Assembly (NCBI RefSeq): GCF_002216775.1
Contig: NZ_CP022315.1
Span: 744,001-808,000 of the forward strand
Reading direction: 5' to 3'
Source: Virgibacillus phasianinus
GTDB taxonomy: Bacteria > Bacillota > Bacilli > Bacillales > Amphibacillaceae
Length of the DNA stretch: 64,000 bases
Part shown: piece after piece, positions 1-64,000 of the stretch
Position numbering within the stretch: the stretch's first letter is position 1
Layout: every line of letters starts with the position of its first letter
Position numbers and translations under genes: made by a program
Notes under the pieces: generated by a model
Databases searched by the model: none
Seen by the model: only the letters and a program-made list of their open reading frames with translations
Told to the model about the DNA's origin: nothing

Positions 1-849
1 TAAATCTCCTTGCCAAATATATTTACTTTTGTTTTTTTCTGCAAAATACTCATCAATATAAAAAATATCTTTATTGATAATCTTACCGTTTTTAATGTTT
101 TTCGAGCGTACTATAGGGACACCTTTATCTCTATATGCATGAGCCGCAGCTTCAGCAATTCCAACATCTATTCTTTTTGCAATTCTTTTAAGTTTTAGAG
201 CATTCCAATGCTCAGGAATCTCGCCTATCCATTCCACTCCTGAGTCTTTCATCTTCACATTCGAGTCAAGCCCTTTTGTCACTGCTTCCGTAATCACTGC
301 TTGACGTTTTTCTTCGAGTAGCTTAATCAATTTTTCTTTGTCCGCAATTAAGTCATCGATCTCATGCGTTTTCTGGTCGAGGAAGTTAACCACCTTAATC
401 TGATTATCGTAACCTGGTAGTACGATTGGGAAATTTGCTAACATAGGATATCTTAATGAATCTACTGTAGATTTCGCATTACCCTGTAATACCTCAAATT
501 TAAGATTAGACAGTACCGAATAGTAAATATATTTTCCAAAGACAACTTTTTTAAAATTATTAAATACATATAATCTCTGATGAGCAGCAAATTTACCATT
601 GTAGTAATGAAACACTTTACCAACACCAACTCCATCACCTGCGGTCATTACTGCTTCACCATCATGAGTGTATTTATCAATTTTTTCTATTTTTTGCGAC
701 CTTACAAAGAAAGGATATATTCCATTTTCTAATTTATCTTGAGTATCAAAACTCCCTGTTGCTATTCGGGCCAAATATTTTAATTTAACCAATTTCCAAG
801 TTTCAGGTATCTCATTTATCCAATTATATTGGTCAGTAGCACTGTTCAC
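1..849 (-). CDS. hsdS: Type I restriction-modification specificity subunit HsdS (partial, 3' end missing)
   Basis: The minus frame is open from a GTG at 849-847 to the window edge (283 codons). The start overlaps the hsdM stop in a GTGA arrangement, which decides the start. The protein shows the HsdS plan: a first target-recognition domain (about residues 1-150) beginning with a WINEIPETWK-like segment, a central helical spacer with RQAVITEAVTKGLD (about 187-200), then a second domain that restarts with WIGEIPEHWNALKLKR. This repeated IPE-W motif is typical of the two half-subunits. HsdS sets the DNA sequence recognised by the HsdM/HsdR complex. The rest of the gene, and presumably hsdR, lie to the left. 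Confidence 0.9.
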   Translation of the reverse strand, partial: MNSATDQYNWINEIPETWKLVKLKYLARIATGSFDTQDKLENGIYPFFVRSQKIEKIDKYTHDGEAVMTAGDGVGVGKVFHYYNGKFAAHQRLYVFNNFKKVVFGKYIYYSVLSNLKFEVLQGNAKSTVDSLRYPMLANFPIVLPGYDNQIKVVNFLDQKTHEIDDLIADKEKLIKLLEEKRQAVITEAVTKGLDSNVKMKDSGVEWIGEIPEHWNALKLKRIAKRIDVGIAEAAAHAYRDKGVPIVRSKNIKNGKIINKDIFYIDEYFAEKNKSKYIWQGDL

Positions 850-2858
850 ACCATCACCTTCTTCAACTTCTCTAAAATACTCGCTTCCAGTTCCTGAATT
901 TCCGCTTTGATTTCGTCAGATGGTCGAAGTTCTTGGTATTTATAGAAGTGTCTCGTAAACGGAATCTCGTAACCTATCTTTGTTTTCTCTTCATCGATCC
1001 ACGCATCAGGCACGTGTGGTAAAACTTCTCGATCAAAGTAATCATGTATGTTCTCTTTTAACGGCACGTTTTCCGTGTCTCGTAAGTCTGAGTCAGGTTC
1101 AGGATCGCCTTTTTTATTCTTCAGACACACATTGGCAGTGTCGTCCTTTTCAGAAAGTGCTGCAAGAATCGCTTTCTGTAACGGAGCTTTCATATCAAGT
1201 CCTATGTTTGTAAACGTCGTTTTCAATTTCTCCGTGAATGTCTCACGGTTTTTATATAGTGTACCATCATTCAACGTCTGTAATGCTTCAATGATTGCTA
1301 GTTGCTGCTTATGTCCAGCTTCCTCTTCTTTTAACCCCGCTTCACCCTTTTTCTTCGACTTCGCAAGGTTTTGGAAAGCTTTTTGGTCATGCAGACGATC
1401 GATCCGTTCGTCATCAACTTTATAGTTGAGTTTTAAAGGTCGTTCAACAAAGATTTTTTGATAGCCAAAGTCTTCGTTTTCAAAGATTTTTACGTTCTCT
1501 GCCTCTTTATACTCACCATATATGCGAATGATTTCATTGATCTGTTCGGGCGAAATCTCATGACGCTTTTCCCCCATACTTTTACGCATCTTCTGATAGT
1601 AATCTACGGCATTGACAAGCTGTATCTTCCCTTTACGCCACGCAGTTTTATTATTGGTTAAAATCCAAATATACGTGGAAATGCCCGTATTGTAGAAAAG
1701 GCTTGTTGGCATAGCAACAATTCCTTCTACAAGATCATTTTCAATCATAAAGCGACGAATTTCACTTTCTCCACTTCCAGCATCCCCTGTAAACAATGGT
1801 GATCCGTTCATAATAATCGCTAAGCGAGAGCCTTTCGGGTTCTCTTCACTGACTGGTTTCATTTTCGATACTAGGTGCTGCAAGAACAATAGTTGACCAT
1901 CACCGATACGAGGTAATCCTGCGCCAAAACGACCATTCACACCTAAATCTTCGTGTTCTTGTCGCACTACTTTTTCTGAGGGTTTCCATTCAACTCCATA
2001 CGGTGGATTGGAAATAAGATAGTCGAATTTCTTCATTGGAAATGCATCACGCGTTAACGTATTGCCAAAACGAATATTCTGTGCTTCTTCTCCTTTAATA
2101 AGAGTGTCAGCCTTACACATCGCAAACGATTCTTCATTAATTTCCTGAGCGAAGAACTCTAACTCGGCTGAACTATTCAGCTCATTTAAATATTCTTGCG
2201 CAATGGATCCCATGCCACCTGTCCCCGCACAACCATCATAAAGCGTTTGGGTGATACCTGGTTTAGTTAAAATTTCATCATCATCGTTAAACATGAGTCC
2301 AACCATAAGGCGTACCACTTCTCGAGGTGTATAGTGATCACCAGCCTCAGCATGTTCCGAGTAACGTCGGATCAATTCTTCGAAAATATAGCCCATTTCT
2401 AGATTTGAGATGACATCAGGGTGTAAATCAACTTCTGCAAAACGTTTTACTGTCAAGTAAAGGAGATCGTTACGATCCATCTTTTCAATCTGCTTATCAA
2501 AGTCGAAGTACTCAATAATGTCACGCGCGACTTTTGAAAAACCATTTATGTAATCTCGAAGGTTTTCTGCAATATTATCGGAATCATTGAGGAGTTTGTT
2601 GAAGTCGTAGTTGCTTGTATTATTAAAAAGCTGATTTGATTTTCTGTTCAATATTTCGTCTCGAGCGTCTTCAGGTAAGTGCTTGAATTTCTCGTAATTC
2701 TTTAATACGTCTTTTTTCGTATCTTCTAGTACGTTATCAAAACGACGTAAAACCGCCATAGGTAAAATAACTTTACCATAGTCTTCAGGCTTATATGGCC
2801 CTCGTAAGATTTCTGCAATTGTCCATAAAAAATTAACCTTTTCTTGAAAGTTTACCAT
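846..2858 (-). CDS. hsdM: Type I restriction-modification DNA adenine methyltransferase HsdM
   Basis: A 670-aa N6-adenine methyltransferase of the HsdM family. An N-terminal HsdM helical domain (about 1-150) precedes the SAM motif DGCAGTGGM (about 209) and the catalytic NPPY motif in LISNPPYGVEWK (about 284). A long C-terminal region with charged helices follows and probably contacts HsdS. The ATG has a good site (AAAGGAG, 7 nt away). The frame overlaps the upstream recombinase gene by 7 nt and the downstream hsdS by 4 nt, so the three are one translationally coupled unit. It protects element and host DNA by methylation; the restriction subunit is not visible here. Confidence 0.95.
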   Translation of the reverse strand: MVNFQEKVNFLWTIAEILRGPYKPEDYGKVILPMAVLRRFDNVLEDTKKDVLKNYEKFKHLPEDARDEILNRKSNQLFNNTSNYDFNKLLNDSDNIAENLRDYINGFSKVARDIIEYFDFDKQIEKMDRNDLLYLTVKRFAEVDLHPDVISNLEMGYIFEELIRRYSEHAEAGDHYTPREVVRLMVGLMFNDDDEILTKPGITQTLYDGCAGTGGMGSIAQEYLNELNSSAELEFFAQEINEESFAMCKADTLIKGEEAQNIRFGNTLTRDAFPMKKFDYLISNPPYGVEWKPSEKVVRQEHEDLGVNGRFGAGLPRIGDGQLLFLQHLVSKMKPVSEENPKGSRLAIIMNGSPLFTGDAGSGESEIRRFMIENDLVEGIVAMPTSLFYNTGISTYIWILTNNKTAWRKGKIQLVNAVDYYQKMRKSMGEKRHEISPEQINEIIRIYGEYKEAENVKIFENEDFGYQKIFVERPLKLNYKVDDERIDRLHDQKAFQNLAKSKKKGEAGLKEEEAGHKQQLAIIEALQTLNDGTLYKNRETFTEKLKTTFTNIGLDMKAPLQKAILAALSEKDDTANVCLKNKKGDPEPDSDLRDTENVPLKENIHDYFDREVLPHVPDAWIDEEKTKIGYEIPFTRHFYKYQELRPSDEIKAEIQELEASILEKLKKVMV

Positions 2859-3463
2859 GTCATTTTCTCCTTTTTTCCACTTACGTATTGTTGTTCTTCT
2901 CTTTTCTTTAATCCACGGTAGAATGAACTACGACCAACTTTAGTGATTGCACAAATTTCTTTAACAGTCCTGTCACCTTTTTCATACAGCTCAATCGCAT
3001 GATTCATTCCAGGATGCTTTTCCGTATATTTTTTCACCCTGCCTTTAAACTTCCCTTTAAATTTTGCTTGTTTAATCCCTTCCTGTTGTCTCATGCGGAT
3101 CATTTTGCGTTCGTATTCGGACAATCCAGACATAACTGTTAATAAAAACCCTGAAAAAGGATTTTCATCTGTCATATCAAACCAAGAATCTTTGATCGAA
3201 CGTAAAGAGACACTTTGATCTTTTAGTTCATCAACGAGTTGCAGTAAATCAACGGTCGATCGGCTAATTCGATCCAAACTTTGTACCACAATAATGTCTC
3301 CTTTACTAACTTTATCTAGTAAGTCATGAAGGACTGGACGATTAGTTGTTGCGCCGCTCATTTTTTCTTCCCAAATCATCTCGCAGCCCTCTTCTTTAAG
3401 AGACGAGCGCTGACGATCTAAATTTTGATCCACACATGAAACTCGCGCATAACCATACTTCAA
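2852..3463 (-). CDS. Serine recombinase (resolvase/invertase family)
   Basis: A 203-aa site-specific recombinase. The catalytic serine is in the N-terminal GYARVS motif, with the conserved LDRISRS and SEYERKMIRMRQQEG segments (about residues 62 and 115-129). A C-terminal helix-turn-helix (TVKEICAITKVGRSSFYRGL) binds DNA. The start is TTG at 3463-3461, behind GAGGTGG. The gene is the first of the unit with hsdM and hsdS, overlapping hsdM by 7 nt. Enzymes of this family resolve transposon cointegrates or invert DNA segments. Next to hsdS, an inversion role that switches specificity is attractive but unproven; it could equally be a transposon resolvase remnant. Confidence 0.9.
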   Translation of the reverse strand: MKYGYARVSCVDQNLDRQRSSLKEEGCEMIWEEKMSGATTNRPVLHDLLDKVSKGDIIVVQSLDRISRSTVDLLQLVDELKDQSVSLRSIKDSWFDMTDENPFSGFLLTVMSGLSEYERKMIRMRQQEGIKQAKFKGKFKGRVKKYTEKHPGMNHAIELYEKGDRTVKEICAITKVGRSSFYRGLKKREEQQYVSGKKEKMTW

Positions 3464-3565
3464 AATACCACCTCAATATAGGATATATTTACTATAATTT
3501 TACATCTGATTTTGGAATAAGTAAATGGGATACTTATAACCCTTTAAAATCAACAAAATGAACAA

Positions 3566-3593
3566 GTCCCAATAGAGTGTAATCTATTGGGAC
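3566..3593. terminator. Strong hairpin, terminator-like
   Basis: An 11-bp perfect stem (GTCCCAATAGA / TCTATTGGGAC) has a 6-nt loop. The T-run (CTTTTTC) follows on the plus strand, but the only neighbouring genes are on the minus strand, where it lies between the 368-aa gene and the recombinase. It may act in both directions or insulate the hsd unit. Confidence 0.55.
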
Positions 3594-3663
3594 CTTTTTC
3601 ATGTCTATCCTTGTCATCCTATACTTTTCCATCAAATTTACTCTTATTGTATTCAACTTATAC

Positions 3664-4770
3664 TCATTTTGATAATTCTTTAAATTTATCCCTTTTAATT
3701 ATTGAAAGTAATCTCCTAGCTATCTTCTCCAAATCATTCATGCTTCTCTTTTCATTTATCTTTAAGTAATCTGAAATTAATTCACTTAAGGGCTCCATAT
3801 AGTGTTTAACCAGTTTGGTGGTGAAATTGTTTATATAGTTGCTCTCATTACTTAACTTTCCTTCTACATAGTCAATAAAATTAGTATCCTGTGCATTGTA
3901 ATGAATCATATTTCGTAGAATCTTGCATTCATCACACAATTCTTTATCAAATTCATTTATTAAACATGATACTTTAAAATCAAGTACTTTATCCACTTGC
4001 ATAAAAGTATCAGTCAAAAAGGTTTGCATATTTTTCAAGTTATCCATTACTTCATCAGCTTTAATTGACAACAATCTTAGTAAAATATAGTTATCTACTT
4101 GGAAATTATTAGCCCTAGGAACGCCATTATATAACCAGATACAGGTAGAAGCTTCTTGGAGACTAATCACTAATCTTGTTAATAAGACATTTTTATTCTG
4201 ATCATTCACAAAAAAATTCTTGTTTAGAATATCTTTTTCTGTATAAGCTTTATCATCATTATACACAAACGCAGGAATCTCTAATGGAGATAAAGCATAA
4301 TTGGATTTTTCTATGAGTTTTTCTACAATTACCGCGACGGTTTCCCCCACTTTTTCCATAAATATGTATGCATTTCTACCCGTTTCTTTCGGATTTTTGG
4401 CGAAAAGTTGAGTATCTTGAAATATGTAAGTAGTGTATATTGTGCTCCCTACTAGTTGCTCACCATCCAAATAAAATCCTAAATTATCAATATCTTTACC
4501 AAACTGATGAATATGGTCATTTATTATACTTTCATACACTTTAAAATTATTCTTCTTTTGATATAACTTAACTCGGTGCCGAATCTTTTTTATATTAGGA
4601 TCTAGTTCAATGGAGTTATCTAAAATTTCTTTATTAATTTGATATATTATTAAACACAAGTCTCTAACTAAAGGATAAACCGGAACTGCTGAATATTTTT
4701 TATTGTCTTTTAAATTTATCAAGCTTGTCATTCCAATTAAATCGTAATAAGCAGTTTGCACCGAAAACAT
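3664..4770 (-). CDS. Unrecognised 368-aa protein in the cargo region
   Basis: I do not recognise the family. The protein is rich in Asn, Lys, Ile and Leu, has no signal peptide or membrane segment, and looks cytosolic. The C-terminal third is helical and contains CDECKILRNMIHYNAQD (about 281-297). The R-N-x-x-H pattern resembles the catalytic motif of HEPN RNases, but the spacing is one residue shorter than the usual R-x4-6-H, so this is only suggestive. The start codon is ATG. The gene stands alone between the restriction-modification unit and the end of the transfer operon, a position where mobile elements often carry defence genes. Its upstream region has three repeats that may be operators. 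Confidence 0.7.
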   Translation of the reverse strand: MFSVQTAYYDLIGMTSLINLKDNKKYSAVPVYPLVRDLCLIIYQINKEILDNSIELDPNIKKIRHRVKLYQKKNNFKVYESIINDHIHQFGKDIDNLGFYLDGEQLVGSTIYTTYIFQDTQLFAKNPKETGRNAYIFMEKVGETVAVIVEKLIEKSNYALSPLEIPAFVYNDDKAYTEKDILNKNFFVNDQNKNVLLTRLVISLQEASTCIWLYNGVPRANNFQVDNYILLRLLSIKADEVMDNLKNMQTFLTDTFMQVDKVLDFKVSCLINEFDKELCDECKILRNMIHYNAQDTNFIDYVEGKLSNESNYINNFTTKLVKHYMEPLSELISDYLKINEKRSMNDLEKIARRLLSIIKRDKFKELSK

Positions 4771-4787
4771 AATGACCCACCTTAGAA

Positions 4788-4845
4788 ATTATTTACATTT
4801 CAATGATTATTTACAATATATCATATTTCACCCTGGGTAAATAAT
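4788..4845. promoter_or_regulatory. Three ATTATTTAC boxes upstream of the 368-aa gene
   Basis: ATTATTTACA occurs directly at 4788-4797 and 4806-4815 (18-bp step), and an inverted copy GTAAATAAT lies at 4837-4845. They sit 18-75 bp upstream of the 368-aa gene and could be an operator, possibly autoregulatory. No regulator is identified. Confidence 0.4.
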
Positions 4846-5068
4846 GAATTAATGTTACTCCACTTTATCCGGACCTATTATGGTAGATGTTATTAATAAT
4901 CAATCATAATTTTACAACCAAGTATCGTGTTTTTTATTCAAAACCTTACACTGACAATATATTTATCCGAATGTAAGAAAAGGTATCAATTATTACATTC
5001 AATATATCAATAATAGTATGGAAAACTTCCTTTTGAACTAATTGGTGGGGTGTAATAGAATCATAGTC

Positions 5069-5112
5069 GGTTTGACATGAAGCCTTGGCGGTCACGATTC
5101 ACGAGCCAAACC
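5069..5112. repeat. Inverted repeats in the gap between cargo and transfer operon
   Basis: The 400-bp gap 4771-5172 has no convincing gene. Besides the operator-like boxes near its left end it holds this structure: GGTTTG (5069-5074) facing CAAACC (5107-5112), with TTGGC (5085-5089) facing GCCAA (5105-5109). The function is unknown; a junction relic or a single-strand origin-like fold are possible. Confidence 0.35.
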
Positions 5113-5145
5113 TACCAATATGAAGGAGGGATACATTTACATAAT

Positions 5146-5169
5146 AAAAAAAGAACTTCCAACCGGAAG
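5146..5169 (-). terminator. Terminator after ardC-like gene (end of transfer operon)
   Basis: Read on the minus strand: a CTTCC-GGTT-GGAAG stem followed by a TTTTTTT run, just past the ArdC-like stop codon. It belongs to the recurring hairpin family of this operon. Confidence 0.65.
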
Positions 5170-5172
5170 CCC

Positions 5173-6381
5173 TCACATCCCCATTTCGATTTCCTGTTTC
5201 TGTTCTTTATTCACTTTGTTTTGTTTCTCCACGTCCCATTTCTTCAGCTCAAAGTCATTTAATTCCTTGTCTGTTAATCCCCTGTCATATGCAACGATTC
5301 CATACTTTCCTTTATCATCATCAAAATCACTAAACCCGCTTGGTTGGCACCCTAACGAAACAGGACGGTGTTGCATTTCATACCAATACAGGCCATCTGA
5401 ATAGTTATTCATAGATACCTGCGTGTGTTCATTCTCACGTTCTTTGACCAGATCTGGTTCCATGACATCAATAAATTCAATAGCCGTTTCCCGTACATCT
5501 TGCAGCAACTTATTTTTATCTACCATTTCTTTCCCCTGTGTCCAATTCGCCAAATAAGGTAACGAATAGTCACTCGTATCAATATCGAAATAGGTTGCTA
5601 CCGCATATGCTGTCATTTCCGCCTGAAACTCTTTTTCCTCTGCTGGCATTGTTCTATAATCTGTATCCTTTGGATTATGCAGCTTGGCATGTGCTAATTC
5701 ATGCAGCAATGTTTTCACATTTTGCAGCTTACCATTACGTGGATTCAATCCAATATGGCCATTATTTTTATCACTAATAGGATAATAAAAGGCTCCTTTT
5801 GCTGCACCTAATTCTTCGAATGGTTCCCCAATTGAAACATTCAATTGTTCCCCAATTTTATACATGGATTCAAGCATCTCATCATAATGTTTCACGTCTC
5901 CTTCCATCCATTTGTTCGGAAAAATCTCCGGCAAATCACTTGCTTTTGCATTCGTTTGACTTACATCAAATACACTTCCAATAGAAAAGAAAAGTCTGCT
6001 TTTTCGCTCTTCCAGATCCCCTTTTTCAACCTGTTCTTTTTCTTGATCTGTCGCATATTTAAAGTTTTTCCACTTACCTTCTGCATTTTTAAACTTTGAT
6101 ACAGACTTGTTCGGTACAAGGATTTTAAGAGCCTTTTCTCCCTTCTGCACTTGAAACCCTTTCTCTTTCCAGAAGTTATAGCTTCCAACCGCTTGTGCTC
6201 CCTCAAACTGACTTTGAATCAAGGCAGAATTACGCAGCGAATACTTATGAAACTGCATCATAAATTCCAGATAGTCTGCCATTTTCTCTTCACTTTGAAA
6301 GTATGAATCAATGGAAGCATCCATCGTTTCTGTTAATTGCTTTACTTCTTCCCGTTTTTGTTCAAATGTTTTTCGTTTCAT
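5173..6381 (-). CDS. ArdC-like antirestriction / zincin metallopeptidase protein
   Basis: About 402 aa. The N-terminal part (about 1-140) matches the ArdC single-strand-DNA-binding domain, with the SLRNSALIQSQ and WKEKGFQVQKGEKALKILVP segments. A zincin-like peptidase domain follows with HELAHAKLH (HExxH, about 230) and a downstream E-x-x-A helix. The C-terminal domain (about 330-390) is unrecognised. The tail ends EIEMGM. The ATG at 6381 is preferred over the one at 6390 because AAAGGA lies 8 nt upstream. ArdC of plasmid pSa protects incoming single-stranded DNA from restriction and is reported to travel with it; the same role is inferred here. This is the last gene of the transfer operon. 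Confidence 0.85.
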   Translation of the reverse strand: MKRKTFEQKREEVKQLTETMDASIDSYFQSEEKMADYLEFMMQFHKYSLRNSALIQSQFEGAQAVGSYNFWKEKGFQVQKGEKALKILVPNKSVSKFKNAEGKWKNFKYATDQEKEQVEKGDLEERKSRLFFSIGSVFDVSQTNAKASDLPEIFPNKWMEGDVKHYDEMLESMYKIGEQLNVSIGEPFEELGAAKGAFYYPISDKNNGHIGLNPRNGKLQNVKTLLHELAHAKLHNPKDTDYRTMPAEEKEFQAEMTAYAVATYFDIDTSDYSLPYLANWTQGKEMVDKNKLLQDVRETAIEFIDVMEPDLVKERENEHTQVSMNNYSDGLYWYEMQHRPVSLGCQPSGFSDFDDDKGKYGIVAYDRGLTDKELNDFELKKWDVEKQNKVNKEQKQEIEMGM

Positions 6382-6405
6382 GCAGTTCATCCTTTCGTTA
6401 AAAAT

Positions 6406-6434
6406 AAAAAGGCTTCCCTTTTTAAAGAGAAGCC
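6406..6434 (-). terminator. Intra-operon terminator-like hairpin
   Basis: GGCTTC (6411-6416) pairs with GAAGCC (6429-6434). On the minus strand a TTTTTATTTTT run follows. It lies between the 6439-6978 gene and the ArdC-like gene, so readthrough or antitermination would be needed to express the latter fully. Confidence 0.5.
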
Positions 6435-6438
6435 ACCA

Positions 6439-6978
6439 TTACATATCCATATCATGTGTTTGTTCTTTTGTGTTCCGGTTGAACAATTGATCCCGCTTGC
6501 CTTGTAACCACGTTCGTTTGTTTTTTGCATCTAGCAACTCCCCGTTCGGAACGGTTGGATCATGTTCCAAAAAAGCAACATCCTGTATGGCAAGTTCTTT
6601 CGGACTTTTAGCCAGCACAAAGCCGGAGGAATTATCTTCTTCCCTATTCCAAAACGTAAGACATTCATCATAAAACTGATCTAAGACACGCTCTGTTCGA
6701 TGATCTTTCTCTGGGTTGTGACATTCCTCAAAACTTGCCGCATAATCCATCTCGCATGTCGCTGCAACATAGATGATGGTATCTTCCTTTACTTTCACAT
6801 ATCCATCATCGGACTTAACCGGCTGCATCTTCTGTTCTTGAATATAATCTTCCAATTCAACGATTGCTTCCATTCGTTCTTCCTGTGAAATATAATCAAA
6901 CTCCACATCCAATTCCAATCCCTGAATCAAATATACTTCACGGTTTCCAATATACAATTCTCTTTTATCAGCATCCAT
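6439..6978 (-). CDS. Unrecognised acidic ICE protein with HDMDM tail
   Basis: 179 aa from the ATG at 6978 (MDADKREL), which has AAAGGGTG about 10 nt upstream. The frame is actually open back to 7164, giving a 241-aa reading, but the extra part translates a hairpin and a neighbouring small gene. The protein is acidic with no membrane segment. LEDYIQEQKMQP and a later NREEDNSSGFVLAKSPKEL suggest a soluble domain of the kind found in ICE polyvalent proteins; I cannot name it. The carboxyl end is EQTHDMDM, the tail shared with other proteins of the operon. It probably acts in the cytosol with the transfer or establishment proteins. Confidence 0.7.
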   Translation of the reverse strand: MDADKRELYIGNREVYLIQGLELDVEFDYISQEERMEAIVELEDYIQEQKMQPVKSDDGYVKVKEDTIIYVAATCEMDYAASFEECHNPEKDHRTERVLDQFYDECLTFWNREEDNSSGFVLAKSPKELAIQDVAFLEHDPTVPNGELLDAKNKRTWLQGKRDQLFNRNTKEQTHDMDM

Positions 6979-7029
6979 GTAGTTTTCACCCTTTCTTAAT
7001 AGGAATAAAGGACTCCCAACCGGGAGCCC

Positions 7030-7164
7030 CCACATCTCCATATCATGGTTCATTTGCTTGTTTTTTGTTGATTCCTGTTGTTTCATCGCATCATATTTGA
7101 CTTCATCCTCTAGGATTTCCGCCGGATGCAAGGAAAAATCACTTTCCAGTAATTCAAGTGTCAA
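7030..7164 (-). pseudogene. Small ORF whose stop appears lost (reads into the next gene)
   Basis: A 44-codon reading from a TTG at 7164, coupled to the upstream gene by a TTGA overlap, ends in NHDMEM. The next codon is TGG at 7032-7030 where the sibling hairpin at 5165 has a TGA stop in the same place. The frame then runs through the hairpin and joins the 6439-6978 gene. Either a stop has mutated and made a fusion, or the fused 241-aa protein is the real product. The peptide itself is unrecognised. Confidence 0.5.
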
Positions 7165-7445
7165 CGGTTCTTGCCCATCAAACAGGGGGTTTGCAAGTGT
7201 TGATACATACCAGGCATCAACACTTCTTCCATGTGATATACATCCAGCAAATCCTCTATTGCATCAGACTCCTGCACATGGTGCTGATAGGGATTATACA
7301 AACAGACATATAAATCATCTTTGCCATCAGGATCTGGATTCCAGATTCTACGTTCATCCTCATTGCCCGTTTCCTCATCGGTCAGTACAAGTGTTGCCGG
7401 ACATGCTGAATCGAATGTTGAAACGATTTTATAGGCACTCTTCAC
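7161..7445 (-). CDS. Small unrecognised transfer-operon protein
   Basis: 94 aa, acidic, from a GTG at 7445 with a very strong AAAGGAGGTGAT site 7-9 nt upstream. It contains NEDERRIWNPDPDGKDDLYVCLYNPYQHH, rich in aromatic and acidic residues, and has no membrane segment. The stop overlaps the TTG of the next small frame (TTGA). No family recognised. Its place among ArdC, topoisomerase and relaxase genes suggests an accessory DNA-processing or establishment role, but that is context only. Confidence 0.7.
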   Translation of the reverse strand: MKSAYKIVSTFDSACPATLVLTDEETGNEDERRIWNPDPDGKDDLYVCLYNPYQHHVQESDAIEDLLDVYHMEEVLMPGMYQHLQTPCLMGKNR

Positions 7446-7481
7446 GCTTTCATCACCTCCTTTTTATGCAAAATAAAAAAA

Positions 7482-7500
7482 GACTCCCGTATTGGAAGTC
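7482..7500 (-). terminator. Intra-operon terminator-like hairpin
   Basis: GACTCCC-gtatt-GGAAGTC with one mismatch. On the minus strand it is followed by TTTTTTTATTTT. It lies between the genes ending at 7515 and starting at 7445. Confidence 0.5.
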
Positions 7501-7514
7501 TGTTCCATAAGCTT

Positions 7515-7745
7515 TCATGAAGCTGTCGGTTCACCATCTAAAATAACCATTTTGTTTTTCACATCCAATGAAATCAATGCTTCTTCATCTGCTTGGTAAA
7601 TCGTTTGAATGGCATCCAATGTCACATCATCAACCTCGATTTCGACATCCCCATTGTTTACGATAAACACGACGCTCACATCTTTGATTTCCTTCACATA
7701 GCCAATATCCACTACTTTATATTCTCCATTCACGTACAAATCCAT
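7515..7745 (-). CDS. Small acidic protein after topoisomerase gene
   Basis: 76 aa, highly acidic, predicted beta-rich (DLYVNGEYKVVDIGYVKE, then VDDVTLDAIQTIY). No membrane segment, signal or known motif. The ATG lies a few bases beyond the topoisomerase III stop, and the site AAGAAAGGA lies in the 3' end of that gene, so translation is probably coupled. I do not recognise the family; an accessory protein of the transfer operon is the best that can be said. Confidence 0.65.
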   Translation of the reverse strand: MDLYVNGEYKVVDIGYVKEIKDVSVVFIVNNGDVEIEVDDVTLDAIQTIYQADEEALISLDVKNKMVILDGEPTAS

Positions 7746-7751
7746 GCTCCA

Positions 7752-9893
7752 TTATCCTTTCTTAAATTCTGGTTTTAATCGCTTTTCTGTATGATCATAA
7801 CGCAAATACGCATCAAAGGTTTTTCCTTTTTTACTCTTGAATCCTTTTATCAAGTTCGTTTTACTTCCTGCTAGTACCATTTTCATGTTTGCTTCGCTGA
7901 TCGTTTTGCTTAAAAACCTTTTCGGTAAAGTAAAAGTACATCCATCCCGATATCGGGAACAACCATAAAACTTTCCTTTATCCTCGATTTTCCCTCCTTC
8001 CGCACCGCATACCGGACAATCCCCGATACTGGATTCTGCTTTTGCTGCATGAAACTGTTGTTCTAATGTTTTCATCTTTTTTGGTGCACTGTCCATCAAG
8101 GATTCTAGCATCTGTTTTATTTTGGTGATGAAGTGTTCTTGCGAACCCTCATGCTGTCCGATTTTATGCAAATAACTTTCCCATTTCGCAGTCATTTCAG
8201 GACTCGATAATACAGTTCCTTCCACTACTTGGCAAAGGACTTTACCTTTATGGGTGACAGAAACCTTGTTCTTTTTTATCTCAATATAGTGCTGCTTGTT
8301 GAGTGTATCAATAATACCTGCCCTTGTCGCTTCGGTTCCGATCCCTTCTTGTTCCTTCAACGTGTGCTGTAAGGTTTCATCCTCGATTTCTTTTCCAGCG
8401 TTTTTCATGACGTTAATCAATTGTCCCTGGGTATAGGCTTTCGGCGGTTTTGTCTGCCCTTCGGACAGATCAATCATTACCGTACAGCCTTCTCCTTCCC
8501 GTATGGACGGGAGAACAGCGTATGTTTTGTACTCATCCTCTTTTTTAGCATCTGTTTTTTCCGCTTGAAAGAGTGCTTTCCATCCTTTCTCCTGCTCCAC
8601 TTTTCCGGTCTTTCCAAAACAAATCCCGTTCACATTCACTTCCACGTTCGTTTCTTCATATACGTAGTCCCCAGCAAACATGGCAAGTGTTGTCGCAACC
8701 ACTTCCTGATAAATATTCCATTCTTTATTGCTTAAATCCTTCTTTTTGGCAGTTTGTTTAGTTGGAATAATGGCATAATGCTCTTGTACTTTGGAATCGT
8801 TCACATAACGCTTCCGTGATTCAGGATAAACGACTTCCGTGTTTATATTTAAACAGGATTGATATGCTGCAAGATTATGTTTTAGATAAGCAAATTCATT
8901 GTTTGTAATATAATGACTGTCCGTTCGTGGATAGGATAACATTTTTTTCTCGTACAACGATTGTGCCAACTTTAACACCTCCGACGGACTGTATTTCCAC
9001 CTTTTATTGGCAATTTCTTGCAACGTAGACAACGAATGCAACTTTGGCGACTTCAGTTTCTTTTGCTCTTGTGTCACCTGTTGAATGTTCCCTTGGTTTT
9101 TTCCCCGTACTAAGTTATGAATTTCCACGGTACTTTTCGCATCTTCTTTGGTACCAAATCGTTGCTTTACTTTTGCATCAAACGCGCCTCCTTCCACCTG
9201 TACATTTCCAGCCAACTCAAAGAACGGCTGGGAAACAAAGTTTTTAATTTCCTGTTGGCGCTTATATAACAAACAGAGCGTTGCCGTTTGTACCCTGCCA
9301 ACACTAAAAGCACCTTTCAACCCATTTTGTTGTAAAAGCAAGGTATATAGACGGGAAGCGTTCATCCCTACCAGCCAGTCACTGAATTGTCTTGTCTGAG
9401 CTTCTTTATACAAAGAGATATAGTTTTGACCATCTTTTAACTGTTTCATTCCTTTCTGTACTTCATCCACTTCCAATGAGTTAATCCACAAGCGTTTTGT
9501 TGGTTTATAGGATACTCCGGCTAGTTTTAGTATCAAACGGGCGATATTTTCCCCTTCTCGGTCACAGTCCGTTGCGACGATTATTTCATCCGATTGTTTT
9601 AGTAGTTGCTTTACAATGATAAACTGCTTTTTCTTATCCTTCCCAACTTGAAACTGAAATGTTTCCGGGAACATTGGCAGGTTTTCCAGCTTCCACTTTT
9701 TCCATTCTTCCTTATAGTTTTCCGGCGAAACCAGTTCCACTAGATGGCCAAATCCCCACGTGATAAATGCTTTCCCCTGAAAGAAACGGGGATCGTTCAC
9801 CTCCACATATCCATCTTTTTTGCTGACGTTTTGAAATGCTTCCGCATATAATGTAGCTTGACTTGGTTTTTCCGCTAGTACGGTAACTGTCAA
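7752..9893 (-). CDS. topB: DNA topoisomerase III (TopB/TraI-like, conjugative)
   Basis: 713-aa type IA topoisomerase. The N-terminal Toprim domain shows VLAEKPSQA and the acidic DCDREGENIA motif. GRVQTATLCLL follows, and the catalytic tyrosine is in LSYPRTDSHYI (about residue 323). A C-terminal zinc ribbon has CPVCG ... YGCSRYRDGC. The start is TTG at 9893, overlapping the previous stop (TTGA), with AAGGAGC upstream. Related enzymes are encoded by Gram-positive conjugative plasmids of the pSK41/pGO1 group and by ICEs, where they are thought to relax or decatenate transfer intermediates. It sits directly downstream of the nuclease-like and relaxase genes. Confidence 0.95.
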   Translation of the reverse strand: MTVTVLAEKPSQATLYAEAFQNVSKKDGYVEVNDPRFFQGKAFITWGFGHLVELVSPENYKEEWKKWKLENLPMFPETFQFQVGKDKKKQFIIVKQLLKQSDEIIVATDCDREGENIARLILKLAGVSYKPTKRLWINSLEVDEVQKGMKQLKDGQNYISLYKEAQTRQFSDWLVGMNASRLYTLLLQQNGLKGAFSVGRVQTATLCLLYKRQQEIKNFVSQPFFELAGNVQVEGGAFDAKVKQRFGTKEDAKSTVEIHNLVRGKNQGNIQQVTQEQKKLKSPKLHSLSTLQEIANKRWKYSPSEVLKLAQSLYEKKMLSYPRTDSHYITNNEFAYLKHNLAAYQSCLNINTEVVYPESRKRYVNDSKVQEHYAIIPTKQTAKKKDLSNKEWNIYQEVVATTLAMFAGDYVYEETNVEVNVNGICFGKTGKVEQEKGWKALFQAEKTDAKKEDEYKTYAVLPSIREGEGCTVMIDLSEGQTKPPKAYTQGQLINVMKNAGKEIEDETLQHTLKEQEGIGTEATRAGIIDTLNKQHYIEIKKNKVSVTHKGKVLCQVVEGTVLSSPEMTAKWESYLHKIGQHEGSQEHFITKIKQMLESLMDSAPKKMKTLEQQFHAAKAESSIGDCPVCGAEGGKIEDKGKFYGCSRYRDGCTFTLPKRFLSKTISEANMKMVLAGSKTNLIKGFKSKKGKTFDAYLRYDHTEKRLKPEFKKG

Positions 9894-10441
9894 TGCAAAT
9901 CGCTCCTTTTTCTTGTAAATTGTTTTGGTTGTTGTGCCGGATTAATCTTGACAATAAACTCTTCTAATTCATACCGGTTTAGTAATTTCACGCCACATGC
10001 TTTTGCCAAAATCATCGCTTGTTTTGTAAAAAAGGAATTTGTAATCACCCATGCTTCATCCGCCTTATAAAAAAACATGGAAGCAAATACTTCACGTACT
10101 GCATCCATGCTGACATTATGTTTATAACCATATCGTTTTGCTTGAATAACGATTTTATTTCTTCCTTTGAGTACCACATCCGCACCATAATCACCTGACT
10201 TTTTGGTAACGATTGGTCGATATCCTAACCCTTTGAATAACACTTTCAGGTATTCTTCAAACTGATACCCCTGCATCTGGTCAATGTCTTTTATTCCAGA
10301 ACGTTTCATTAATCGATAGCGTTGTTTTCGTTTAACCACCTTCATAATATTTGGAAAAATGGACAATACAAACAATAGCACTCCTATTAATAGTAATAAG
10401 AGTGCTTCGTAATCGGTTATCAGTGTATACATATCTTTCAT
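9890..10441 (-). CDS. Membrane-anchored Mrr-like restriction endonuclease-fold protein
   Basis: 183 aa. One N-terminal membrane segment (about 12-34, LLLLLIGVLLFVLSIFP) is followed by an Mrr_cat-type PD-(D/E)xK nuclease core: GYQFEEYLKVLFKGLGY, then GDYGADVVL and IVIQAKRY (catalytic D and QxK), and a helix with VREVFASMFFYKADEAWVITN. The stop overlaps the topB start. Proteins of this fold cut DNA, often modified DNA; inside a transfer operon it might process or guard DNA at the membrane. No experiment is known to me for this ICE protein. The catalytic residues look intact. Confidence 0.8.
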   Translation of the reverse strand: MKDMYTLITDYEALLLLLIGVLLFVLSIFPNIMKVVKRKQRYRLMKRSGIKDIDQMQGYQFEEYLKVLFKGLGYRPIVTKKSGDYGADVVLKGRNKIVIQAKRYGYKHNVSMDAVREVFASMFFYKADEAWVITNSFFTKQAMILAKACGVKLLNRYELEEFIVKINPAQQPKQFTRKRSDLH

Positions 10442-10480
10442 GTTGTTGTTTCTCTCCTTCCCTTTAACAATCCTTGTATG

Positions 10481-11725
10481 TTACATTTCGTACCCGTCCA
10501 TAATATGATCAAACTCTCGTTGGTTCTTTTCTTTTTCGTAATCCTGAAACGTCTTTCGCATTGCTTTAGTTAATTTCACCATGGAAACATGGAACGACGT
10601 ACCGGGATAATATCGGTGAATCGAGTTCCAAGCATAATTAGATATTCCTTGTTCATGGAATCGTTTTTGCTGAAAAGCAACTGTCTTTTGTTCCTTATTA
10701 CAAGCACGCATTTCAGAAAGAACCGCATTCCCCATTCGCTTTTTCAGATCATCAAGCTTGTTTTGTTTGTACTCATCATAGTCACTTGCATCACCGTACA
10801 TTTCCTTCATCACATTTCCTTCATCATCCAGTCGTTGATGCAATTCGTTCATCTTATCTCCGTGAAATTGTTGCAAATAAATATCCGTTATTTCATCTAA
10901 ATACGGTCTTGCTTCATGAATAGACTGGTACCCGTACTTCCATTGGCGTTTGTCCGACGGGAGACGTTTCATCGCTTCTTGGAACAACTCATTCGTTTTA
11001 CGATAGGTTGATAAAGACACGTGTTTCTCCTTTTTCTCATGAACTGTTCCCCGAACAAGCTCATCAATTTTATTTCGTTCATGCGTTCGATCCATCAACA
11101 TATTCGCCACATTCGATTTCATTTTGTCCAGCGTTTTTGGTTTACGTTTTGCACGGTATTCTTCGTGCCAGGTATTACTTTCTTTATCCAATACTTTCAT
11201 TCGCTCACGTGTTGGATGCGGTTCCGTTGAAGCTACATGAACATGAATGTTATCCGTATTATAATGCAAAGATGCTGTCCAGATAGCGGAATTTTCCATT
11301 CCTTCTGACCTCAACACTATATCCATTGTGTTACGTACCACTTCCCGTATTTTCGTTTCATCCACTGTGTGTTCCTTGGCATGATAAATTCCTTGTTTTG
11401 CCAACCAGTCATTATCAAAACTAATCACATCCTGCCACATTGGTGACTCATGATGTTGTCCTGTTTGAAATTGTTTCTTTAAGTCTTTTTTCTCATCTAA
11501 ACTTAATGCATCTTTATTTTTGGTAAACAATTCCCCCCGCTTTTCTTCATCTCCCATGTAGTCCATAAAATCATGGAACACAAAAAAATCATCCTTATTA
11601 TTGGATGATTCGTTGAGATGAACATGACTTTTTGCATCATCACGATCCATATAATTAATATAATCATTAAATGCATTGGACTGAGATGTAACAAATTTAC
11701 TACGTAATACAACCGCAGGACTCAT
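10481..11725 (-). CDS. MobP2-family relaxase
   Basis: 414 aa, recognised as the MobP2/MobL group of Firmicutes relaxases by its N-terminus (SPAVVLRSKFVTSQSNAFND followed by YINYMDRDDA) and by the histidine motif NIHVHVASTEPHP (about 168-180), which would bind the metal. The tyrosines in the N-terminal YINY region are candidates for the nicking residue. It should nick oriT and lead the transferred strand into the recipient through the coupling protein. The C-terminus ends HIMDGYEM, loosely like the acidic-Met tails of neighbours. The AGAAAGG site is 12 nt from the ATG. Two relaxosome-like genes lie just upstream. Confidence 0.88.
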   Translation of the reverse strand: MSPAVVLRSKFVTSQSNAFNDYINYMDRDDAKSHVHLNESSNNKDDFFVFHDFMDYMGDEEKRGELFTKNKDALSLDEKKDLKKQFQTGQHHESPMWQDVISFDNDWLAKQGIYHAKEHTVDETKIREVVRNTMDIVLRSEGMENSAIWTASLHYNTDNIHVHVASTEPHPTRERMKVLDKESNTWHEEYRAKRKPKTLDKMKSNVANMLMDRTHERNKIDELVRGTVHEKKEKHVSLSTYRKTNELFQEAMKRLPSDKRQWKYGYQSIHEARPYLDEITDIYLQQFHGDKMNELHQRLDDEGNVMKEMYGDASDYDEYKQNKLDDLKKRMGNAVLSEMRACNKEQKTVAFQQKRFHEQGISNYAWNSIHRYYPGTSFHVSMVKLTKAMRKTFQDYEKEKNQREFDHIMDGYEM

Positions 11726-11731
11726 ACTTTA

Positions 11732-12172
11732 TTACAGCCTTTCTTGTTCCTTCCGTTTTTCATAATCAAGTTTTTTCTTCCGTTGTTTGTGAATACGTTT
11801 TTGTATTAAATCTTCTGCATCCCGCAACCCCTCTGTTTTATATTTGTCGGTTGTCACCAGGTCTTTAAATTTATTCACCAAGTAATAATGGTTCATAAAC
11901 TCAAGCAGAATTTTTGTATCTCGATCAATTACATTGCCAGTAACTTGCAGCTTGTTTATTTTTTCAATCATACTTTCCATTTTTTCATCAATTACATATG
12001 CAACCATACGTTTTAAAGCTGCGTATTCTTCTTTTCGTTCAGCATAGTAGTGGTCGATTGCAAGTGTAATAGCGTCAGCTTGTGATACATCTTTTTCACA
12101 AGCGATGGTTTTTATTGATTCGATTGTGTCTGATTTCAATCGTACATGTAACCGATCTTTTGTATTACCCAT
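11732..12172 (-). CDS. Relaxosome accessory-like DNA-binding protein
   Basis: 146 aa from the ATG at 12172 (MGNTKDRLHVRLKSD), preferred over a GTG at 12184 because AAAGGTGAT is correctly spaced. The first 45 residues (RLHVRLKSDTIESIKTIACEKDVSQADAITLAI) look like a ribbon-helix-helix DNA-binding domain as in MobC-like proteins. A helical middle and a very basic end (HKQRKKKLDYEKRKEQE) follow. The start overlaps the preceding stop. The position right before the relaxase fits an auxiliary oriT-binding factor. Confidence 0.7.
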   Translation of the reverse strand: MGNTKDRLHVRLKSDTIESIKTIACEKDVSQADAITLAIDHYYAERKEEYAALKRMVAYVIDEKMESMIEKINKLQVTGNVIDRDTKILLEFMNHYYLVNKFKDLVTTDKYKTEGLRDAEDLIQKRIHKQRKKKLDYEKRKEQERL

Positions 12173-12506
12173 CCGTATGATCACCTTTCCGTTTTATATG
12201 GAACATTCCTTCTAAATATTCATCCACTTCTTCTGGGTCAACATCCAAAACAATGGTTAAAAGTAAATACATTTTTAACGATTGTTCTTCCAACTGATCA
12301 AGTCGTCTGTACGTAATTTCTAATGCATCACCGGCTCTTCCTACTGCCCTCTCCAAATCTCTTTCTGCATTTTTCATCCCGTTAAATGTTGCTAAATCTT
12401 CAATATGTCTTTTTAACAATTCATTCCGTGATACTTTTTGTTTCTTAGCTTCTTCTAATAAAACTTGCATCGCACCTGCATGTAAATCACGAATTTTCAC
12501 GTCCAT
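12165..12506 (-). CDS. Small helical protein upstream of relaxosome genes
   Basis: About 113 aa starting at MDVKIRDLHAG, the Met with AAAGGATG at a good distance; two in-frame ATGs lie up to 18 nt further out. The N-terminal part (AGAMQVLLEEAKKQKVSRNELLKRHIEDLA) resembles a short ribbon-helix-helix or helical DNA-binding unit. The rest is a predicted coiled region (ERDLERAVGRAGDALEITYRRLDQLEEQ). It is the first gene after the structured candidate oriT and is followed, with overlap, by the other accessory gene. The likely role is oriT binding or relaxosome assembly, inferred from context. Confidence 0.65.
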   Translation of the reverse strand: MDVKIRDLHAGAMQVLLEEAKKQKVSRNELLKRHIEDLATFNGMKNAERDLERAVGRAGDALEITYRRLDQLEEQSLKMYLLLTIVLDVDPEEVDEYLEGMFHIKRKGDHTDG

Positions 12507-12618
12507 TTCATTCATCCTTTTCATTTTTTTTGCGTGTAAACGTAATATCTACCGCATTTATATTTCGTAACTAAACGTCGATCTTGTCAACTTCCTTTCG
12601 TAATGAATAATATAGGAA

Positions 12619-12753
12619 ACTCTCTGCACGAAAGTACGGAGAGTGTTGAACAGGATAAGGGGAAAATGCCATCACATAGCGTGATGGACTAGGCAGTGCC
12701 TAGTTTTCCCTTGCATGTCATTTTTTTTAGCAAAGGCGTACATATGGCGTACA
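12619..12753. other. Candidate origin of transfer (oriT): nested inverted and direct repeats
   Basis: The gene-free stretch 12,507-12,836 contains, in order: ACTCTC/GAGAGT (12619-12624 / 12639-12644); an outer stem GGGAAAA/TTTTCCC (12660-12666 / 12704-12710) enclosing two perfect hairpins, CCATCAC/GTGATGG (12669-12687) and ACTAGGCA/TGCCTAGT (12688-12704); then GGCGTACA twice as direct repeats (12735-12742, 12746-12753). This cruciform-like cluster sits beside the relaxosome and relaxase genes, where oriT is expected. No nick site can be assigned. An RNA element or terminator is the alternative. Confidence 0.5.
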
Positions 12754-12836
12754 GTTTCTTAGCTTATTTCTTATCCTTTTTTGAGGACTCAGCATCTTTT
12801 TTATTTTTATCTTTCTTCTTTTTTTCAGACCTTTTC

Positions 12837-13862
12837 TTATCCTTGGACGACTTTTTGGGGATGATTATTATTCTTATCAGCTTTATTTTTTGGTACATCT
12901 TTTTTGGCATTTTTCCCATCAACTGCATTCGTTTCTTCGTTCTTCTGTTGCTGATCTTCCACCTTATTCTGTGTTAATGCATCAAGTTTTTTTTCGCGAT
13001 TTTTGTACTTGTCTTTGAGTTCCTTTATCTTTTCTTGAAGCTTTTCTATCTCTTCTTTTGCATCTTTAATGGCATCTTTTTTATGATTCATTTCCTTCTT
13101 GGTTTCAGACTGTTCTTCTTTTGTCTCGAATTTCATTTTTTGTCGCAACTCTTCTTTTTCTTGCTTTAATGTCATAATTAACTTTTCCTGGAAAGGGGTA
13201 CTTTCTTCCACTAGTTTTGAAAGTTGGTGCTTAATTCGTTTCATGTCTGCACGTATCGTCTCTTTTTGATACGCTTCTTCCGTCTTCGTAACCAATGATT
13301 GATTGGTATCAATTTTTCGGTAATCACCTACTAAGACAATTTCTTCTGGCTCTGGTATTTCCGATGCTGTTATCTCATTGGTTGCAGTTGTTGCTACATC
13401 ACTGTCGTGCATAACTTGTTTTTCATACGCTTGTTTCAGTATTTTTTCATCCCGATGTTCCGTTACAAACAACCCAATAGCCTGATAGGTTTTTGGAACT
13501 TGTTCAATTTGAATCACCATCAGGTTGACGGATTCATACACTTTGTTTACCGGATATGTTGCACCGGATTCCTTTCCTTTTGATTCAAAGGTAAATGTTG
13601 GTTCCACCACATCGGTTCCGGTATGAACGGTTTCCAATGTGACTTCCATCAATTGATTGGCAGGATTAAATTCCCAATCCCGAAGAACAACAGTTGTTTG
13701 ACTTAACCCACCAATAGATTCATTGAAGGGAGTTTGCTCAATAGTCGTATCATCATACATCCATGTTTTGGACGTAAAAAAAACGCCGAGAACAAGTCCA
13801 GCGACAATCATTATTCCGATATATACCTTGTTTTCGGTTCCCCGATTTAATTTATTTTTCAA
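12837..13862 (-). CDS. Conjugation-associated membrane protein with coiled-coil tail
   Basis: 341 aa from a TTG at 13862 behind GGAGTGGTGAT. One N-terminal membrane segment (about 12-30, KVYIGIMIVAGLVLGVFFTS) leads into a beta-rich extracytoplasmic domain (about 50-175). A long charged coiled coil (about 195-300, e.g. KEEIEKLQEKIKELKDKYKNREKK) and a Lys/Asn-rich end follow. No signal cleavage site is obvious. I do not know the family, but it directly follows the VirB1-, VirB8- and VirB4-like genes, so an envelope-spanning or wall-side component of the mating channel is likely. Confidence 0.7.
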   Translation of the reverse strand: MKNKLNRGTENKVYIGIMIVAGLVLGVFFTSKTWMYDDTTIEQTPFNESIGGLSQTTVVLRDWEFNPANQLMEVTLETVHTGTDVVEPTFTFESKGKESGATYPVNKVYESVNLMVIQIEQVPKTYQAIGLFVTEHRDEKILKQAYEKQVMHDSDVATTATNEITASEIPEPEEIVLVGDYRKIDTNQSLVTKTEEAYQKETIRADMKRIKHQLSKLVEESTPFQEKLIMTLKQEKEELRQKMKFETKEEQSETKKEMNHKKDAIKDAKEEIEKLQEKIKELKDKYKNREKKLDALTQNKVEDQQQKNEETNAVDGKNAKKDVPKNKADKNNNHPQKVVQG

Positions 13863-13878
13863 GTTATCACCACTCCTT

Positions 13879-15015
13879 TTATGACCCGTTACCTCCGGTT
13901 AAAAATGGTTTAACATAGGACATTGGGTTTATTCTTTTTCCATTCATAAGTATCTCAAAGTGCAAGTGTACACCCGTTGAAGACCCTGTTGAACCGACAC
14001 GCCCGATAACATCACCAGCTTTTACATCCGTTCCAACGGGAATGCCTTTTTGCATCATGTGTCCATATCGGGTATGCATGCCATTTCCGTGATCAATCAC
14101 TACAACCCATCCATAACCCTTTCCCATATTACTCAAGGAGGAACGAAACGTTGTACCTTGCGCCTTACTCACAATCACTTCCCCGTCCATAAATGCGGTT
14201 ATCGGCGTACTTCGTATACCGGCACTTGCTATGTCGATACCTGCATGAAAGGACGAGCAATTTCCACACCCTGAACGATACCCAAAACCAGACGTAATGT
14301 TTTTGGTATGTGGGGATACCCATGATTTATTACCGATCCCCCCCATATCAATGTGATCCACCGTCTTACAATTCATGATTAACCCACCAAACCTTTGAGC
14401 AATTTCTTTGGTGGTTGGTACCCAATGAACATTTAAATTGTTCGGGTCATTGGCCGCACCAATAGGAGCATACACACTCCCCAATTGTTCAATCGTTACC
14501 AAACCATCGACAATAATTCGGTTGTACAATGTAAGTGCCATCGACTCTAATCCTTCCTGCATCGTGTCAAACACATATAATCCACTACCATTCGGATTCA
14601 TTAGGCCGCCCGGATTATTTTTCAGTCGTACCGCGGATGATTTCCCCCAAGCTGTCTCATGCATCGCAACCGCTGCAAATAAAACAGGGTCAATACCTCG
14701 TTTTTCTGACAAAGCCCGTATTTCATCTCCATATCCTTTTAATGCACCAGAACGATCTTTATCGTGGAAAATGTTCTTCCACTTTTTCATGTTTATTTCT
14801 CCGGTTGGCGAACAAACATAGCCAGCTTTACTATCCGATTGTTGAGATTGTTGATGGTCTACACTGCCACTTAATACGCCAATGATCGCAAGCAAAATGG
14901 TTAATAAGATGACACCAACTAAAATTGTTACGGCGTTTGCACCAATAAATCCTGCAATCCATAGCATGATTTTTTTCTTCACCAAACCCTTTACCATGTT
15001 CCAAAGGTTTTTCAT
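13879..15015 (-). CDS. Two-domain cell-wall hydrolase of the conjugation apparatus (glucosaminidase + M23 peptidase)
   Basis: 378 aa from the ATG at 15015 (MKNLWNMVKG), chosen for the GGGGAGGAG site; a longer frame to 15084 overlaps the upstream gene. A strong membrane segment (about 25-50) anchors it. A glucosaminidase/lysozyme-like domain follows (KRGIDPVLFAAVAMHETAWGKS, then NNPGGL), and then an M23 endopeptidase with HAGIDIA, HTRYGHM and HLHFE zinc and catalytic motifs. Such VirB1-like proteins open the peptidoglycan locally for the mating channel; TrsG/TraG of pGO1/pSK41 play this role with a different domain set. Its start overlaps the VirB8-like gene (ATGA). Confidence 0.9.
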   Translation of the reverse strand: MKNLWNMVKGLVKKKIMLWIAGFIGANAVTILVGVILLTILLAIIGVLSGSVDHQQSQQSDSKAGYVCSPTGEINMKKWKNIFHDKDRSGALKGYGDEIRALSEKRGIDPVLFAAVAMHETAWGKSSAVRLKNNPGGLMNPNGSGLYVFDTMQEGLESMALTLYNRIIVDGLVTIEQLGSVYAPIGAANDPNNLNVHWVPTTKEIAQRFGGLIMNCKTVDHIDMGGIGNKSWVSPHTKNITSGFGYRSGCGNCSSFHAGIDIASAGIRSTPITAFMDGEVIVSKAQGTTFRSSLSNMGKGYGWVVVIDHGNGMHTRYGHMMQKGIPVGTDVKAGDVIGRVGSTGSSTGVHLHFEILMNGKRINPMSYVKPFLTGGNGS

Positions 15016-15755
15016 GACTTCTCCTCCCCTTCGGTTCCTTCCATCGCTTGTTGATTTGGTGTAACGACGTTTGAAATAAGCCATTTTCCATCTGCCTGTT
15101 TCAACGTAATGTAATACAATTGCATTGGATTATTGGTTGTTTTTCCATCAATGGTGACATGCCATGTAATAAATACACCAAATGTCATCATGTTCTTTTG
15201 AGGATTATTGGAAGCAAACAACTCCATTTTTTCAATCGTTCGTTTCACATGTTGATCTTTTGCTTGCTGAATATCTGGCTTCATTTTCTTCAAATATGCA
15301 TCTGTCACAACCCCTTTCCATTCCTCCCAATCGGACACCTGCAATAAATAAAGAGCAAGCCCTTTTTTTGCTTGCTCCTTTGCTTCGGTTACTACCTGTT
15401 TCCCATATGCATTTTGATAGTTTTCTTCTAAATCATTCGTATTCGCTGACTTTTCGTCTACATTCATTTTCTCTTGATCAACCTGATGGGTTGTTTTTGG
15501 TGTGTTTTTATCCTCCAAAGCCTGCTTGATTTTCTCCTCATTTAGCCCTTCCATTTTTTCCATCCGTTGTTCTTTTTTTGTTGTTTCCTTGAATAATTCT
15601 TCGGGATTTTGCTTTTCCGGTTCGTCAGATGTCCATTTCCACACACACATAGCGACTGTCAAAATCGCAATCATTAACAAGAATATAAACTTATTAAACA
15701 TACGTTTATACGGATCTTTTTCTACTAAACTACCTCGTTCTTTCCGCCCTGACAT
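15012..15755 (-). CDS. VirB8-like (NTF2-fold) conjugation protein
   Basis: 247 aa. A short cytoplasmic N-terminus, one membrane segment (about 22-41, FNKFIFLLMIAILTVAMCVW), a charged linker, then a C-terminal domain (about 125-235) with GLALYLLQVSDWEEWKGVVTDAYL and FITWHVTIDGKTTNNPMQLYYITLKQADGKWLIS. This last pattern is the curved sheet of the VirB8/TcpC-type NTF2-like domain. Such proteins are inner scaffold subunits of Gram-positive type IV systems. The gene lies between virB4-like and the wall hydrolase, overlapping the latter by 4 nt. Confidence 0.75.
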   Translation of the reverse strand: MSGRKERGSLVEKDPYKRMFNKFIFLLMIAILTVAMCVWKWTSDEPEKQNPEELFKETTKKEQRMEKMEGLNEEKIKQALEDKNTPKTTHQVDQEKMNVDEKSANTNDLEENYQNAYGKQVVTEAKEQAKKGLALYLLQVSDWEEWKGVVTDAYLKKMKPDIQQAKDQHVKRTIEKMELFASNNPQKNMMTFGVFITWHVTIDGKTTNNPMQLYYITLKQADGKWLISNVVTPNQQAMEGTEGEEKS

Positions 15756-15757
15756 CG

Positions 15758-17695
15758 TTATAACCCCCCTTCAAACAATCGCAATTCTTCGTCTGATGCT
15801 TCAATGGATAGCATCAAATTTCCTACACCACTGATCGAAAGTAAACAATCCCCTTGTTGTAGCTGCGGTACATGGTCCAACTCACTTTCCGTCAGTTGTC
15901 CTTCAAAGATGGTTCGTAAAGCATCTAATGTGTTGGAATCTTGCTGCATCACAAATTTATATTGGGTGAGTTCAAACAACGTGCGGATTTTCGTCACGGT
16001 ATCTGTGTCGGAATGATCAGGCACAAAATCACGAATAGATTGACTCGCTAATACTAAACCACCAAAATATTTTCGAGCTTCACGAGCGAAGTCTGTTAAA
16101 AAGGAAACGGCCAACATATTTTCTGCATTGATAAGTCGATGTGCTTCATCAATCATAATCAGAAAACGCGTGGCATCATCTTCCAAAAATCTGTCATCAC
16201 GATACAACTTTTCTTTTTGTGGTGCACCAATCTGAATTAAGTTATCCCAAATGAGATTCAATACATTATACATCTGGGCATTAAATACACCTTTTTCCAA
16301 TCCCGTTAAACTACGAATCGAGAAAAAGATAACCTGTTCATTCGTGATGTCTGGGACAGTGGTATAACCGTTAAACAAATAACCATAACTATGCACCAGA
16401 TTGTCAATGACTAGTTCAATTTTTTCCAGTCGATTCACACGGGAAACTGATATTTCACGGCGTATGATTCTCCTTTCGGTGTTTTCATATAAATGTTCAC
16501 GGATAAATGCCAACAAATCACTAAAAACCGGATACTCTTCGTTCGTAAGTGTTGTAACACCAGTTGTTTTCATTTTTTTCATGAATCCCAGTGACTCATA
16601 AAACAACCGAAGAATCTTTTTAAATTCTTCACTTTCTTCTTGTGACGGATTCACGGCAAGAAAGGTATAGAATTTTGCTACTTTGGATATATGTTGCATA
16701 AAACTCAGTTCCTCATCCTTTTTTTTATCGTGATTGTCCTCTGCTTTGTATATTTGCAATGGATTAATAATGCCGTCACTCCCATCTAACCCTATCATTT
16801 GTCCTCGCACGGATTGCACCAATGTTTTAAATTCTCCTGTGACATCAAAGCCACGAATAAAATTGCCACGCGCTTCATTATCCATTAATAGCTTTTTCAG
16901 TGCGGTTGACTTCCCAGCGCCCATTTTTCCAACGACAACTGCATTATAAAATCGTCTTAATTTGTCATGATGAAATAAATCAAACAATACATTCCCACCT
17001 GTAAACGATGTTCCAAGGTAACTCCCTGTTCGATCATTTAACTCTGAAAAATGATACGGGAGTCCCGAGGCAAGGGTAATGGCAGGGAGCCCTTTTCCTT
17101 CTCGTTTATTCGGAAAGGCAAGTTGCTGTTCATAAGGTAAAAACAATGCTTGCCACTCCCAGAAGGACTCATTGAGGAAAACCTGCCCTTTAAATCCAAT
17201 AGATTGCAACTTCGAAATCGTTCGATTCACCTTTTGTTCTAATTCCGATATCGTTGGGGAAGCAACAAATAAACGAATATGCATTAATTTAATAACCTCT
17301 CCTGCTTCACTTATTTTTTGATATAAATCTTCCATTTCCTTATAGCCACGTTGGGCATCCATTCGTTCCGATTCCTGGTTAGCACTTCGAAAACGTACAT
17401 CTTGTTCCACCATGCTTTTGTTAATTGCACTGATAGTTTCGTCCTGATTCATCGTAGAAATATCGGTTACAACTGTTACATCATACATGGACATCAATTT
17501 ATCCATCCAAAGAACCTCGACATTAGAAGGGTAATCCCAAACATGGATACAGGTTTCATACCCATCCCCTTTTTTTATATATTTATCTTTAAAAGATATA
17601 CCGCCTTGTGGTTGAATAGCTGTTACAAAATCTTTATCCAATGGCGGACGTTTTGGTTTGTCCTCTGTTTTTGTTTGTTGTTTTTGCAACATCAT
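15758..17695 (-). CDS. VirB4-family conjugation ATPase (TrsE/TraE-like)
   Basis: 645 aa. The N-terminal half carries the region upstream of the ATPase core, with the segment RLFVASPTISELEQKVNRTISKLQSIGFKG split by hyphen here at about 145-175. The Walker A motif is GKMGAGKSTALKK (about 256-268), and a Walker B-like segment RFLIMIDEAHRLI lies at about 516-528, followed by LASQSIRDF. These are hallmarks of VirB4 ATPases that power channel assembly and substrate transfer at the cytoplasmic face. It follows a TrsD-like gene and precedes the VirB8-like gene, the same order as in pSK41/pGO1 transfer regions. The start is ATG with AAAGG upstream. Confidence 0.92.
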   Translation of the reverse strand: MMLQKQQTKTEDKPKRPPLDKDFVTAIQPQGGISFKDKYIKKGDGYETCIHVWDYPSNVEVLWMDKLMSMYDVTVVTDISTMNQDETISAINKSMVEQDVRFRSANQESERMDAQRGYKEMEDLYQKISEAGEVIKLMHIRLFVASPTISELEQKVNRTISKLQSIGFKGQVFLNESFWEWQALFLPYEQQLAFPNKREGKGLPAITLASGLPYHFSELNDRTGSYLGTSFTGGNVLFDLFHHDKLRRFYNAVVVGKMGAGKSTALKKLLMDNEARGNFIRGFDVTGEFKTLVQSVRGQMIGLDGSDGIINPLQIYKAEDNHDKKKDEELSFMQHISKVAKFYTFLAVNPSQEESEEFKKILRLFYESLGFMKKMKTTGVTTLTNEEYPVFSDLLAFIREHLYENTERRIIRREISVSRVNRLEKIELVIDNLVHSYGYLFNGYTTVPDITNEQVIFFSIRSLTGLEKGVFNAQMYNVLNLIWDNLIQIGAPQKEKLYRDDRFLEDDATRFLIMIDEAHRLINAENMLAVSFLTDFAREARKYFGGLVLASQSIRDFVPDHSDTDTVTKIRTLFELTQYKFVMQQDSNTLDALRTIFEGQLTESELDHVPQLQQGDCLLSISGVGNLMLSIEASDEELRLFEGGL

Positions 17696-17710
17696 GTTCC
17701 CAACCTTTCG

Positions 17711-18376
17711 TTATATTTTGGTATTTTGATTGTTTAACAGAAATAGAATTTGTTTCTTTTTTTCCCGGGATAATTCCTCCACTGGAAATGCTCGCTGCAT
17801 TCCCTGAATACAAGCATGTTTTCGGTCAAGTAAAGCATCCTTATCTTCGGCATAGACAAAAAAGAAGAACTCCCGATTGGAACGTTCTCGCTCTAAAAAT
17901 TTAAATTCATAGATTTTTTGTTCAATATACTGCAATCGAATCGGACTCGTTGTTTGTTCCTTCTTCTTCTCCCAATAGGCGAGTTGCGGACTAGTATTTG
18001 CCGGAAAGTTGAGAATCACCTCCTTATACGAGTGAAAATAACTTCTTAAGAACTGAGTTCGTTTCAATAACAAATAATTCAAATCAGCTTCATTTAATGC
18101 ATCAATGTTTTGTGTCTGTATTTGAAGAATATCCATAACCCCTTCCTTCATAAGAATGTGGTCATCATATATTTGAAGAAATGGAACAATTTCAGGTGTT
18201 TGCCGTAAGAGTTTTTGTTTCGTATTTGCTTTTTTATTTGGTCGATCTTGCTTTTGTGGCTTGCGACGGAACCATTTCCCCTTTTTCATCCCGTGCTTTT
18301 TTATCTCCGACTCTACTCCATTTAAGGTTTGATTATTTGGTTCATCTTTACCTGATACTACTTCCAAATGATTCAT
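17711..18376 (-). CDS. TrsD/TraD-like conjugation protein
   Basis: 221 aa, soluble. A basic N-terminus (KKGKWFRRKPQKQDRPNKK) is followed by a domain with EIVPFLQIYDDHILMKEGVMDILQIQTQNIDALNEAD, similar to the N-terminal region of VirB4-type proteins, and a helical C-terminal half. In the pGO1/pSK41 transfer regions a protein of this size (TrsD/TraD) lies between the PrgI-like and VirB4 genes, exactly as here, which is the main reason for the call. It probably partners the VirB4 ATPase. It overlaps the PrgI-like gene end by 29 nt. Confidence 0.65.
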   Translation of the reverse strand: MNHLEVVSGKDEPNNQTLNGVESEIKKHGMKKGKWFRRKPQKQDRPNKKANTKQKLLRQTPEIVPFLQIYDDHILMKEGVMDILQIQTQNIDALNEADLNYLLLKRTQFLRSYFHSYKEVILNFPANTSPQLAYWEKKKEQTTSPIRLQYIEQKIYEFKFLERERSNREFFFFVYAEDKDALLDRKHACIQGMQRAFPVEELSREKKKQILFLLNNQNTKI

Positions 18377-18713
18377 CAGGATTTGGCCTCCTTTGTGCTT
18401 TAATTTTCTCTCGAAGATAAATATTTTGCTGTTTGTGTAAATCTATTGGATGGAATGTTCCTTTTTTATGCCGGAACAATAGAATCAGCGATTCATAATT
18501 CTTTTTCTTTGGATTACTGCCCGATAGCATCAGCAAATAAATCATTCCGACAATTGCAACTGCAAAGTAGGGAATGATAAACACACTGTGCACTAAATCC
18601 TGTAATATCGTTAACAATAAAAGAGAGCTGATCAGCAATATGACCAGCTCTCGCATTACAAGCCCAAGAATTTTCGGCTTTGCTTTAATCTCTTTCGGAA
18701 TCTCGTATTTCAT
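18348..18713 (-). CDS. PrgI/TrsC-like conjugation membrane protein
   Basis: 121 aa. Two membrane segments (about 17-39 and 46-66) lie close together near the N-terminus, followed by a cytoplasmic tail with NYESLILLFRHKKGTFHPIDL. This is the size and layout of PrgI/VirB3-like proteins that sit next to VirB4 in Gram-positive type IV systems. Both ends overlap neighbours: the start lies inside the end of the TrbL-like gene and the stop inside the TrsD-like gene, which shows tight coupling. Confidence 0.75.
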   Translation of the reverse strand: MKYEIPKEIKAKPKILGLVMRELVILLISSLLLLTILQDLVHSVFIIPYFAVAIVGMIYLLMLSGSNPKKKNYESLILLFRHKKGTFHPIDLHKQQNIYLREKIKAQRRPNPDESFGSSIR

Positions 18714-20553
18714 TACCTCTCAACCCCTTTTTCAGAACCTTTGTGTGTTTCGGTTTGGCTATCCTACCTTTGAATTCACTGATTTTTTGTCCTACATCAT
18801 AGCCGGTATTGTGTGCCCTTCCCAGATAGTGACTGGCACGTTGCACCGTCCGGTTTCCACCAATTAATGTATGCCTCGATTTTGGATGGATATGTCCGGT
18901 ACTTGCCCCGGTATTCACTTTCGGTTGGGAAACAGGTGGCGTTGGCGTCCGACCAACCGCATTTTCTGATGAATGTAGCATGTTCGGCATCGGTTCACGT
19001 TGACTTGTTGACGATTTTGGTTTTGTTGATTGTTGATTCAATTGCTTTGTATTTAACGATTGACCGTTGCTTGGTGACGGTGGTTGTACAGGATTTTTAC
19101 TATTAACAGAAGTAGAAAATTGTCCTTCTCCTTTTCGGGAATGAGGTGCTGCATCTTTATAGGAAGGCATTGGTTTCACATCTTGATTTCTGCGCAGTCC
19201 TTTCGTTAAACCAACACCACCTGCAATAGCACCACCAGCGCCTTTTCCTCCTATTTTAACAAGCTTCTTACCAGTTTCAGCAGTCATCCTTCCACTTGCG
19301 CCAGCCATTTTTCCACCAGCATAAGCTCCCATCATCGCTTGCCATCCTGAACGTAACCCTGCATCAACACCCATGGTTCGTTGGATAATATCTGGTGCAT
19401 CAATCAATGCCCATGCACCGGCAATTAAAAGGAGCATGACACCGACAATACCAATATGACGTTCTAAGCCGTTTGCCCATTGGGCATAGATGATGAACAT
19501 CCGCAATAACACCATCATCACAAAAATAACAGCAAACGTATTAACAATTTCCATCAAAACCTTTTTCAGGCGTTGTCCGCCTGTTAAATCCGTTACAGCA
19601 GTAAACATGGCGTATAGTTGATGAAAGGCTAAATCAAACATAGCACGCCCAATTTTAATCGTCGTTATCATCAAAGCAAAAGCAGTTACCGCAAGTGTCG
19701 CAATCGCAATCCCCCAATTGATGTGATAACGGTAGTAGCTTTGTTGTCCAAGATTTGTTGCTGGAACTGTATTTTCATTTAACTCAACAATGCGAGTACC
19801 TCCCTCGCCGGTAGAAATCATTCTATGTTTTAAAAAATACTCCCCAGTCTTTGATAAATTTTCAACCCAAGGTTCGGATGCCCAACCAAACCAATGTTTC
19901 GCTTCATATACATCTAGTTTTTCATTTATTTCAATCATAATAGGGTTTTTTAGCTGATTCCCAAAGGTGTAGTCCGTGGTACCAATATCCTTTGTTTTTG
20001 GATGTGGTGGATGTGGAAGTATACTTTTATTCCCTACCATGGTTTCTTCACTTAATCCACTTGCATAGTTAAACCCACTGTCCACGTAGTATTTAACGTC
20101 TGCAATATTACGTTTCAATACGTCATCTGAAAAGGTTCCCGGTTTATCTAATTCGTCTAACCCCACATTTAATAAATCATCCATCATGGTCATAAGTGTG
20201 GGAAGAATGACAATCACACTGATTGCAATTAAAATGTGCATCACAATTTCATTTCGCTTTTCGATTTTGTTTAACATAAACATAAACCCAAGAACAGTTA
20301 TCGAAACAACAAATAATGCCACTGCAACCGGCTGCATCGTTTTCACAAAATCCTGCATGGCAGGATTATCGTATAATCCACCAATAGTAACAACAGTAGT
20401 CGCCACACCTTCAACCCAATCATTAATCCAAACTAATAACTGAATAATCCCCCAGGCAATATTCCGTAATAAATCATCATACAACCATCCACTATATAAA
20501 TCCAAAATGGCCGATAGATCTTCATACAACTTTTTTATAAATGCCTTATCCAT
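18685..20553 (-). CDS. TrbL/VirB6-like polytopic channel protein
   Basis: 622 aa from the ATG at 20553 with GAGGTG upstream. Several membrane segments are visible: about 72-95 and 102-125, then about 290-312, 340-360 and 375-395. A glycine/alanine-rich stretch follows (GAYAGGKMAGASGRM), and a long, hydrophilic, proline- and serine-rich cytoplasmic tail (about 470-620). This is the layout of TrbL/TrsL-type or VirB6-like proteins, which form the membrane pore of the mating channel. It is the first of the tightly packed channel block that continues with the PrgI-like, TrsD-like and VirB4 genes. Confidence 0.85.
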   Translation of the reverse strand: MDKAFIKKLYEDLSAILDLYSGWLYDDLLRNIAWGIIQLLVWINDWVEGVATTVVTIGGLYDNPAMQDFVKTMQPVAVALFVVSITVLGFMFMLNKIEKRNEIVMHILIAISVIVILPTLMTMMDDLLNVGLDELDKPGTFSDDVLKRNIADVKYYVDSGFNYASGLSEETMVGNKSILPHPPHPKTKDIGTTDYTFGNQLKNPIMIEINEKLDVYEAKHWFGWASEPWVENLSKTGEYFLKHRMISTGEGGTRIVELNENTVPATNLGQQSYYRYHINWGIAIATLAVTAFALMITTIKIGRAMFDLAFHQLYAMFTAVTDLTGGQRLKKVLMEIVNTFAVIFVMMVLLRMFIIYAQWANGLERHIGIVGVMLLLIAGAWALIDAPDIIQRTMGVDAGLRSGWQAMMGAYAGGKMAGASGRMTAETGKKLVKIGGKGAGGAIAGGVGLTKGLRRNQDVKPMPSYKDAAPHSRKGEGQFSTSVNSKNPVQPPSPSNGQSLNTKQLNQQSTKPKSSTSQREPMPNMLHSSENAVGRTPTPPVSQPKVNTGASTGHIHPKSRHTLIGGNRTVQRASHYLGRAHNTGYDVGQKISEFKGRIAKPKHTKVLKKGLRGNEIRDSERD

Positions 20554-20581
20554 CTGTTTCACCTCTTTTATATAAAAGAAT

Positions 20582-20604
20582 AGAACCCACTGACAGTGAG
20601 TTCT
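20582..20604 (-). terminator. Intra-operon terminator-like hairpin
   Basis: AGAACCCACTG/CAGTGAGTTCT pairs with one mismatch around a single-base loop, followed on the minus strand by ATTCTTTTATA. It lies between the lipoprotein gene and the TrbL-like gene. Confidence 0.5.
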
Positions 20605-20622
20605 ATTTGCTCAAATATATAT

Positions 20623-21213
20623 TTAATAGGTTAATTCAATATCATGTTCTTTGACATAATCAAGGTTATATTGAATTCCTTTTTTAATATCATTGTACAT
20701 ATCATCTTGTAAGAAGGTACCTTTTTCCGAACTTAAACGTTCAAGTGTTATATTCAAGACCCAAGCTTTTGCGTAATAGTCAAATGGAGAATCCAGTTTT
20801 CCATCATACACAACGGTTAACCCACCATCCTCAAATGGATTATGTGATGATGCAGATTGTTGTTTAAATTCTTTTTCTAAAGAACCGAGTGTTTTTTTAT
20901 CTTTATCATTCATGTTTAAATAATATGCGGTTATATCCTGTTTTTTTAAAGCTTTATCATAAGCATCAAGAAATTTTGTTTTCTTAACATCCTCTTTATT
21001 TGCATCAAATAACAATAAGTAAAATGCTTCATTATCATTCTTTTTTGCTACTATTTTATCAAGTGTTATTTTGTTCAATCCGACTTCTGGTTTATCAGGT
21101 TCTGTCTTTTTTTTATTATCTTTCGCTTCCCCATCATCTCCACATGCACTTAACACCAGCAGAAATGACATCACTATTAAACTTACTAGGAATCGTTTTC
21201 GCATAACGTACAC
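20623..21213 (-). CDS. Conjugation-associated lipoprotein
   Basis: About 196 aa. A lipoprotein signal (RKRFLVSLIVMSFLLVLSAC) has the lipobox LSAC, so it would be anchored to the outer face of the membrane. A charged linker leads to a domain with EAFYLLLFDANKEDVKKTKFLDAYDKAL that looks thioredoxin-fold-like but lacks a CxxC pair. The start is uncertain: a GTG at 21213 has GGAG at close spacing, while the ATG at 21204 is 14 nt from it. It is placed between the coupling protein and channel genes; surface or entry exclusion, or channel assembly, are possible roles. Confidence 0.7.
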   Translation of the reverse strand: MYVMRKRFLVSLIVMSFLLVLSACGDDGEAKDNKKKTEPDKPEVGLNKITLDKIVAKKNDNEAFYLLLFDANKEDVKKTKFLDAYDKALKKQDITAYYLNMNDKDKKTLGSLEKEFKQQSASSHNPFEDGGLTVVYDGKLDSPFDYYAKAWVLNITLERLSSEKGTFLQDDMYNDIKKGIQYNLDYVKEHDIELTY

Positions 21214-21272
21214 TATCACTCCGTTTCTGCTTTTAGTAATAGTATATCAATCCTCCAGACCTATGGAAATAG

Positions 21273-21530
21273 TTACCTTTCCCTATTTACTATATCTGGC
21301 ATTTTATGAACAATTATATCCCGCAGCAAATGTAATTCACCTGCTGTAAACGTGAAACCCTTACCAATCCTCGTTTTATCGGGATTCCACCACCGAACGT
21401 CGTATTTTGGTTCATCCCCATTCCAGCTAATGAGATTTAGTTCTTTTGTCCAACCTGCTTGACTTTCATGTAATACAGCAATTTCCTCAATAACATCCCA
21501 CTCTACTCTATAGTTTTTCGGTTTATTAAT
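21273..21530 (-). CDS. YdbC/PC4-like single-strand DNA-binding protein with ATT start
   Basis: 85 aa. The core EEIAVLHESQAGWTKELNLISW and YDVRWWNPDKTRIGKGFT matches the YdbC family of small PC4-like (transcriptional coactivator p15) proteins, which bind single-stranded DNA. No ATG, GTG or TTG is available in frame. GGAGGAGG lies 7 nt before an ATT codon at 21530-21528, which I take as the start. The frame begins 17 nt after the coupling-protein stop. In a transfer operon it could coat transferred DNA. The call is firm for the family and tentative for the start. Confidence 0.8.
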   Translation of the reverse strand: MNKPKNYRVEWDVIEEIAVLHESQAGWTKELNLISWNGDEPKYDVRWWNPDKTRIGKGFTFTAGELHLLRDIIVHKMPDIVNRER

Positions 21531-21547
21531 TCTTTCTCCTCCTCCGA

Positions 21548-23824
21548 TTAAGACGTTGCCTTTTCACGCATTTTTTTAGCTTTTTCATCTTCCTTATTTT
21601 CATCTGACTGTTCACCTTTTTGTTGTTCCTTATTTTCCTGATTCGTCTCTATTTGTTGCTCTATTCGTTGCGTTGCTTTCTTCTCCCATATTTCCATCAC
21701 TTCTTCTGGTAAATACGTTTGTAACGTCCCCATCACCTTTAGATGCAGTCTTGAAAAATAAGGGTGGTACACCATAAAACTCAAGTAATGCAAAAATGAC
21801 CAATTATCCATGTCTTGCAGCAATTGTTTCATCATTTCCTCGTCCGGATTTCCTTGACTTTGTTCAATTTGTAATATGCTTCGTTTATACCGGTGAAACG
21901 CCTTTTCTGTCATCACATCTGCCATTCTAAAGAATACATCCTCGTTGGATTTTGCGGAATAGACTATGTTTTGCAGGTCCATGTCATGGTACTTATCTGA
22001 CATGATTGGCAGCATCATAATCGAATGATTGGTATCAAATTCCTCCGCTAAATATTCATACCGGAACTTATGACTGGTTTCGTCTTTATTAAAAATAGGC
22101 TTTGGTTCTATCTTTCTCCGTTTTTTATCCTGACGTTTATTGACTCGAATAACCACAGACTGCCCTTCCTTTAATCGCATTAGTTCATCCGATGTTAAGA
22201 GTGCGCGCTCCTTGGTTGATTCACTATGCGACTTATCAAAGGAATGATAATCCCCACTTCGGCTCACATCCGTAATCGTTTTCGTTCCCAGCATACTGGA
22301 ATAATGCTCTGCCGTATTTTTATCTTCAGTCAATATATATATCTGGTTGGAACAGTTCCCAATAATCGTATCGGATTCTTCCCCATATGCTGATTTCACT
22401 TGGGAATAGGCTTGAATGATTAAGTGATAACGAAATCCTCGTCCGGCACCTACTGTTACCATGCTTGCCATTCCATCAATAGGCGGCATATTGCCAAATT
22501 CATCAAGTATAAAGTGAACATGTCGATTCATCTTACCATTCTTGCCTTTGGTTGCTTTCTCCGAATTTACGCGGTACAACTGACTAATGAAAATACTTGC
22601 CAGTACATCATTCGATTTATCCGAATCGGGCGTTGCAATGTAAACGGCAACGGGTTTCTTCCCGAAACCAATATCTGTTAAATCCAAGCTGTTATGTGAA
22701 GTGACTTTTGCGTTTGGTTCCAGTGTAAATATTTGCAGCTTATCCATCGCAACACTAAAAATGCTTCCTCTCGTATTACCAGTAGAGAAATTACTCGTTG
22801 CATACATCATTCGTGCAGGATCATTCTCACCCCGTGCTTGAAAAAAGTCATCCAATGCATTATTTCCTTCTTCGTCATTGTCACTACCTTTGCTTGATAG
22901 GAAATTCGCAACAGAATACATGGTCACACTTTCTTCTTTGCCGATTTTCACCATATCTTCTGTCAACGCCAAAATGATGGCAGTCACAAGTGACTTCGCA
23001 CTGTTTGACCAAAACGGATCTTTTGCATTCGGATTGTGATACAAACTGAATGCCACACTGTTCGCATATTTTTGCGCATCAGCTACCCTGCCCAGCTTCC
23101 ATGAATCTATTACTAGCTGTAATGGATTAAATCCCATGCCCATGTCATGCTGAATCAAATTAAACACGTGAACATCATAGCCACGTGCTTTTAACGTTTC
23201 ATAGGATGCTCCTGCAAGCTCCCCTTTTGGGTCATTAATTACCATGGATGGTTTCTCTTTTGCTCTGCTTTGTACATCCATCATCGGAACAACAAATGTT
23301 TCCCCTTTACCAGAACGGGTAATCCCGATTACCATGGTGTGTACCGGTGCATCATCAATTAACAAGTGATACGTGTTACCCTGGTGTAAACCACCAATAA
23401 TCGTACCGCCCTTTCCGTTATACTCCTTTTTAGAAGCCGGTATAATCTGATATTGTTTTTTCATGTTTTTCACAGACTCGAATTCATTCGTTCCATGCTG
23501 CCCATGATTAATAGATTGATAGTTCATTTTAATGTTGTACAATAACTTCATAACACTGATACCAACCACAACATAAAATCCAACATAAAACCCGATCCAT
23601 TCTTTCTGAAAGATAAAAAGGTAATGCCAATCCACCGAGAAGGACTTAAAATTTATTTTTTCAGGATGCCTAGCGAATGTCTCCAGCAGGTGTAGCACTT
23701 GCTGAAAGAAATGTAACAGGAAATTCGCAAAGAAAAATCCAACAATAACTATAGATGCAACTACTATGCTGATAACTTTCCAATTACTTAATCGTTCTGT
23801 CAATGACATTTGATGCGTATTCAA
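21548..23824 (-). CDS. VirD4/TraG-family type IV coupling protein (TrsK/TraK-like)
   Basis: 758 aa from a TTG at 23824 with GGGGTGAT upstream. Two N-terminal membrane segments (about 14-38 and 72-96) precede a cytoplasmic ATPase. Walker A is GITRSGKGETF (about 168), followed by INDPKGEL; Walker B is HFILDEFGNMPPIDG (about 437), followed by IIQAYSQ. A long charged C-terminal tail rich in Glu, Gln and Lys (about 690-758) could recruit substrates. Coupling proteins select the relaxosome and other proteins and feed them into the channel. This is the receptor that should read any secretion signal carried by its cargo. Confidence 0.93.
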   Translation of the reverse strand: MNTHQMSLTERLSNWKVISIVVASIVIVGFFFANFLLHFFQQVLHLLETFARHPEKINFKSFSVDWHYLFIFQKEWIGFYVGFYVVVGISVMKLLYNIKMNYQSINHGQHGTNEFESVKNMKKQYQIIPASKKEYNGKGGTIIGGLHQGNTYHLLIDDAPVHTMVIGITRSGKGETFVVPMMDVQSRAKEKPSMVINDPKGELAGASYETLKARGYDVHVFNLIQHDMGMGFNPLQLVIDSWKLGRVADAQKYANSVAFSLYHNPNAKDPFWSNSAKSLVTAIILALTEDMVKIGKEESVTMYSVANFLSSKGSDNDEEGNNALDDFFQARGENDPARMMYATSNFSTGNTRGSIFSVAMDKLQIFTLEPNAKVTSHNSLDLTDIGFGKKPVAVYIATPDSDKSNDVLASIFISQLYRVNSEKATKGKNGKMNRHVHFILDEFGNMPPIDGMASMVTVGAGRGFRYHLIIQAYSQVKSAYGEESDTIIGNCSNQIYILTEDKNTAEHYSSMLGTKTITDVSRSGDYHSFDKSHSESTKERALLTSDELMRLKEGQSVVIRVNKRQDKKRRKIEPKPIFNKDETSHKFRYEYLAEEFDTNHSIMMLPIMSDKYHDMDLQNIVYSAKSNEDVFFRMADVMTEKAFHRYKRSILQIEQSQGNPDEEMMKQLLQDMDNWSFLHYLSFMVYHPYFSRLHLKVMGTLQTYLPEEVMEIWEKKATQRIEQQIETNQENKEQQKGEQSDENKEDEKAKKMREKATS

Positions 23825-23975
23825 CCTGCATCACCCCTTCCTTCTCATTCTCCCATAACCGCATCTTTGCTTGGTTATACTCCATGTAAATCACAATGAA
23901 TTAACTGTCCGATTTTTTCACGTAATTGTTCTGGTTCTATTTCTTAGATTTCACTTTTGTTGCATTTAATAATAT

Positions 23976-24003
23976 AGGGATGATGCGAGTCGGCATCATC
24001 CCT
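23976..24003 (-). terminator. Hairpin between primase and coupling-protein genes
   Basis: A perfect 11-bp stem (AGGGATGATGC / GCATCATCCCT) with a 6-nt loop lies just after the primase stop. No clear T-run follows on the minus strand, so it may be an RNA stabiliser or a weak terminator. Confidence 0.45.
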
Positions 24004-24012
24004 TGCTACTAA

Positions 24013-25041
24013 TTATAGGTCCATTTCATGTGTTTGTTGGAATGATTTTTTTCGCTGGTTCAGTTTCCTATAATGACGTTCAAACGCATCACGATTATGT
24101 TGCAAATTCTCATTTGCATCCTTACAATCTGGTGAGTATTCAAATAGAGACCAATTTATTTTTTCCGCTTCTAAAACATCAACTATATCTCGTGTCGCTT
24201 TCCATCCAGCTGTATCATCATCCATCGCAATGACCGTGTGTTTATCTGAAAAAAGTTCCTGATGTTCACGGACATAATCTTTAACTTTTCTTGTTTTAGA
24301 TGCACCTGTTAAAGCAATCAAGCCTACATTTTCATCAATTTCACGAAAAGAGAGCGCATCTAATATCGATTCACTGATAACGACTGTTTCAGCGTTGTTC
24401 GGAATGTCCATAAAAAAATCCCTCGTTTCTTTAGAGGGATTTAAAATAAGCTGTATTTCTTTTGGTTCTATGCTTTCGTCGATACTGGAACGGAACAACA
24501 CTCTGTTTAAGGTGTTATCTTCTCCATACAGTGGAAACATTAAATTTCGTTTGCACACCCAGCTATTATTGGAATAATCTTTTCCCAGTAACGGTGTTGC
24601 TTTGTGAAAAATATGCTGTCCAATATCCTCATGCTGTAAATCTGCAATAAATGATCTTGCTACTTGTTTGGATAGCCCACGATAACCATCATCTAGCGTT
24701 TCACTTTTTAGACCGGTTTTCGCAAATGACAAAACCCGTGTGGTCCAATCCAAGGCTTCTCGTTGTTTAGGTGTCAAATTCGGATACTGCTTTTCCATCT
24801 TTTGTTCATAGGCTGCCACGTTCTCCTTTTCATGAAATTCAAGCATCATTCGGGAACCGCAATGATTTTCACGATTACACTGAACAAAGCGCTGATTGTT
24901 CTTATACATGAACGCTTCCTGTTCATTACATTCAGGGCAATTACAAATGTAATAGTGCCCTTTATCTTCCGCATTCAATTCATCCAATGCATTTTCGATA
25001 TTTTGAAAAACAAGTTTCTTATAGGCATTCTGCTTGTTCAT
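24013..25041 (-). CDS. DNA primase-like protein (CHC2-type zinc finger + Toprim)
   Basis: 342 aa from the ATG at 25041 (AGGGG 8 nt upstream). An N-terminal zinc finger (YYICNCPECNEQEAF ... VQCNRENHCG) resembles the CHC2-type primase finger. A Toprim domain follows with VVISESILDALS and AMDDDTAGWKA (about 220-285). There is no helicase part. It would prime complementary-strand synthesis on transferred DNA; plasmid primases of RP4 and ColIb are known to be sent into recipients. The C-terminus ends QQTHEMDL, the tail shared with other operon proteins. The start overlaps the preceding gene by 23 nt. Confidence 0.82.
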   Translation of the reverse strand: MNKQNAYKKLVFQNIENALDELNAEDKGHYYICNCPECNEQEAFMYKNNQRFVQCNRENHCGSRMMLEFHEKENVAAYEQKMEKQYPNLTPKQREALDWTTRVLSFAKTGLKSETLDDGYRGLSKQVARSFIADLQHEDIGQHIFHKATPLLGKDYSNNSWVCKRNLMFPLYGEDNTLNRVLFRSSIDESIEPKEIQLILNPSKETRDFFMDIPNNAETVVISESILDALSFREIDENVGLIALTGASKTRKVKDYVREHQELFSDKHTVIAMDDDTAGWKATRDIVDVLEAEKINWSLFEYSPDCKDANENLQHNRDAFERHYRKLNQRKKSFQQTHEMDL

Positions 25042-25825
25042 GTCCAACGCCCCTAGAAGTCAATTTTTTCTGAAATTGCTTTAAAACCGGTACAAGCACT
25101 TGTTCGTTTATTTTCCCATCCGTATTTAAAACGTCCCCGGCAAATAACAAATCATCGAACCTTGTATAAAATGTTTCGATTAATTGATTGTGTAGTTCAT
25201 AGACTGCCTTAAAACCATGCATGGAGATAAATCCTTCATCAAATAAACGCATCTCAAAGGATTGATACGTATCATTTTTTATCATGAGCACATCTATCCG
25301 TTGTTTCTGCAATGATTGAAAGTTTGTTGTAACATGCGTGACAAATTGTGCAAAGGATTCCTCATTGGCCATATACGTTTCCAATCGGGATCTTACAAAA
25401 CCTTGAATTTCTGTATCCTTGGATGATTCATTCACTGATTCAGATTCGCTAGTTTTTTTATTCATGGAAAATGACTTATGGCCACCCAATGCTTGAATAC
25501 CGTTTTGTTGGTTGTTCTGCTTATTTCTCTCTTTCGCCACTTGATTCTTTCTAAAACTCTGTTCAATTTCACCTGCAAACCGCTGAATAACAACATCATA
25601 GGTGGTACGAATTGCCACCATAACATATTCCATTTCCGCGTAAATACTAGTTTCAATGAAAGGCAAAATTCCGTCATACAATTGTTTTAACTGTTCGTCC
25701 GATAATTCCAGTGTCTCTATTCGTTTTTCGGAGTATGCTATTACTTTTTGGAGTCTTGTTTTAAATGCCTGGAAGGGTTTATCTGGAATTATTTTTGTCA
25801 ACAACGTATCTTTCATTTTTTTCAT
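25019..25825 (-). CDS. Unrecognised helical ICE protein
   Basis: 268 aa from the ATG at 25825, fixed by GGAGGTGA 5-6 nt upstream; an ATG-initiated frame further out reads through a hairpin and the neighbour's tail and is not believed. It is soluble and helix-rich, with a polar low-complexity middle (NKKTSESESVNESSKDTE) separating two helical halves. No known motif. It lies between the NDMEM-tailed coiled-coil gene and the primase gene, overlapping the latter, so a replication or establishment role with the primase is plausible but unproven. Confidence 0.7.
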   Translation of the reverse strand: MKKMKDTLLTKIIPDKPFQAFKTRLQKVIAYSEKRIETLELSDEQLKQLYDGILPFIETSIYAEMEYVMVAIRTTYDVVIQRFAGEIEQSFRKNQVAKERNKQNNQQNGIQALGGHKSFSMNKKTSESESVNESSKDTEIQGFVRSRLETYMANEESFAQFVTHVTTNFQSLQKQRIDVLMIKNDTYQSFEMRLFDEGFISMHGFKAVYELHNQLIETFYTRFDDLLFAGDVLNTDGKINEQVLVPVLKQFQKKLTSRGVGHEQAECL

Positions 25826-25844
25826 TTCTTTCACCTCCATAAAA

Positions 25845-25860
25845 GGACTTCCACCGGAAG
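25845..25860 (-). terminator. Small hairpin of the operon's recurring family
   Basis: CTTCC-ACC-GGAAG with TTTTATGG after it on the minus strand, right after the stop of the gene ending at 25863. It is nearly identical to the hairpin at 5156-5169. Confidence 0.45.
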
Positions 25861-25862
25861 CC

Positions 25863-26462
25863 CTACATTTCCATGTCGTTTTCTTGATTTTTATCTTTCT
25901 TGTTCCCAAGCTTCATTAACCTTTCCTGCTCCAAACCTTTCTCAATCTGATTTACTTTTTCTTTTTGCACAGGCGTTAAATCCATTTCTTTTATTTCATC
26001 CAAAACTTCTCTTTTTAACATATAGACTTTCTCGTATCCATGTTTTGCTTCAAAATCTTTCATTTCTTGCTCCCCTTTTTTGCTTTCATCAGGGGGTGTT
26101 TCCTTTTCACTTGGTTCTTTGTTCAATGACTTCAATACCTCTTGCTTATAAGCATCCTTATAATTGGTTTCTTCTTTTGTAAATTGTAACTTTTGCAGAA
26201 TACCCTGTTTATAAGCCTGCTTAAATTGTTCAGCTTGATTCATTTGATTATCCTGTTCTTTCTGTACTTCCTCTTCCAAATTTTTAAGCCTTTCCTTTGG
26301 ATACTTCGATTTCAGCACAGTATCTTGATATAGTGTTTCTAATTTCTCTCGTTTCCATTTGTATCCTTCATTATCTGGATACAATACTTCCTTTTCCTTT
26401 GCCGATAACAACGCCGTATACCTGTTTGCTAATTCCTTTTCAAAATCGTGTGTAACTGGCAT
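25863..26462 (-). CDS. Coiled-coil ICE protein with NDMEM tail
   Basis: 199 aa, almost wholly charged and helical. A loose internal repeat is visible (AYKQGILQKLQ at about 82 and AYKQEVLKSLN at about 103). Lys/Glu-rich linkers separate segments. No catalytic motif or membrane segment. The start ATG follows GGAGAGGATGGGG. The carboxyl end, DKNQENDMEM, carries the short acidic-Met tail found also on the ArdC-like protein, the primase and two unknowns. Function unknown; a structural or substrate-adaptor role is a guess. Confidence 0.7.
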   Translation of the reverse strand: MPVTHDFEKELANRYTALLSAKEKEVLYPDNEGYKWKREKLETLYQDTVLKSKYPKERLKNLEEEVQKEQDNQMNQAEQFKQAYKQGILQKLQFTKEETNYKDAYKQEVLKSLNKEPSEKETPPDESKKGEQEMKDFEAKHGYEKVYMLKREVLDEIKEMDLTPVQKEKVNQIEKGLEQERLMKLGNKKDKNQENDMEM

Positions 26463-26512
26463 TTTTCCCCATCCTCTCCAGATTAAATGGCCCCCAACAA
26501 ATGGAAGTCCCC

Positions 26513-26710
26513 CTACTCATTCAATCGTTTAAAATGTTGAATCGTGACAGAATCGTCTAAATTAAATTCATCACAAATTGCTTTTTCAATACCACGAATA
26601 TCGTCAATTGATTGTATAGGCTGTTCTAGTGTAATATCCACGTTTCCGCCACCATCTTCATAAAGATAACTGATAAAATACGTACAGTTTCCATTTGCGC
26701 CTTCTCGCAT
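26513..26710 (-). CDS. Small soluble protein, early transfer operon
   Basis: 65 aa. GNCTYFISYLYEDGGGNVDITLEQPIQSIDDIRGIEKAICDEF suggests a compact alpha/beta fold. AAAGGGAGGGTG precedes the ATG. No family name can be given with confidence. It lies just downstream of the VirB2-like gene and may be a regulator or chaperone-like factor. Confidence 0.65.
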   Translation of the reverse strand: MREGANGNCTYFISYLYEDGGGNVDITLEQPIQSIDDIRGIEKAICDEFNLDDSVTIQHFKRLNE

Positions 26711-26755
26711 ACTTCACCCTCCCTTTTAAAAATGAAAATAGCTTCAAAATGCTGC

Positions 26756-26989
26756 TTAAAATCCAACAACGCGTCCGCCTAACCAACTTACAAGGCTAGC
26801 TGCCAAGTAGACAATGGCAAAACCAATCCCTACATTAACCATCCATCCGACATGCATTTCTTTCTTTTGCGGATCTTTAGCAAACGTCCACATAAGACCA
26901 ATTACAACTAGTACAAGTCCAGCTAATACAGGTGCAATTGGTTTAATGCCATCCGTGATATTGGTTATGGTTTCAATTGCATCTTGCAT
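26756..26989 (-). CDS. VirB2/TrbC-like two-TM protein
   Basis: 77 aa with two membrane segments (about 18-36, IAPVLAGLVLVVIGLMWTF, and 50-70) joined by a short charged loop (AKDPQKKEM). This is the size and shape of TrbC/VirB2-type pilin-like proteins found at the head of Gram-positive conjugation operons. The site GGGAGAGTG precedes the ATG. It likely forms part of the channel in the membrane; an external pilus is not expected in this group. Confidence 0.75.
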   Translation of the reverse strand: MQDAIETITNITDGIKPIAPVLAGLVLVVIGLMWTFAKDPQKKEMHVGWMVNVGIGFAIVYLAASLVSWLGGRVVGF

Positions 26990-26994
26990 TTATT

Positions 26995-27288
26995 TCACTC
27001 TCCCTTCTTATTCGCTACTTCTGTAACCTGTTTTCGATATTGCACATTAAATTCCAAGATGATTTCCTGATGCTTTTCATGTAGCCATTCAAAATACGAA
27101 TTGCCATCGGATTCAATAATTCCTTTTGCCAACGATTCAAACTCCTTAAATCCTTCCGGCTTCGATGGCTTCCGATTTTTCTTTGTTGATGGTTTCTTGC
27201 TTGTATCAGGTGTATTTGTTTTTTTGGATTCTTCTTTTGTATCCTTTTCAGTCATTTTTCCAAAAGGAGTTCCATTTGGTGTAGACAT
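26995..27288 (-). CDS. First gene of the transfer operon, small basic protein
   Basis: 97 aa from the ATG at 27288, which is better spaced from AAAGGAGGTGA than the one at 27294. A disordered Lys/Thr/Pro/Ser-rich half (KKTNTPDTSKKPSTKKNRK) is followed by a helical C-terminus (EFESLAKGIIESDGNSYFEWLHEKHQEII). No known motif. As the promoter-proximal gene after a structured leader it is a candidate for a regulator or antitermination factor, by analogy with pLS20-type conjugation operons; that is inference from position only. Confidence 0.65.
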   Translation of the reverse strand: MSTPNGTPFGKMTEKDTKEESKKTNTPDTSKKPSTKKNRKPSKPEGFKEFESLAKGIIESDGNSYFEWLHEKHQEIILEFNVQYRKQVTEVANKKGE

Positions 27289-27310
27289 CGACATTCACCT
27301 CCTTTTCTTG

Positions 27311-27461
27311 CAAAATAAAACTCTTTTCCGTAAAAGAAACGAGTTTATCGGAAGTCCTAAACTTCCTGATACTAATAATTTAACACCGTTTTTATGCCAT
27401 TTTGTCCCTACTTTTGTTTACTTTTTATCCCTGTTTTTGTTTGCTTTTGCCCCTTTGTAAC
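27311..27461 (-). promoter_or_regulatory. Transfer-operon leader: hairpins and 22-23-bp direct repeats
   Basis: Upstream of the first transfer gene lie a perfect hairpin GGAAGT-cctaa-ACTTCC (27350-27366) and a repeat array in which CCCT (plus strand) recurs at 27406, 27429 and 27451 within T-rich units (TTTTGTCCCTACTTTTGTTT, TTTTTATCCCTGTTTTTGTT, TTTTGCCCCTTTG). The 22-23-bp step is about two helical turns, as in regulator-binding arrays. No promoter hexamers can be assigned with confidence. Confidence 0.45.
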
Positions 27462-27515
27462 TTTAAATAAAGTTTTGATCAAAAAAACGCTTTGCAAATC
27501 CGTATTTATGACAAA

Positions 27516-27554
27516 TAAAAAGAATCCATTTTGAAAAAATCAAATTGGATTCTT
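27516..27554 (-). terminator. Terminator of the merRA unit
   Basis: AAGAATCCA (27520-27528) pairs with TGGATTCTT (27546-27554), extended by an inner ATTTGA/TCAAAT-type pairing. On the minus strand it runs into TTTTTATTTG. It separates the metal cargo from the transfer operon. Confidence 0.7.
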
Positions 27555-27591
27555 CTTGAAATATTTCTAAAGAATCTATTAAATCAGAACT

Positions 27592-29238
27592 TCACCCTGC
27601 ACAACAAGATAATTTTGAAACATCTTTATCAAATGTAAGAGCAGCTAACCTTAGCCCTTCAGCCATTGTTAAATATGGTGCAAGACTATCTTTTAAATCG
27701 TCCACTGTTAAGCCATGCTTTACTACTAGCGAAGCTGTATAAATTACATCTCCTGCATTTTCAGATACAATATGAACCCCAAGAACTTTTAATGTTTTAG
27801 CATCAGCAACAATCTTAAATGCACCAATCGTTTCATGATTTACTAGTGCTCTTGGAACGGCGTCTAAAGATAATACCGATGTTTTTACTTCATAGCCTTT
27901 TTCATTTGCTTGTTCTTCAGTTAACCCAACTGTTGCAATCGATGGATTTATAAACGTGACAGCAGGTATAACGGATAAATTTAATTTTTTATTTAACCCA
28001 CCTATCGCATTATCGGCAACAATTCCACCTTCATACGCTGCTACATAGACAAATTGAGGTCCTAATGTTACATCTCCTGCTGCATAAATCTTCCCATTAT
28101 TTGTACTAGCATATTCATTTATCAGGACTTCGTTTCGTTTTCCGACTTCAACCCCCGCTGCACTTAAATTTAAAGAATCCGTATTTGGTTTTCTTCCTGT
28201 TGCAACAAGTAAATGCTCTGATTCCACGACTTTTTTCTTACCATCTACAGTTATATAAACCTTTTTTGCCTCTCCAACTTGTTCAACACGCTCATAAGTT
28301 GCCTCTTTAATAAGGTTTATACCCTTTTGGATAATGGTACTTTCTACGGATTCTGAAATTTCCGAGTCATACTCTTTTAAAAGGCGATCACTTCTTTGTA
28401 TAAGCGTGACTTCTGAACCTAAATTATGAAATAGTTGTCCAAGTTCCAATCCGATATAGCCTGTACCAATAACAGTTAATCGTTTAGGCACCTTTTTTAA
28501 TTCAAGTAGTGTTGTACTTGTTAGATAATCCACTTTTTCAAGTCCGGAAATCTTTGGGATCGATGGCGAAGCACCTGTTGCAATTAAAAAGCGTTTTGCA
28601 GAAAGTTTCTCCCCATTTACTCCAACTGTATTTTCATCAACAAACCTAGCTTCACCCTCTATTAAATCAATGCCATATTCATCAATTAAATCTATATATT
28701 TTTGATTTCGAAGTTCGCTAACTAATTCATCCTTTTGATTCACCAAAGAAGCTAAATCGACTTCCCCATTAGATGTTTGTAAACCTGTGAATTGATTTGT
28801 TTTTGCTAAATGATTGATTTCCCCTGCTCTTAGAAGTGTTTTTGATGGAATGCAGCCAATATTTACACAAGTTCCTCCAACTATTTCACGTTCAATCATT
28901 CCCACTTTTGCACCATAACCAATTGATTTAATAGCAGCAGAAAAAGCTGCCCCTCCTGAACCGATTATGAGTAAATCATAATAATCTTTGTTGTCTAACT
29001 CGAACTTTTTCAAGTCCTGTAATGAAATTTTTTCTATTTCTTCTGGTTGATAATTTGCTTGCTTAATTGCCTGTCTTACATTTTCAGCATTAACATCATC
29101 TGGTAATTCCAATACCGATTCACCACGTTGAAAACTGGTTTCGATATTTTTTGCACCTATGTTTGTTAATGCAACATCGATATGTTGTTCACATCCTGTA
29201 CAGATCATTCCATTGATTTTAACACAATATTTTTTCAC
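27592..29238 (-). CDS. merA: Mercuric reductase MerA
   Basis: 548 aa from a GTG at 29238 with GGAGG 8 nt upstream; a TTG at 29280 gives a longer but poorly supported start. An N-terminal heavy-metal domain carries [10 protein letters not shown] (about 8-17). The FAD motif is [13 protein letters not shown], followed by the redox-active [16 protein letters not shown], the NAD(P) motif [13 protein letters not shown], and a C-terminal LSCCAG whose paired cysteines deliver Hg(II) to the active site. It reduces Hg(II) to volatile Hg(0) in the cytosol. It follows merR directly. No merT, merP or merB gene is visible nearby. Confidence 0.96.
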
Positions 29239-29272
29239 TATTTTTTCCTCCTCTATAAAATTTACAGTATCT

Positions 29273-29671
29273 TCAATCAAATATTAACGATTCAATAATA
29301 GGACATTGATTTATTGCTTTTTGCTCTGGACATCGACTTTTTAAATCCCCTAACATTGACTCAATACGCTTTAAGTCAGCTATTTGTTCTTGAATATCTA
29401 TTTCTTTTTTTGATACAAATTCAAATATATTTTTGCAACGAACTTCATCATTATCAACAACACCAAGTAATTTATAGATTTCACTCAATGAAAAGCCTAG
29501 GTCTTGCAGCCTTTTGATAAATTTTACACGCTTAACATCATCATTCGAATATATCCTATAACCTGCATTGGTTCGGGAAGGTTCTTTTAATAATGCTTTT
29601 TGTTCGTAATATCTAATCGTCTCTTTATTTACACCACATTTTTCTGCAAATACACTAATTCGGTAACTCAA
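29273..29671 (-). CDS. merR: Mercury-responsive MerR regulator
   Basis: 132 aa from a TTG at 29671 behind GGGGTG; alignment with the usual MerR N-terminus ([21 protein letters not shown]) supports this start rather than an ATG at 29692. A helix-turn-helix is followed by a dimer helix and three cysteines at the expected places ([21 protein letters not shown]), which form the Hg(II) site. It represses and, with mercury, activates the adjacent promoter. The stop lies 34 nt before the merA start, so merR and merA are cotranscribed. Confidence 0.93.
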
Positions 29672-29690
29672 ATTATTCACCCCTATAAAC

Positions 29691-29722
29691 ATAATAAACC
29701 GTGTACCTTAGTACACGGTCAA
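29691..29722 (-). promoter_or_regulatory. mer promoter/operator
   Basis: On the minus strand, -35 TTGACC (29722-29717) and -10 TATTAT (29696-29691) are separated by 20 bp instead of 17. The spacer region holds the palindrome ACCGTGTAC-ctta-GTACACGGT (29698-29719). The overlong spacer with a dyad is the hallmark of MerR-controlled promoters, and it directs merR-merA. Confidence 0.85.
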
Positions 29723-29856
29723 GTATAATATTAAATTCTTCTACTTCAATTATTCTGCCAGTTAGCTTAAGCTCTTCGCTATAATCAAACCTGTATTCAG
29801 GAATATGGCCCTTTTCTAGAATAAGGTATGTATTAAGGTGAGCAGATTATTTCCTG

Positions 29857-30183
29857 TCATTGCCGTGGTGCAAATAACATCACCGAAACACCAACTAAGC
29901 AGATACTTGCACCTATTAAATCATAGAAATCGGGTGTTTTTTTATCAATTCCCCAACCCCATAGCACAGAAAGAACGATAAAGACTCCACCATAGGCGGC
30001 GTAAACCCTACCAAAAGATGGGAATGACTGAAATGTAGCTATAACACCATATAAAACTAACGCAATTCCTCCGAATAGCCCTAAAATAGCAGATTTATCT
30101 TCTCGCAACCATTGCCAAATGAGATAGCCTCCACCGATTTCAGCTAAGCCGGCTAATAGGAAAAGAAATATTGTTTTAAACAT
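29857..30183 (-). CDS. YnfA family (UPF0060) small membrane protein
   Basis: 108 aa with four membrane segments, the standard size and pattern of YnfA ([16 protein letters not shown] near the N-terminus, [22 protein letters not shown] in the third segment). The ATG at 30183 follows AAGGAAGTGAT at good spacing. YnfA proteins resemble small-multidrug-resistance transporters and some are linked to drug efflux; the substrate here is unknown. It lies alone inside the metal-resistance cargo, between the mer and ars blocks. Confidence 0.9.
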
Positions 30184-30352
30184 TTCCAAATCACTTCCTT
30201 GAAAATTTCAATAGGCACTATTTAACTTTCAGCAAAATGTATGGCCCTTATATGCATACGGAGGCAAAACTTATTCATTCTTGCGCCCGTTGAATAACTA
30301 TAATAACGCGATGATTTCAGGTCAAGCATTTCCTCCGTACAATTTATTTATT

Positions 30353-30493
30353 TCAAGTATCAAAATATCCTTCAAATGATAATAGATCATCCTTCAAATA
30401 AATTCCCCAATACCCCCAGTCGTGACCACCACTCGAAAAAGCATTAAATTTAAAAGGGTAATTGATACATAGCCCATCCACTGTAGAACACAT
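30353..30493 (-). other. Short open frame, probable gene remnant
   Basis: 46 codons from an ATG at 30493, containing CINYPFKFNAFSSGGHDWGY and ending SFEGYFDT. The composition is protein-like, but no ribosome site precedes the ATG and the frame extends a little upstream without a good start. I read it as the C-terminal remnant of a lost gene. It is the only thing I can see in the 360-bp gap between the YnfA-like and flavoprotein genes; the rest holds nothing recognisable. Confidence 0.3.
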
Positions 30494-30543
30494 AGTAAGT
30501 GATATAAAAAACAGAAAGGAAATCAATCCCCTCTATTTAACTA

Positions 30544-31845
30544 TTAACAACCACAGTTGCTACCTCCGCAACTACTTTCTCCAGCATTCACGCCAATTAT
30601 TTGTAATTGATTTGGATTAACTTGGCATACTCCTGTTTCAGGTAACCTCAACTTAACTTTTGTAGCTTCTTCGATGTCTCCAGAAAGATAAGCAACAATA
30701 GAACGAACTTGTTCATAACCAGTTACCATTAAAAACGTTGGTGCACGACCATAACTTTTTACACCTGTCATATAAAAAGCTGGATCTGGTTGACGCAATT
30801 CTTTTTCCCCATGTGGACGAACAGTGCCGCAACTATGAAGATTAGGGTCGATAAGTGGAGCAAGTTCTGTTGTGCTTTCAACTATAGGGTCTACATCCAA
30901 CCTTAATTCTTTTAAGAATGAGAAATTAGGCCTGGAGCCTGTATTTACAATGATTTCATCTACGTTATTTATAGATACCCCATCACTGCTATGAATTACA
31001 AAAGATCCATCTTGTTCTGTTATTTCTTCAACATAAAAATTTGAATGCACTTTTACTTTACCATTATCAATGATCTCATGGGCTTTTGAACCAAGTTCTC
31101 CTCTGGCTGCTAACTCATCATTTTCTTCTCCTCCAAAAGCCTCTTTTATTTGTTGTTTACGAACGATCCAAGAGATTTTTGTGTTCGGAAATTCCGCTTT
31201 TAATTCAGTCAAATCTATTAACGTATTTAATGCAGAATGTCCACTTCCAATAACAGCAACATGCTTATCTTTAAAATTTTCTGTTTCTGTAGCGATATCT
31301 GGAATATGTGTATATAGATTCTTCTGTAACCCTTCATTTCTCCAGATACCATCCGCAAATGGAGGGTTTGGATTGTTCCAAGTACCGCTGGCATCTATAA
31401 TTACTTTCGCTTCTATCTTTTCAATTGCACCATTTACTTTTACATATAGAACAAATGGTGTTTGATCACGTGAATCAGATTTCATTTTATCGATATTTTT
31501 CTTTGTTATATCGATAACCTCGGCATTATATTTTATATTTTCTTTGATTTGGGGAAGGTTTGATAAAGGTTCGAGATATTCGTTGACTAGTTCTTTACCA
31601 GTAGGTAATTTATCAGCTGCCGGTTGTTCCCATTGAGTTTTCTCTAATAATTCTTTAGCAGCCTGATCAATGTTAAATTCCCAGGGAGAAAAAAGTTGAA
31701 CGTGCCCCCATTCAAGAATGTTACTGCCAGCTTTTGCTCCTTTCTCCACTATAAGGAAGCTTTGGTTATATCCGTTTAAATGTGCAGCTGCTGCAAGTCC
31801 TACTGGACCTGCTCCAACAATAACAATAGGTAAATTTGATAACAT
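30544..31845 (-). CDS. FAD/NAD(P)-dependent oxidoreductase (ArsO-like) with Cys-rich tail
   Basis: 433 aa from the ATG at 31845, fixed by GAGGAGG 6 nt upstream. A FAD-binding motif (IVIVGAGPVGLAAAAHL) opens the protein, and a second nucleotide motif (VAVIGSGHSALNTLIDL) is central, as in flavin monooxygenase-like proteins. The last residues, ESSCGGSNCGC, hold three cysteines suited to binding thiophilic metal or metalloid ions. Similar flavoproteins (ArsO-like) occur in arsenic operons with poorly known roles. It is cotranscribed with the ArsR gene just upstream. The reaction is not known; oxidation or reduction of an arsenical is a guess. Confidence 0.75.
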   Translation of the reverse strand: MLSNLPIVIVGAGPVGLAAAAHLNGYNQSFLIVEKGAKAGSNILEWGHVQLFSPWEFNIDQAAKELLEKTQWEQPAADKLPTGKELVNEYLEPLSNLPQIKENIKYNAEVIDITKKNIDKMKSDSRDQTPFVLYVKVNGAIEKIEAKVIIDASGTWNNPNPPFADGIWRNEGLQKNLYTHIPDIATETENFKDKHVAVIGSGHSALNTLIDLTELKAEFPNTKISWIVRKQQIKEAFGGEENDELAARGELGSKAHEIIDNGKVKVHSNFYVEEITEQDGSFVIHSSDGVSINNVDEIIVNTGSRPNFSFLKELRLDVDPIVESTTELAPLIDPNLHSCGTVRPHGEKELRQPDPAFYMTGVKSYGRAPTFLMVTGYEQVRSIVAYLSGDIEEATKVKLRLPETGVCQVNPNQLQIIGVNAGESSCGGSNCGC

Positions 31846-31865
31846 ATAAATCCTCCTCTTAAAAT

Positions 31866-32219
31866 TTAATTGGAACAAGAACAAGTTTGTTCTATTGTTT
31901 TGTCATTAGATTTACGAAATAAGCAACAAAGTTCCTCTGAAAGAACATTATTTACTTCTTTATGATTTAAGGAGTAGTAACTCCAAGTTCCCTTCTTTTC
32001 TTTCATTATCAGATTGGCCTTAAGCAAAATTTTTATATGGTAGGAAAGTTTTGATTGAGCCAATTCCATCTCATCCACTAAGTCACAAACGCAAATAGAA
32101 TCATTTGGAGAATTAGCTAATAAATTAAGTAGTTGCAGTCTTTTTTCGTCTGCTAAAGCCTTAAACGTTTTTTCATAGTGTTTAAAAGTACTTTGTAAAT
32201 CGACTTTTACTGGAATCAT
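31866..32219 (-). CDS. ArsR-family repressor 1
   Basis: 117 aa from the ATG at 32219 behind GGAGGGATAAAC. A winged-helix domain (KTFKALADEKRLQLLNLLANS) has the metalloid motif SICVCDLVDEM, with the CxC pair of ArsR proteins at the start of the recognition helix. Extra cysteines lie in the C-terminus (EELCCLF, TCSCSN). It heads a two-gene unit with the Cys-tailed flavoprotein. Three ATCAAA-type dyads upstream are its likely operators and differ from those in front of the other ars genes. Confidence 0.9.
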   Translation of the reverse strand: MIPVKVDLQSTFKHYEKTFKALADEKRLQLLNLLANSPNDSICVCDLVDEMELAQSKLSYHIKILLKANLIMKEKKGTWSYYSLNHKEVNNVLSEELCCLFRKSNDKTIEQTCSCSN

Positions 32220-32239
32220 GTTTATCCCTCCAATCATAA

Positions 32240-32313
32240 ATCAAATCATTTTGATGTATTAATCATAAATCAAAATAATTTGATTTTCAAGTACTTAATC
32301 AATTTTTTTTGAT
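32240..32313 (-). promoter_or_regulatory. Operators of the first ArsR unit
   Basis: Three dyads lie upstream of the ArsR-1 gene: ATCAAA-tcat-TTTGAT (32240-32255), AAATCAAA-ataa-TTTGATTT (32267-32286, perfect) and ATCAA-n6-TTGAT (32298-32313). They are very A+T-rich and spaced about 27-30 bp, which fits autoregulation by the ArsR encoded just downstream. Confidence 0.6.
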
Positions 32314-32387
32314 TTATATTTTTCGCATACTGAACATGGGAGAAATGTAAGTGAAATAGCCTTGGTGAAGAATTTATTGAGGCAAAT

Positions 32388-32413
32388 AAAAAGGCCTCCG
32401 AAGAGACCTTTTT
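32388..32413 (-). terminator. Bidirectional terminator after the HesB-like gene
   Basis: AAAAAGGCCTC-cgaa-GAGACCTTTTT forms an 11-bp stem with one mismatch, with runs of A and T on the two sides, so it can work on either strand. It ends the ars unit that comes from the right. Confidence 0.75.
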
Positions 32414-32414
32414 A

Positions 32415-32684
32415 TTAACAGCAATTATCTAATCCTAACAACACAAACTTCTCTCCATCTTTATCTAGTGTTACCGCATCAATGGAGCTTTTCACTTGTT
32501 CATCGATGGCGACGCGAATACCGTTTATTTCCTTAATTAAATCCGTCTCCTCTGGATGATCAAGGGATAAACCTATCTGCGGACCACAGCAACCTGCGCC
32601 TGCGGAATGTATACGAATTCCTTCCACCCCACGTTTGCCCATAATTGTCGTTAACGTTTGTTTTGCTTCTTCGGTAATTTTCAT
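32415..32684 (-). CDS. HesB/IscA-fold protein of the ars cluster
   Basis: 89 aa, beginning MKITEEAKQTLTTIMGKRGVEGIRI, a HesB/IscA-like N-terminus. Cysteines occur as paired residues in AGAGCCGPQIGLSL and at the very end (DNCC), not in the classical IscA C-x-C positions. Such proteins are often found in arsenic operons with no defined role. It may bind As(III) or carry an Fe-S cluster. A good site (GAGAGGGGAAAAG) lies before the ATG. It follows arsA with a 134-bp gap that holds no clear gene. Confidence 0.75.
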   Translation of the reverse strand: MKITEEAKQTLTTIMGKRGVEGIRIHSAGAGCCGPQIGLSLDHPEETDLIKEINGIRVAIDEQVKSSIDAVTLDKDGEKFVLLGLDNCC

Positions 32685-32818
32685 AACTTTTCCCCTCTCT
32701 CGTAATGATAAAAATTATATGAAATGGACTTACAAATTGACCCCAATCTAAGGTTGCTTCTCCTTCTATGGATCGTTCAGGGTCCATAGCTGCCATACAT
32801 CCTCCAAAACATACATGA

Positions 32819-34594
32819 TTAATTACGTATATAGTCTTTTAATTTTGCATATCCTATTTTTTCTTCACCTGTCCATGGAATAATGGCAGCCTTCTCAGCC
32901 AATTCGTCGCTTACTTTTTTAATCCATCTTTTTTCCGTATTAGCTCTGCCAGCTAGTATTGGATCCTTTGTTTCTGTTGCATGTAAACTTTGGTTAATAA
33001 GCCACCACTTTGGAACAATTTGCGCCCGTTTAAGATCCTCTTGCAGCCGTGTTGCTTCTAACACTGGTGTTGCCTCGGCAAGCGTCACAATAACAACTCC
33101 GGTCTCTTTTGGATTTCGGAGCCTGGGTAACAATTTTTTTACGCTATCCGGTACATCACCTGTTGAGCGACTTATTTCCTTATGGTACGTTTCCGTTGAA
33201 TCAAGCAATAACAAGGTGTGTCCGGTAGGTGCCGTATCAATCACGACAATTTCATCTTGTGATTTTTCCACCATATTCGCAAAAGCCTTAAATAGGGCAA
33301 TTTCTTCGGTACAAGGCGACTCTAGGTCCTCTTTCAAATAAGCGAGTCCTTCTTCATCCTGTTCTTTCCCAGCAACAGAAAGCACTTCCTGTTTATACTT
33401 TTCGACTTCTGTCTTCGGATTAATACTGCTAATAGACAGATTGTCTTTCAATGCACCATCTTTAAACGTGTATGCAAGATGAGCTGCTGGATCTGTTGTC
33501 GTCAAATGGACCTTATGCCCTTTTTCGGAAAGGCCGACAGCAATGGCCGAAGCAATGGTTGTTTTCCCAACCCCTCCTTTCCCCATCGTGAAAATCACAC
33601 GTGTATTTTTAGCTGAAAAATCATCAATAATTTCATTTAATCCCGGCAATGGAATGATTTCATTATCATCGCTATTTTCTTCTATTTCAGCAAACGGTTT
33701 ATCGCTAACCAAATGACGTAGACTATCCATGTCTGTTAATGAATAAGAAACATATGGTACAGATAATGTTTTGATCTGCTTTAATTCTACAGGCGTTTTG
33801 GTTAGTGCCTTTTGCTGACGCTCATAAAAAGCTGTTGATACTTCATCATTTGGACTTTGTGTCTGAAAAAGTCCATTGATGATAAGTAGCTGATTTTGAA
33901 TACCGATGTCTTTTAGTTCCAAAGACGCCCGGTTCGCTTCTTCTAAAGAGGACACATCTGGACGAGAAACCAAAATCAAAGTTGTTTTTTCGCCATTTGA
34001 CAGGGACCTGACAGCTTGAGCATACAAATCTTTTTTCTCGCCTAAACCTGACAGTGGTCCTAAACAAGAGGCGCCATGCGTGCTTTCTTGCAAAAAGCCA
34101 CTCCACGCCGTCGGTAGCTGCAACAAGCGAAGTGTATGTCCCGTTGGTGCTGTGTCAAATAATACATGATCGTACTGCTTTACTATCGTATCATCAGCCA
34201 GCAGATGAGAGAATTCATCAAATGCGGCAATCTCGACCGTACACGCACCAGAAAGCTGTTCCTCCATCTGTGTGACAACTGAATCTGGCAATTTACCCCG
34301 ATACGGACCGACCGTTTTTTCACGATAGGTTTTTGCGGCTTCTTCAGGATCAATATTACATGCGAATAAATTATTCACGCTTGGAATCTCGACTGGATCA
34401 CTGGTTAGTTCGATTTTGAAAACATCCTGCAAATTGGAAGCTGGATCCGTGCTAACCAATAATACTTTTTTTCCTTGGTCAGCAAGGGACACGGCTGTTG
34501 CACAAGCTACAGATGTTTTACCAACACCGCCTTTGCCAGTGAAAAATAAAAATGGTGTCTGTACCACCTGTTTGGGATTGAAAGATTCATACAT
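32819..34594 (-). CDS. arsA: Arsenical pump-driving ATPase ArsA
   Basis: 591 aa, made of two homologous ATPase halves. Walker A motifs are FFTGKGGVGKTS (about 17-28) and FTMGKGGVGKTT (about 335-346); each half has a DTAPTGHTLRLL/DTAPTGHTLLLL signature. Metalloid-binding cysteines are visible in GACTVEIA, GASCLGPL and SPCTEEIA, matching Cys113, Cys172 and Cys422 of E. coli ArsA. It energises ArsB with ATP. It is preceded by arsD, 20 nt away, as in classical arsDA units. Confidence 0.96.
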   Translation of the reverse strand: MYESFNPKQVVQTPFLFFTGKGGVGKTSVACATAVSLADQGKKVLLVSTDPASNLQDVFKIELTSDPVEIPSVNNLFACNIDPEEAAKTYREKTVGPYRGKLPDSVVTQMEEQLSGACTVEIAAFDEFSHLLADDTIVKQYDHVLFDTAPTGHTLRLLQLPTAWSGFLQESTHGASCLGPLSGLGEKKDLYAQAVRSLSNGEKTTLILVSRPDVSSLEEANRASLELKDIGIQNQLLIINGLFQTQSPNDEVSTAFYERQQKALTKTPVELKQIKTLSVPYVSYSLTDMDSLRHLVSDKPFAEIEENSDDNEIIPLPGLNEIIDDFSAKNTRVIFTMGKGGVGKTTIASAIAVGLSEKGHKVHLTTTDPAAHLAYTFKDGALKDNLSISSINPKTEVEKYKQEVLSVAGKEQDEEGLAYLKEDLESPCTEEIALFKAFANMVEKSQDEIVVIDTAPTGHTLLLLDSTETYHKEISRSTGDVPDSVKKLLPRLRNPKETGVVIVTLAEATPVLEATRLQEDLKRAQIVPKWWLINQSLHATETKDPILAGRANTEKRWIKKVSDELAEKAAIIPWTGEEKIGYAKLKDYIRN

Positions 34595-34614
34595 CGATGT
34601 TTCCCCCTTTCGAA

Positions 34615-34977
34615 TTATAGTTTATCAATGTCAATGGTTACACGTGTTTGGGGTTTATCTTTTAAGTCTGCCGCATCAACCTGCAACCAATCGGAGAATT
34701 CCTCATTACTTGGATAGCTTGAATCTTTTACAATTTCACCATTTAGTATGGTTACAGGCAGTGCATCAGCACCTTTTTCTTGAAGAACCTGATTTACCTT
34801 TTTGTTTTCAACAAATTCACCAGGATCATTTGAAAGATTAAATCTTGTAACATCAAATCCTCTTTTTTCTAAGGAATAGACCACTGATGCAACACGTGTT
34901 AAATCTGGATCGACACTTGGTCCACAAACACCTGTGGAACAGCACATTGCTGGATCGAAAATTTCTAATTTACTCAT
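34615..34977 (-). CDS. arsD: Arsenic metallochaperone ArsD
   Basis: 120 aa. The N-terminal DPAMCCSTGVCGPSVDPDL holds the Cys12-Cys13-Cys18 triad that carries As(III) to ArsA. The rest has the thioredoxin-like ArsD fold (ADALPVTILNGEIVKDSSYPS). An ArsR-type operator lies in front of it, so arsDA has its own promoter. A good ribosome site (GGAGGGG) precedes the ATG. Confidence 0.95.
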   Translation of the reverse strand: MSKLEIFDPAMCCSTGVCGPSVDPDLTRVASVVYSLEKRGFDVTRFNLSNDPGEFVENKKVNQVLQEKGADALPVTILNGEIVKDSSYPSNEEFSDWLQVDAADLKDKPQTRVTIDIDKL

Positions 34978-34995
34978 GTTTACCCCTCCATAACA

Positions 34996-35015
34996 ATATA
35001 AGTATACACTTATAT
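34996..35015 (-). promoter_or_regulatory. ArsR-type operator before arsD
   Basis: A 20-bp dyad ATATAAG-n6-CTTATAT. The same architecture is found before arsR2 at 37203-37222, so one ArsR probably controls both units. Confidence 0.7.
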
Positions 35016-35063
35016 ATGTATTCCAATGATAGCCAGGAGTTACGAAATCCCCCTGACTATTTT

Positions 35064-35483
35064 TTATTTACCGGTTTCTGCAAAGTGTTTAATTCTTTCA
35101 CCAATTTCATCACGTACCCGTTGAAATACACTCCATTTTTCTTCATCCGTCCCTTCTGCTTTTGCAGGATCATCAAATCCCCAGTGCTCTCTCTTTACAT
35201 GCGGTGGTGTCATGGGACATTTGTCGGCTGCATCCCCGCAAAGGGTAACAGCCATAGCAGCATTATTCAAAACATCCGGATCAATAATTTCCGATGTTTG
35301 TTCTGAAATATCAATACCAACTTCCTTCATTGCTTCGACTGCGTTTGGGTTTAACCCATGTGCTTCAATTCCCGCACTTTTTACGACCCATTCGTCATTA
35401 AGATATTTTTTCGCCCAGCCTTCCGCCATTTGGCTTCTGCAAGAGTTTCCGGTACATAAAAAGTAAATTGTTTTTTTAGACAT
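35064..35483 (-). CDS. arsC: Arsenate reductase ArsC, thioredoxin-coupled type
   Basis: 139 aa from the ATG at 35483, with GGAGAAT upstream. The P-loop [15 protein letters not shown] contains the catalytic CX5R (Cys10), and the second and third cysteines are in [16 protein letters not shown] (Cys82 and Cys89), typical of the low-molecular-weight-phosphatase type coupled to thioredoxin. It reduces As(V) to As(III) for efflux. It follows arsB by 39 nt. Confidence 0.96.
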
Positions 35484-35522
35484 GTGGTTCATTCTCCTTT
35501 TCGTTTCCACTAGTTTTGTTAC

Positions 35523-36821
35523 TTATAAAATAAGCAATAGCCAAACATATAATCCTGTTAATGTAATAAACAGCGTTGGGATTGTAAGGATAATACCTAT
35601 TTTAAAATAATAACCCCAAGAGATTTTAAATCCCTTTGTCGAAAGAACATGAAGCCATAGCAATGTCGCTAATGATCCAATCGGTGTAATTTTTGGTCCC
35701 AAATCGGATCCAATGACGTTCGCATAGATTAGCGCTTCCCTCATAATTCCCGATGTACTTGTGTCTGCAATTGCTAATGCATCGATCATGACAGTTGGCA
35801 TATTGTTCATAATGGAAGATAAAATTGCTGCAATAAATCCCATGGAAATCGTGGCGACAAACAATCCTTGTTCTGCCGTAAACTGAATAACATTAGCTAA
35901 CACATCGGTTAATCCGACATTGCGCAAACCATAAACGACGACGTACATTCCGACAGAGAAAAAGACAATCGCCCAAGGGGCTCCTTTTATGACCGTTGCG
36001 GTCTTAACTGCGGAACTTCTCCTCGCCATTAGAAGGAAGAAAATCGCTACAATACCGGCTATAATTGAAACTGGAATACCTAAAGGTTGGCTTGCGAAAT
36101 AGCCAATCAGCAATACTGCCAGAACACCCCAAGACATACGGAACATTTTATGGTCCTTGATTGCTTTATTTGGTTCTTTAAGCTGACTTACATCATAGTT
36201 TTCCGGAATACTTTTCCTAAAGAACAGATAAAGCACAAGGATACTTGCACCTATTGAAAAGAAGTTCGGAGCAATCATACGTGTAGCATACTCAATAAAT
36301 CCAATTCCGAAAAAATCTGCTGAAACAATATTCACTAAGTTACTCACAACAAGTGGTAACGAGGAAGTATCTGCGATAAAACCACTCGCCATAATGAATG
36401 GTAAAATCATTTTTTCTTTAAAATTTAAATTTCGTACCATCGCAAGTACAATTGGTGTGAGAATAAGCGCGGCTCCATCATTGGCAAAAAGAGCTGCAAC
36501 AACAGCACCTAGAAGAATTACATAAACAAACATTTTCTTCCCATTACCCTTGGCAATTCTCGCCATATGAAGAGCAGCCCATTCAAAAAAGCCAATCTCA
36601 TCTAGAATAAGGGAAATAATAATAATCGCTACAAATGCTAATGTGGCATTCCAAACAATATCTGTTACAGCTAACACATCTTGAAGGTCAACCACGCCTA
36701 GAATTAACGCTAGTATTGCTCCCCCGCATGCGGACCAGCCAATTCCTAAGTTTTTCGGCTGCCAAATCACTAATACAAGCGTAAGTATAAAAATAACCGT
36801 CGCTACAATCGCTAAATTCAA
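35523..36821 (-). CDS. arsB: Arsenite efflux permease ArsB
   Basis: 432 aa from a TTG at 36821, chosen because GTAGGGGG lies 6-7 nt upstream and the protein then starts in its first membrane helix ([29 protein letters not shown]). A longer frame to 36875 overlaps arsR and lacks support. About 12 membrane segments; conserved [19 protein letters not shown] and [12 protein letters not shown] are typical of ArsB in the NhaD/ion-transporter group. It exports As(III), alone or with ArsA. The start is 10 nt past the arsR2 stop. Confidence 0.95.
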
Positions 36822-36831
36822 ATGAATCCCC

Positions 36832-37179
36832 CTACAAGTCGCACTGGATACGTAATCCCGCATCCTCCAGTGCACGTAATTTCTCTTTCTGATCAGGTAT
36901 CTGTTCTAAGACCTGTTGAATGATCGGGTATGTCGCATGGGAAGTATTTAATGAGTAAAATATCCATTGCCCTCTCCGTTGCTCCTTCACAAGACCCGCA
37001 TCGCGCAGTTTCCTTAAATGCTGGCTAATAGAAGGCTGACTCATTTGCAGAACCTCAACAAACTCGCATACACAACATTCTCCATCTTTTACTAATCCCA
37101 TAATCGTTAAGCGTGTTTTATCACCTAGCAGCTTTAACGTTTGCGCGGCATTTTCTAATTCAATTATTGTTTTTTCCAT
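36832..37179 (-). CDS. arsR: ArsR-family repressor 2 (head of arsBC)
   Basis: 115 aa from the ATG at 37179, with GAGAGGTGAT upstream. Winged helix with [20 protein letters not shown] and the metalloid site [31 protein letters not shown]. It represses the arsRBC unit, and a dyad just upstream is its likely operator. The matching dyad before arsD suggests it also controls arsDA. Confidence 0.94.
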
Positions 37180-37202
37180 GAACATCACCTCTCGCAATTA
37201 GT

Positions 37203-37222
37203 ATATTAGCATATGCTTATAT
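37203..37222 (-). promoter_or_regulatory. ArsR-type operator before arsR2
   Basis: ATATTAG-catatg-CTTATAT, a 20-bp dyad immediately upstream of arsR2, with the same plan as the arsD operator (one base differs in the left arm). Confidence 0.7.
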
Positions 37223-37383
37223 TTGCAATGAAAAATAACTCTTTATTTTTATTGTCCTTTTCGTGACTTAGATTAAAAGTCTTGAAAAAACCCTTTATAG
37301 AACATACTCTCGTTTAGTTTTAAAAGGATGTGATCTTCAACAAAAGGCCCTATTCTTGAATAAAACTATATTTTTTTAATCAT

Positions 37384-37420
37384 AAAAAGCCCCTCCGGAC
37401 AGTCTAGAGTCCAAAGGGGT
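37384..37420 (-). terminator. Terminator at the end of the replication module
   Basis: The minus-strand stem CCCCT...GGAC / GTCC...AGGGG is followed by CTTTTTATG. It ends transcription of the phage-like module arriving from the right. The rest of 37,223-37,460 shows nothing recognisable. Confidence 0.75.
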
Positions 37421-37460
37421 AAGCGATATGGTTTAATTCAAGGCTTCAGTTAATTGTAAA

Positions 37461-37688
37461 TTAAAGCCTTGCACACAAACCAAAGAAAATGAGTATAAAT
37501 GGGATACCCAGCACCCAAAGCCAAAATTCAACCGTACTCATCATATTGATATAAAATTCCGTATGCATAAACCATTGAAATATAGCCAAAAAAACGATGC
37601 CACAAAAAGTGGATAATGCAATAAACAGGAAGAGAAAAACCATCACAAGCAATGATTTTTTCACCGTATGGACAAACGTTGACATCAT
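37461..37688 (-). CDS. Small two-TM membrane protein
   Basis: 75 aa from an ATG at 37688 (AAGGCGAT upstream). Two membrane segments (about 10-35, SLLVMVFLFLFIALSTFCGIVFLAIF, and about 50-72). The C-terminus is short. It overlaps the end of the ArpU-like gene by 4 nt. The family is not recognised; its position at the end of the phage-like module is the only clue. Confidence 0.65.
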   Translation of the reverse strand: MMSTFVHTVKKSLLVMVFLFLFIALSTFCGIVFLAIFQWFMHTEFYINMMSTVEFWLWVLGIPFILIFFGLCARL

Positions 37689-38167
37689 GAACAATCGCCT
37701 TCTGTTATTACACCATAAAGTTTACGCCCTAGGATTTCCAACGCTTCTCGCTTCATCCTATAATATTTATTTTTCCCCATGAATAATTGCGGATAAATTA
37801 CCTCATCGCTGTATTTTGCCCCATCGTTTCGTTTTTGCAAATACTTTAATTCAATCAGTTCCTGTTCACAAGGATTAAGTGATTCCACTGCTTTAAATAA
37901 TGTTTCCACCCATTCCCTTGCGCGAACAGATTGTAATGCAAAGCTTTCCGTCTTACTCTTGTTGAAGGTGCCGGAACCTTTTGGCATATCAGATATAGAA
38001 GAAACAACGCTTGGCACTTGGGTTTCTTTTGCCATTGCACTTATTTTAAAATACCGATTTAACCAATTTTTTTCTGCATGGTCAATAAAGAATTGTTGTT
38101 CATACTTTAGAATTTCTTCTATTTCTTTTTGAGTAAATATATTCTCAACTTCGGAAGTGAATCGCAT
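37685..38167 (-). CDS. ArpU-family phage-type transcriptional regulator
   Basis: 160 aa with the layout of ArpU-like late regulators of Firmicutes phages: a helical N-terminus (TQKEIEEILKYEQQF), a middle with SFALQSVRAREWVETLFKAVESL, and a C-terminal sigma-region-4-like segment (NPCEQELIELKYLQKRNDGAKYSDEVIYPQLFMGKNKYYRMKREAL, quoted at about 113-145). Such proteins switch on late or excision genes. It starts at the TAATG overlap with the gene before it. Confidence 0.8.
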   Translation of the reverse strand: MRFTSEVENIFTQKEIEEILKYEQQFFIDHAEKNWLNRYFKISAMAKETQVPSVVSSISDMPKGSGTFNKSKTESFALQSVRAREWVETLFKAVESLNPCEQELIELKYLQKRNDGAKYSDEVIYPQLFMGKNKYYRMKREALEILGRKLYGVITEGDCS

Positions 38168-38507
38168 TATGGAATCATCCTTTCTGGAATAGTAGGCTGT
38201 TTGTTTAATCCTGTTCCCTCTGGAGGATGGTATTTATCTAACGAACGTAATTTCCACTTTATACGTTGAAAATAAACAGATAGAAGCTCCTTTTTCCGAC
38301 TGCTTCTAACGCTTTACTGAAATGCCTGTCATAATAACCCCATTCTTGCTGCATGTATTCTTGAGTAGTTTTATCATGCTGTCTCCTCCTCAGTTGTTTG
38401 TTATCGCAGCACATGACTTCATGATTATGATCTTGCATACGGTGGACTTCTGAATAATCGGAATGAATCACCAGTTTCTTTTTCGTACTTTTGTTGATAA
38501 CTTGCAT
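38167..38507 (-). pseudogene. Frameshifted (or -1 shifting) small phage-type gene
   Basis: The first frame starts at an ATG at 38507 with GGAGGAATATT and would give 82 aa ending at 38259. Shifting by -1 at the five-A run (38291-38295) gives a longer reading that continues KELLSVYFQRIKWKLRS ... GLNKQPTIPERMIP and stops at 38167, forming a TAATG overlap with the ArpU-like gene. That coupling, and the protein-like extension, argue that the longer product of about 112 aa is the original gene. The cause is either a 1-nt deletion, a sequencing error or programmed slippage. Function unknown. Confidence 0.55.
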
Positions 38508-38684
38508 AATATTCCTCCAAAGTAATGCAAATCGTTCAAATAAGCCCTTCTCTACTTTATATTAATTTAAAATTAGACTATTTAGCTGTCACATGCTTAA
38601 ATCAGCTTAAATTGACGATTTCACATACTGAACAAATGATGCTATACTAAAAAATATCTTATTGGAAATCAGAATGGTTGATAT

Positions 38685-38867
38685 TTAGGCGTATCGTTGT
38701 TTTCTGTTTTCCGGTTCATTAAGATATTTTCTTGTTTTCGCTACCGTTGGTACATACTTGTCTCCAACGGAATTTTTTTGTTGCATCCATTGTCGCCATT
38801 TCCTGTCCGTTTCCATCTCACTGTCTTTCGGGTCAAACGCCATCACACTTTTCATTCCTAGAGACAT
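38685..38867 (-). CDS. Small basic protein after the helicase-loader gene
   Basis: 60 aa, charged, without membrane segment (DPKDSEMETDRKWRQWMQQ, then VAKTRKYLNEPENRKQRYA). AAGGAGGG precedes the ATG, which directly abuts the TAA of the DnaC-like gene. I do not recognise the family. Small genes of this type are common after dnaC in phage replication modules. Confidence 0.65.
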   Translation of the reverse strand: MSLGMKSVMAFDPKDSEMETDRKWRQWMQQKNSVGDKYVPTVAKTRKYLNEPENRKQRYA

Positions 38868-39647
38868 TTAAAAATCCCTCCTTCTATAATCTGAACCATT
38901 CATCACAATCACTTCTGTATTTTCCATTATTCTTGAAAAATTCCGTTCGTTCACCCGTTTCTTTAGTTCTGGACTTTTTAAATTTGTCGTATAAATGGTT
39001 GCCTTTCCAGCACGATCATCGAGTATCTCAAACAGTTTGGAAGTAGACCATTCTGTTTGTTGTTCTGCCCCAATATCATCAAGAACCAATAAATCAACAC
39101 GCTGAATAACACTTAGTAACTCCTCCTCTGTCGCACCTTCTTTGTTATAGGTTTGCTTAATTTTCGTTAGCAATTTTGGGAGCGATAGAAATAAACATTC
39201 ATATCCCTGTTCCATTAACTTTTTAGTAATAGAAACAGAAAGGTGACTTTTTCCGGTTCCATAAATCCCTGTAAATAACATATTTTGCTTTCCATCAAAT
39301 GTATCAATATACGTTGTTACAATTTGTTTTGCCTTCAATAATTCATTACTGGTAGGTTCATAGTTTTCTAATGTTGCTTGTTTTAGCGATTCATTTATTA
39401 ACGAATAGTAATGGAAACTATTCATCAATTTTCTTTGTTTCCGTCGAGAACAAGCCTCTTTTGTTTGTTCAGCAAGTTCAATTTCCTCACAAATACATCC
39501 GTAATTGGCAATGACCTTTTCTCCTTTCCGAGGGCCGATAGGAATAATTAACTCTTTTTGTTCCACTTCTTGATTACACCCTTCACAAATAAAAGTATTA
39601 ATCATCTTTTGCTCAGGACTTGCCATATGCTTATTAGCGCTTTCCAT
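38868..39647 (-). CDS. DnaC/IstB-like replicative helicase loader
   Basis: 259 aa from the ATG at 39647 (AAGGAGGG upstream). An N-terminal cysteine cluster (FICEGCNQEV ... NYGCICEEIE) probably binds zinc. The AAA+ core shows Walker A GIYGTGKSHLSV (about 141) and Walker B DLLVLDDIGAEQQTEW, followed by a sensor TIYTTNLKSPELKKR. It would load the host replicative helicase on the excised circular form. It directly follows the DnaD-like initiator gene, the usual order in phage modules. Confidence 0.9.
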   Translation of the reverse strand: MESANKHMASPEQKMINTFICEGCNQEVEQKELIIPIGPRKGEKVIANYGCICEEIELAEQTKEACSRRKQRKLMNSFHYYSLINESLKQATLENYEPTSNELLKAKQIVTTYIDTFDGKQNMLFTGIYGTGKSHLSVSITKKLMEQGYECLFLSLPKLLTKIKQTYNKEGATEEELLSVIQRVDLLVLDDIGAEQQTEWSTSKLFEILDDRAGKATIYTTNLKSPELKKRVNERNFSRIMENTEVIVMNGSDYRRRDF

Positions 39648-39660
39648 TAGGAAACCCTCC

Positions 39661-40482
39661 TTAGAACCCATAATTATACCCATCATCAGTAGAAATAGTG
39701 TTTTCATGTTTATTTGACTTGTAATGCTTCATCTCATTGTTTTCTATTTCTTCCAGCGTTAATAACGACTGGTTTTCCCAATTACGGAGTATCCCTTCAA
39801 TGTAGTTCAGTCGTCTTTTATTATTTTTACACGCTATATTCAAAGCCTTTAAGATTATTTTTTCAGGATGTCTAAAAGGAGAATTCTCTAACCACGACAA
39901 CAACTGCTTTTTAGCCTGAATATTATTCAATCCAAACCCATTATCATCCCAAAATTGAATTATTTCTGACGTATGTTGTTGTTCCTGTTCTTTATCTTCT
40001 TTCTTCTTTCTTCCCTCTTCCTCTTGTTCTTCTTCTATACCGTCACGTGACGTCACGCTAACATCACGTGATTTTTTTTCGAGTAATTTTTGCTTTTTCT
40101 TTCGTTTCCGATATCTTTTGTTGCGCTCTGCATTCAACTTTCTTGCACGGTCCATTCCCTCAACATTTTGATGTTTTTCCCAGTTGCTAATGTGAATAAA
40201 AGAATCTTCGTCGATATGAATCATTCCAAATTCTCGTAAGGTCTTCAGTGCAAGTCGTACAGTATTTACTGGTCTGCCGAAAATCGTAGCAAGCATTTCT
40301 TCCGTGTATGGTATATTTTCATTTAGATATATATACCCATTAGCATTAGTCTTTCCTGCTTGTGCCAGGAGCTTCACCCAAATAATGAGGATGGTATCTG
40401 ACTCTGGCATCTGTTCGATCAATTTAATCTTTTCATCTTCAAACATAGAAATATCTAATTTGATCCACTTTAAATCCCGCAT
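39661..40482 (-). CDS. Phage replisome organizer / DnaD-like initiator
   Basis: 273 aa. The N-terminal winged-helix region (LKWIKLDISMFEDEKIKLIEQMPESDTILIIWVKLLAQAGK, at about 4-44) matches phage replisome organizers. A highly charged low-complexity linker (EEEQEEEGRKKKEDKEQEQQ) precedes a DnaD-type C-terminal domain (IIQFWDDNGFG ... ILRNWENQSLLTLEEI). It would bind an origin and recruit the loader. The linker DNA carries a cluster of perfect palindromes, which may be the origin itself, as in several phages. Confidence 0.85.
   Translation of the reverse strand: MRDLKWIKLDISMFEDEKIKLIEQMPESDTILIIWVKLLAQAGKTNANGYIYLNENIPYTEEMLATIFGRPVNTVRLALKTLREFGMIHIDEDSFIHISNWEKHQNVEGMDRARKLNAERNKRYRKRKKKQKLLEKKSRDVSVTSRDGIEEEQEEEGRKKKEDKEQEQQHTSEIIQFWDDNGFGLNNIQAKKQLLSWLENSPFRHPEKIILKALNIACKNNKRRLNYIEGILRNWENQSLLTLEEIENNEMKHYKSNKHENTISTDDGYNYGF
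40041..40072. repeat. Cluster of perfect palindromes inside the initiator gene, candidate origin
   Basis: CGTCACGTGACG (40041-40052), GTGACGTCAC (40047-40056) and ATCACGTGAT (40063-40072) are perfect palindromes that share TCACGTGA. A run of T follows on the plus strand. Origins of several Firmicutes phages lie within the replisome-organizer gene. Confidence 0.4.
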
Positions 40483-40542
40483 TACCCTCTTCCTTTCTTT
40501 TTAGAGAATAATAGTTTTTCAAAAAGAAATATTGATGCTATC

Positions 40543-41058
40543 TCATCCAATCCACCCCTTTTCTTTCCAAGTTGATATTCTACTGCCCATACATTCTTTA
40601 ATGGATATACCGTATTCCTGTTCAAGACAAGTTAGAAAAGAATCAGCAACCATTTGTACATCCAGTAGTTCTTCAGCTTTTTGTTTGACTTGAACCATGT
40701 CATTATCATCAATAAATTCCGGCGGCTTCACTAAACTAAACGCCTTGATTCGTTCAATAGCTTCTGTTGTTTTGTTAATAAAAACCTGTTCTAGAGCTAA
40801 TCTGTGCCATTCAATCGCTCTGCCTGTAGTAGCAAGTGGCGCAACATAATGTTTCGCAGTCTGACGGGCAATTTCAAATCCATATTGCGCGTCATTAAAT
40901 GCGTCAACACTTTGTTTTGCTAAATCCTCCGTCATATTTCTTCGGTCATTTTCCAAGTGAGATACCAGTTGTTTACTGACATGCAATAAGTTCGCAGTAT
41001 TTTCCTGGCTGTAACCCTTTCTATCTCGGACTGCTCTAAGGTACTTACCTGTTTTCAA
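40543..41058 (-). CDS. Xre-family HTH protein
   Basis: 171 aa from a TTG at 41058 with GAGGAGATGG upstream. An N-terminal Xre helix-turn-helix (YLRAVRDRKGYSQENTANLLHVSKQLVSHLENDRRN) is followed by a helical region of unknown function (EQVFINKTTEAIERIKAFS). It lies between the Xis-like gene and the replication genes. It probably regulates or takes part in the excision/replication programme. Confidence 0.75.
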   Translation of the reverse strand: MKTGKYLRAVRDRKGYSQENTANLLHVSKQLVSHLENDRRNMTEDLAKQSVDAFNDAQYGFEIARQTAKHYVAPLATTGRAIEWHRLALEQVFINKTTEAIERIKAFSLVKPPEFIDDNDMVQVKQKAEELLDVQMVADSFLTCLEQEYGISIKECMGSRISTWKEKGWIG

Positions 41059-41124
41059 ATTCCATCTCCTCTTTTTGTATATATTTATTTGATTCTGAAT
41101 ACACCAAAGGCCGTTATGATAGGT

Positions 41125-41448
41125 TTATAAGCTTAAAAGTTTTCTTTCCATGGTTGTATCGTTTGTCAGGTCAATATGGTCTTTGATCCATTTGATAGCA
41201 TCATCTTTTGGATAAAGAACACGATCACCCACATTTATTTTCGGAAAATCAGATCGTCTCACGATATGCGCATCTAACGTTTGTGTACTCACATTAAATA
41301 CGTGTTTTGCCAGCTGCGTTTTACTGAGTAAATAAGGAAAATCATTTAATTGGTCACGATCCTGCTGCGCTTTTTCGGCAATCTGATACATCATATCGTA
41401 CATTTTGTTTTCGAATTCCGGCTGCGGTTTAAGTGTTGTTTCAAACAA
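41125..41448 (-). CDS. Excisionase-like DNA-binding protein
   Basis: 107 aa from a TTG at 41448, supported by GGAGGTAA 7 nt away. A winged-helix/MerR-like DNA-binding fold is suggested by YLLSKTQLAKHVFNVSTQTLDAHIVRRSDFPKINVGDRVLYPKDD at about 44-88, typical of small excisionase-type proteins. The gene is in the divergent early unit opposite immR-like, where xis lies in ICEBs1. Confidence 0.65.
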   Translation of the reverse strand: MFETTLKPQPEFENKMYDMMYQIAEKAQQDRDQLNDFPYLLSKTQLAKHVFNVSTQTLDAHIVRRSDFPKINVGDRVLYPKDDAIKWIKDHIDLTNDTTMERKLLSL

Positions 41449-41474
41449 ATCAATGTTACCTCCTTGGTTAACAT

Positions 41475-41801
41475 GGACAAAGTGTCCAATTTATTGTTAC
41501 AAAAAAAGCTCATCAACTGTGTGATCCAGAACATCAGCAATATTTTTAGCCAGATCTATTCCTGGATTTCTCTTACCTTGTTCAATTTTGTAATAGTAAG
41601 ATGTGGATATACCCACATTTTTAGAGATTTCCTCTACATTCTTATAACCTTTATTTAATCTGATGTTTCTTAAGCTATTTCGCAATTGCACACACCTCCT
41701 TTGGACAAATCGTCCTACAACCCTATTTTAATGGACGATACGTACAATGTCAACATCTTTTCTCCCCGTTTTGTCCAATTATATTTTATGTTTTGGACAA
41801 A
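41475..41801. promoter_or_regulatory. Operator boxes of the lysogeny-like switch
   Basis: GGACAAAGTGTCC (41475-41487), GGACAAATCGTCC (41703-41715), GGACGATACGTAC (41733-41745), TTTGTCC (41770-41776) and GGACAAA (41795-41801). The 13-bp dyads share half-site GGAC/GTCC. They flank both sides of the small Xre gene and the immR-like promoter, as expected for a repressor acting on its own and the divergent unit. Confidence 0.65.
41497..41685 (-). CDS. Small Xre-family regulator (divergent from the immR-like gene)
   Basis: 62 aa from a TTG at 41685, better spaced from AAAGGAGG than a GTG at 41691. It is nearly all helix-turn-helix (LRNIRLNKGYKNVEEISKNVGISTSYYYKIEQGKRNPGIDLA at about 6-47). This is the Cro-like partner of the repressor encoded on the opposite strand. 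The control region between them contains several GGACAAA boxes. Confidence 0.8.
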   Translation of the reverse strand: MRNSLRNIRLNKGYKNVEEISKNVGISTSYYYKIEQGKRNPGIDLAKNIADVLDHTVDELFL

Positions 41802-41833
41802 TAGTATAGAATGATCTTATCGGAGGTCACAAT

Positions 41834-42232
41834 ATGAATTTTAGTGATAGGTTAAAAAAGCTTAGAAACAGGGAAAATCTGAGCCGAGAGGGATTAGCGG
41901 GTAAAATTGAAGTTTCGTATTCAACCATTGCAAAATATGAAAGCGGAACCCGAGAACCTGATTTTTCTACTTTAGATAAATTGTCAATTTTTTTTAACGT
42001 TGACACAGACTACCTTCTTGGGCGTACTGATACCCCGAAATCATCAAAAGAATTCGACTCATTGTCTGAGATCAAAAAAATAGTAGATGAATATGGCATT
42101 GAGGATATGTTTTTCCACAACATGGACGATTGGAAGAATCTAACTCCAGAGGATGTGGATGAACTGCGTAATCATTTTGAGTATATTGCTTATAAAGCTA
42201 GAAAAAGAAAAGAGAAAGAAGATAATGATTAG
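41834..42232 (+). CDS. ImmR-like Xre repressor
   Basis: 132 aa. An N-terminal Xre domain (RLKKLRNRENLSREGLAGKIEVSYSTIAKYESGTREPDFSTLDKLSIFF at about 6-54, then DTDYLLGRTD) is followed by a short, charged C-terminal region. The site is CGGAGGTCACAAT. With the metallopeptidase and integrase genes next in line it mirrors the immR-immA-int block of ICEBs1, where ImmR keeps the element silent. The GGACAAA boxes upstream are its likely targets. Confidence 0.85.
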   Translation: MNFSDRLKKLRNRENLSREGLAGKIEVSYSTIAKYESGTREPDFSTLDKLSIFFNVDTDYLLGRTDTPKSSKEFDSLSEIKKIVDEYGIEDMFFHNMDDWKNLTPEDVDELRNHFEYIAYKARKRKEKEDND

Positions 42233-42325
42233 AATCGGCTATAACAAGTGATATGGATAAAACGATAATGACTTTTCGTTACACGATCTTCACTATATTT
42301 TCAATAAATATTATTGATGTGCAAA

Positions 42326-42350
42326 ATATTGTACATCCTTTTTTGTACAA
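42326..42350. promoter_or_regulatory. TTGTACA dyad upstream of the ImmA-like gene
   Basis: TTGTACAT-n5-TTGTACAA forms a near-perfect dyad about 45 bp before the metallopeptidase gene. It may be a promoter element or operator; no regulator is assigned. Confidence 0.35.
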
Positions 42351-42392
42351 TTATCACGAACGTGTGTTCCAATTGTAAGAGAGGGGGATACC

Positions 42393-42845
42393 ATGAAATA
42401 CATCACAACAGCCACGGAAGATGCAGTTAAAGATTTGTATTATAAAATGGGGTTGGTGGATCCGGATCATTCCGTTGATGACATTGCCCAAAGGCTTGGC
42501 ATTCAATTGTTCTACCTTCGCAAACCCTCCTTTGCATCCCATGGATGCATATATTTAGACCCCACAATTCCAGAAAAAAGAAGAAAAGAAGTGTTTTCGC
42601 ATGAACTGGGACACATTCTTTATCATTCCGGAATTCAGCTTTTCATGACTGAATCCTATCGTCGAATGCAAGAGTGGCAAGCCGATAACTTTGCTCTACA
42701 TTTTGCGGTCCCTACTTTTATGCTAAAGGAAATTGAGCTCTTAGATTGGAATCAAGCAATTAATTCTGTTGTCACAACATTTAATGTTACACCTAATTTC
42801 GCAGCGAAAAGACTGGAACATTATGAAAAACAAATTCAAGGGTAA
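42393..42845 (+). CDS. ImmA/IrrE-family metallopeptidase
   Basis: 150 aa. The zinc-binding HELGHILYH (HExxH) motif lies at about residues 69-77 and a downstream EWQADNFALHFAVP provides the third ligand region. Preceded by GAGAGGGGGATACC. ImmA of ICEBs1 cleaves the repressor ImmR on DNA damage or cell-density signals; the same function is inferred from the motif and gene order. It lies between the repressor and integrase genes. Confidence 0.88.
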   Translation: MKYITTATEDAVKDLYYKMGLVDPDHSVDDIAQRLGIQLFYLRKPSFASHGCIYLDPTIPEKRRKEVFSHELGHILYHSGIQLFMTESYRRMQEWQADNFALHFAVPTFMLKEIELLDWNQAINSVVTTFNVTPNFAAKRLEHYEKQIQG

Positions 42846-43007
42846 TACTTCGTGAAAAACTAAGTAGAGAAGCTAATGGATTGTGAATAAAGGCCGGCAT
42901 GAATATTAAGGTCCAATATACTTATTGCGATCATGCTTTGTAAATGTATTTATTCAATAGAACAAAAATACACAGATAATTTATATGATTTGATTGAGGT
43001 GATTAAC

Positions 43008-44213
43008 ATGGCTTCATTCAGAAAACGAGGAAAGACTTGGCAATTTACAGTGGAGATTGGAATTGACCCAGTAACAGGGAAACGAAAACAGAAAACTCAG
43101 AGCGGGTTCAAAACCAAAAAAGCTGCACAACTTGCTGCTTCTGAAATAGACAAAAAAGTAAACGATGGAACCTACATTGGAGAATCCGATATTACATTTG
43201 GTGAATTAGTTCCGATTTGGCTTAAATACTATAATAAATACGTTAGAAAAGGTACTATGGAAAGCAGGAATACATCGGTAAACAAGTTGAACGAGTACTT
43301 TAGGTTCATCATGATGCGAAAAATAAAGAAAACTGACTATGTGAGCATGCTTCACAATCTGCAAGATAGGGAACTTTCTGTAAACACCATAAAATCGATT
43401 CATTCAACTGCAAGCTTAATTTTTAAATATGCTTGTTACGAAATAGGTATCATCAAAATGAACCCGACAGAAAACGTGGATATGCGTTTTTTAAAATCAG
43501 CTGTTCTTTGTGAAAACGATGGCAGCCTCAAAGACAACGAAAAGTTTCTGGAAAAGGAAGATTTGGCTGAGTTTCTGCAAATAGCCAATTCCAGAAATGG
43601 TGAGAACCCTCAAGAATATATTGTGTTTTTAATGTTAGCCTATACGGGATTAAGACGCGGGGAGCTGTCAGTGCTAAAATGGCAAGATATTGACTTTCAA
43701 AATCAAACAATATCAATTACCAAAACATTTTCTTACGGCGATACAAAGGCAGGTAATGATATTCAGCTAATTTCTCCAAAAACTCCGGAATCCAAACGTG
43801 TTATCGACATAGATGATTTTGTTATCATCCAATTAAAAAAACATCAATCCTGGTTAAAACAATTCATGATGGAAAATAGGAAATTTTACAGAGATCAGGA
43901 CTTTATATTTGTGAATACTTTTAAGTACCTAGGTTACCCGATAGCTCCGCAAACGATTTATTATCATATGACGGCCATTTTAAAGAAAATGGAATACCCT
44001 GTTAAATTGAGTCCGCATTCAATGCGGCATACACATGCATCACTTTGTATTGAAGCAGGTATACCATTACGAGACATTGCTGAGCGCCTTGGCCATCGTG
44101 ATATTAAGATGCTGGAAAAAATCTACGCACATACAACGAAAGGGCAAAAGAAAAAGACGGCACAAATGTTCAACCAGCTAATGTCTAAAGTTCGTAAAGA
44201 AACACCATTTTAG
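43008..44213 (+). CDS. int: Tyrosine integrase
   Basis: 401 aa from the ATG at 43008 (GAGGTGATTAAC upstream); a longer frame to 42933 is not supported. An N-terminal arm-binding domain (RKRGKTWQFTVEIGIDPVTGK), a SAM-like core-binding domain, then the catalytic domain with TGLRRGELSVLKW (Arg), HSMRHTHASL (HxxR) and LGHRDIKMLEKIYAHTT (Tyr nucleophile). It integrates and, with the Xis-like protein, excises the element. It is the last gene before chromosomal DNA. Confidence 0.95.
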   Translation: MASFRKRGKTWQFTVEIGIDPVTGKRKQKTQSGFKTKKAAQLAASEIDKKVNDGTYIGESDITFGELVPIWLKYYNKYVRKGTMESRNTSVNKLNEYFRFIMMRKIKKTDYVSMLHNLQDRELSVNTIKSIHSTASLIFKYACYEIGIIKMNPTENVDMRFLKSAVLCENDGSLKDNEKFLEKEDLAEFLQIANSRNGENPQEYIVFLMLAYTGLRRGELSVLKWQDIDFQNQTISITKTFSYGDTKAGNDIQLISPKTPESKRVIDIDDFVIIQLKKHQSWLKQFMMENRKFYRDQDFIFVNTFKYLGYPIAPQTIYYHMTAILKKMEYPVKLSPHSMRHTHASLCIEAGIPLRDIAERLGHRDIKMLEKIYAHTTKGQKKKTAQMFNQLMSKVRKETPF

Positions 44214-44300
44214 AATAAATGTGGACAAAATGTTGACAAACGAGATTTTAAGAGTTGTTTTTACAAGCTGGAATAAAACTAGAACGCGTGCTATAATGAC
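44214..44300. other. Probable attachment-site region (right end of ICE)
   Basis: Directly after the integrase the sequence has GGACAAA and TTGACAAAC near 44223-44241, half-sites like those of the switch region. A TATAAT at 44292-44297 is a likely -10 for trhO. The element junction should lie here or slightly to the right. No att core could be defined without the left end. Confidence 0.4.
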
Positions 44301-44377
44301 ATTTGTGCAAGAGTATAAATTAAACAATATCCCCAACCATTTATATCTTGCAAATATAAATGATAGGTGGTAACAAC

Positions 44378-45349
44378 ATGCCAGATAAGAAGGAATATCA
44401 AGTATTATTGTACTATAATTATGTACACATAGAGGATCCGGAACAATTTGCAAAGGATCATTTGCAGTATTGCAAGGATTTGGAATTAAAAGGAAGAATA
44501 CTAGTTGCACAGGAAGGAATCAATGGAACTGTTTCAGGAACTGTTGAACAAACGAATGCTTACATGGAAGCCATGCACAATGATCCGCGCTTTGCCGATA
44601 TGGCGTTTAAAGTAGATGAGCATGATGGTCATGCATTTAAAAAGATGCATGTACGCCCACGTAATGAATTAGTAACGCTCCGCCTTGAAGATGATATTAA
44701 TCCAAACCAAACAACTGGAACACATTTGAAGCCAAAAGAGTTTTTCAAGGCAATGCAGGATGAAAATACAATTGTCTTAGATGCCCGAAATGATTATGAG
44801 TTTGATTTGGGACACTTTCGTGGTGCAATTCGCCCTGACATTGAAACCTTCCGTGAATTACCGGAATGGGTAAAAGAAAATAGAGATCTTATCGAAGGAA
44901 AACGCATTTTAACCTATTGTACAGGCGGAATCCGTTGCGAGAAATTTTCGGGCTGGTTAGTTAAAGAAGGCTTTGAAGATGTAGCACAATTGCACGGTGG
45001 AATTGTTACGTACGGTAAAGATCCGGAGGTACAAGGGGAACTATGGGACGGACAATGTTACGTATTTGATGAACGCATATCTGTTCCAGTTAACCATAAA
45101 GAGCATGTGGTAGTCGGTGTTGACTATTTTGACGGCCAGCCATGTGAACGGTATGCTAATTGCGCTAATCCCCCATGCAACAGACAAATGATCTGTTCAG
45201 AGGAAAATGAACATAAATATTTGCGAGGATGCTCACACGAATGCAGGACTAGCCCGCGTAATATGTACGTTCAGGAACACGGATTAACAGAGGAAGAAGT
45301 ACAGGAGCGATTAAATAAAATTGAGGAAGAAAAGAACCAAACAGTGTAA
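44378..45349 (+). CDS. trhO: tRNA uridine(34) hydroxylase TrhO (rhodanese family)
   Basis: 323 aa from the ATG at 44378 (GGTGG upstream). An acylphosphatase-like N-terminal domain ([21 protein letters not shown]) precedes a rhodanese domain with [17 protein letters not shown] and the active-site loop [17 protein letters not shown]-terminal cysteine-rich region follows ([21 protein letters not shown]). TrhO proteins hydroxylate uridine 34 of tRNA. This is the first chromosomal gene after the element. Confidence 0.92.
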
Positions 45350-45376
45350 ACAATTGATTATCGATTCTTATTATTT

Positions 45377-45413
45377 AAAAAGGTAGATCAGCTTAATTGC
45401 TGATCTACCTTTT
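45377..45413. terminator. Bidirectional terminator between trhO and the TRAP permease
   Basis: AAAAAGGTAGATCAGC-ttaatt-GCTGATCTACCTTTT, a long perfect stem with A and T runs, serving the converging genes on both strands. Confidence 0.9.
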
Positions 45414-45420
45414 ATTTTTA

Positions 45421-46200
45421 TTATGCTGATTGTTGACTACCACCTAATTTATCCGATTTGTTTCGCATAAACTGAATTGCCGCGATAATGCCAAAAATAA
45501 TTAGGCCGACAACTGAGAATATTATGTCTGGATATACCAGCAATAATCCTCCAGCGAATAGGAAAAGACGTTCAAACCAGTTAACTTTGCTGACAAAATA
45601 CCCAATCATTCCGGCACTTATACTTGCCATACCAAGCATAGCTGTAATTACCGCTATGGAAACGTTCATCACATTGGCATCCCCCTGTAATAGAAGAATT
45701 GGCTGTGAGACAAACATATATGGAATAATAAATGCCGCGATTGCCAGTTTAACAGCAGTTACCCCGGCTTTCATCGGATTGGCCCCAGCTATTCCTGCCC
45801 CGGCGTATGCAGCTAAACAAACAGGTGGTGTTATATCTGCCACAATCCCGAAGTAAAACACAAACATGTGTACAGCAATTACCGGAACATCAAATGCTAG
45901 TAAAGCGGGTGCAGCCATCGTCGCTGTTACAACATAGTTTGCTGTAGTAGGTAATCCCATACCCAAAATAATACATGCAACCATTGTAAAGAACATAACT
46001 AGGAAGAACTGTCCTTGGGCTAGATCAATAATACCACCAGCTATTTTTGGCCCTAGGCCTGTAGTAGTTACGGTGCCTGCAATAATACCTGCAGTTGCAC
46101 AGGCCGCGATAACTGGTAACGCAGTTCTTGCCCCTTCTTCCAGGATTTTTATGATACCCTTAAATGATAATCTAGTGTCTTTCCTAAAAAAGCTAATCAC
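45421..46200 (-). pseudogene. TAXI-TRAP fused permease, C-terminal part (after frameshift)
   Basis: 259 aa in a separate frame, beginning at a GTG that is really the middle of the gene. It continues the permease sequence with SFFRKDTRLSFKGIIKILEEGARTALPV, many membrane segments, and a conserved MACATAG/TGLGPKIAGGI-type DctM region. Together with the part at 46197-47375 it makes the normal length of about 650 aa. One G missing from the GGG run at 46209-46211 (GGGG expected) explains the break. Confidence 0.85.
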
Positions 46201-47375
46201 AAATGCTGCCCAATAGCGAATAAAGCTGCATATGTCGGTGTGTATCCAACTAATAGAAAACCGATAATAATAATTAGTGGGATAAATAAGTCTAATCGTT
46301 TGATCAGATTTTTTGTTTTCGGAAGCTGTTCCTTCTTAAGCCCTAAAATCCCTTGTTTTCGCGCCTCAAAGTGGGTACCCATAAATACACCTGAGAAATA
46401 AAGAATTGCAGGGATAATCGCGATAACAATGATATCGTTATAAGGTATACCAGTGTAGGATGCCATTATAAATGCTGCGGCTCCCATAATTGGCGGCATA
46501 ATTTGTCCACCAGTTGATGCTGATGCTTCTGTTGCAGCAGCAAAGTGGGGTTTAAATCCTGCATTCTTCATCATTGGAATGGTAAAAGAACCAGAACCAA
46601 CAGTGTTTGCAACGGAACTACCACTTACCATACCCTGCAGTCCGCTTGCAGCAACTGCTGCCTTAGCAGTTCCCCCTGTATATCTTCCTGTCAAACGCAA
46701 AGCGATATCATTAAAAAATTGTCCAATATTTGTTTTAACTAACATAACCCCGAAGAATAAGAACAAATAAATGTATGTGGATGAAATTTGAATAGGAATA
46801 CCAAATATGGAGCTTGAGCTAAAAAACATTTCAGTAGCTAGTGACGGCCAGTCATATCCAGCATGTCCGATAACCGGAATATATTGACCAAGCAAACCGT
46901 ATAGTAGAGCTAGAATAGCGATGATAACGATTGGAAGTCCAACAACTCGTCTTGTTGCCTCTAGTAGTAAAATGATTCCTGCTGTTGCAACAATTTGGTC
47001 TGTATAGGTAAAGCCAAAAATAATTGCGTTATTTATGAGTCGCTCATAATTAAATATAATATAGTAGTTCGTAAATAATGCAGCAAGTGCTAATAATGCA
47101 TCATACCATGGAACACCTCTACGCTTTGTCATGGATGATTTAATTGGATAAAGTAAATACACCAGACTCAGCCCTGCTCCCAGATGAATGGCACCTTGTA
47201 TCAGTGAAACTTTCGCTCCATAAAATGCTGTGTATAGCTGAAAAATGGTTAATGCACTACCAATAATCAGAGTTACCCAGCCCCAGGCACCTAAGTTTGT
47301 ACGAAAAGCACTTTCCTTATCATACTTTGCCATCAATTCATCTTTATCTATTTGTCCAGTATCTTGTATAGCCAA
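46197..47375 (-). pseudogene. TAXI-TRAP fused permease, N-terminal part (before frameshift)
   Basis: 392 aa with several membrane segments, containing SAVANTVGSGSFTIP-like sequence (SGSSVANTVGSGSFTIPMMK at about 255) and GGQIMPPIMGAAAFIMA, typical of the fused 4TM/12TM TRAP permeases paired with TAXI receptors. It ends early (ALFAIGQHL) where the family continues. The 4-nt overlap with the next frame and the G-run support a 1-nt deletion or a sequencing error. If real, uptake by this system is lost. The ATG has GGAGGTTACG upstream. Confidence 0.85.
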
Positions 47376-47413
47376 TAACGTAACCTCCGTTCCCTCCCTC
47401 TATTAAAGAGGGT

Positions 47414-47443
47414 AAAGAACCGGACACGTTCGTCCGGTTCTTT
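47414..47443 (-). terminator. Hairpin between receptor and permease genes
   Basis: AAAGAACCGGAC-n6-GTCCGGTTCTTT, a perfect 12-bp stem. On the minus strand no long T-run follows, so it probably works as an attenuator or mRNA stabiliser that favours receptor over permease. Confidence 0.55.
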
Positions 47444-47451
47444 CATTCCTA

Positions 47452-48462
47452 TTATTCTATAATGCCGACTTCTTTAAAATACTTTTCAGTACCAGGATGC
47501 AGTGGTAAATCCCCTACACCTTTAAGTGCGTTGTCTTTTGTAATTAGTTTCGCTTGAGCAATTGTCATATCGCCTGACTTTTCATACAACGTTTTTGTCA
47601 GTTGATATGCAAGATCCTCACTCACTTGGTCTTTTGACCCAAGAAGAAGCGCCATAGCCGTTACAGTTTGTACTGGTTCATCTAACCAGTCATATGTTCC
47701 AGGCTCAACTGTGTATGCTTCATACTGGCTGTTTTTAGTGACTTCTTTTAATGCGTCACCTTCAATATCCAGTAACTTAACTTCTTTTGTTGCAGCTTGT
47801 AATTCATCGGTTGAAGAAGATGGTACACCTACAACCTCAATCGATGCATCGATTGTTCCATTTTGAAGCTTACTCTTAGCATCTCCAAAGCCTTCCTCAT
47901 ATGCTTCATAGTCGCCTTCTTCAATACCATATGCTTTCAAAATTAATTCAGCAGCTGCACGGGTTGCTCCACCTGGAGGTCCAATTGCAACTTTTTTACC
48001 TTTTAAATCAGCAATTGATTCAATTCCAGTTGACTTAAGTGTTGCTACTTGAACTGCCTCAGGGTATAGTGAACCAATAACTGCTACGTTATCTATTTCT
48101 TTACCTTTAAATTCTCCTTCACCAGCAACAGCATCAAGCATTGTCGTATTCTGTGCAATTCCAAGTTGGAAATCACCTGATTGGATCTTGGCAATATTCT
48201 CAACAGATGCACCAGATTCTACTGAACTAACATCAAAGCCGTCAACGTCGATATTATCTTTCCATAGATTAGCCATTTCCCCGCCAAGCGGATAATAGAC
48301 TCCACCGACACTTCCGGTTCCCATGGTCAGATTTGTTTTTGGATCTCCACCGCTGTCACCGCCGCCATCACTGCTTCCACCTTTGCCGCTTTCGCCACAT
48401 GCACTAAGTATCATGCCGACAGCAAGAAGAAGCATTAATAATACTAAACTCTTTTTCCTCAA
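47452..48462 (-). CDS. TAXI-family TRAP solute-binding lipoprotein
   Basis: 336 aa from a TTG at 48462 behind GGGGGGAC. Lipoprotein signal with LSACGES. The mature part has NLTMGTGSVGGVYYPLGGEMANLW, then GSLYPEAVQV and KKVAIGPPGGATRAAAE, the TAXI receptor pattern. It captures a substrate (family members bind glutamate/glutamine or other small organics; the substrate here is unknown) for the fused permease encoded next, which is frameshifted. Confidence 0.92.
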   Translation of the reverse strand: MRKKSLVLLMLLLAVGMILSACGESGKGGSSDGGGDSGGDPKTNLTMGTGSVGGVYYPLGGEMANLWKDNIDVDGFDVSSVESGASVENIAKIQSGDFQLGIAQNTTMLDAVAGEGEFKGKEIDNVAVIGSLYPEAVQVATLKSTGIESIADLKGKKVAIGPPGGATRAAAELILKAYGIEEGDYEAYEEGFGDAKSKLQNGTIDASIEVVGVPSSSTDELQAATKEVKLLDIEGDALKEVTKNSQYEAYTVEPGTYDWLDEPVQTVTAMALLLGSKDQVSEDLAYQLTKTLYEKSGDMTIAQAKLITKDNALKGVGDLPLHPGTEKYFKEVGIIE

Positions 48463-48726
48463 AATAATGTCCCCCCTATTTTTTTATTTATCTAAAACAT
48501 ATTGAAAATATGTTTCAAATACATATGAACACGTTTCCAATAAAAATGATAACGTTTTACTAAGTATTTTAACCTAATTTAGTTAATCCTACAAGTTTTA
48601 AAATAATTCCAATTGCTTATTATATGCGGACTCAGACAACTTTTAGTAATGTATCCGAAAAATAAATCACCATTTTTGACATGTATTAACACTGTTGCTA
48701 TATTTTAATGCAAGGAGGTCGCAGAT

Positions 48727-49206
48727 ATGACCATTTATGATTATTCGGCAAAAACCCTTATGGGAGAAGAAAAGTCGTTGCATGAGTATGAAGGAAAAGT
48801 GGTATTAATTGTAAATACCGCAAGTGAATGTGGCTTCACTCCACAGTTTGAAGGACTTCAGAAATTATATGATGACTATAAGGATCAGGGTTTAGAAATT
48901 CTCGGTTTCCCTTGTAATCAGTTTAATAATCAGGATCCCGGTTCAAACGAGGAAATATCCGATTTTTGCCAGCGGAATTATGGTGTTACCTTTCAAATGT
49001 TTAGCAAAATAGATGTTAAAGGCGATCAGGCCCATCCATTATTCCAGTATCTTACAAAGGAAGCTCCTGGAATGCTGACCAAACAAATCAAGTGGAATTT
49101 CACCAAGTTTTTAATTAATACGAAGGGTGAGGTAATCAATCGGTTCGCCCCGCAAACTAAGCCAGAAAATATTAAAGACGACATTGAAAAAGCATTAAAC
49201 GCATAA
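48727..49206 (+). CDS. Glutathione peroxidase family protein (BsaA-like)
   Basis: 159 aa. Conserved [16 protein letters not shown] (peroxidatic Cys), [17 protein letters not shown] (second Cys and Gln), and KWNFTKFLI (Trp-Asn) are the hallmark motifs. In Bacillaceae such enzymes use thioredoxin rather than glutathione to reduce peroxides. AAGGAGGTCGC precedes the ATG. The gene stands alone; its upstream 260 bp shows no other feature. Confidence 0.93.
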
Positions 49207-49208
49207 GT

Positions 49209-49244
49209 CAAAAAGAAGCTGTCCATTGTGACAGCTTCTTTTTG
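49209..49244. terminator. Bidirectional terminator between the peroxidase gene and proS
   Basis: CAAAAAGAAGCTGTC-n6-GACAGCTTCTTTTTG, a perfect 15-bp stem with A and T runs serving both converging genes. Confidence 0.9.
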
Positions 49245-49253
49245 ATTTAACTA

Positions 49254-50693
49254 TTAATAGGCCTTTGCCCAATAAACCAATTCTTTTGCTTCGGTTCCGC
49301 AGCATACACATTTATCGGCAATCTTCTCCTGTTCAAAGGGAATACAACGGGAAGTTGCCATTGTCTCTTCCTTAATTTTTTCCTCACAGGCCTGATCACC
49401 ACACCACATAGCCTTAATAAATCCTTGCTTTTCATCAAGCGTTTGTTTGAATTCTTCTAAGGTAGTTGCAACCGATGTTCTTTCCGTCCGGTGTGCCAAT
49501 GCTTTTTCAAACAAACTAGTCTGAATTTCTTCCAGGACTTCAACTACACGTGCTTCCAACTCACTTAGTGCTACGAATTCCTTATCGCCGATATCACGTC
49601 GGACAATCACTGCCTGTTCTTTTTCTATATCCTTTGGTCCGATTTCAATTCGGATTGGGATACCCTTCATTTCATATTCATTAAACTTCCAGCCAGGTGA
49701 TTTGTCACTGGCATCAATTCCAACACGGATTACCTTTTTCAGCTGATCGCGAAGGTCATAAGCTTTATCCAGTACACCTTCCTTATGCTGGGCAACAGGA
49801 ACAATCATTGCCTGAGTTGGTGCAATACGGGGAGGAACGACTAAACCGCGGTTATCTCCATGCACCATAATTAATCCGCCCATGATACGCGTGGAAAGTC
49901 CCCAGGATGTTTGATGTACAAACTGACTTTCACCGTTTTCATCCAAATACGTTATATCGAAAGCTTCCGCAAAACCAGAACCGAAATGATGGGATGTTCC
50001 GGATTGTAACGCCCTTCCATCATGCATTAGACTTTCGATTGTCAATGTATAATTTGCTCCTGCAAACTTTTCTTTATCGGTTTTGCGACCTCTTAACACA
50101 GGGATTGCTAGGTATTTCTCAACCACATCTGCATAAACCCCGAGCATTCTTTCCGTTTCCTTCGATGCATCTTCATCTGTCGCATGTGCAGTATGCCCCT
50201 CCTGCCAATGGAATTCTGAAGAACGAAGGAATGGACGAGTTGTTTTTTCCCAGCGTACAACGTTTGCCCATTGATTGTACAGCATTGGCAAGTCGCGATA
50301 AGAATGAATATTTTTGGAATAATAATCACAGAAAAGCGCTTCAGAAGTTGGCCGGACAGCGATTCGTTCCGTTAATTCCTCATCTCCACCATGTGTCACC
50401 CAGGCCACTTCTGGTGCAAATCCTTCAACATGGTCTTTTTCTTTTTGCAGAAGACTTTCTGGTATGAATAAAGGAAAGGCAACATTGGAATGTCCTGTAT
50501 CTTTAATCATCTTATCTAACTCATTGCGAATATTTTCCCAGATCGCATATCCATACGGCTTAATAATCATCGTTCCCCGCACTTGTCCATAGTCGACTAA
50601 GTCGGCTTGTTTCACAACATCGGTATACCACTTTGCGAAATCATCTTCCATTGCCGTTATTTTCTCAACAAATTGTTTATTTTTCTTACCCAT
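49254..50693 (-). CDS. proS: Prolyl-tRNA synthetase (short, archaeal/eukaryote-like type)
   Basis: 479 aa class II synthetase, the type without the bacterial editing insertion. Motif 2-like [27 protein letters not shown] (quoted at about 135-160), [13 protein letters not shown] and the anticodon-binding domain with [13 protein letters not shown]-terminal zinc-like part ([15 protein letters not shown] ... CVCCGTEA). It charges tRNA-Pro. A T-box leader upstream senses uncharged tRNA-Pro. Confidence 0.95.
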
Positions 50694-50725
50694 TATATAG
50701 TTCCTCCTTTTAAAATTTTAAACGT

Positions 50726-50930
50726 AAAAAAGCCTCCATCCGTATAAGGGACCGAGGTTTGGTGGTACCACCCTTGTTTACAGGAATCATACATCCTGTA
50801 CACTTAGCCTGATAACGGTAAAATACCGCGTACATCTTCTGAGCAATAGCTTTTCCGATGACGAACTTAAAGGCAGGTTCTAATTTGTGTTTTAGGAATT
50901 CGCACCACCCATTCCCTCTCTTAAAAACAA
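50726..50930 (-). promoter_or_regulatory. T-box riboswitch leader of proS
   Basis: On the minus strand the T-box core AAGGGTGGTACCACC (50775-50761) is followed by an intrinsic terminator, CCTCGGTCC / GGATGGAGG, then TTTTTT (50757-50726). Upstream sequence is fit for Stem I; a CCT (Pro) codon within AACCTGCC is a possible specifier. Uncharged tRNA-Pro would favour antitermination. The 5' boundary is approximate. Confidence 0.88.
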
Positions 50931-51016
50931 ACCAAATTATACTAATCCTTCTCAACGTTTCTATATTATTGATTTAAATATATATCCAGTCGCAGATAAA
51001 GTCAAGTTCGCATCAT

Positions 51017-51544
51017 TTATTCCAGACTGTGTTCGTATTTTGAAAACAATTCCCCGCCCATATCATGAGATCCAACGAATGTGAAACCGGAATCATTATA
51101 AAACTGATTCAGCACTGTGTTGTGACCAATACAGTCTAACCGAATGGAACCACCAGTTTCCATACTTTCCAGCATCCAAGCCAACAATCGCTTACCTAAC
51201 TGTTTGTTATGTTGATCACGCTCAACCACTAATCGATGCAGATAAAAGGACTGGTTCGGATGAATGCCCCATAATTCAGTATCCCAGTCATTTTGTTCAG
51301 GAGATAGGTTAAAAGAGGCTACCAAATTACCGGTAGTATCTTCCACAACATAGGTCGTACCTTTACTAACTGCGGATTCAATCTCGTGATTTTCTTTTCC
51401 ACTATGTAAGTAACTCCACTGATTAATACCATTTTCTTTTAACCATCTGGCAGCGTTTATCAGCATATTAATGACGGCAGGGGCTTCTTCCTTCGTTGCT
51501 CTGCGAACCTGATAGCCAGCAAAAGTATTTGTTTTAAAAGTCAT
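51017..51544 (-). CDS. GNAT-family N-acetyltransferase
   Basis: 175 aa. GNAT core with TKEEAPAVINMLINAARWLKENGINQWSY, LHRLVVERDQHNKQLGKRLLAWMLE (acetyl-CoA motif A, Q-x-x-G-x-R-L type), then RLDCIGHNTVLNQFYNDSGF. GGAGG precedes the ATG. It is divergent from an MFS transporter gene, with a 16-bp palindrome between them. The substrate is unknown. Confidence 0.85.
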   Translation of the reverse strand: MTFKTNTFAGYQVRRATKEEAPAVINMLINAARWLKENGINQWSYLHSGKENHEIESAVSKGTTYVVEDTTGNLVASFNLSPEQNDWDTELWGIHPNQSFYLHRLVVERDQHNKQLGKRLLAWMLESMETGGSIRLDCIGHNTVLNQFYNDSGFTFVGSHDMGGELFSKYEHSLE

Positions 51545-51564
51545 TTAATATCCTCCTTCCGAAC

Positions 51565-51580
51565 TCAGTCTTAAGACTGA
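51565..51580. promoter_or_regulatory. 16-bp perfect palindrome, operator candidate
   Basis: TCAGTCTTAAGACTGA lies 21 bp before the acetyltransferase start and 90 bp before the MFS gene on the other strand. It would suit a dimeric repressor controlling both; no regulator gene is adjacent. Confidence 0.5.
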
Positions 51581-51670
51581 TACAAAAACAATCTAAAGGT
51601 TGTTATGCATAACAGTTCCATCCGATAAACTAAGGTTATAAAAAGGAACCAAGACAGGGGTCAATCTAAA

Positions 51671-52948
51671 ATGGAAATCTTAAAAAACAAGAATTTTTTA
51701 GTTTTATTATTAGGTAGAATTATAACAAACATCGGGGATAGTATCTATTATGTGGCAGCGATGTGGCTAGTATACTCGCTTGGTGGGAATGCATTTTACT
51801 CAGGATTGGCAGGTTTTTTAACATTACTTCCTATGGCACTTCAATTTATATCCGGGCCTTTTGTTGATCGCTGGCCGGTGAAACGAACGCTGATTACCAC
51901 TCAGGTTTTACAAGCAGCTTTAATATTGATCATTCCTATAACCTATTATTATGATGCAATAACTGTTCAGATTGTGTTAATCGTTATGCCGATTGTTGCC
52001 TTTATTGAACAATTCGCCTACCCCTCCCAATCAAAAGCATTACCAATTATATTGTCCAAAAAGGAGTTGATAAAAGGGAATTCCTATTTTTCATTCGCCT
52101 ATCAGGGAATTGACATGGTATTTAATGCGATCTCAGGCTTGCTGGTTGCATTTGTAGGCGCAATCACCTTATATCTCGCAGATTCCATAACTTTTGCGAT
52201 TGCAGCTATTTTGTTCAGTTTGTTGAAAATACCGCATCAAAGCGAAAAGGCGGATTCAACAAAAAAGGGGATAAAGCAGGGGTTAAAAACCTATTTTCAC
52301 GAACTTAATGAAGGGTTTTCCATTGTATTTGGTTCACTCATGGCCACTTTCTTAATTGGCTCCATTGTAGCTAACTTTGCCATTGGCGGTGCGCTTGCTG
52401 TCCTTCCAGCATTCGCAGATGAACAGGGCGGAGCAGAGATTTATGGATTTTATCTAGCGTCGATGTCAACCGGCGGGTTAATTGGAGCCCTATTGGCTGG
52501 GTGGATGGGGAAGTTCCGCTTGGGCGTCTTTTCTATATTTGCCTTTTTTATTGGTGCGATATGTTGGTTTTTATCTGCTATTCTACCATGGACATATATT
52601 GCTGTAGCCTTATACGGAATTGCCTGGATTCCGATTGGAGGAACAAATGTAATATTTGCGGCTGCCGTTCAATCAGTTGTACCTAATCGTATTCTTGGCC
52701 GAGTGAATTCAGTTTCTGCCAGTATGGGTACAATCGCCATGCCAATCGGTTCATTAGCGGGGGGATATTTTGCAACCGTTACGAGCCCAACATGGGTATT
52801 CGCCTTAACCGGGTTAGGTATCGTATTTATCTCTATTGTCTGGTTTCTTCATCCGCGTTTAAAGGGCTTGCCAAAGGCAGAAGATCTGAATCCCGAATCA
52901 TTTGGATTGGATTTTACTGAAGAAAATATGGAACATGTGACTACTTAA
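51671..52948 (+). CDS. MFS transporter (macrolide-efflux-like)
   Basis: 425 aa with about 12 membrane segments. RIITNIGDSIYYVAAMWLVYSLGG at the N-terminus and GPFVDRWPVKR between TM2 and TM3 are typical of MFS members related to MefA/YfmO-like exporters. The second half has GFYLASMSTGGLIGALLAG and VPNRILGRVNSVSASMGT. It exports an unknown compound, perhaps drugs. The start is ATG with a modest AGGGG site. Confidence 0.87.
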   Translation: MEILKNKNFLVLLLGRIITNIGDSIYYVAAMWLVYSLGGNAFYSGLAGFLTLLPMALQFISGPFVDRWPVKRTLITTQVLQAALILIIPITYYYDAITVQIVLIVMPIVAFIEQFAYPSQSKALPIILSKKELIKGNSYFSFAYQGIDMVFNAISGLLVAFVGAITLYLADSITFAIAAILFSLLKIPHQSEKADSTKKGIKQGLKTYFHELNEGFSIVFGSLMATFLIGSIVANFAIGGALAVLPAFADEQGGAEIYGFYLASMSTGGLIGALLAGWMGKFRLGVFSIFAFFIGAICWFLSAILPWTYIAVALYGIAWIPIGGTNVIFAAAVQSVVPNRILGRVNSVSASMGTIAMPIGSLAGGYFATVTSPTWVFALTGLGIVFISIVWFLHPRLKGLPKAEDLNPESFGLDFTEENMEHVTT

Positions 52949-52956
52949 AATACCAT

Positions 52957-52997
52957 TAAAAATCGCGCGTAAAACCATGTTTATCGCGCGACTTTTA
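52957..52997. terminator. Bidirectional terminator, MFS / SDR genes
   Basis: TCGCGCG (52963-52969) pairs with CGCGCGA (52985-52991), flanked by AAAAA and TTTT. It ends both converging genes. Confidence 0.75.
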
Positions 52998-53006
52998 ATA
53001 TATCCA

Positions 53007-53876
53007 TTAAGACGATGTATACATTCCACCATTTATATGAATGGTTTGTCCTGTCATATAAGTTGATTCATCTGAGGCAAGGTGTACGTATGCACCTGCA
53101 AGCTCAGATGGCTGTCCCGGCCTGCCAAGTGGTGTGTCCGTACCGAATTTCGCTACTTTATTTGCGTCGAAGGTTGATGGAATCAGTGGCGTCCAGATTG
53201 GTCCGGGCGCAACGGTATTAACACGAATATTGTCTTTAGCAAGGGACCTGGCCATACTTCTGGCAAATGCTGTAATCGCCCCTTTTGTCGCAGTATAATC
53301 AATCAATGTTTCATTGCCAACATGCGCATTTATGGAAGAAGTGAAGATGATTGTGTCCCCACTTTTTAAATGTGGAATGGCCGCTTTTGTCATGTAAAAG
53401 AATGAAAAGATGTTCGTCTGAAACGTTTCTTCCCACTGTTCATCACTAATATCAAGCAAACTATTTTGCGGATATTGGACTCCCGTGTTATTGACAAGGA
53501 CGTTCAGACTGCCAAGTGACTCAACTGTTTGGTCAACCGCTTCCTTACAAAACCCTGAATCTTTCACATCTCCTTGGATCAAAAGGCATTGTACACCTTC
53601 CGCTTCCACGCATCGTTTTGTTTCTTCCGCATCACTATCTTCTTCTAGGTAGGTAATTGCCACGTGAGCACCTTCCTTGGCATAAGCAATAGCAACAGCT
53701 CGTCCAATCCCACTATCACCGCCACTTATTAAAGCAGTCTTTCCTGTTAGCTTGCCACTGCCAACATACTCCTGACCGGTTTGTTTAGGAGTAGGATTCA
53801 TTTTATCCTCTAGTCCTGGCTGCTTTGGCTGTGTTTGTGCAGGTTGTCCACCAGTCTGCAAATAACGCATATCCAT
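53007..53876 (-). CDS. Short-chain dehydrogenase/reductase (general-stress type)
   Basis: 289 aa. A Pro/Gln-rich N-terminal extension precedes the cofactor motif ALISGGDSGIGRAVAIAYAKEG (about 47-66) and the catalytic YTATKGA (Tyr-x-x-x-Lys). NNTGVQYP is the structural NNAG-like motif, with Thr replacing Ala. This is the YhxC/YhdF/YdaD group, often general-stress-induced; substrate unknown. GGGAGGAATG lies before the ATG. Confidence 0.9.
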   Translation of the reverse strand: MDMRYLQTGGQPAQTQPKQPGLEDKMNPTPKQTGQEYVGSGKLTGKTALISGGDSGIGRAVAIAYAKEGAHVAITYLEEDSDAEETKRCVEAEGVQCLLIQGDVKDSGFCKEAVDQTVESLGSLNVLVNNTGVQYPQNSLLDISDEQWEETFQTNIFSFFYMTKAAIPHLKSGDTIIFTSSINAHVGNETLIDYTATKGAITAFARSMARSLAKDNIRVNTVAPGPIWTPLIPSTFDANKVAKFGTDTPLGRPGQPSELAGAYVHLASDESTYMTGQTIHINGGMYTSS

Positions 53877-53979
53877 TTGTACATTCCTCCCTTTTAAAGG
53901 GTATTTTCCCCATTGGAAAAAATTTAATGCCAGAATGGATAAAAACTGGAAATCTTTAAGTCATATACGATATTCCTAC

Positions 53980-54807
53980 TCACTCACCAATCACAATCGA
54001 ATGTGCCTCACCCTGTGTACGCTCTGCTGCATGATATGTAGGGCCGACTAAATCTGTATAAGAAAAACCATAGGCAATTGCAGTAGTAACAAAGCTTTTG
54101 GCAACCTTAACCGCTTCATGAACCGATTTCCCTTTTGCAAGCTCAGCAGTAATTGCTGCAGAATAGGTACAGCCTGCACCACTCGTGTTCACCGTGTCAA
54201 TTCGTGGTGCCTTAAATGTAGTGAATGCTGATCCATCATAGAGAACATCAACAGCTGGGCCATCTAACCGGCCGCCTTTCACCAATACATATTTCGGACC
54301 ATTCGCATGCAAATCAATAGCTGCTTGCTTTAAATCCTCCACTGATTTTAACACTCGTCCATCCAGCAAAAATGATGCTTCAGGCATATTCGGTGTAATA
54401 ATAGTGGCTAACGGCAATAACTGTTTTTTCATTGCATCTATCGCATTGTCCTCCAATAATTTTGAGTCAAGTTTTCCAACCATGACCGGATCGATGACAA
54501 TATGTGCAATGTTTGAAGCACTGATAATTTCAGCCGTCTTTTCAATTACTTCTTGTGAAAATAACATTCCCGTTTTGAGTGCATCGACACCAACCTGTTC
54601 CATCGCTGTCGCATATTGTGCTTCAATCGCCTCAATGGTTTGCGAGTGTACGTTCTTACTTGTTTCCGGGTGTCTGGCTACTATTGCTGTGACGACACTC
54701 ATGCCATATACATCAAGCTCCTGAAATGTTTTTAAGTCTGCTTGAATTCCTGCGCTTCCCCCCGCTGCGGAACCGGCAATCGTAATTACACGTGGTGGTT
54801 TAATCAT
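53980..54807 (-). CDS. pdxK: Pyridoxine/HMP kinase (PdxK/ThiD-like)
   Basis: 275 aa ribokinase-fold kinase: ITIAGSAAGGSAGIQADLKTF at the N-terminus (usually GSDSGGGAGIQADLK; the second Ser and Asp are replaced), IDPVMVGKLDSKLL, and the ATP-site KGGRLDGPAVD ... TVNTSGAGCTYSAAI. The variation resembles Bacillus PdxK (formerly a second ThiD), which phosphorylates pyridoxine, pyridoxal and pyridoxamine. The gene is followed by DUF456 and PlsY-like genes upstream on the same strand. Confidence 0.87.
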   Translation of the reverse strand: MIKPPRVITIAGSAAGGSAGIQADLKTFQELDVYGMSVVTAIVARHPETSKNVHSQTIEAIEAQYATAMEQVGVDALKTGMLFSQEVIEKTAEIISASNIAHIVIDPVMVGKLDSKLLEDNAIDAMKKQLLPLATIITPNMPEASFLLDGRVLKSVEDLKQAAIDLHANGPKYVLVKGGRLDGPAVDVLYDGSAFTTFKAPRIDTVNTSGAGCTYSAAITAELAKGKSVHEAVKVAKSFVTTAIAYGFSYTDLVGPTYHAAERTQGEAHSIVIGE

Positions 54808-54828
54808 GTCAAAAAATCCTTTCTACAC

Positions 54829-55314
54829 TTAAAATAGTACAACAAGAATGAACCAAACAATCATAATAGCCTGGATCATAACCTTTGCAACTGCTCCACT
54901 TAAAAAACCGATAAGGGAACCAATTGATGCACGAAAAGCTTCTTTCATTGACCGCTTTTGAATCATTTCCACGACAAGCACTGTAACAAACGGCACAATT
55001 AATATACCAAAAGGTGGAATGATAAAGGAACCGACGATTACCGCAATACCTGCTGCCCGTTCGCCCCATTTACTGCCACCAAACTTTTTCACAAAATAGC
55101 TATTAGCAATAATGTCTGAAACGATCAGTATTACTGTTAAAATGACCATGCTTATCCAAAAAAACATCCCCAGTTCTGTCCGGTCAATTCCAAAATGATA
55201 TAACAAATAACCGATCCAAATTACTAGCGGAGATGGAATAATCGGGTATATAATCCCAATGAAACTAGCTATGAATAATGCGATAATGATAATCCAAATA
55301 AGAATATCTACCAT
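54829..55314 (-). CDS. DUF456 membrane protein
   Basis: 161 aa with about five membrane segments. GIIYPIIPSPLVIWIGYLLYHFG and AGIAVIVGSFIIPPFGILIVPF are the DUF456 hallmarks, together with GSLIGFLSGAVAKVMIQ at the end. Function not known. GGAGGTTACT precedes the ATG. The gene lies between the PlsY-like and pdxK genes with short gaps, so they may be cotranscribed. Confidence 0.88.
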   Translation of the reverse strand: MVDILIWIIIIALFIASFIGIIYPIIPSPLVIWIGYLLYHFGIDRTELGMFFWISMVILTVILIVSDIIANSYFVKKFGGSKWGERAAGIAVIVGSFIIPPFGILIVPFVTVLVVEMIQKRSMKEAFRASIGSLIGFLSGAVAKVMIQAIMIVWFILVVLF

Positions 55315-55329
55315 AGTAACCTCCGTTGA

Positions 55330-55953
55330 TTACGCTGTTTTTTTCCGAAAAACACTGGATATCCTTGTTTCATCCTTTGCAAAAATCCGTCGATAATTTT
55401 CCCAGTGCATGATTAAACTAATTAGAAACAATAGAAAGGCAATCCCTCCTGTTACTGCTCCGAAAAAATATAAAGATGTCACAATAAATGCGATGTACAT
55501 GAGGAATACCCCGACAACCAAATAATCAGTAACTAATGATAATACAAGCAGCGTTCCAATACAAATGACAGCAACTTTCCAATCAATAGCCAAGAAGGCA
55601 CCAACCAATGACGCTGTTCCTTTTCCACCTCTAAAGTTCATCGTGACTGGATAATTGTGGCCGATAACAACAAATAAGGTAGTGAGATAGACAAGTATGA
55701 CTGTCTCTTCCTTTGCAAGCCCGTGGCCCTGTATAATATATAATAAAAATAATATCGATAACGTAGCTTTAAAAATATCGATGAACGCGACAATGATGCC
55801 ATACTTAAAGCCCAATAATATAGTAGTATTTGACGCTCCAGAGTTCTTTACACCCGTTTTCTTAATATCAACCTTCTTATATTTGCCCACAATCTGCGAG
55901 CCATGAACACATCCAAATAAATAGCCAATAACTACACTCAATATGTAGACCAT
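55330..55953 (-). CDS. PlsY-like glycerol-3-phosphate acyltransferase homologue
   Basis: 207 aa from the ATG at 55953, with an excellent AAAGGAGGAAG site; a longer frame to 56037 is not believed. PlsY features: VVIGYLFGCVHGSQIVGK, GVKNSGASNTTILLGFKYG, IGHNYPVTMNFRGGKGTAS and about five membrane helices. PlsY transfers acyl groups from acyl-phosphate to glycerol 3-phosphate. The motif GCVHGSQIVGKYKK differs somewhat from the usual GSIPFGYLI, so this may be a paralogue rather than the main PlsY. Confidence 0.8.
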   Translation of the reverse strand: MVYILSVVIGYLFGCVHGSQIVGKYKKVDIKKTGVKNSGASNTTILLGFKYGIIVAFIDIFKATLSILFLLYIIQGHGLAKEETVILVYLTTLFVVIGHNYPVTMNFRGGKGTASLVGAFLAIDWKVAVICIGTLLVLSLVTDYLVVGVFLMYIAFIVTSLYFFGAVTGGIAFLLFLISLIMHWENYRRIFAKDETRISSVFRKKTA

Positions 55954-56134
55954 CCACTTCCTCCTTTCTCTTCTCGTACGATCAAAATTTATCGCCACAA
56001 CCCTTTTACGGTCTATATGTTTGTAAAGTTTCATCATCTTAATTACAGAATAAAACAGGTAATGTTAATTGATAGGTTGAATTTAGATTTGATATGATTT
56101 AAATAAATATATAATTATAAGGGGAACTACTTGA

Positions 56135-56698
56135 TTGAAAAAATGGAATAAAGATATAGTAACTTGGATTATCATTATTTTATTCTTTGCAGGAATAATC
56201 ATGCTATATAACAAAATGAATCACGATTATGTTGATTTGGGTGAAAATGCTCATTTACCATCCGAACTTCATCCCGTCGTCGAGCAAAACAAAAATAAAC
56301 TGGTTGATAAAGCTGCAGCAATTGGAATTGATGTGGTAATCACGGAAACACGGCGATCCGTTAAACAACAGGATAAACTGTATGCACAAGGGAGATCCAC
56401 AGGTGGAAACATTGTTACCCATGCTAAGGGGGGCGAATCCTACCACAACTACGGACTTGCAATTGATTACGCAGTAAGGAATAAGAATGGAACCTTAATT
56501 TGGAGCACAACCTATGATGGAAATAAAAACGGCAAAGAAGACTGGTATGAGGTTGCAGAAATTGCAAAGTACCTAGGATTTGAATGGGGCGGGGATTGGT
56601 TAAATTTCAAAGATTATCCGCATTTACAAATGGACTTTGGTTTAAGCATTAATCAATTGAAAAAAGGGGTAAGACCGGACACAAAAACTAATCAATAG
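56135..56698 (+). CDS. M15-family D-Ala-D-Ala / L,D-peptidase (CwlK/VanY-like)
   Basis: 187 aa. One N-terminal membrane segment (about 8-24) leads to a peptidase domain with ITETRRSVKQQDKLYAQGRS, GGESYHNYGLAIDYAV (S-x-H-x-x-G-x-A-x-D zinc motif) and PHLQMDFG (third zinc ligand). It cleaves peptidoglycan peptides outside the membrane. The start is TTG at 56135 behind AAGGGG. Confidence 0.9.
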   Translation: MKKWNKDIVTWIIIILFFAGIIMLYNKMNHDYVDLGENAHLPSELHPVVEQNKNKLVDKAAAIGIDVVITETRRSVKQQDKLYAQGRSTGGNIVTHAKGGESYHNYGLAIDYAVRNKNGTLIWSTTYDGNKNGKEDWYEVAEIAKYLGFEWGGDWLNFKDYPHLQMDFGLSINQLKKGVRPDTKTNQ

Positions 56699-56752
56699 AC
56701 ATGTCTAATGAATAAAACTATACTTAATTTCAAGATAAAAGGAGGAATCCCT

Positions 56753-57733
56753 ATGGAACTAAAAGGTATTCACCATGTATCAGCCCTTACAGCCAATGCA
56801 AAACAAAATTATGATTTCTATACAACTATACTTGGCATGCGTCTTGTCAAAAAAACGATCAACCAGGATGATCCATCTGTTTATCATCTATTTTACGCGG
56901 ATGAGGCTGGAAATCCTGGAACTGATTTAACTTTCTTTGAAATACCACATGCTGGTACAACCTATCAAGGTACAGGCAGTATTTCCGGAACTTCTTTACG
57001 TGTCCCAGATGATAAGGCTTTGGAGTTTTGGGAAAGCCGTTTCTCGGAATTCGATGTAGACCATGACGGAATTAAGGAACAGTATGGACGAAAGATTATT
57101 TCGTTTCGTGATCCCGAACGGCAACGATTGATGCTGGTATCTGATGAAGCAAACATTGGGGTAAAGGGCGGGAAAACGTGGGTTCACAGCAGTGTTCCTG
57201 CAGACAAGGGAATAATTGGCCTTGGCCCCGTTAAGCTTACTGTAAAAAGTGCCGCACCAACTACAGCAATTTTGACGGAGATTCTAACATTCAAACAAAC
57301 AGGTTCCTATCCTTCAATAATAGATGGTCAAAATGAAATCCTTGTATTTTCAACTGGCGAAGGTGGAACAGGTGCAGAAGTGCATATTGAAACTAGAGAT
57401 GACCTGCCAAAAGAGCGACCTGGGCGCGGGAGTGTTCATCACGTTGCTTTTCGTGTCGACAATGAAGATGAATTAGCAAAATGGAAAGACCGGTTGGTTG
57501 CAGCCCGCCTGCCAAATTCCGGATTAGTTGATCGCTTTTATTTCAAATCACTCTACTTTAGGGAACCAAATGGTATTTTATTTGAATTAGCAACGGATGG
57601 TCCGGGCTTTAATACTGATGAGGATGATGAACACTTAGGTGAGTCATTAGCTCTGCCGCCACTGTTTGAAGATCGTCGTAAAGAAATTGAAACGAACCTA
57701 AAGCCACTGGATACGAAGAGGCCACATAATTAA
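56753..57733 (+). CDS. VOC-family ring-cleaving dioxygenase (MhqA/MhqO-like)
   Basis: 326 aa from the ATG at 56753 (AAAGGAGGAATCC upstream). Two VOC modules: MELKGIHHVSALTANAKQNYDFYTTILGMRLVKKT (about 1-35) and GRGSVHHVAFRVDNEDEL (about 220-240), with metal ligands HHVS, HHVA and FREPNGILFELATDG. In Bacillus these proteins protect against quinones such as methylhydroquinone and are controlled by MhqR. No regulator gene is visible here. Confidence 0.9.
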   Translation: MELKGIHHVSALTANAKQNYDFYTTILGMRLVKKTINQDDPSVYHLFYADEAGNPGTDLTFFEIPHAGTTYQGTGSISGTSLRVPDDKALEFWESRFSEFDVDHDGIKEQYGRKIISFRDPERQRLMLVSDEANIGVKGGKTWVHSSVPADKGIIGLGPVKLTVKSAAPTTAILTEILTFKQTGSYPSIIDGQNEILVFSTGEGGTGAEVHIETRDDLPKERPGRGSVHHVAFRVDNEDELAKWKDRLVAARLPNSGLVDRFYFKSLYFREPNGILFELATDGPGFNTDEDDEHLGESLALPPLFEDRRKEIETNLKPLDTKRPHN

Positions 57734-57750
57734 TCTAATTAATTACACCC

Positions 57751-57799
57751 AAAAACGCTTGAGGATGCACCGAACTTAAACTGCACCCCAAGCGTTTTT
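57751..57799. terminator. Bidirectional terminator after the dioxygenase gene
   Basis: AAAAACGCTTG-AGG-TGCA ... TGCA-CCC-CAAGCGTTTTT forms a long imperfect stem between converging genes. Confidence 0.85.
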
Positions 57800-57806
57800 A
57801 TTTCAC

Positions 57807-57962
57807 CTATTTATGATAATCACTTGTCCTGTCTTCATTCCCATCTTCTTCCGGTAACGCATCAATTGAGTGCTTAAAGGCGTAACCTTTATTAATGGCG
57901 ATTAACGTCAATGCTAGCACAGTCAGCATAATAATAATCCCTAAAACGATATAGCCTGTCAT
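57807..57962 (-). CDS. YtzI-like small membrane protein
   Basis: 51 aa from an ATG at 57962 with AGGGAGAT upstream. One membrane helix (about 4-23, YIVLGIIIMLTVLALTLIAI) followed by NKGYAFKHSIDALPEEDG, the pattern of Bacillus YtzI. Function unknown. It is the only gene between the dioxygenase terminator and the acetyltransferase-like gene. Confidence 0.75.
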   Translation of the reverse strand: MTGYIVLGIIIMLTVLALTLIAINKGYAFKHSIDALPEEDGNEDRTSDYHK

Positions 57963-57974
57963 ACACGGATCTCC

Positions 57975-58403
57975 CTATTTCAGATATTTTTCATAACGAT
58001 TATTTTTATAATTCCAGCCTTTTCGCTCGAAAAAGTCAATAACATCTAAATGGTCCGCGGATATTTCAGCACGCATAGATTTCATCCCCTGCAGAATAGC
58101 AAATTGTTCCACTTTCCTGTATAAATGTTCATTTAATCCTTTTTTCTTATCACTATCATTAATCGTAAACTTTTTGATTTCCACTACCTTTTTTTCCCGG
58201 TCCACCAGAAAGAATAAAAATGCTTTGACTTCTAGGGACTTTTCTACAAGAAACCACCTTGAGTTCGAGTTACATAGGGATTTTTTATAGATATTCTCTT
58301 CTAGTATACTATCATTAACGTTCAGGTGCATATTCTTTTCTGAACCATCCAATTGCTTGATTACCTGATAATCACTTTTCAACGCTTCTCTGATTTTATA
58401 CAT
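57975..58403 (-). CDS. GNAT-like acetyltransferase
   Basis: 142 aa. MYKIREALKSDYQVIKQLDGSEK at the start, VEIKKFTINDSDKKKGLNEHLYRKVEQFAILQGMKSMRAEI and VIDFFERKGWNYKNN at the end fit the N-acetyltransferase fold, though motif A is weak (DSDKKKG in place of the usual R/Q-x-x-G-x-G/A). Substrate unknown. The start lies 11 nt past the stop of the panE-like gene, so both are probably cotranscribed. Confidence 0.7.
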   Translation of the reverse strand: MYKIREALKSDYQVIKQLDGSEKNMHLNVNDSILEENIYKKSLCNSNSRWFLVEKSLEVKAFLFFLVDREKKVVEIKKFTINDSDKKKGLNEHLYRKVEQFAILQGMKSMRAEISADHLDVIDFFERKGWNYKNNRYEKYLK

Positions 58404-58414
58404 GTTCGTGCCCC

Positions 58415-59329
58415 TTACGCATTCTCAAACGGTTTGATTACCCCATAAATTGTTTCAGTATACGGCATTTCTACACCAACCGCTTTGGCTAATCGAATTG
58501 CACCACCGTGCAGATGGTCAACTTCCAATGTCATTCCCTTTCTTAGATCCTGATGCATAGATGATGTCGCTTCGTCTGGCAGTCCACGTAACTTATTTTT
58601 AGCTTCTTCCACGTCTTCTTCCGTAATCTTTACCTTATATGCCTTGGCAAGCGTCTGCATTTCATGTAGCAGCATGTCAACAATCCGGATTGTTTCCGCT
58701 TCCTTGCGAATTGGACCAATAGATAGATTGGTTGCTGTTGTGATCCCTGAAAAGGCGTTAATAAACATATACTTCTTCCAAAGCTCAGTTAGAATCGCAT
58801 CAGTATTATTTCCAGAGATGTTTGTTTTCTTCAATAGTTCATCAAGTTCCTTACAAATCGTTGTTTGTGTTGGTTCCAATGGTCCAAAAATCAGATTATC
58901 GAAGTCACTTGAATGAATAACATGCCCATCCTCATTTAATGTTGCAATAATAAATGAAAGCCCTCCAAGCACGGAATCTTTGCCAAGCTGATCCTGCAGC
59001 ATACTGACATGCTCAATCCCATTTAAAATTGGCAGCACATATGCACCATTTTCAGTTAAACTTTTTAAGTCATTTATTGTCCCCTGAACATGATAGCCTT
59101 TCACACATACTAATACTAGGTCCGCGTGACTGATTTCAGTAACGTCCGTCACATATTTCGGATTATCAATCCTGTAGTCTCCCTTTGGGCTTGCTACCTT
59201 GATTCCCTTTGTTTTTAATTGTTTGGCTCTTCCTTCCCGGACCAGAAATGTTACATTTGCTCCACCCTCATGAAAACGACTTCCGAAATAAGCTCCAAGT
59301 GCTCCAGCACCAATTATGACAATATCCAC
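58415..59329 (-). CDS. 2-dehydropantoate 2-reductase (PanE/ApbA family)
   Basis: 304 aa from a GTG at 59329 behind AAGGAGGGG. The NADP motif DIVIIGAGALGAYFGSRFHEGG opens the protein, the conserved KGYHVQGTINDLKSL and NGIEHVSML follow, and KKYMFINAFSGITTATN in the C-terminal domain carries the catalytic Lys. It reduces ketopantoate to pantoate in CoA biosynthesis; several paralogues exist in Bacillaceae, so the exact role is not certain. Confidence 0.87.
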   Translation of the reverse strand: MDIVIIGAGALGAYFGSRFHEGGANVTFLVREGRAKQLKTKGIKVASPKGDYRIDNPKYVTDVTEISHADLVLVCVKGYHVQGTINDLKSLTENGAYVLPILNGIEHVSMLQDQLGKDSVLGGLSFIIATLNEDGHVIHSSDFDNLIFGPLEPTQTTICKELDELLKKTNISGNNTDAILTELWKKYMFINAFSGITTATNLSIGPIRKEAETIRIVDMLLHEMQTLAKAYKVKITEEDVEEAKNKLRGLPDEATSSMHQDLRKGMTLEVDHLHGGAIRLAKAVGVEMPYTETIYGVIKPFENA

Positions 59330-59720
59330 TACAAACCCCTCCTTCAAGTACATTCTATTACATCCAATCGTACCTTGTTTACAGTGAATTTGTCCATTAT
59401 CTGCTTTTCGGAACTAAATATGAAGCATATCCATGTATATTAAACATATGATTAGGAATTAACAGTATAATACAGCTTAATAGTTTTATAGAATATATTT
59501 GCCTATTTATTTAAAATTATCAAAATATACAGCGTTTGAGAATAATTCGATATATCGCTAATATTAAAGAGTGTCTGCTTGAACATACTTTTTTTTAGCA
59601 GAAATGAGGTCATTTGTACCTAGTTTAATAGTCACACTGTACATTTTCAGTAAAGCATTAATCAAAACATAGAACTTTACTTAATGCTTTTTCAAAAAAT
59701 AAGGGGAGGTTTTTTAGATT

Positions 59721-60611
59721 ATGAAAAAAATAGGCTTGGCAGCTGTCTTTTGTTTTGCCTTACTGTTACTGGCAGCATGTGGTTCAGAAGAATCAAGCGG
59801 CAGCAGTGATGGCGGCAGCGAAGATTTACTTGCAAAATTAAAAGAGAAGGGAACTGTTACCGTTGGCTTTGCCAATGAGAAGCCTTATGCATATCAAGAA
59901 GGCGGTGAATTAAAGGGAGCTGCAGTGGATATCGCAACTGCAGTTTTCAAAGAGCTAGGCATAGATAAGGTAGAGGGAAAACTAGCTGATTTCAGTCAGT
60001 TGATACCTGGTCTGAATGCAGGGAAGTTTGATGTCATTACAGCCGGTATGGCAATTAATCCAGACCGCTGTAAAAATGCCGATTTCGGTGAACCGGAAAT
60101 GATGTATGGTGAAGGATTAGTTGTCCAAAAAGGCAATCCGTTAGATCTACACAGCTATAAGGATATTGCGGAAAGTAAAGACGCAACTGTATCAATCATG
60201 CAGGGTGCAACTGAGAACGAGTATGTTAAATCAGAAGGAGTAAGTGAAGGTCAAATTCAAAGTGCTCCAGATATACCGGCAACATTCTCAGCAGTATCAT
60301 CCGGCCGTGCATCTGCTACAACCGGTACTGAAATGTCACTTAAGATGGCATTAGAATCATCTAAATCCGATAATCTGGAATTTGTAACTGATTTCGAACA
60401 ACCTGATATAAAAGGAATTCCAAGCTACGGCGCTGCAGCATTCCATAAAGATGCTGACAAATTACGTGAAGCTTATAATGAAAAATTAGCTGAACTAAAA
60501 GAAGATGGGACCGTTAAAGAACTTCTGGAAGCAAATGGATTCAGTGCTGAAAATAATTCCGTGCCAGAAGGAATCACTACAGAAAAAGTTTGCAGTGGTG
60601 AAGCTTACTAA
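59721..60611 (+). CDS. ehuB: Ectoine/hydroxyectoine ABC transporter binding lipoprotein EhuB
   Basis: 296 aa. Lipoprotein signal with LLLAACGSEE, then a type 3 solute-binding fold: GTVTVGFANEKPYAYQEGGELKGAAVDIATAVFKELGI (quoted at about 43-80), GLNAGKFDVITAGMAINPDRC, and ASATTGTEMSLKMALE. This matches EhuB of the ectoine uptake operon in sequence layout and length. Ectoines are osmolytes. The upstream 390 bp (59,330-59,720) is A+T-rich and presumably holds the promoter; no other feature was recognised there. Confidence 0.9.
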   Translation: MKKIGLAAVFCFALLLLAACGSEESSGSSDGGSEDLLAKLKEKGTVTVGFANEKPYAYQEGGELKGAAVDIATAVFKELGIDKVEGKLADFSQLIPGLNAGKFDVITAGMAINPDRCKNADFGEPEMMYGEGLVVQKGNPLDLHSYKDIAESKDATVSIMQGATENEYVKSEGVSEGQIQSAPDIPATFSAVSSGRASATTGTEMSLKMALESSKSDNLEFVTDFEQPDIKGIPSYGAAAFHKDADKLREAYNEKLAELKEDGTVKELLEANGFSAENNSVPEGITTEKVCSGEAY

Positions 60612-60633
60612 ACTATAAATAAATTGAACACTC

Positions 60634-60676
60634 CATAGGGTCTGGCTCCCTCACCCAAGGGAGCAAAGACCCTATG
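60634..60676 (+). terminator. Hairpin between ehuB and ehuC
   Basis: CATAGGGTCT (60634-60643) pairs with AGACCCTATG (60667-60676), with an inner CTCCC/GGGAG. Followed by TTTTAC. It probably acts as a partial terminator or stabiliser that keeps the binding protein in excess, and it argues against an ehuC start at 60674, which lies in its right arm. Confidence 0.7.
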
Positions 60677-60703
60677 TTTTACTTTTCACTACAACAAAAG
60701 GGA

Positions 60704-61372
60704 GTGATTATCATTGATGCTATAATTGAAATTTTCCCCGTTTTATTAAAAGGCGTAGAGATAACGGTAACCGTTCTACTAGCCTCCATAGTCTTAGGTT
60801 ATTTAACAGCCTTTGTCGCTGGATTCTGCCGCCTTTCAAATAACATTGTCCTCCGAAAATTAACTGGCATTTATGTAGAGGTTTTTCGCGGAACATCCTT
60901 AATCGTGCAATTATTTTGGCTATATTATGCATTGCCAATTTTGTTTGGAATCGATATTGGCAGTAACTTTTGGGCTGGTGTATTGGCAATCTCATTAAAT
61001 TATGGTGCATACATGTCGGAAATCGTCCGGGGATCGATTTTGTCTGTTGCCAAAGGACAAACAGAAGCCGCCACTGCATTAAATATGTCGGCATTTCAGC
61101 GAATGAGACTTGTTATTTTTCCTCAAGCATTGCGTATGATGCTTCCGGAGTTTGGTAACTATCTTATCTTAATGCTGAAATCTACTTCACTTGTTTCATT
61201 AATTGGCATGACAGATATTTTATATTATGGAGATCTTCTAAGAAGTTCCAATCTATCTCAGGCGCCTACCGTTTATCTGTTAGTACTCGTATTCTATTTC
61301 ATTCTTGCCCTCCCATTAATCTGGCTTACAAAGAAAATGGAAAAGGCATCTAAGAAAGGGGTGGCGAATTAA
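60704..61372 (+). CDS. ehuC: Ectoine/hydroxyectoine ABC transporter permease EhuC
   Basis: About 222 aa. Amino-acid-type permease with five membrane segments and the EAA loop EIVRGSILSVAKGQTEAATALNMSAFQRMRLVIFPQALRMMLPEFGNYL (about 107-155). The start is unsettled: ATG at 60674 lies in a hairpin, GTG at 60704 is close to its site, and an ATT at 60713 has AAAGGGAG at the best distance. The stop overlaps the ehuD ATG (TTAATG). It forms the membrane channel with EhuD. Confidence 0.87.
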   Translation: MIIIDAIIEIFPVLLKGVEITVTVLLASIVLGYLTAFVAGFCRLSNNIVLRKLTGIYVEVFRGTSLIVQLFWLYYALPILFGIDIGSNFWAGVLAISLNYGAYMSEIVRGSILSVAKGQTEAATALNMSAFQRMRLVIFPQALRMMLPEFGNYLILMLKSTSLVSLIGMTDILYYGDLLRSSNLSQAPTVYLLVLVFYFILALPLIWLTKKMEKASKKGVAN

Positions 61373-62073
61373 TGAATAATTGGAGCTGGGATATCTTTTT
61401 CGATGCATTCCCTATGGTAGTACAGGGTCTTGGGATAACAATCGGATTAACCATTGCCTGTTATGTGTTCGCGTTAATCTTTGGATTCTTCTGGACGCTG
61501 GTTAAACAGATCCCAATTAGGCCAATCAGATGGGTGCTGTCCTGGATTATGGAATTCATTCGATCCACACCACCACTGGTACAATTATTTTTTATCTACT
61601 ATGCATGGCCAATGGTACCTGTTATCGGGGTGACACTAGACCCATTTACAAGTGCCGTTCTTGGTCTGGGTATACACTACAGCACATATATCGGAGAAGT
61701 CTATCGAACTGGAATTGACAGTGTAGATAAAGGGCAATGGGAGGCTTCCAGGGCATTAAACTTTTCAACCGGGAGAAAATGGACAAAAATTATTCTGCCG
61801 CAGGCGATACCACCCACCATTCCAATGCTCGGGAATTACTTAATTATAATGTTTAAAGAGGTTCCACTAGCATCAACAGTTGGTGTCGTTGGTATTCTGG
61901 CAATGGCAAATAATTACGGTGCTGAGCACTGGAAGTACCTGGAACCCCTAACAATAGTCGCAATTTTATTCCTTGTGCTGAGCTATCCATCAGCCTTATT
62001 GGTCAATAAACTCGAACGTAAGTTTAACCGACGCTTTGATAAAAAAGCAGCAACAGGAGTTAAATCTAATTAA
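61372..62073 (+). CDS. ehuD: Ectoine/hydroxyectoine ABC transporter permease EhuD
   Basis: 233 aa. Amino-acid-type permease with the EAA loop GEVYRTGIDSVDKGQWEASRALNFSTGRKWTKIILPQAIPPTIPMLGNYL (about 107-155) and five membrane segments. It starts in the ehuC stop, showing coupling. Together with EhuC it forms the channel for EhuB-bound ectoine; EhuA, encoded 512 bp downstream past a repeat, supplies ATP. Confidence 0.9.
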   Translation: MNNWSWDIFFDAFPMVVQGLGITIGLTIACYVFALIFGFFWTLVKQIPIRPIRWVLSWIMEFIRSTPPLVQLFFIYYAWPMVPVIGVTLDPFTSAVLGLGIHYSTYIGEVYRTGIDSVDKGQWEASRALNFSTGRKWTKIILPQAIPPTIPMLGNYLIIMFKEVPLASTVGVVGILAMANNYGAEHWKYLEPLTIVAILFLVLSYPSALLVNKLERKFNRRFDKKAATGVKSN

Positions 62074-62154
62074 AAGAAAGGCTGATTGTTGTTTTTGACA
62101 CAACATCCATAAACTGCGACGTATGCGCCGGGTTGATTTCCGCTGCGGACCGTT

Positions 62155-62452
62155 GCTTTCCGCGGGCACGGCTTCAGCCTCCTTGCCCCGAGGGCACTGA
62201 AAAAGGTAACGTTAATACACAAATAGGTGGATCTATCATCGCATCTTGAATATACTGCGCTTTCCGCGGGCGAGTGACGAGCCTCCTCGGACTGCCGTCC
62301 TGCGGGGTCTCGCCGATCTCTCACTTCCCGCAGGAGTCTCCGTATATTCAAGATGCTAAGTAAAGGTGAAAAGCTATATTTTTAAAATCCACCACTTTTT
62401 CAGTGCCCTTCCTTGCCCCGGCAAGGAGGCTCATCAGCTGCCCACGGAAAGC
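62155..62452. repeat. Large palindromic repeat between ehuD and ehuA (outer)
   Basis: The 510-bp gap between ehuD and ehuA has no gene. Arms pair over about 300 bp: GCTTTCC (62155-62161) with GGAAAGC (62446-62452), GCCTCCTTGCC (62177-62187) with GGCAAGGAGGC (62420-62430), and AGGGCACTGAAAAAG (62191-62205) with CTTTTTCAGTGCCCT (62395-62409). G+C-rich CTTTCCGCGGGC blocks of this kind are common interspersed repeats in Bacillaceae genomes. Confidence 0.75.
62241..62356. repeat. Palindromic repeat nested inside the first (inner)
   Basis: A perfect 15-bp inverted repeat, GCATCTTGAATATAC (62241-62255) and GTATATTCAAGATGC (62342-62356), bounds a second CTTTCCGCGGGCGAG...CTCACTTCCCGCAGGAG block. It lies within the outer element and looks like a later insertion of the same kind of repeat. 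Confidence 0.75.
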
Positions 62453-62584
62453 GCAGTGTTTTTCCGTAGCGGTCGCTAGGCCACCAAACATGATTTTTAG
62501 TTATGTCGCAATTTATATCAACTGCGGTAATAGTAGCAACAAACTATGCGAAAACAGTAAAAATAGAAAAGGAGTAGTGATGTA

Positions 62585-63355
62585 ATGTCTGAACCAATTG
62601 TTCGTTATCAGGACGTGCATAAATCATTTGGTGATGTTGAAGTATTAAAAGGCATCGATTTAGACATAAAGCCGGCGGAAAAAGTCGCAGTCATCGGACC
62701 AAGCGGATCTGGTAAAACAACCATTATCCGGATGCTGATGACACTGGAACAGCCAACTGCAGGCAGTATTATTGTCGATGGAAAAAACCTGTGGCATATG
62801 AAAAAAGGGGATCAGCTTGTACCGGCCAATGAGAAACATTTACGGCAAGTGCGCGGCGATATCGGAATGGTGTTCCAACACTTTAATCTTTTCCCGCATA
62901 TGACTATTTTAGAAAATTGCATGTCAGCACCCGTACATGTTCAAAAAGAGGATAAAAGTTCAGCTAGGGAACGTTCGATTGAAATGTTGGAAAAGGTTGG
63001 ACTAGGGGATAAACTCGATAACTATCCAAGTCAGCTTTCAGGTGGACAAAAACAGCGTGTAGCAATGGCTCGCGCCCTTGTTATGCGTCCCAAAATTATG
63101 TTATTTGATGAGGTTACCTCTGCATTGGACCCTGAATTAGTCGGTGAGGTATTAGAAGTAATTCGGGAAATCGCCAAGGAAGGTGAAATGGCAATGGTTC
63201 TCGTTACCCACGAAATGGAATTTGCCCGAGACATTGCCGATCGCATTGTTTTTCTCGACAATGGTGTAATTGCTGAACAGGGACCACCAATGGAGGTTCT
63301 CGAAAACTCAGAAAATGAACGGCTGCAAAGCTTCTTGCATCGATTCAGGACATGA
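62585..63355 (+). CDS. ehuA: Ectoine/hydroxyectoine ABC transporter ATPase EhuA
   Basis: 256 aa. Walker A GPSGSGKTTIIRML (about 38-51), signature LSGGQKQRVAMARAL, Walker B IMLFDEVTSALDPE, and the H-loop VTHEME. It is closest to polar-amino-acid-type ATPases, as expected for ehu. AAAAGGAGTAG precedes the ATG. It energises EhuC/D. In related operons ehuA is usually adjacent to the others; here a repeat separates it. Confidence 0.9.
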   Translation: MSEPIVRYQDVHKSFGDVEVLKGIDLDIKPAEKVAVIGPSGSGKTTIIRMLMTLEQPTAGSIIVDGKNLWHMKKGDQLVPANEKHLRQVRGDIGMVFQHFNLFPHMTILENCMSAPVHVQKEDKSSARERSIEMLEKVGLGDKLDNYPSQLSGGQKQRVAMARALVMRPKIMLFDEVTSALDPELVGEVLEVIREIAKEGEMAMVLVTHEMEFARDIADRIVFLDNGVIAEQGPPMEVLENSENERLQSFLHRFRT

Positions 63356-63521
63356 GTTCAATAAATAAGGTCAAGCATTTCGTCTAGCAATGTACAAACT
63401 GGAATATGAAAGTGCTGATTTTAACTTTAAAATTAGACTGATTAAAACAATCCAGCCGGGAATCAGCTTGGGTCCGCACTTCTTGGGCACTTCACTAGAC
63501 AAATTTTACTTTGTTCCTTTT

Positions 63522-63562
63522 AGAAAATCGGCATTTGCCTTAACAGCAAATGCCGATTTTCT
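63522..63562. terminator. Bidirectional terminator, ehuA / murB
   Basis: AGAAAATCGGCATTTGC-n7-GCAAATGCCGATTTTCT, a perfect 17-bp stem. It separates the converging ehuA and murB genes. The stretch 63,356-63,521 shows no gene that I believe. Confidence 0.9.
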
Positions 63563-63566
63563 TAGG

Positions 63567-64000
63567 TTACAGGTCTTCCCCAATTATCTTTACTTCACGT
63601 TCCAAATTGACGCCAAATTTTGATTTAACCGTATTCTGAACGAAATGTATAAGATCAATATACTCTTTTGCTGATGAGTCATCAACGTTTACGATGAATC
63701 CTGCATGCTTTAGTGATACTTGAGCCCCGCCGATTTGTTTGCCCTGCAGTTCACTGTCCTGGATTAGTTTCCCGGCAAAATAGCCTGGTGGCCGTTTAAA
63801 CACACTACCACAAGATGGGTATTCTAACGGTTGCTTTGATTCCCTTTTAAATGTCAGGTCATCCATAATTGCTTTAATCTCATCATAGCTTCCCTTTTCC
63901 ATAGAAAATGTTGCTTCAAGTACAATGTATCCATTATCAGGAATGTTACTTGTTCGGTAATCCAGGTCAAGTTGATCCGCTGAAAGCTCAAGTAAATTCC
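63567..64000 (-). CDS. murB: UDP-N-acetylenolpyruvoylglucosamine reductase MurB (partial, N-terminus missing)
   Basis: 144 codons of the C-terminal half; the frame enters from the right edge with LDYRTSNIP, a MurB-type substrate-binding motif. [20 protein letters not shown] includes the conserved G-S-x-F-K/R-N/P with the proton-donor region, and [20 protein letters not shown] follows. It reduces enolpyruvyl-UDP-GlcNAc in wall precursor synthesis. Confidence 0.93.

Follow-up and report, generated by a model that had tools for sequence, protein, structure and literature searches.

The window, by which we mean the whole 64-kb stretch of DNA that was analysed, carries an element with pLS20-type MOB_L features: a MobL/MobP2 relaxase, a CD1115-family VirD4 protein, a pLS20_p028 protein and VirB4. 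Known pLS20-type/MOB_L elements, for which conAn antitermination is described, have the same relaxase, VirD4 and pLS20_p028 channel protein, together with intergenic hairpins, and the accessible portions of the reports on them describe neither a shared C-terminal tail nor protein cargo (PMC5313138, PMC8955417, PMC8708921). Several proteins of the element end in similar short peptides, referred to below as tails. The genes and hairpins concerned are as follows.

5146 to 5172, minus strand: terminator-like hairpin with a T run, directly 3' of the ArdC stop codon
5173 to 6390, minus strand: ArdC-like anti-restriction metalloprotease (Pfam ArdcN, M78 and DarA_C), ending EIEMGM (encoded at 5176-5193)
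6406 to 6438, minus strand: hairpin with a T run, 3' of the p6439 stop
6439 to 6978, minus strand: p6439, 179 aa, no assigned function, ATG start at 6978, ending THDMDM (encoded at 6442-6459)
7033 to 7445, minus strand: disrupted gene for a 143-aa tailed protein, found by tblastn with the intact sister protein; the frame shifts near 7180 and the stop is lost; NHDMEM at 7033-7050
10481 to 11725, minus strand: MobP2/MobL (MOB_L) relaxase (Pfam MobL 4e-100, NCBIfam MobP2 2e-124), ending DGYEM (10484-10498)
12837 to 20562, minus strand: transfer channel genes, all without a tail (VirB4, VirB8-like, M23/VirB1-like, TrbL/pLS20_p028-like and others)
13879 to 15084, minus strand: M23/VirB1-like channel protein, no tail
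15012 to 15755, minus strand: VirB8-like channel protein, no tail
15758 to 17695, minus strand: VirB4 channel protein, no tail
18685 to 20562, minus strand: TrbL/VirB6 (pLS20_p028-like) channel protein, no tail
21548 to 23824, minus strand: VirD4-type coupling protein, CD1115 family (NCBIfam NF045973, 4e-141), itself without a tail; candidate tail receptor
24013 to 25047, minus strand: TOPRIM primase-like protein (Pfam Toprim_2), ending THEMDL (encoded at 24016-24033)
25841 to 25862, minus strand: hairpin, 3' of the coiled-coil stop
25863 to 26462, minus strand: coiled-coil protein, ending ENDMEM (encoded at 25866-25883)

A scan of the window against Rfam at the gathering threshold gave no match. 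The ends EIEMGM, THDMDM, THEMDL, ENDMEM and DGYEM, as read in a preliminary description of this DNA, are all present, and their codons differ synonymously, as it had also noted. Its further claim that NHDMEM ends a small protein does not stand: because TGG follows and the frame reads through into p6439, no protein of the window ends with this peptide. Sister elements carry the 143-aa protein as one intact gene with the end FDMEM* (TGA). In the ArdC-like protein, AlphaFold pLDDT is below 50 across residues 382-405; the model of p6439, built on an alignment of 3 sequences, had a mean pLDDT of 47 and was set aside. The description's statement that channel proteins are untailed was borne out for the VirB4, VirB8-like, TrbL/VirB6, VirD4, lipoprotein and PrgI-like proteins of the window, and the operon's cytosolic proteins of the topoisomerase, Mrr-like and ribbon-helix-helix types likewise lack the tail.

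None of 367 host genes ends in [DE]M[DEG][MLI], so that the 4 of about 24 genes of the element that do so are unlikely to have arisen by chance, with the reservation that the motif was picked post hoc. A generic, motif-free test on the window alone gave a marginal p of about 0.08. Judged from the sequences, the strength of tail sharing comes from related elements. Sister elements keep the tail on ArdC, on p6439 (homologues ending QDMDM and AEMEM), on the 143-aa protein and on the coiled-coil protein (EQEMEM, EQEMDM, EQVMDM). The primase tail is lost in the nearest sisters, and sister relaxases end DGYE, without the DGYEM of the window. Absence from sister orthologues, which had been named in advance as an outcome that would speak against a secretion signal, is thus found for these two families but not for the other four.

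The wider comparison covered 80 related elements with a MobP2 relaxase and a pLS20-type channel. Here ER is the top C-terminal dipeptide (76/1353 genes, or 20/396 protein clusters when each is counted once), ending the relaxase, ArdC, TOPRIM primase, Fic, PemK and PBECR4 proteins; in the host genome it ends 1 of 367 genes. The pattern [DE]-hydrophobic-[DE]-[RML]-COOH, abbreviated [DE]h[DE][RML], occurs on 52 relaxases, ArdC proteins, primases and accessory proteins, and at the last residue it is found on 21 of 44 ArdC, 5 of 35 TOPRIM, 7 of 80 relaxases and 19 of 563 other proteins. It is enriched only at offset 0, the exact C-terminus, and is absent from all 684 channel, relaxosome-accessory, topoisomerase and Mrr proteins of the related elements (0/138 for relaxosome accessory proteins alone), so that an equal frequency among channel proteins, the other outcome that had been set against the proposal, was not observed. 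A hydrophobic residue stands at -3 in 64% of ArdC and TOPRIM proteins, versus 22% of channel and 41% of host proteins; the tails are acidic at -2 and -4, yet have only 1-2 acidic residues. Although 22 of the 80 relaxases end in ER, only the 7 fit the strict pattern, and some tails are shifted by one or two residues (ERD, ERA, DLERS). The tailed families include ArdcN, M78, MPTase-PolyVal, TOPRIM/DUF3991, ART-PolyVal, PBECR4, LPD18/25 and ArdA, and they match the polyvalent-protein cargo set (PMC5512222). Tails are enriched in homologues, as had been expected, but the motif proposed at first, [HN][DE]M[DE][ML], is one lineage's dialect of a wider, element-specific tail.

The type of tail varies between elements and agrees within one element. 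DMDM/EMEM is the type of the window clade, while the ER type is found in Bacillaceae and Staphylococcus elements, on four proteins in Staphylococcus p1. Enterococcus pHTbeta has an FEME-type tail on ArdC, ART and DUF3991 and FEIE on zeta; clostridial types include WDLEL and HDMEV. In a sampled clostridial element, four non-homologous proteins end EDEWDLEL, EDEYDLEI, QDEWDHEL and DDDWDYEL and are similar only across the final 8-10 residues. Among 37 representatives with relaxase identity below 60%, tails covary between relaxase and ArdC (p=0.0015) and between ArdC and primase (p=0.0007), and 1 of 42 control pairs reached p<0.05; relaxase-primase covariation is weak unless a one-residue shift is allowed (p=0.13 without it). 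When each element was tested separately for clusters of tails with a generic BLOSUM threshold, only a few elements reached p<0.05 and sharing was often marginal; this test has low power, and one version of it drew on a null pool that contained tails.

Other ArdC proteins provide a further comparison. In 25 IMG/VR ArdC contigs without conjugative features, just 1 of 663 genes has a tail. The ArdC of pLS20 is expressed in the recipient (PMC8708921), and its sequence has no tail; tailed proteins of pLS20 end KGLER or NSRER. The IMG/VR loci L147-L151, L160-L162 and L208-L218 have a conjugative-type gene order, on which grounds a phage origin was rejected, and a MobP2 search of viral contigs returned one locus.

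We suggest that the tails probably recruit proteins for type IV transfer, as a C-terminal signal specific to each element. The window tails would be a local version of a signal that Bacillota conjugative elements with a VirD4 protein use, typically laid out as acidic, hydrophobic (often at -3), acidic, and R, M or L at the extreme C-terminus, and borne on a linker that is flexible and often rich in Lys/Arg. Such a signal would mark the relaxase along with recipient-useful proteins such as ArdC, ArdA, primase, Fic, ADP-ribosyltransferase and PemK/ToxN/zeta-like proteins. The tail looks like an address label because it is element-specific, common to unrelated proteins and missing from the channel. 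That dialects differ from element to element makes it probable that the tail coevolves with a receptor. The best candidate is the VirD4-type coupling protein, by which tagged proteins would be passed into the type IV channel alongside the relaxase-DNA complex. The shared tail, its exact C-terminal position, its absence from the channel, its covariation and its absence from phage-contig and recipient-expressed ArdC are observed here; from them we infer that the tag would bind VirD4 and direct transfer into recipients. More tentatively, and at somewhat less than even odds, each element may possess an address code, read by its cognate VirD4, that sends anti-defence proteins, primases and toxins with the relaxase and keeps co-resident cargo separate.

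The original suggestion of a recruitment tag is upheld in that relaxase, primase and ArdC tails are shared and covary by element, but the closest sisters of the window do not keep its primase and relaxase tails, and one of the five cases first listed is a broken gene. The relaxase is the expected obligate substrate of type IV transfer. Its fit to the strict pattern (7/80) and the DGYE ends in the window's sisters were counted against a recruitment signal, as were the loss of the primase tail in those sisters, the weak relaxase-primase covariation, the often marginal within-element statistics, the displaced tails and the overlap of some relaxase ER codons (GAAAGG) with a possible ribosome-binding site.

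Could the tails instead be a by-product of the DNA? A hairpin directly follows most window tails, which had raised the possibility that tail and hairpin spread together as a cassette; alternatively, a ribosome-binding site or terminator might incidentally encode the tail. In some relaxases, the GAAAGG of the ER tail indeed lies 7-12 bases upstream of the next start and overlaps a possible ribosome-binding site. However, the ArdC of one related element (L032) has the tail but no hairpin, evidence against a cassette; many internal terminators are normal in pLS20-type conjugation operons (PMC8955417); synonymous variation is seen, with all six Arg codons in use for ER; and what the tails of different elements have in common is peptide, not DNA. 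A Shine-Dalgarno artefact as the general cause of ER was rejected on codon usage and on the frequent position of these tails right before terminators, though it may apply to some relaxases. An origin at the DNA or RNA level is highly improbable, and largely refuted already. Chance combined with composition bias, that is, tails that are acidic and disordered in AT-rich mobile elements of Gram-positive bacteria, would fit the marginal window-only statistics and the frequency of acidic residues at C-termini, but it is already refuted by the position-exact enrichment, by the 0/684 genes of untailed families in the same elements, by covariation with controls and by the separately sampled clostridial element.

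At the protein level, the tail might belong to a common homologous C-terminal module and have no function beyond the fold. Domain recombination does occur in ArdC and the other polyvalent proteins, and ArdC-type proteins of the same genus have longer C-termini in common; yet the four clostridial proteins agree only at their ends, linkers are unalignable and predicted to be disordered, and relaxase and TOPRIM folds are unrelated, all of which makes a module very unlikely. A donor-side docking or stability tag, recognised without transfer by a shared partner such as a relaxosome scaffold, chaperone, protease or adaptor that holds the tailed proteins together or sets their amount, has precedent in degrons and adaptor-binding tails, which are also C-terminal tags common to non-homologous proteins. 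We regard it as unlikely: toxins and anti-restriction enzymes (Fic, ART, PemK, ToxN, ArdA) are implausible components of a donor scaffold, the relaxosome accessory proteins are untailed, tails differ by element while the host proteolysis machinery does not, and the recipient-made pLS20 ArdC lacks the tail.

How would a recruitment signal compare with known systems? The Agrobacterium VirE2/VirF Arg motif and the Legionella Dot/Icm signal are short C-terminal signals read via a VirD4/DotL-type coupling protein (PMC10025392). Like the tails, such Gram-negative signals lie at or near the extreme C-terminus of non-homologous substrates; unlike them, the tails are on Gram-positive conjugation cargo, span 4-8 residues, are anchored at the last residue, vary between elements and include the relaxase. 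The Legionella E-block is Glu-rich, and the tails may resemble it, though with only 1-2 acidic residues; the Legionella signal also has an important hydrophobic residue at -3 or -4. Paired chaperones like IcmS/IcmW were not seen alongside the tailed proteins. The Agrobacterium motif requires several Arg in the last ~20 residues, whereas the six-residue window tails have none and ER-class tails have a single, terminal Arg, on linkers that are in part Lys/Arg-rich. Folded C-terminal modules recognised by VirD4 also occur on unrelated effectors, namely XVIPCD in Xanthomonas and BID in Bartonella (BID also on some relaxases), but each of these is a domain of at least about 100 residues, and here only a terminal peptide is in common. 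SSB, ParA/B and PsiA/B of the F plasmid enter the recipient via VirD4-type receptors, like the relaxase, and the available part of that account describes no common terminal peptide for them (PMC8406263); TSA/TSB, the relaxase translocation signals of F and R1, are internal folded TraI domains, unlike a terminal tail. Polyvalent proteins, which have the same domain repertoire as the tailed set (ArdC, ArdA, MPTase, TOPRIM, ART-PolyVal, PBECR, LPD), were proposed by Iyer et al. (2017) to transfer with DNA, and the accessible part of that study contains no shared C-terminal signal (PMC5512222). No earlier report of such a tail was found in the open-access literature searched.

Whether proteins besides the relaxase are exported in Gram-positive conjugation, and how they are selected, is an open question according to a 2025 review (PMC12857230). 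A covarying tail provides a simple rule by which candidate cargo can be named from sequence, including many proteins with no assigned function; it also points to a receptor and to a possible delivery tag. If the recruitment signal is real, polyvalent anti-defence proteins would be linked to a defined entry route; under an address code, the cargo proteins of thousands of elements could be read from sequence.

The element in the window is an integrated pLS20-type element, since its relaxase is of the MobL/MobP2 type, its coupling protein of the CD1115 family and its large membrane protein of the pLS20_p028 family. All five tail peptides listed in the preliminary description are encoded there, and four are true C-termini:

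5173-6390, ArdC-like protein, ending EIEMGM
6439-6978, minus strand, 179-aa protein (p6439), real start the ATG at 6978, ending THDMDM
24013-25047, primase, ending THEMDL
25863-26462, coiled-coil protein, ending ENDMEM

The C-terminus of the relaxase reads DGYEM. The fifth peptide, NHDMEM, is not a protein end, as the next codon is TGG and there is no stop. A 143-aa protein of a sister element aligns to the window across two reading frames, with FDMEM as its end at this very site; the window gene for this tailed protein (7033-7445) is therefore broken by a frameshift, with its stop lost. The homologue in sister locus L036 carries a stop immediately ahead of FDMEM, cutting off the tail. For the 24 C-terminal residues of the window ArdC the structure prediction has low confidence, which fits an exposed flexible tail. 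One end of the element borders a putative gene for a type I restriction-modification methylase subunit, directly upstream of which lies a putative serine-recombinase gene (846-3463). Beside the transfer genes, at their upstream end, are genes for a putative MerR-type regulator, mercuric-reductase-like flavoprotein and ArsR-type regulator (27592-32237); all these neighbours are named from sequence resemblance.

Conservation in sister elements, as the preliminary description had predicted, holds for four proteins: ArdC (EMEM, KEMGL, IDMEMM, VDMDMM), p6439 (DMDM, EMEM), the 143-aa protein (FDMEM) and the coiled-coil protein (EQEMEM, EQEMDM, EQVMDM). It fails for the primases, which lack the tail in the fetched sister elements, and for the relaxases, which end DGYE. 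The 4.07-Mb chromosome of the Bacillaceae-like host (contig C1 of genome G000) also holds another related conjugative element, near 1.02-1.06 Mb (~1019528-1057527; loci L043 and L044). There ArdC has the end VDMDMM and a 374-aa protein the end HAFEM; some stretches of the channel region found no match, and the element may be rearranged.

A relaxase-alignment scan, taking one genome per species, gave 80 loci with 1353 genes. With no motif chosen beforehand, the commonest C-terminal dipeptide was Glu-Arg (ER; 76/1353 genes), still first with each protein cluster counted once (20/396 clusters). ER ends 22 of 80 relaxases, 22 of 44 ArdC proteins, 9 of 35 DUF3991/TOPRIM proteins and many single proteins; by Pfam, tailed proteins include ArdC/M78, TOPRIM, Fic, PemK, PBECR4 and LPD25. 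The terminal pattern [DE]-hydrophobic-[DE]-[RML] is carried by 52 proteins (relaxase, ArdC, TOPRIM and others). Not one of the 684 channel, relaxosome-accessory, topoisomerase or Mrr-like proteins has it, bearing out the suggestion that channel proteins lack the tail. Among proteins of at least 90 aa, 51 of these matches fall exactly at the last residue (offset 0), with few further upstream. Among 367 host genes, one ends in ER and none like the window tails. Hydrophobic residues stand at position -3 in 64% of ArdC and TOPRIM proteins taken together (channel 22%, host 41%) and Arg at position -1 in 44% (channel 3%, host 8%); in the same proteins, Lys/Arg make up 25% of residues -25 to -6, versus 15% of the whole protein.

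The shared tails differ from element to element.

Tail types by element
B. badius plasmid: ER on five proteins, including relaxase and Fic
Planococcus: EYER/EMER/EIER
Staphylococcus argenteus p1: ER on four proteins
Enterococcus pHTbeta: [FY]EME on ArdC, ADP-ribosyltransferase and DUF3991 protein; FEIE on zeta-like protein
Listeria pLIS25: SLSR/SIKR/GITR
pNP40: DLEM and DFEI
Clostridial elements: HDMEV, HELEV, HDMEL, EMEV; GEIEL on an ArdA-LPD18-DUF4316 protein

The GEIEL protein (L216, 17423-19252) joins ArdA, DUF3846, LPD18 and DUF4316, the last close to the tail. Loci L147-L151, L160-L162 and L208-L218 are IMG/VR contigs filed as viral, yet their gene order is of conjugative type (ArdC-type polyvalent, topoisomerase-like and transfer-like proteins), and they look like clostridial integrative elements. 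Randomly sampled Bacillota genomes, a separate sample as regards the motif question, yielded one element with tails EDEWDLEL, QDEWDHEL, DDDWDYEL and EDEYDLEI (p=0.008) on ArdC-YodL, Fic and two unknown proteins, which are non-homologous, alike in the last eight to ten residues only, and differ in their tail codons. Beside ArdC-type genes, a ToxN-family protein ends DPER and a 223-aa protein KPER (L293 6143-6805, L291 10257-10928). A pLS20 371-aa protein directly upstream of VirD4 (L145 15746-16861) ends KGLER and is a candidate cargo or adaptor.

Could these ends have another origin? The Fisher p of 5e-41 ignores relatedness and is not to be read at face value. Covariation meets much of this objection to raw counts: among 37 representatives (relaxase identity <60%), tails of unrelated proteins match better within one element than between elements (relaxase-ArdC p=0.0015; ArdC-TOPRIM p=0.0007; relaxase-TOPRIM p=0.13, or 0.003 with a one-residue shift allowed), and 1 of 42 control pairs with channel proteins fell below 0.05. 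A ribosome-binding-site artefact could be behind some relaxase ER ends; it is ruled out as the general cause, because ER tails use all six Arg codons and many directly precede terminators. A spreading DNA cassette with a hairpin had also been proposed. The hairpins 3' of the window tails look like intrinsic terminators, and the L032 ArdC ends EMEM without a hairpin; pLS20-type conjugation operons contain more than 20 intrinsic terminators, bypassed via conAn antitermination (PMC8955417). In the MobP2 loci VirB4 proteins have near-constant C-termini (GGA/GGL) and plasmid SSB proteins end DDDLPF, so conserved ends arise in other families too, for separate reasons.

The tail is not simply a mark of cytosolic proteins, since topoisomerase, Mrr-like and ribbon-helix-helix proteins of the same operons are cytosolic and untailed. 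ArdC proteins encoded within the conjugation operon are tailed. Negative controls agree with the expected enrichment over the same families outside such elements: 25 IMG/VR contigs with phage-like ArdC have the tail on 1 of 663 genes, and short ArdC proteins without nearby conjugative genes in the sampled genomes have none. The pLS20 ArdC, an establishment gene product expected transiently in the recipient (PMC8708921), likewise ends without a tail.

The open-access literature searched held no report of the tail, nor do the searched passages of the polyvalent-protein (PMC5512222) and MOB_L relaxase (PMC5313138) papers mention one. C-terminal recruitment signals are known in Gram-negative type IV systems (PMC10025392), and the tails may be analogous. 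The main rival would make the tail a docking or stability tag on the donor side. On the simplest explanation the tail would be a C-terminal signal that recruits proteins for type IV transfer; the VirD4-type coupling protein would probably read it, so that tagged proteins would pass through the type IV system.
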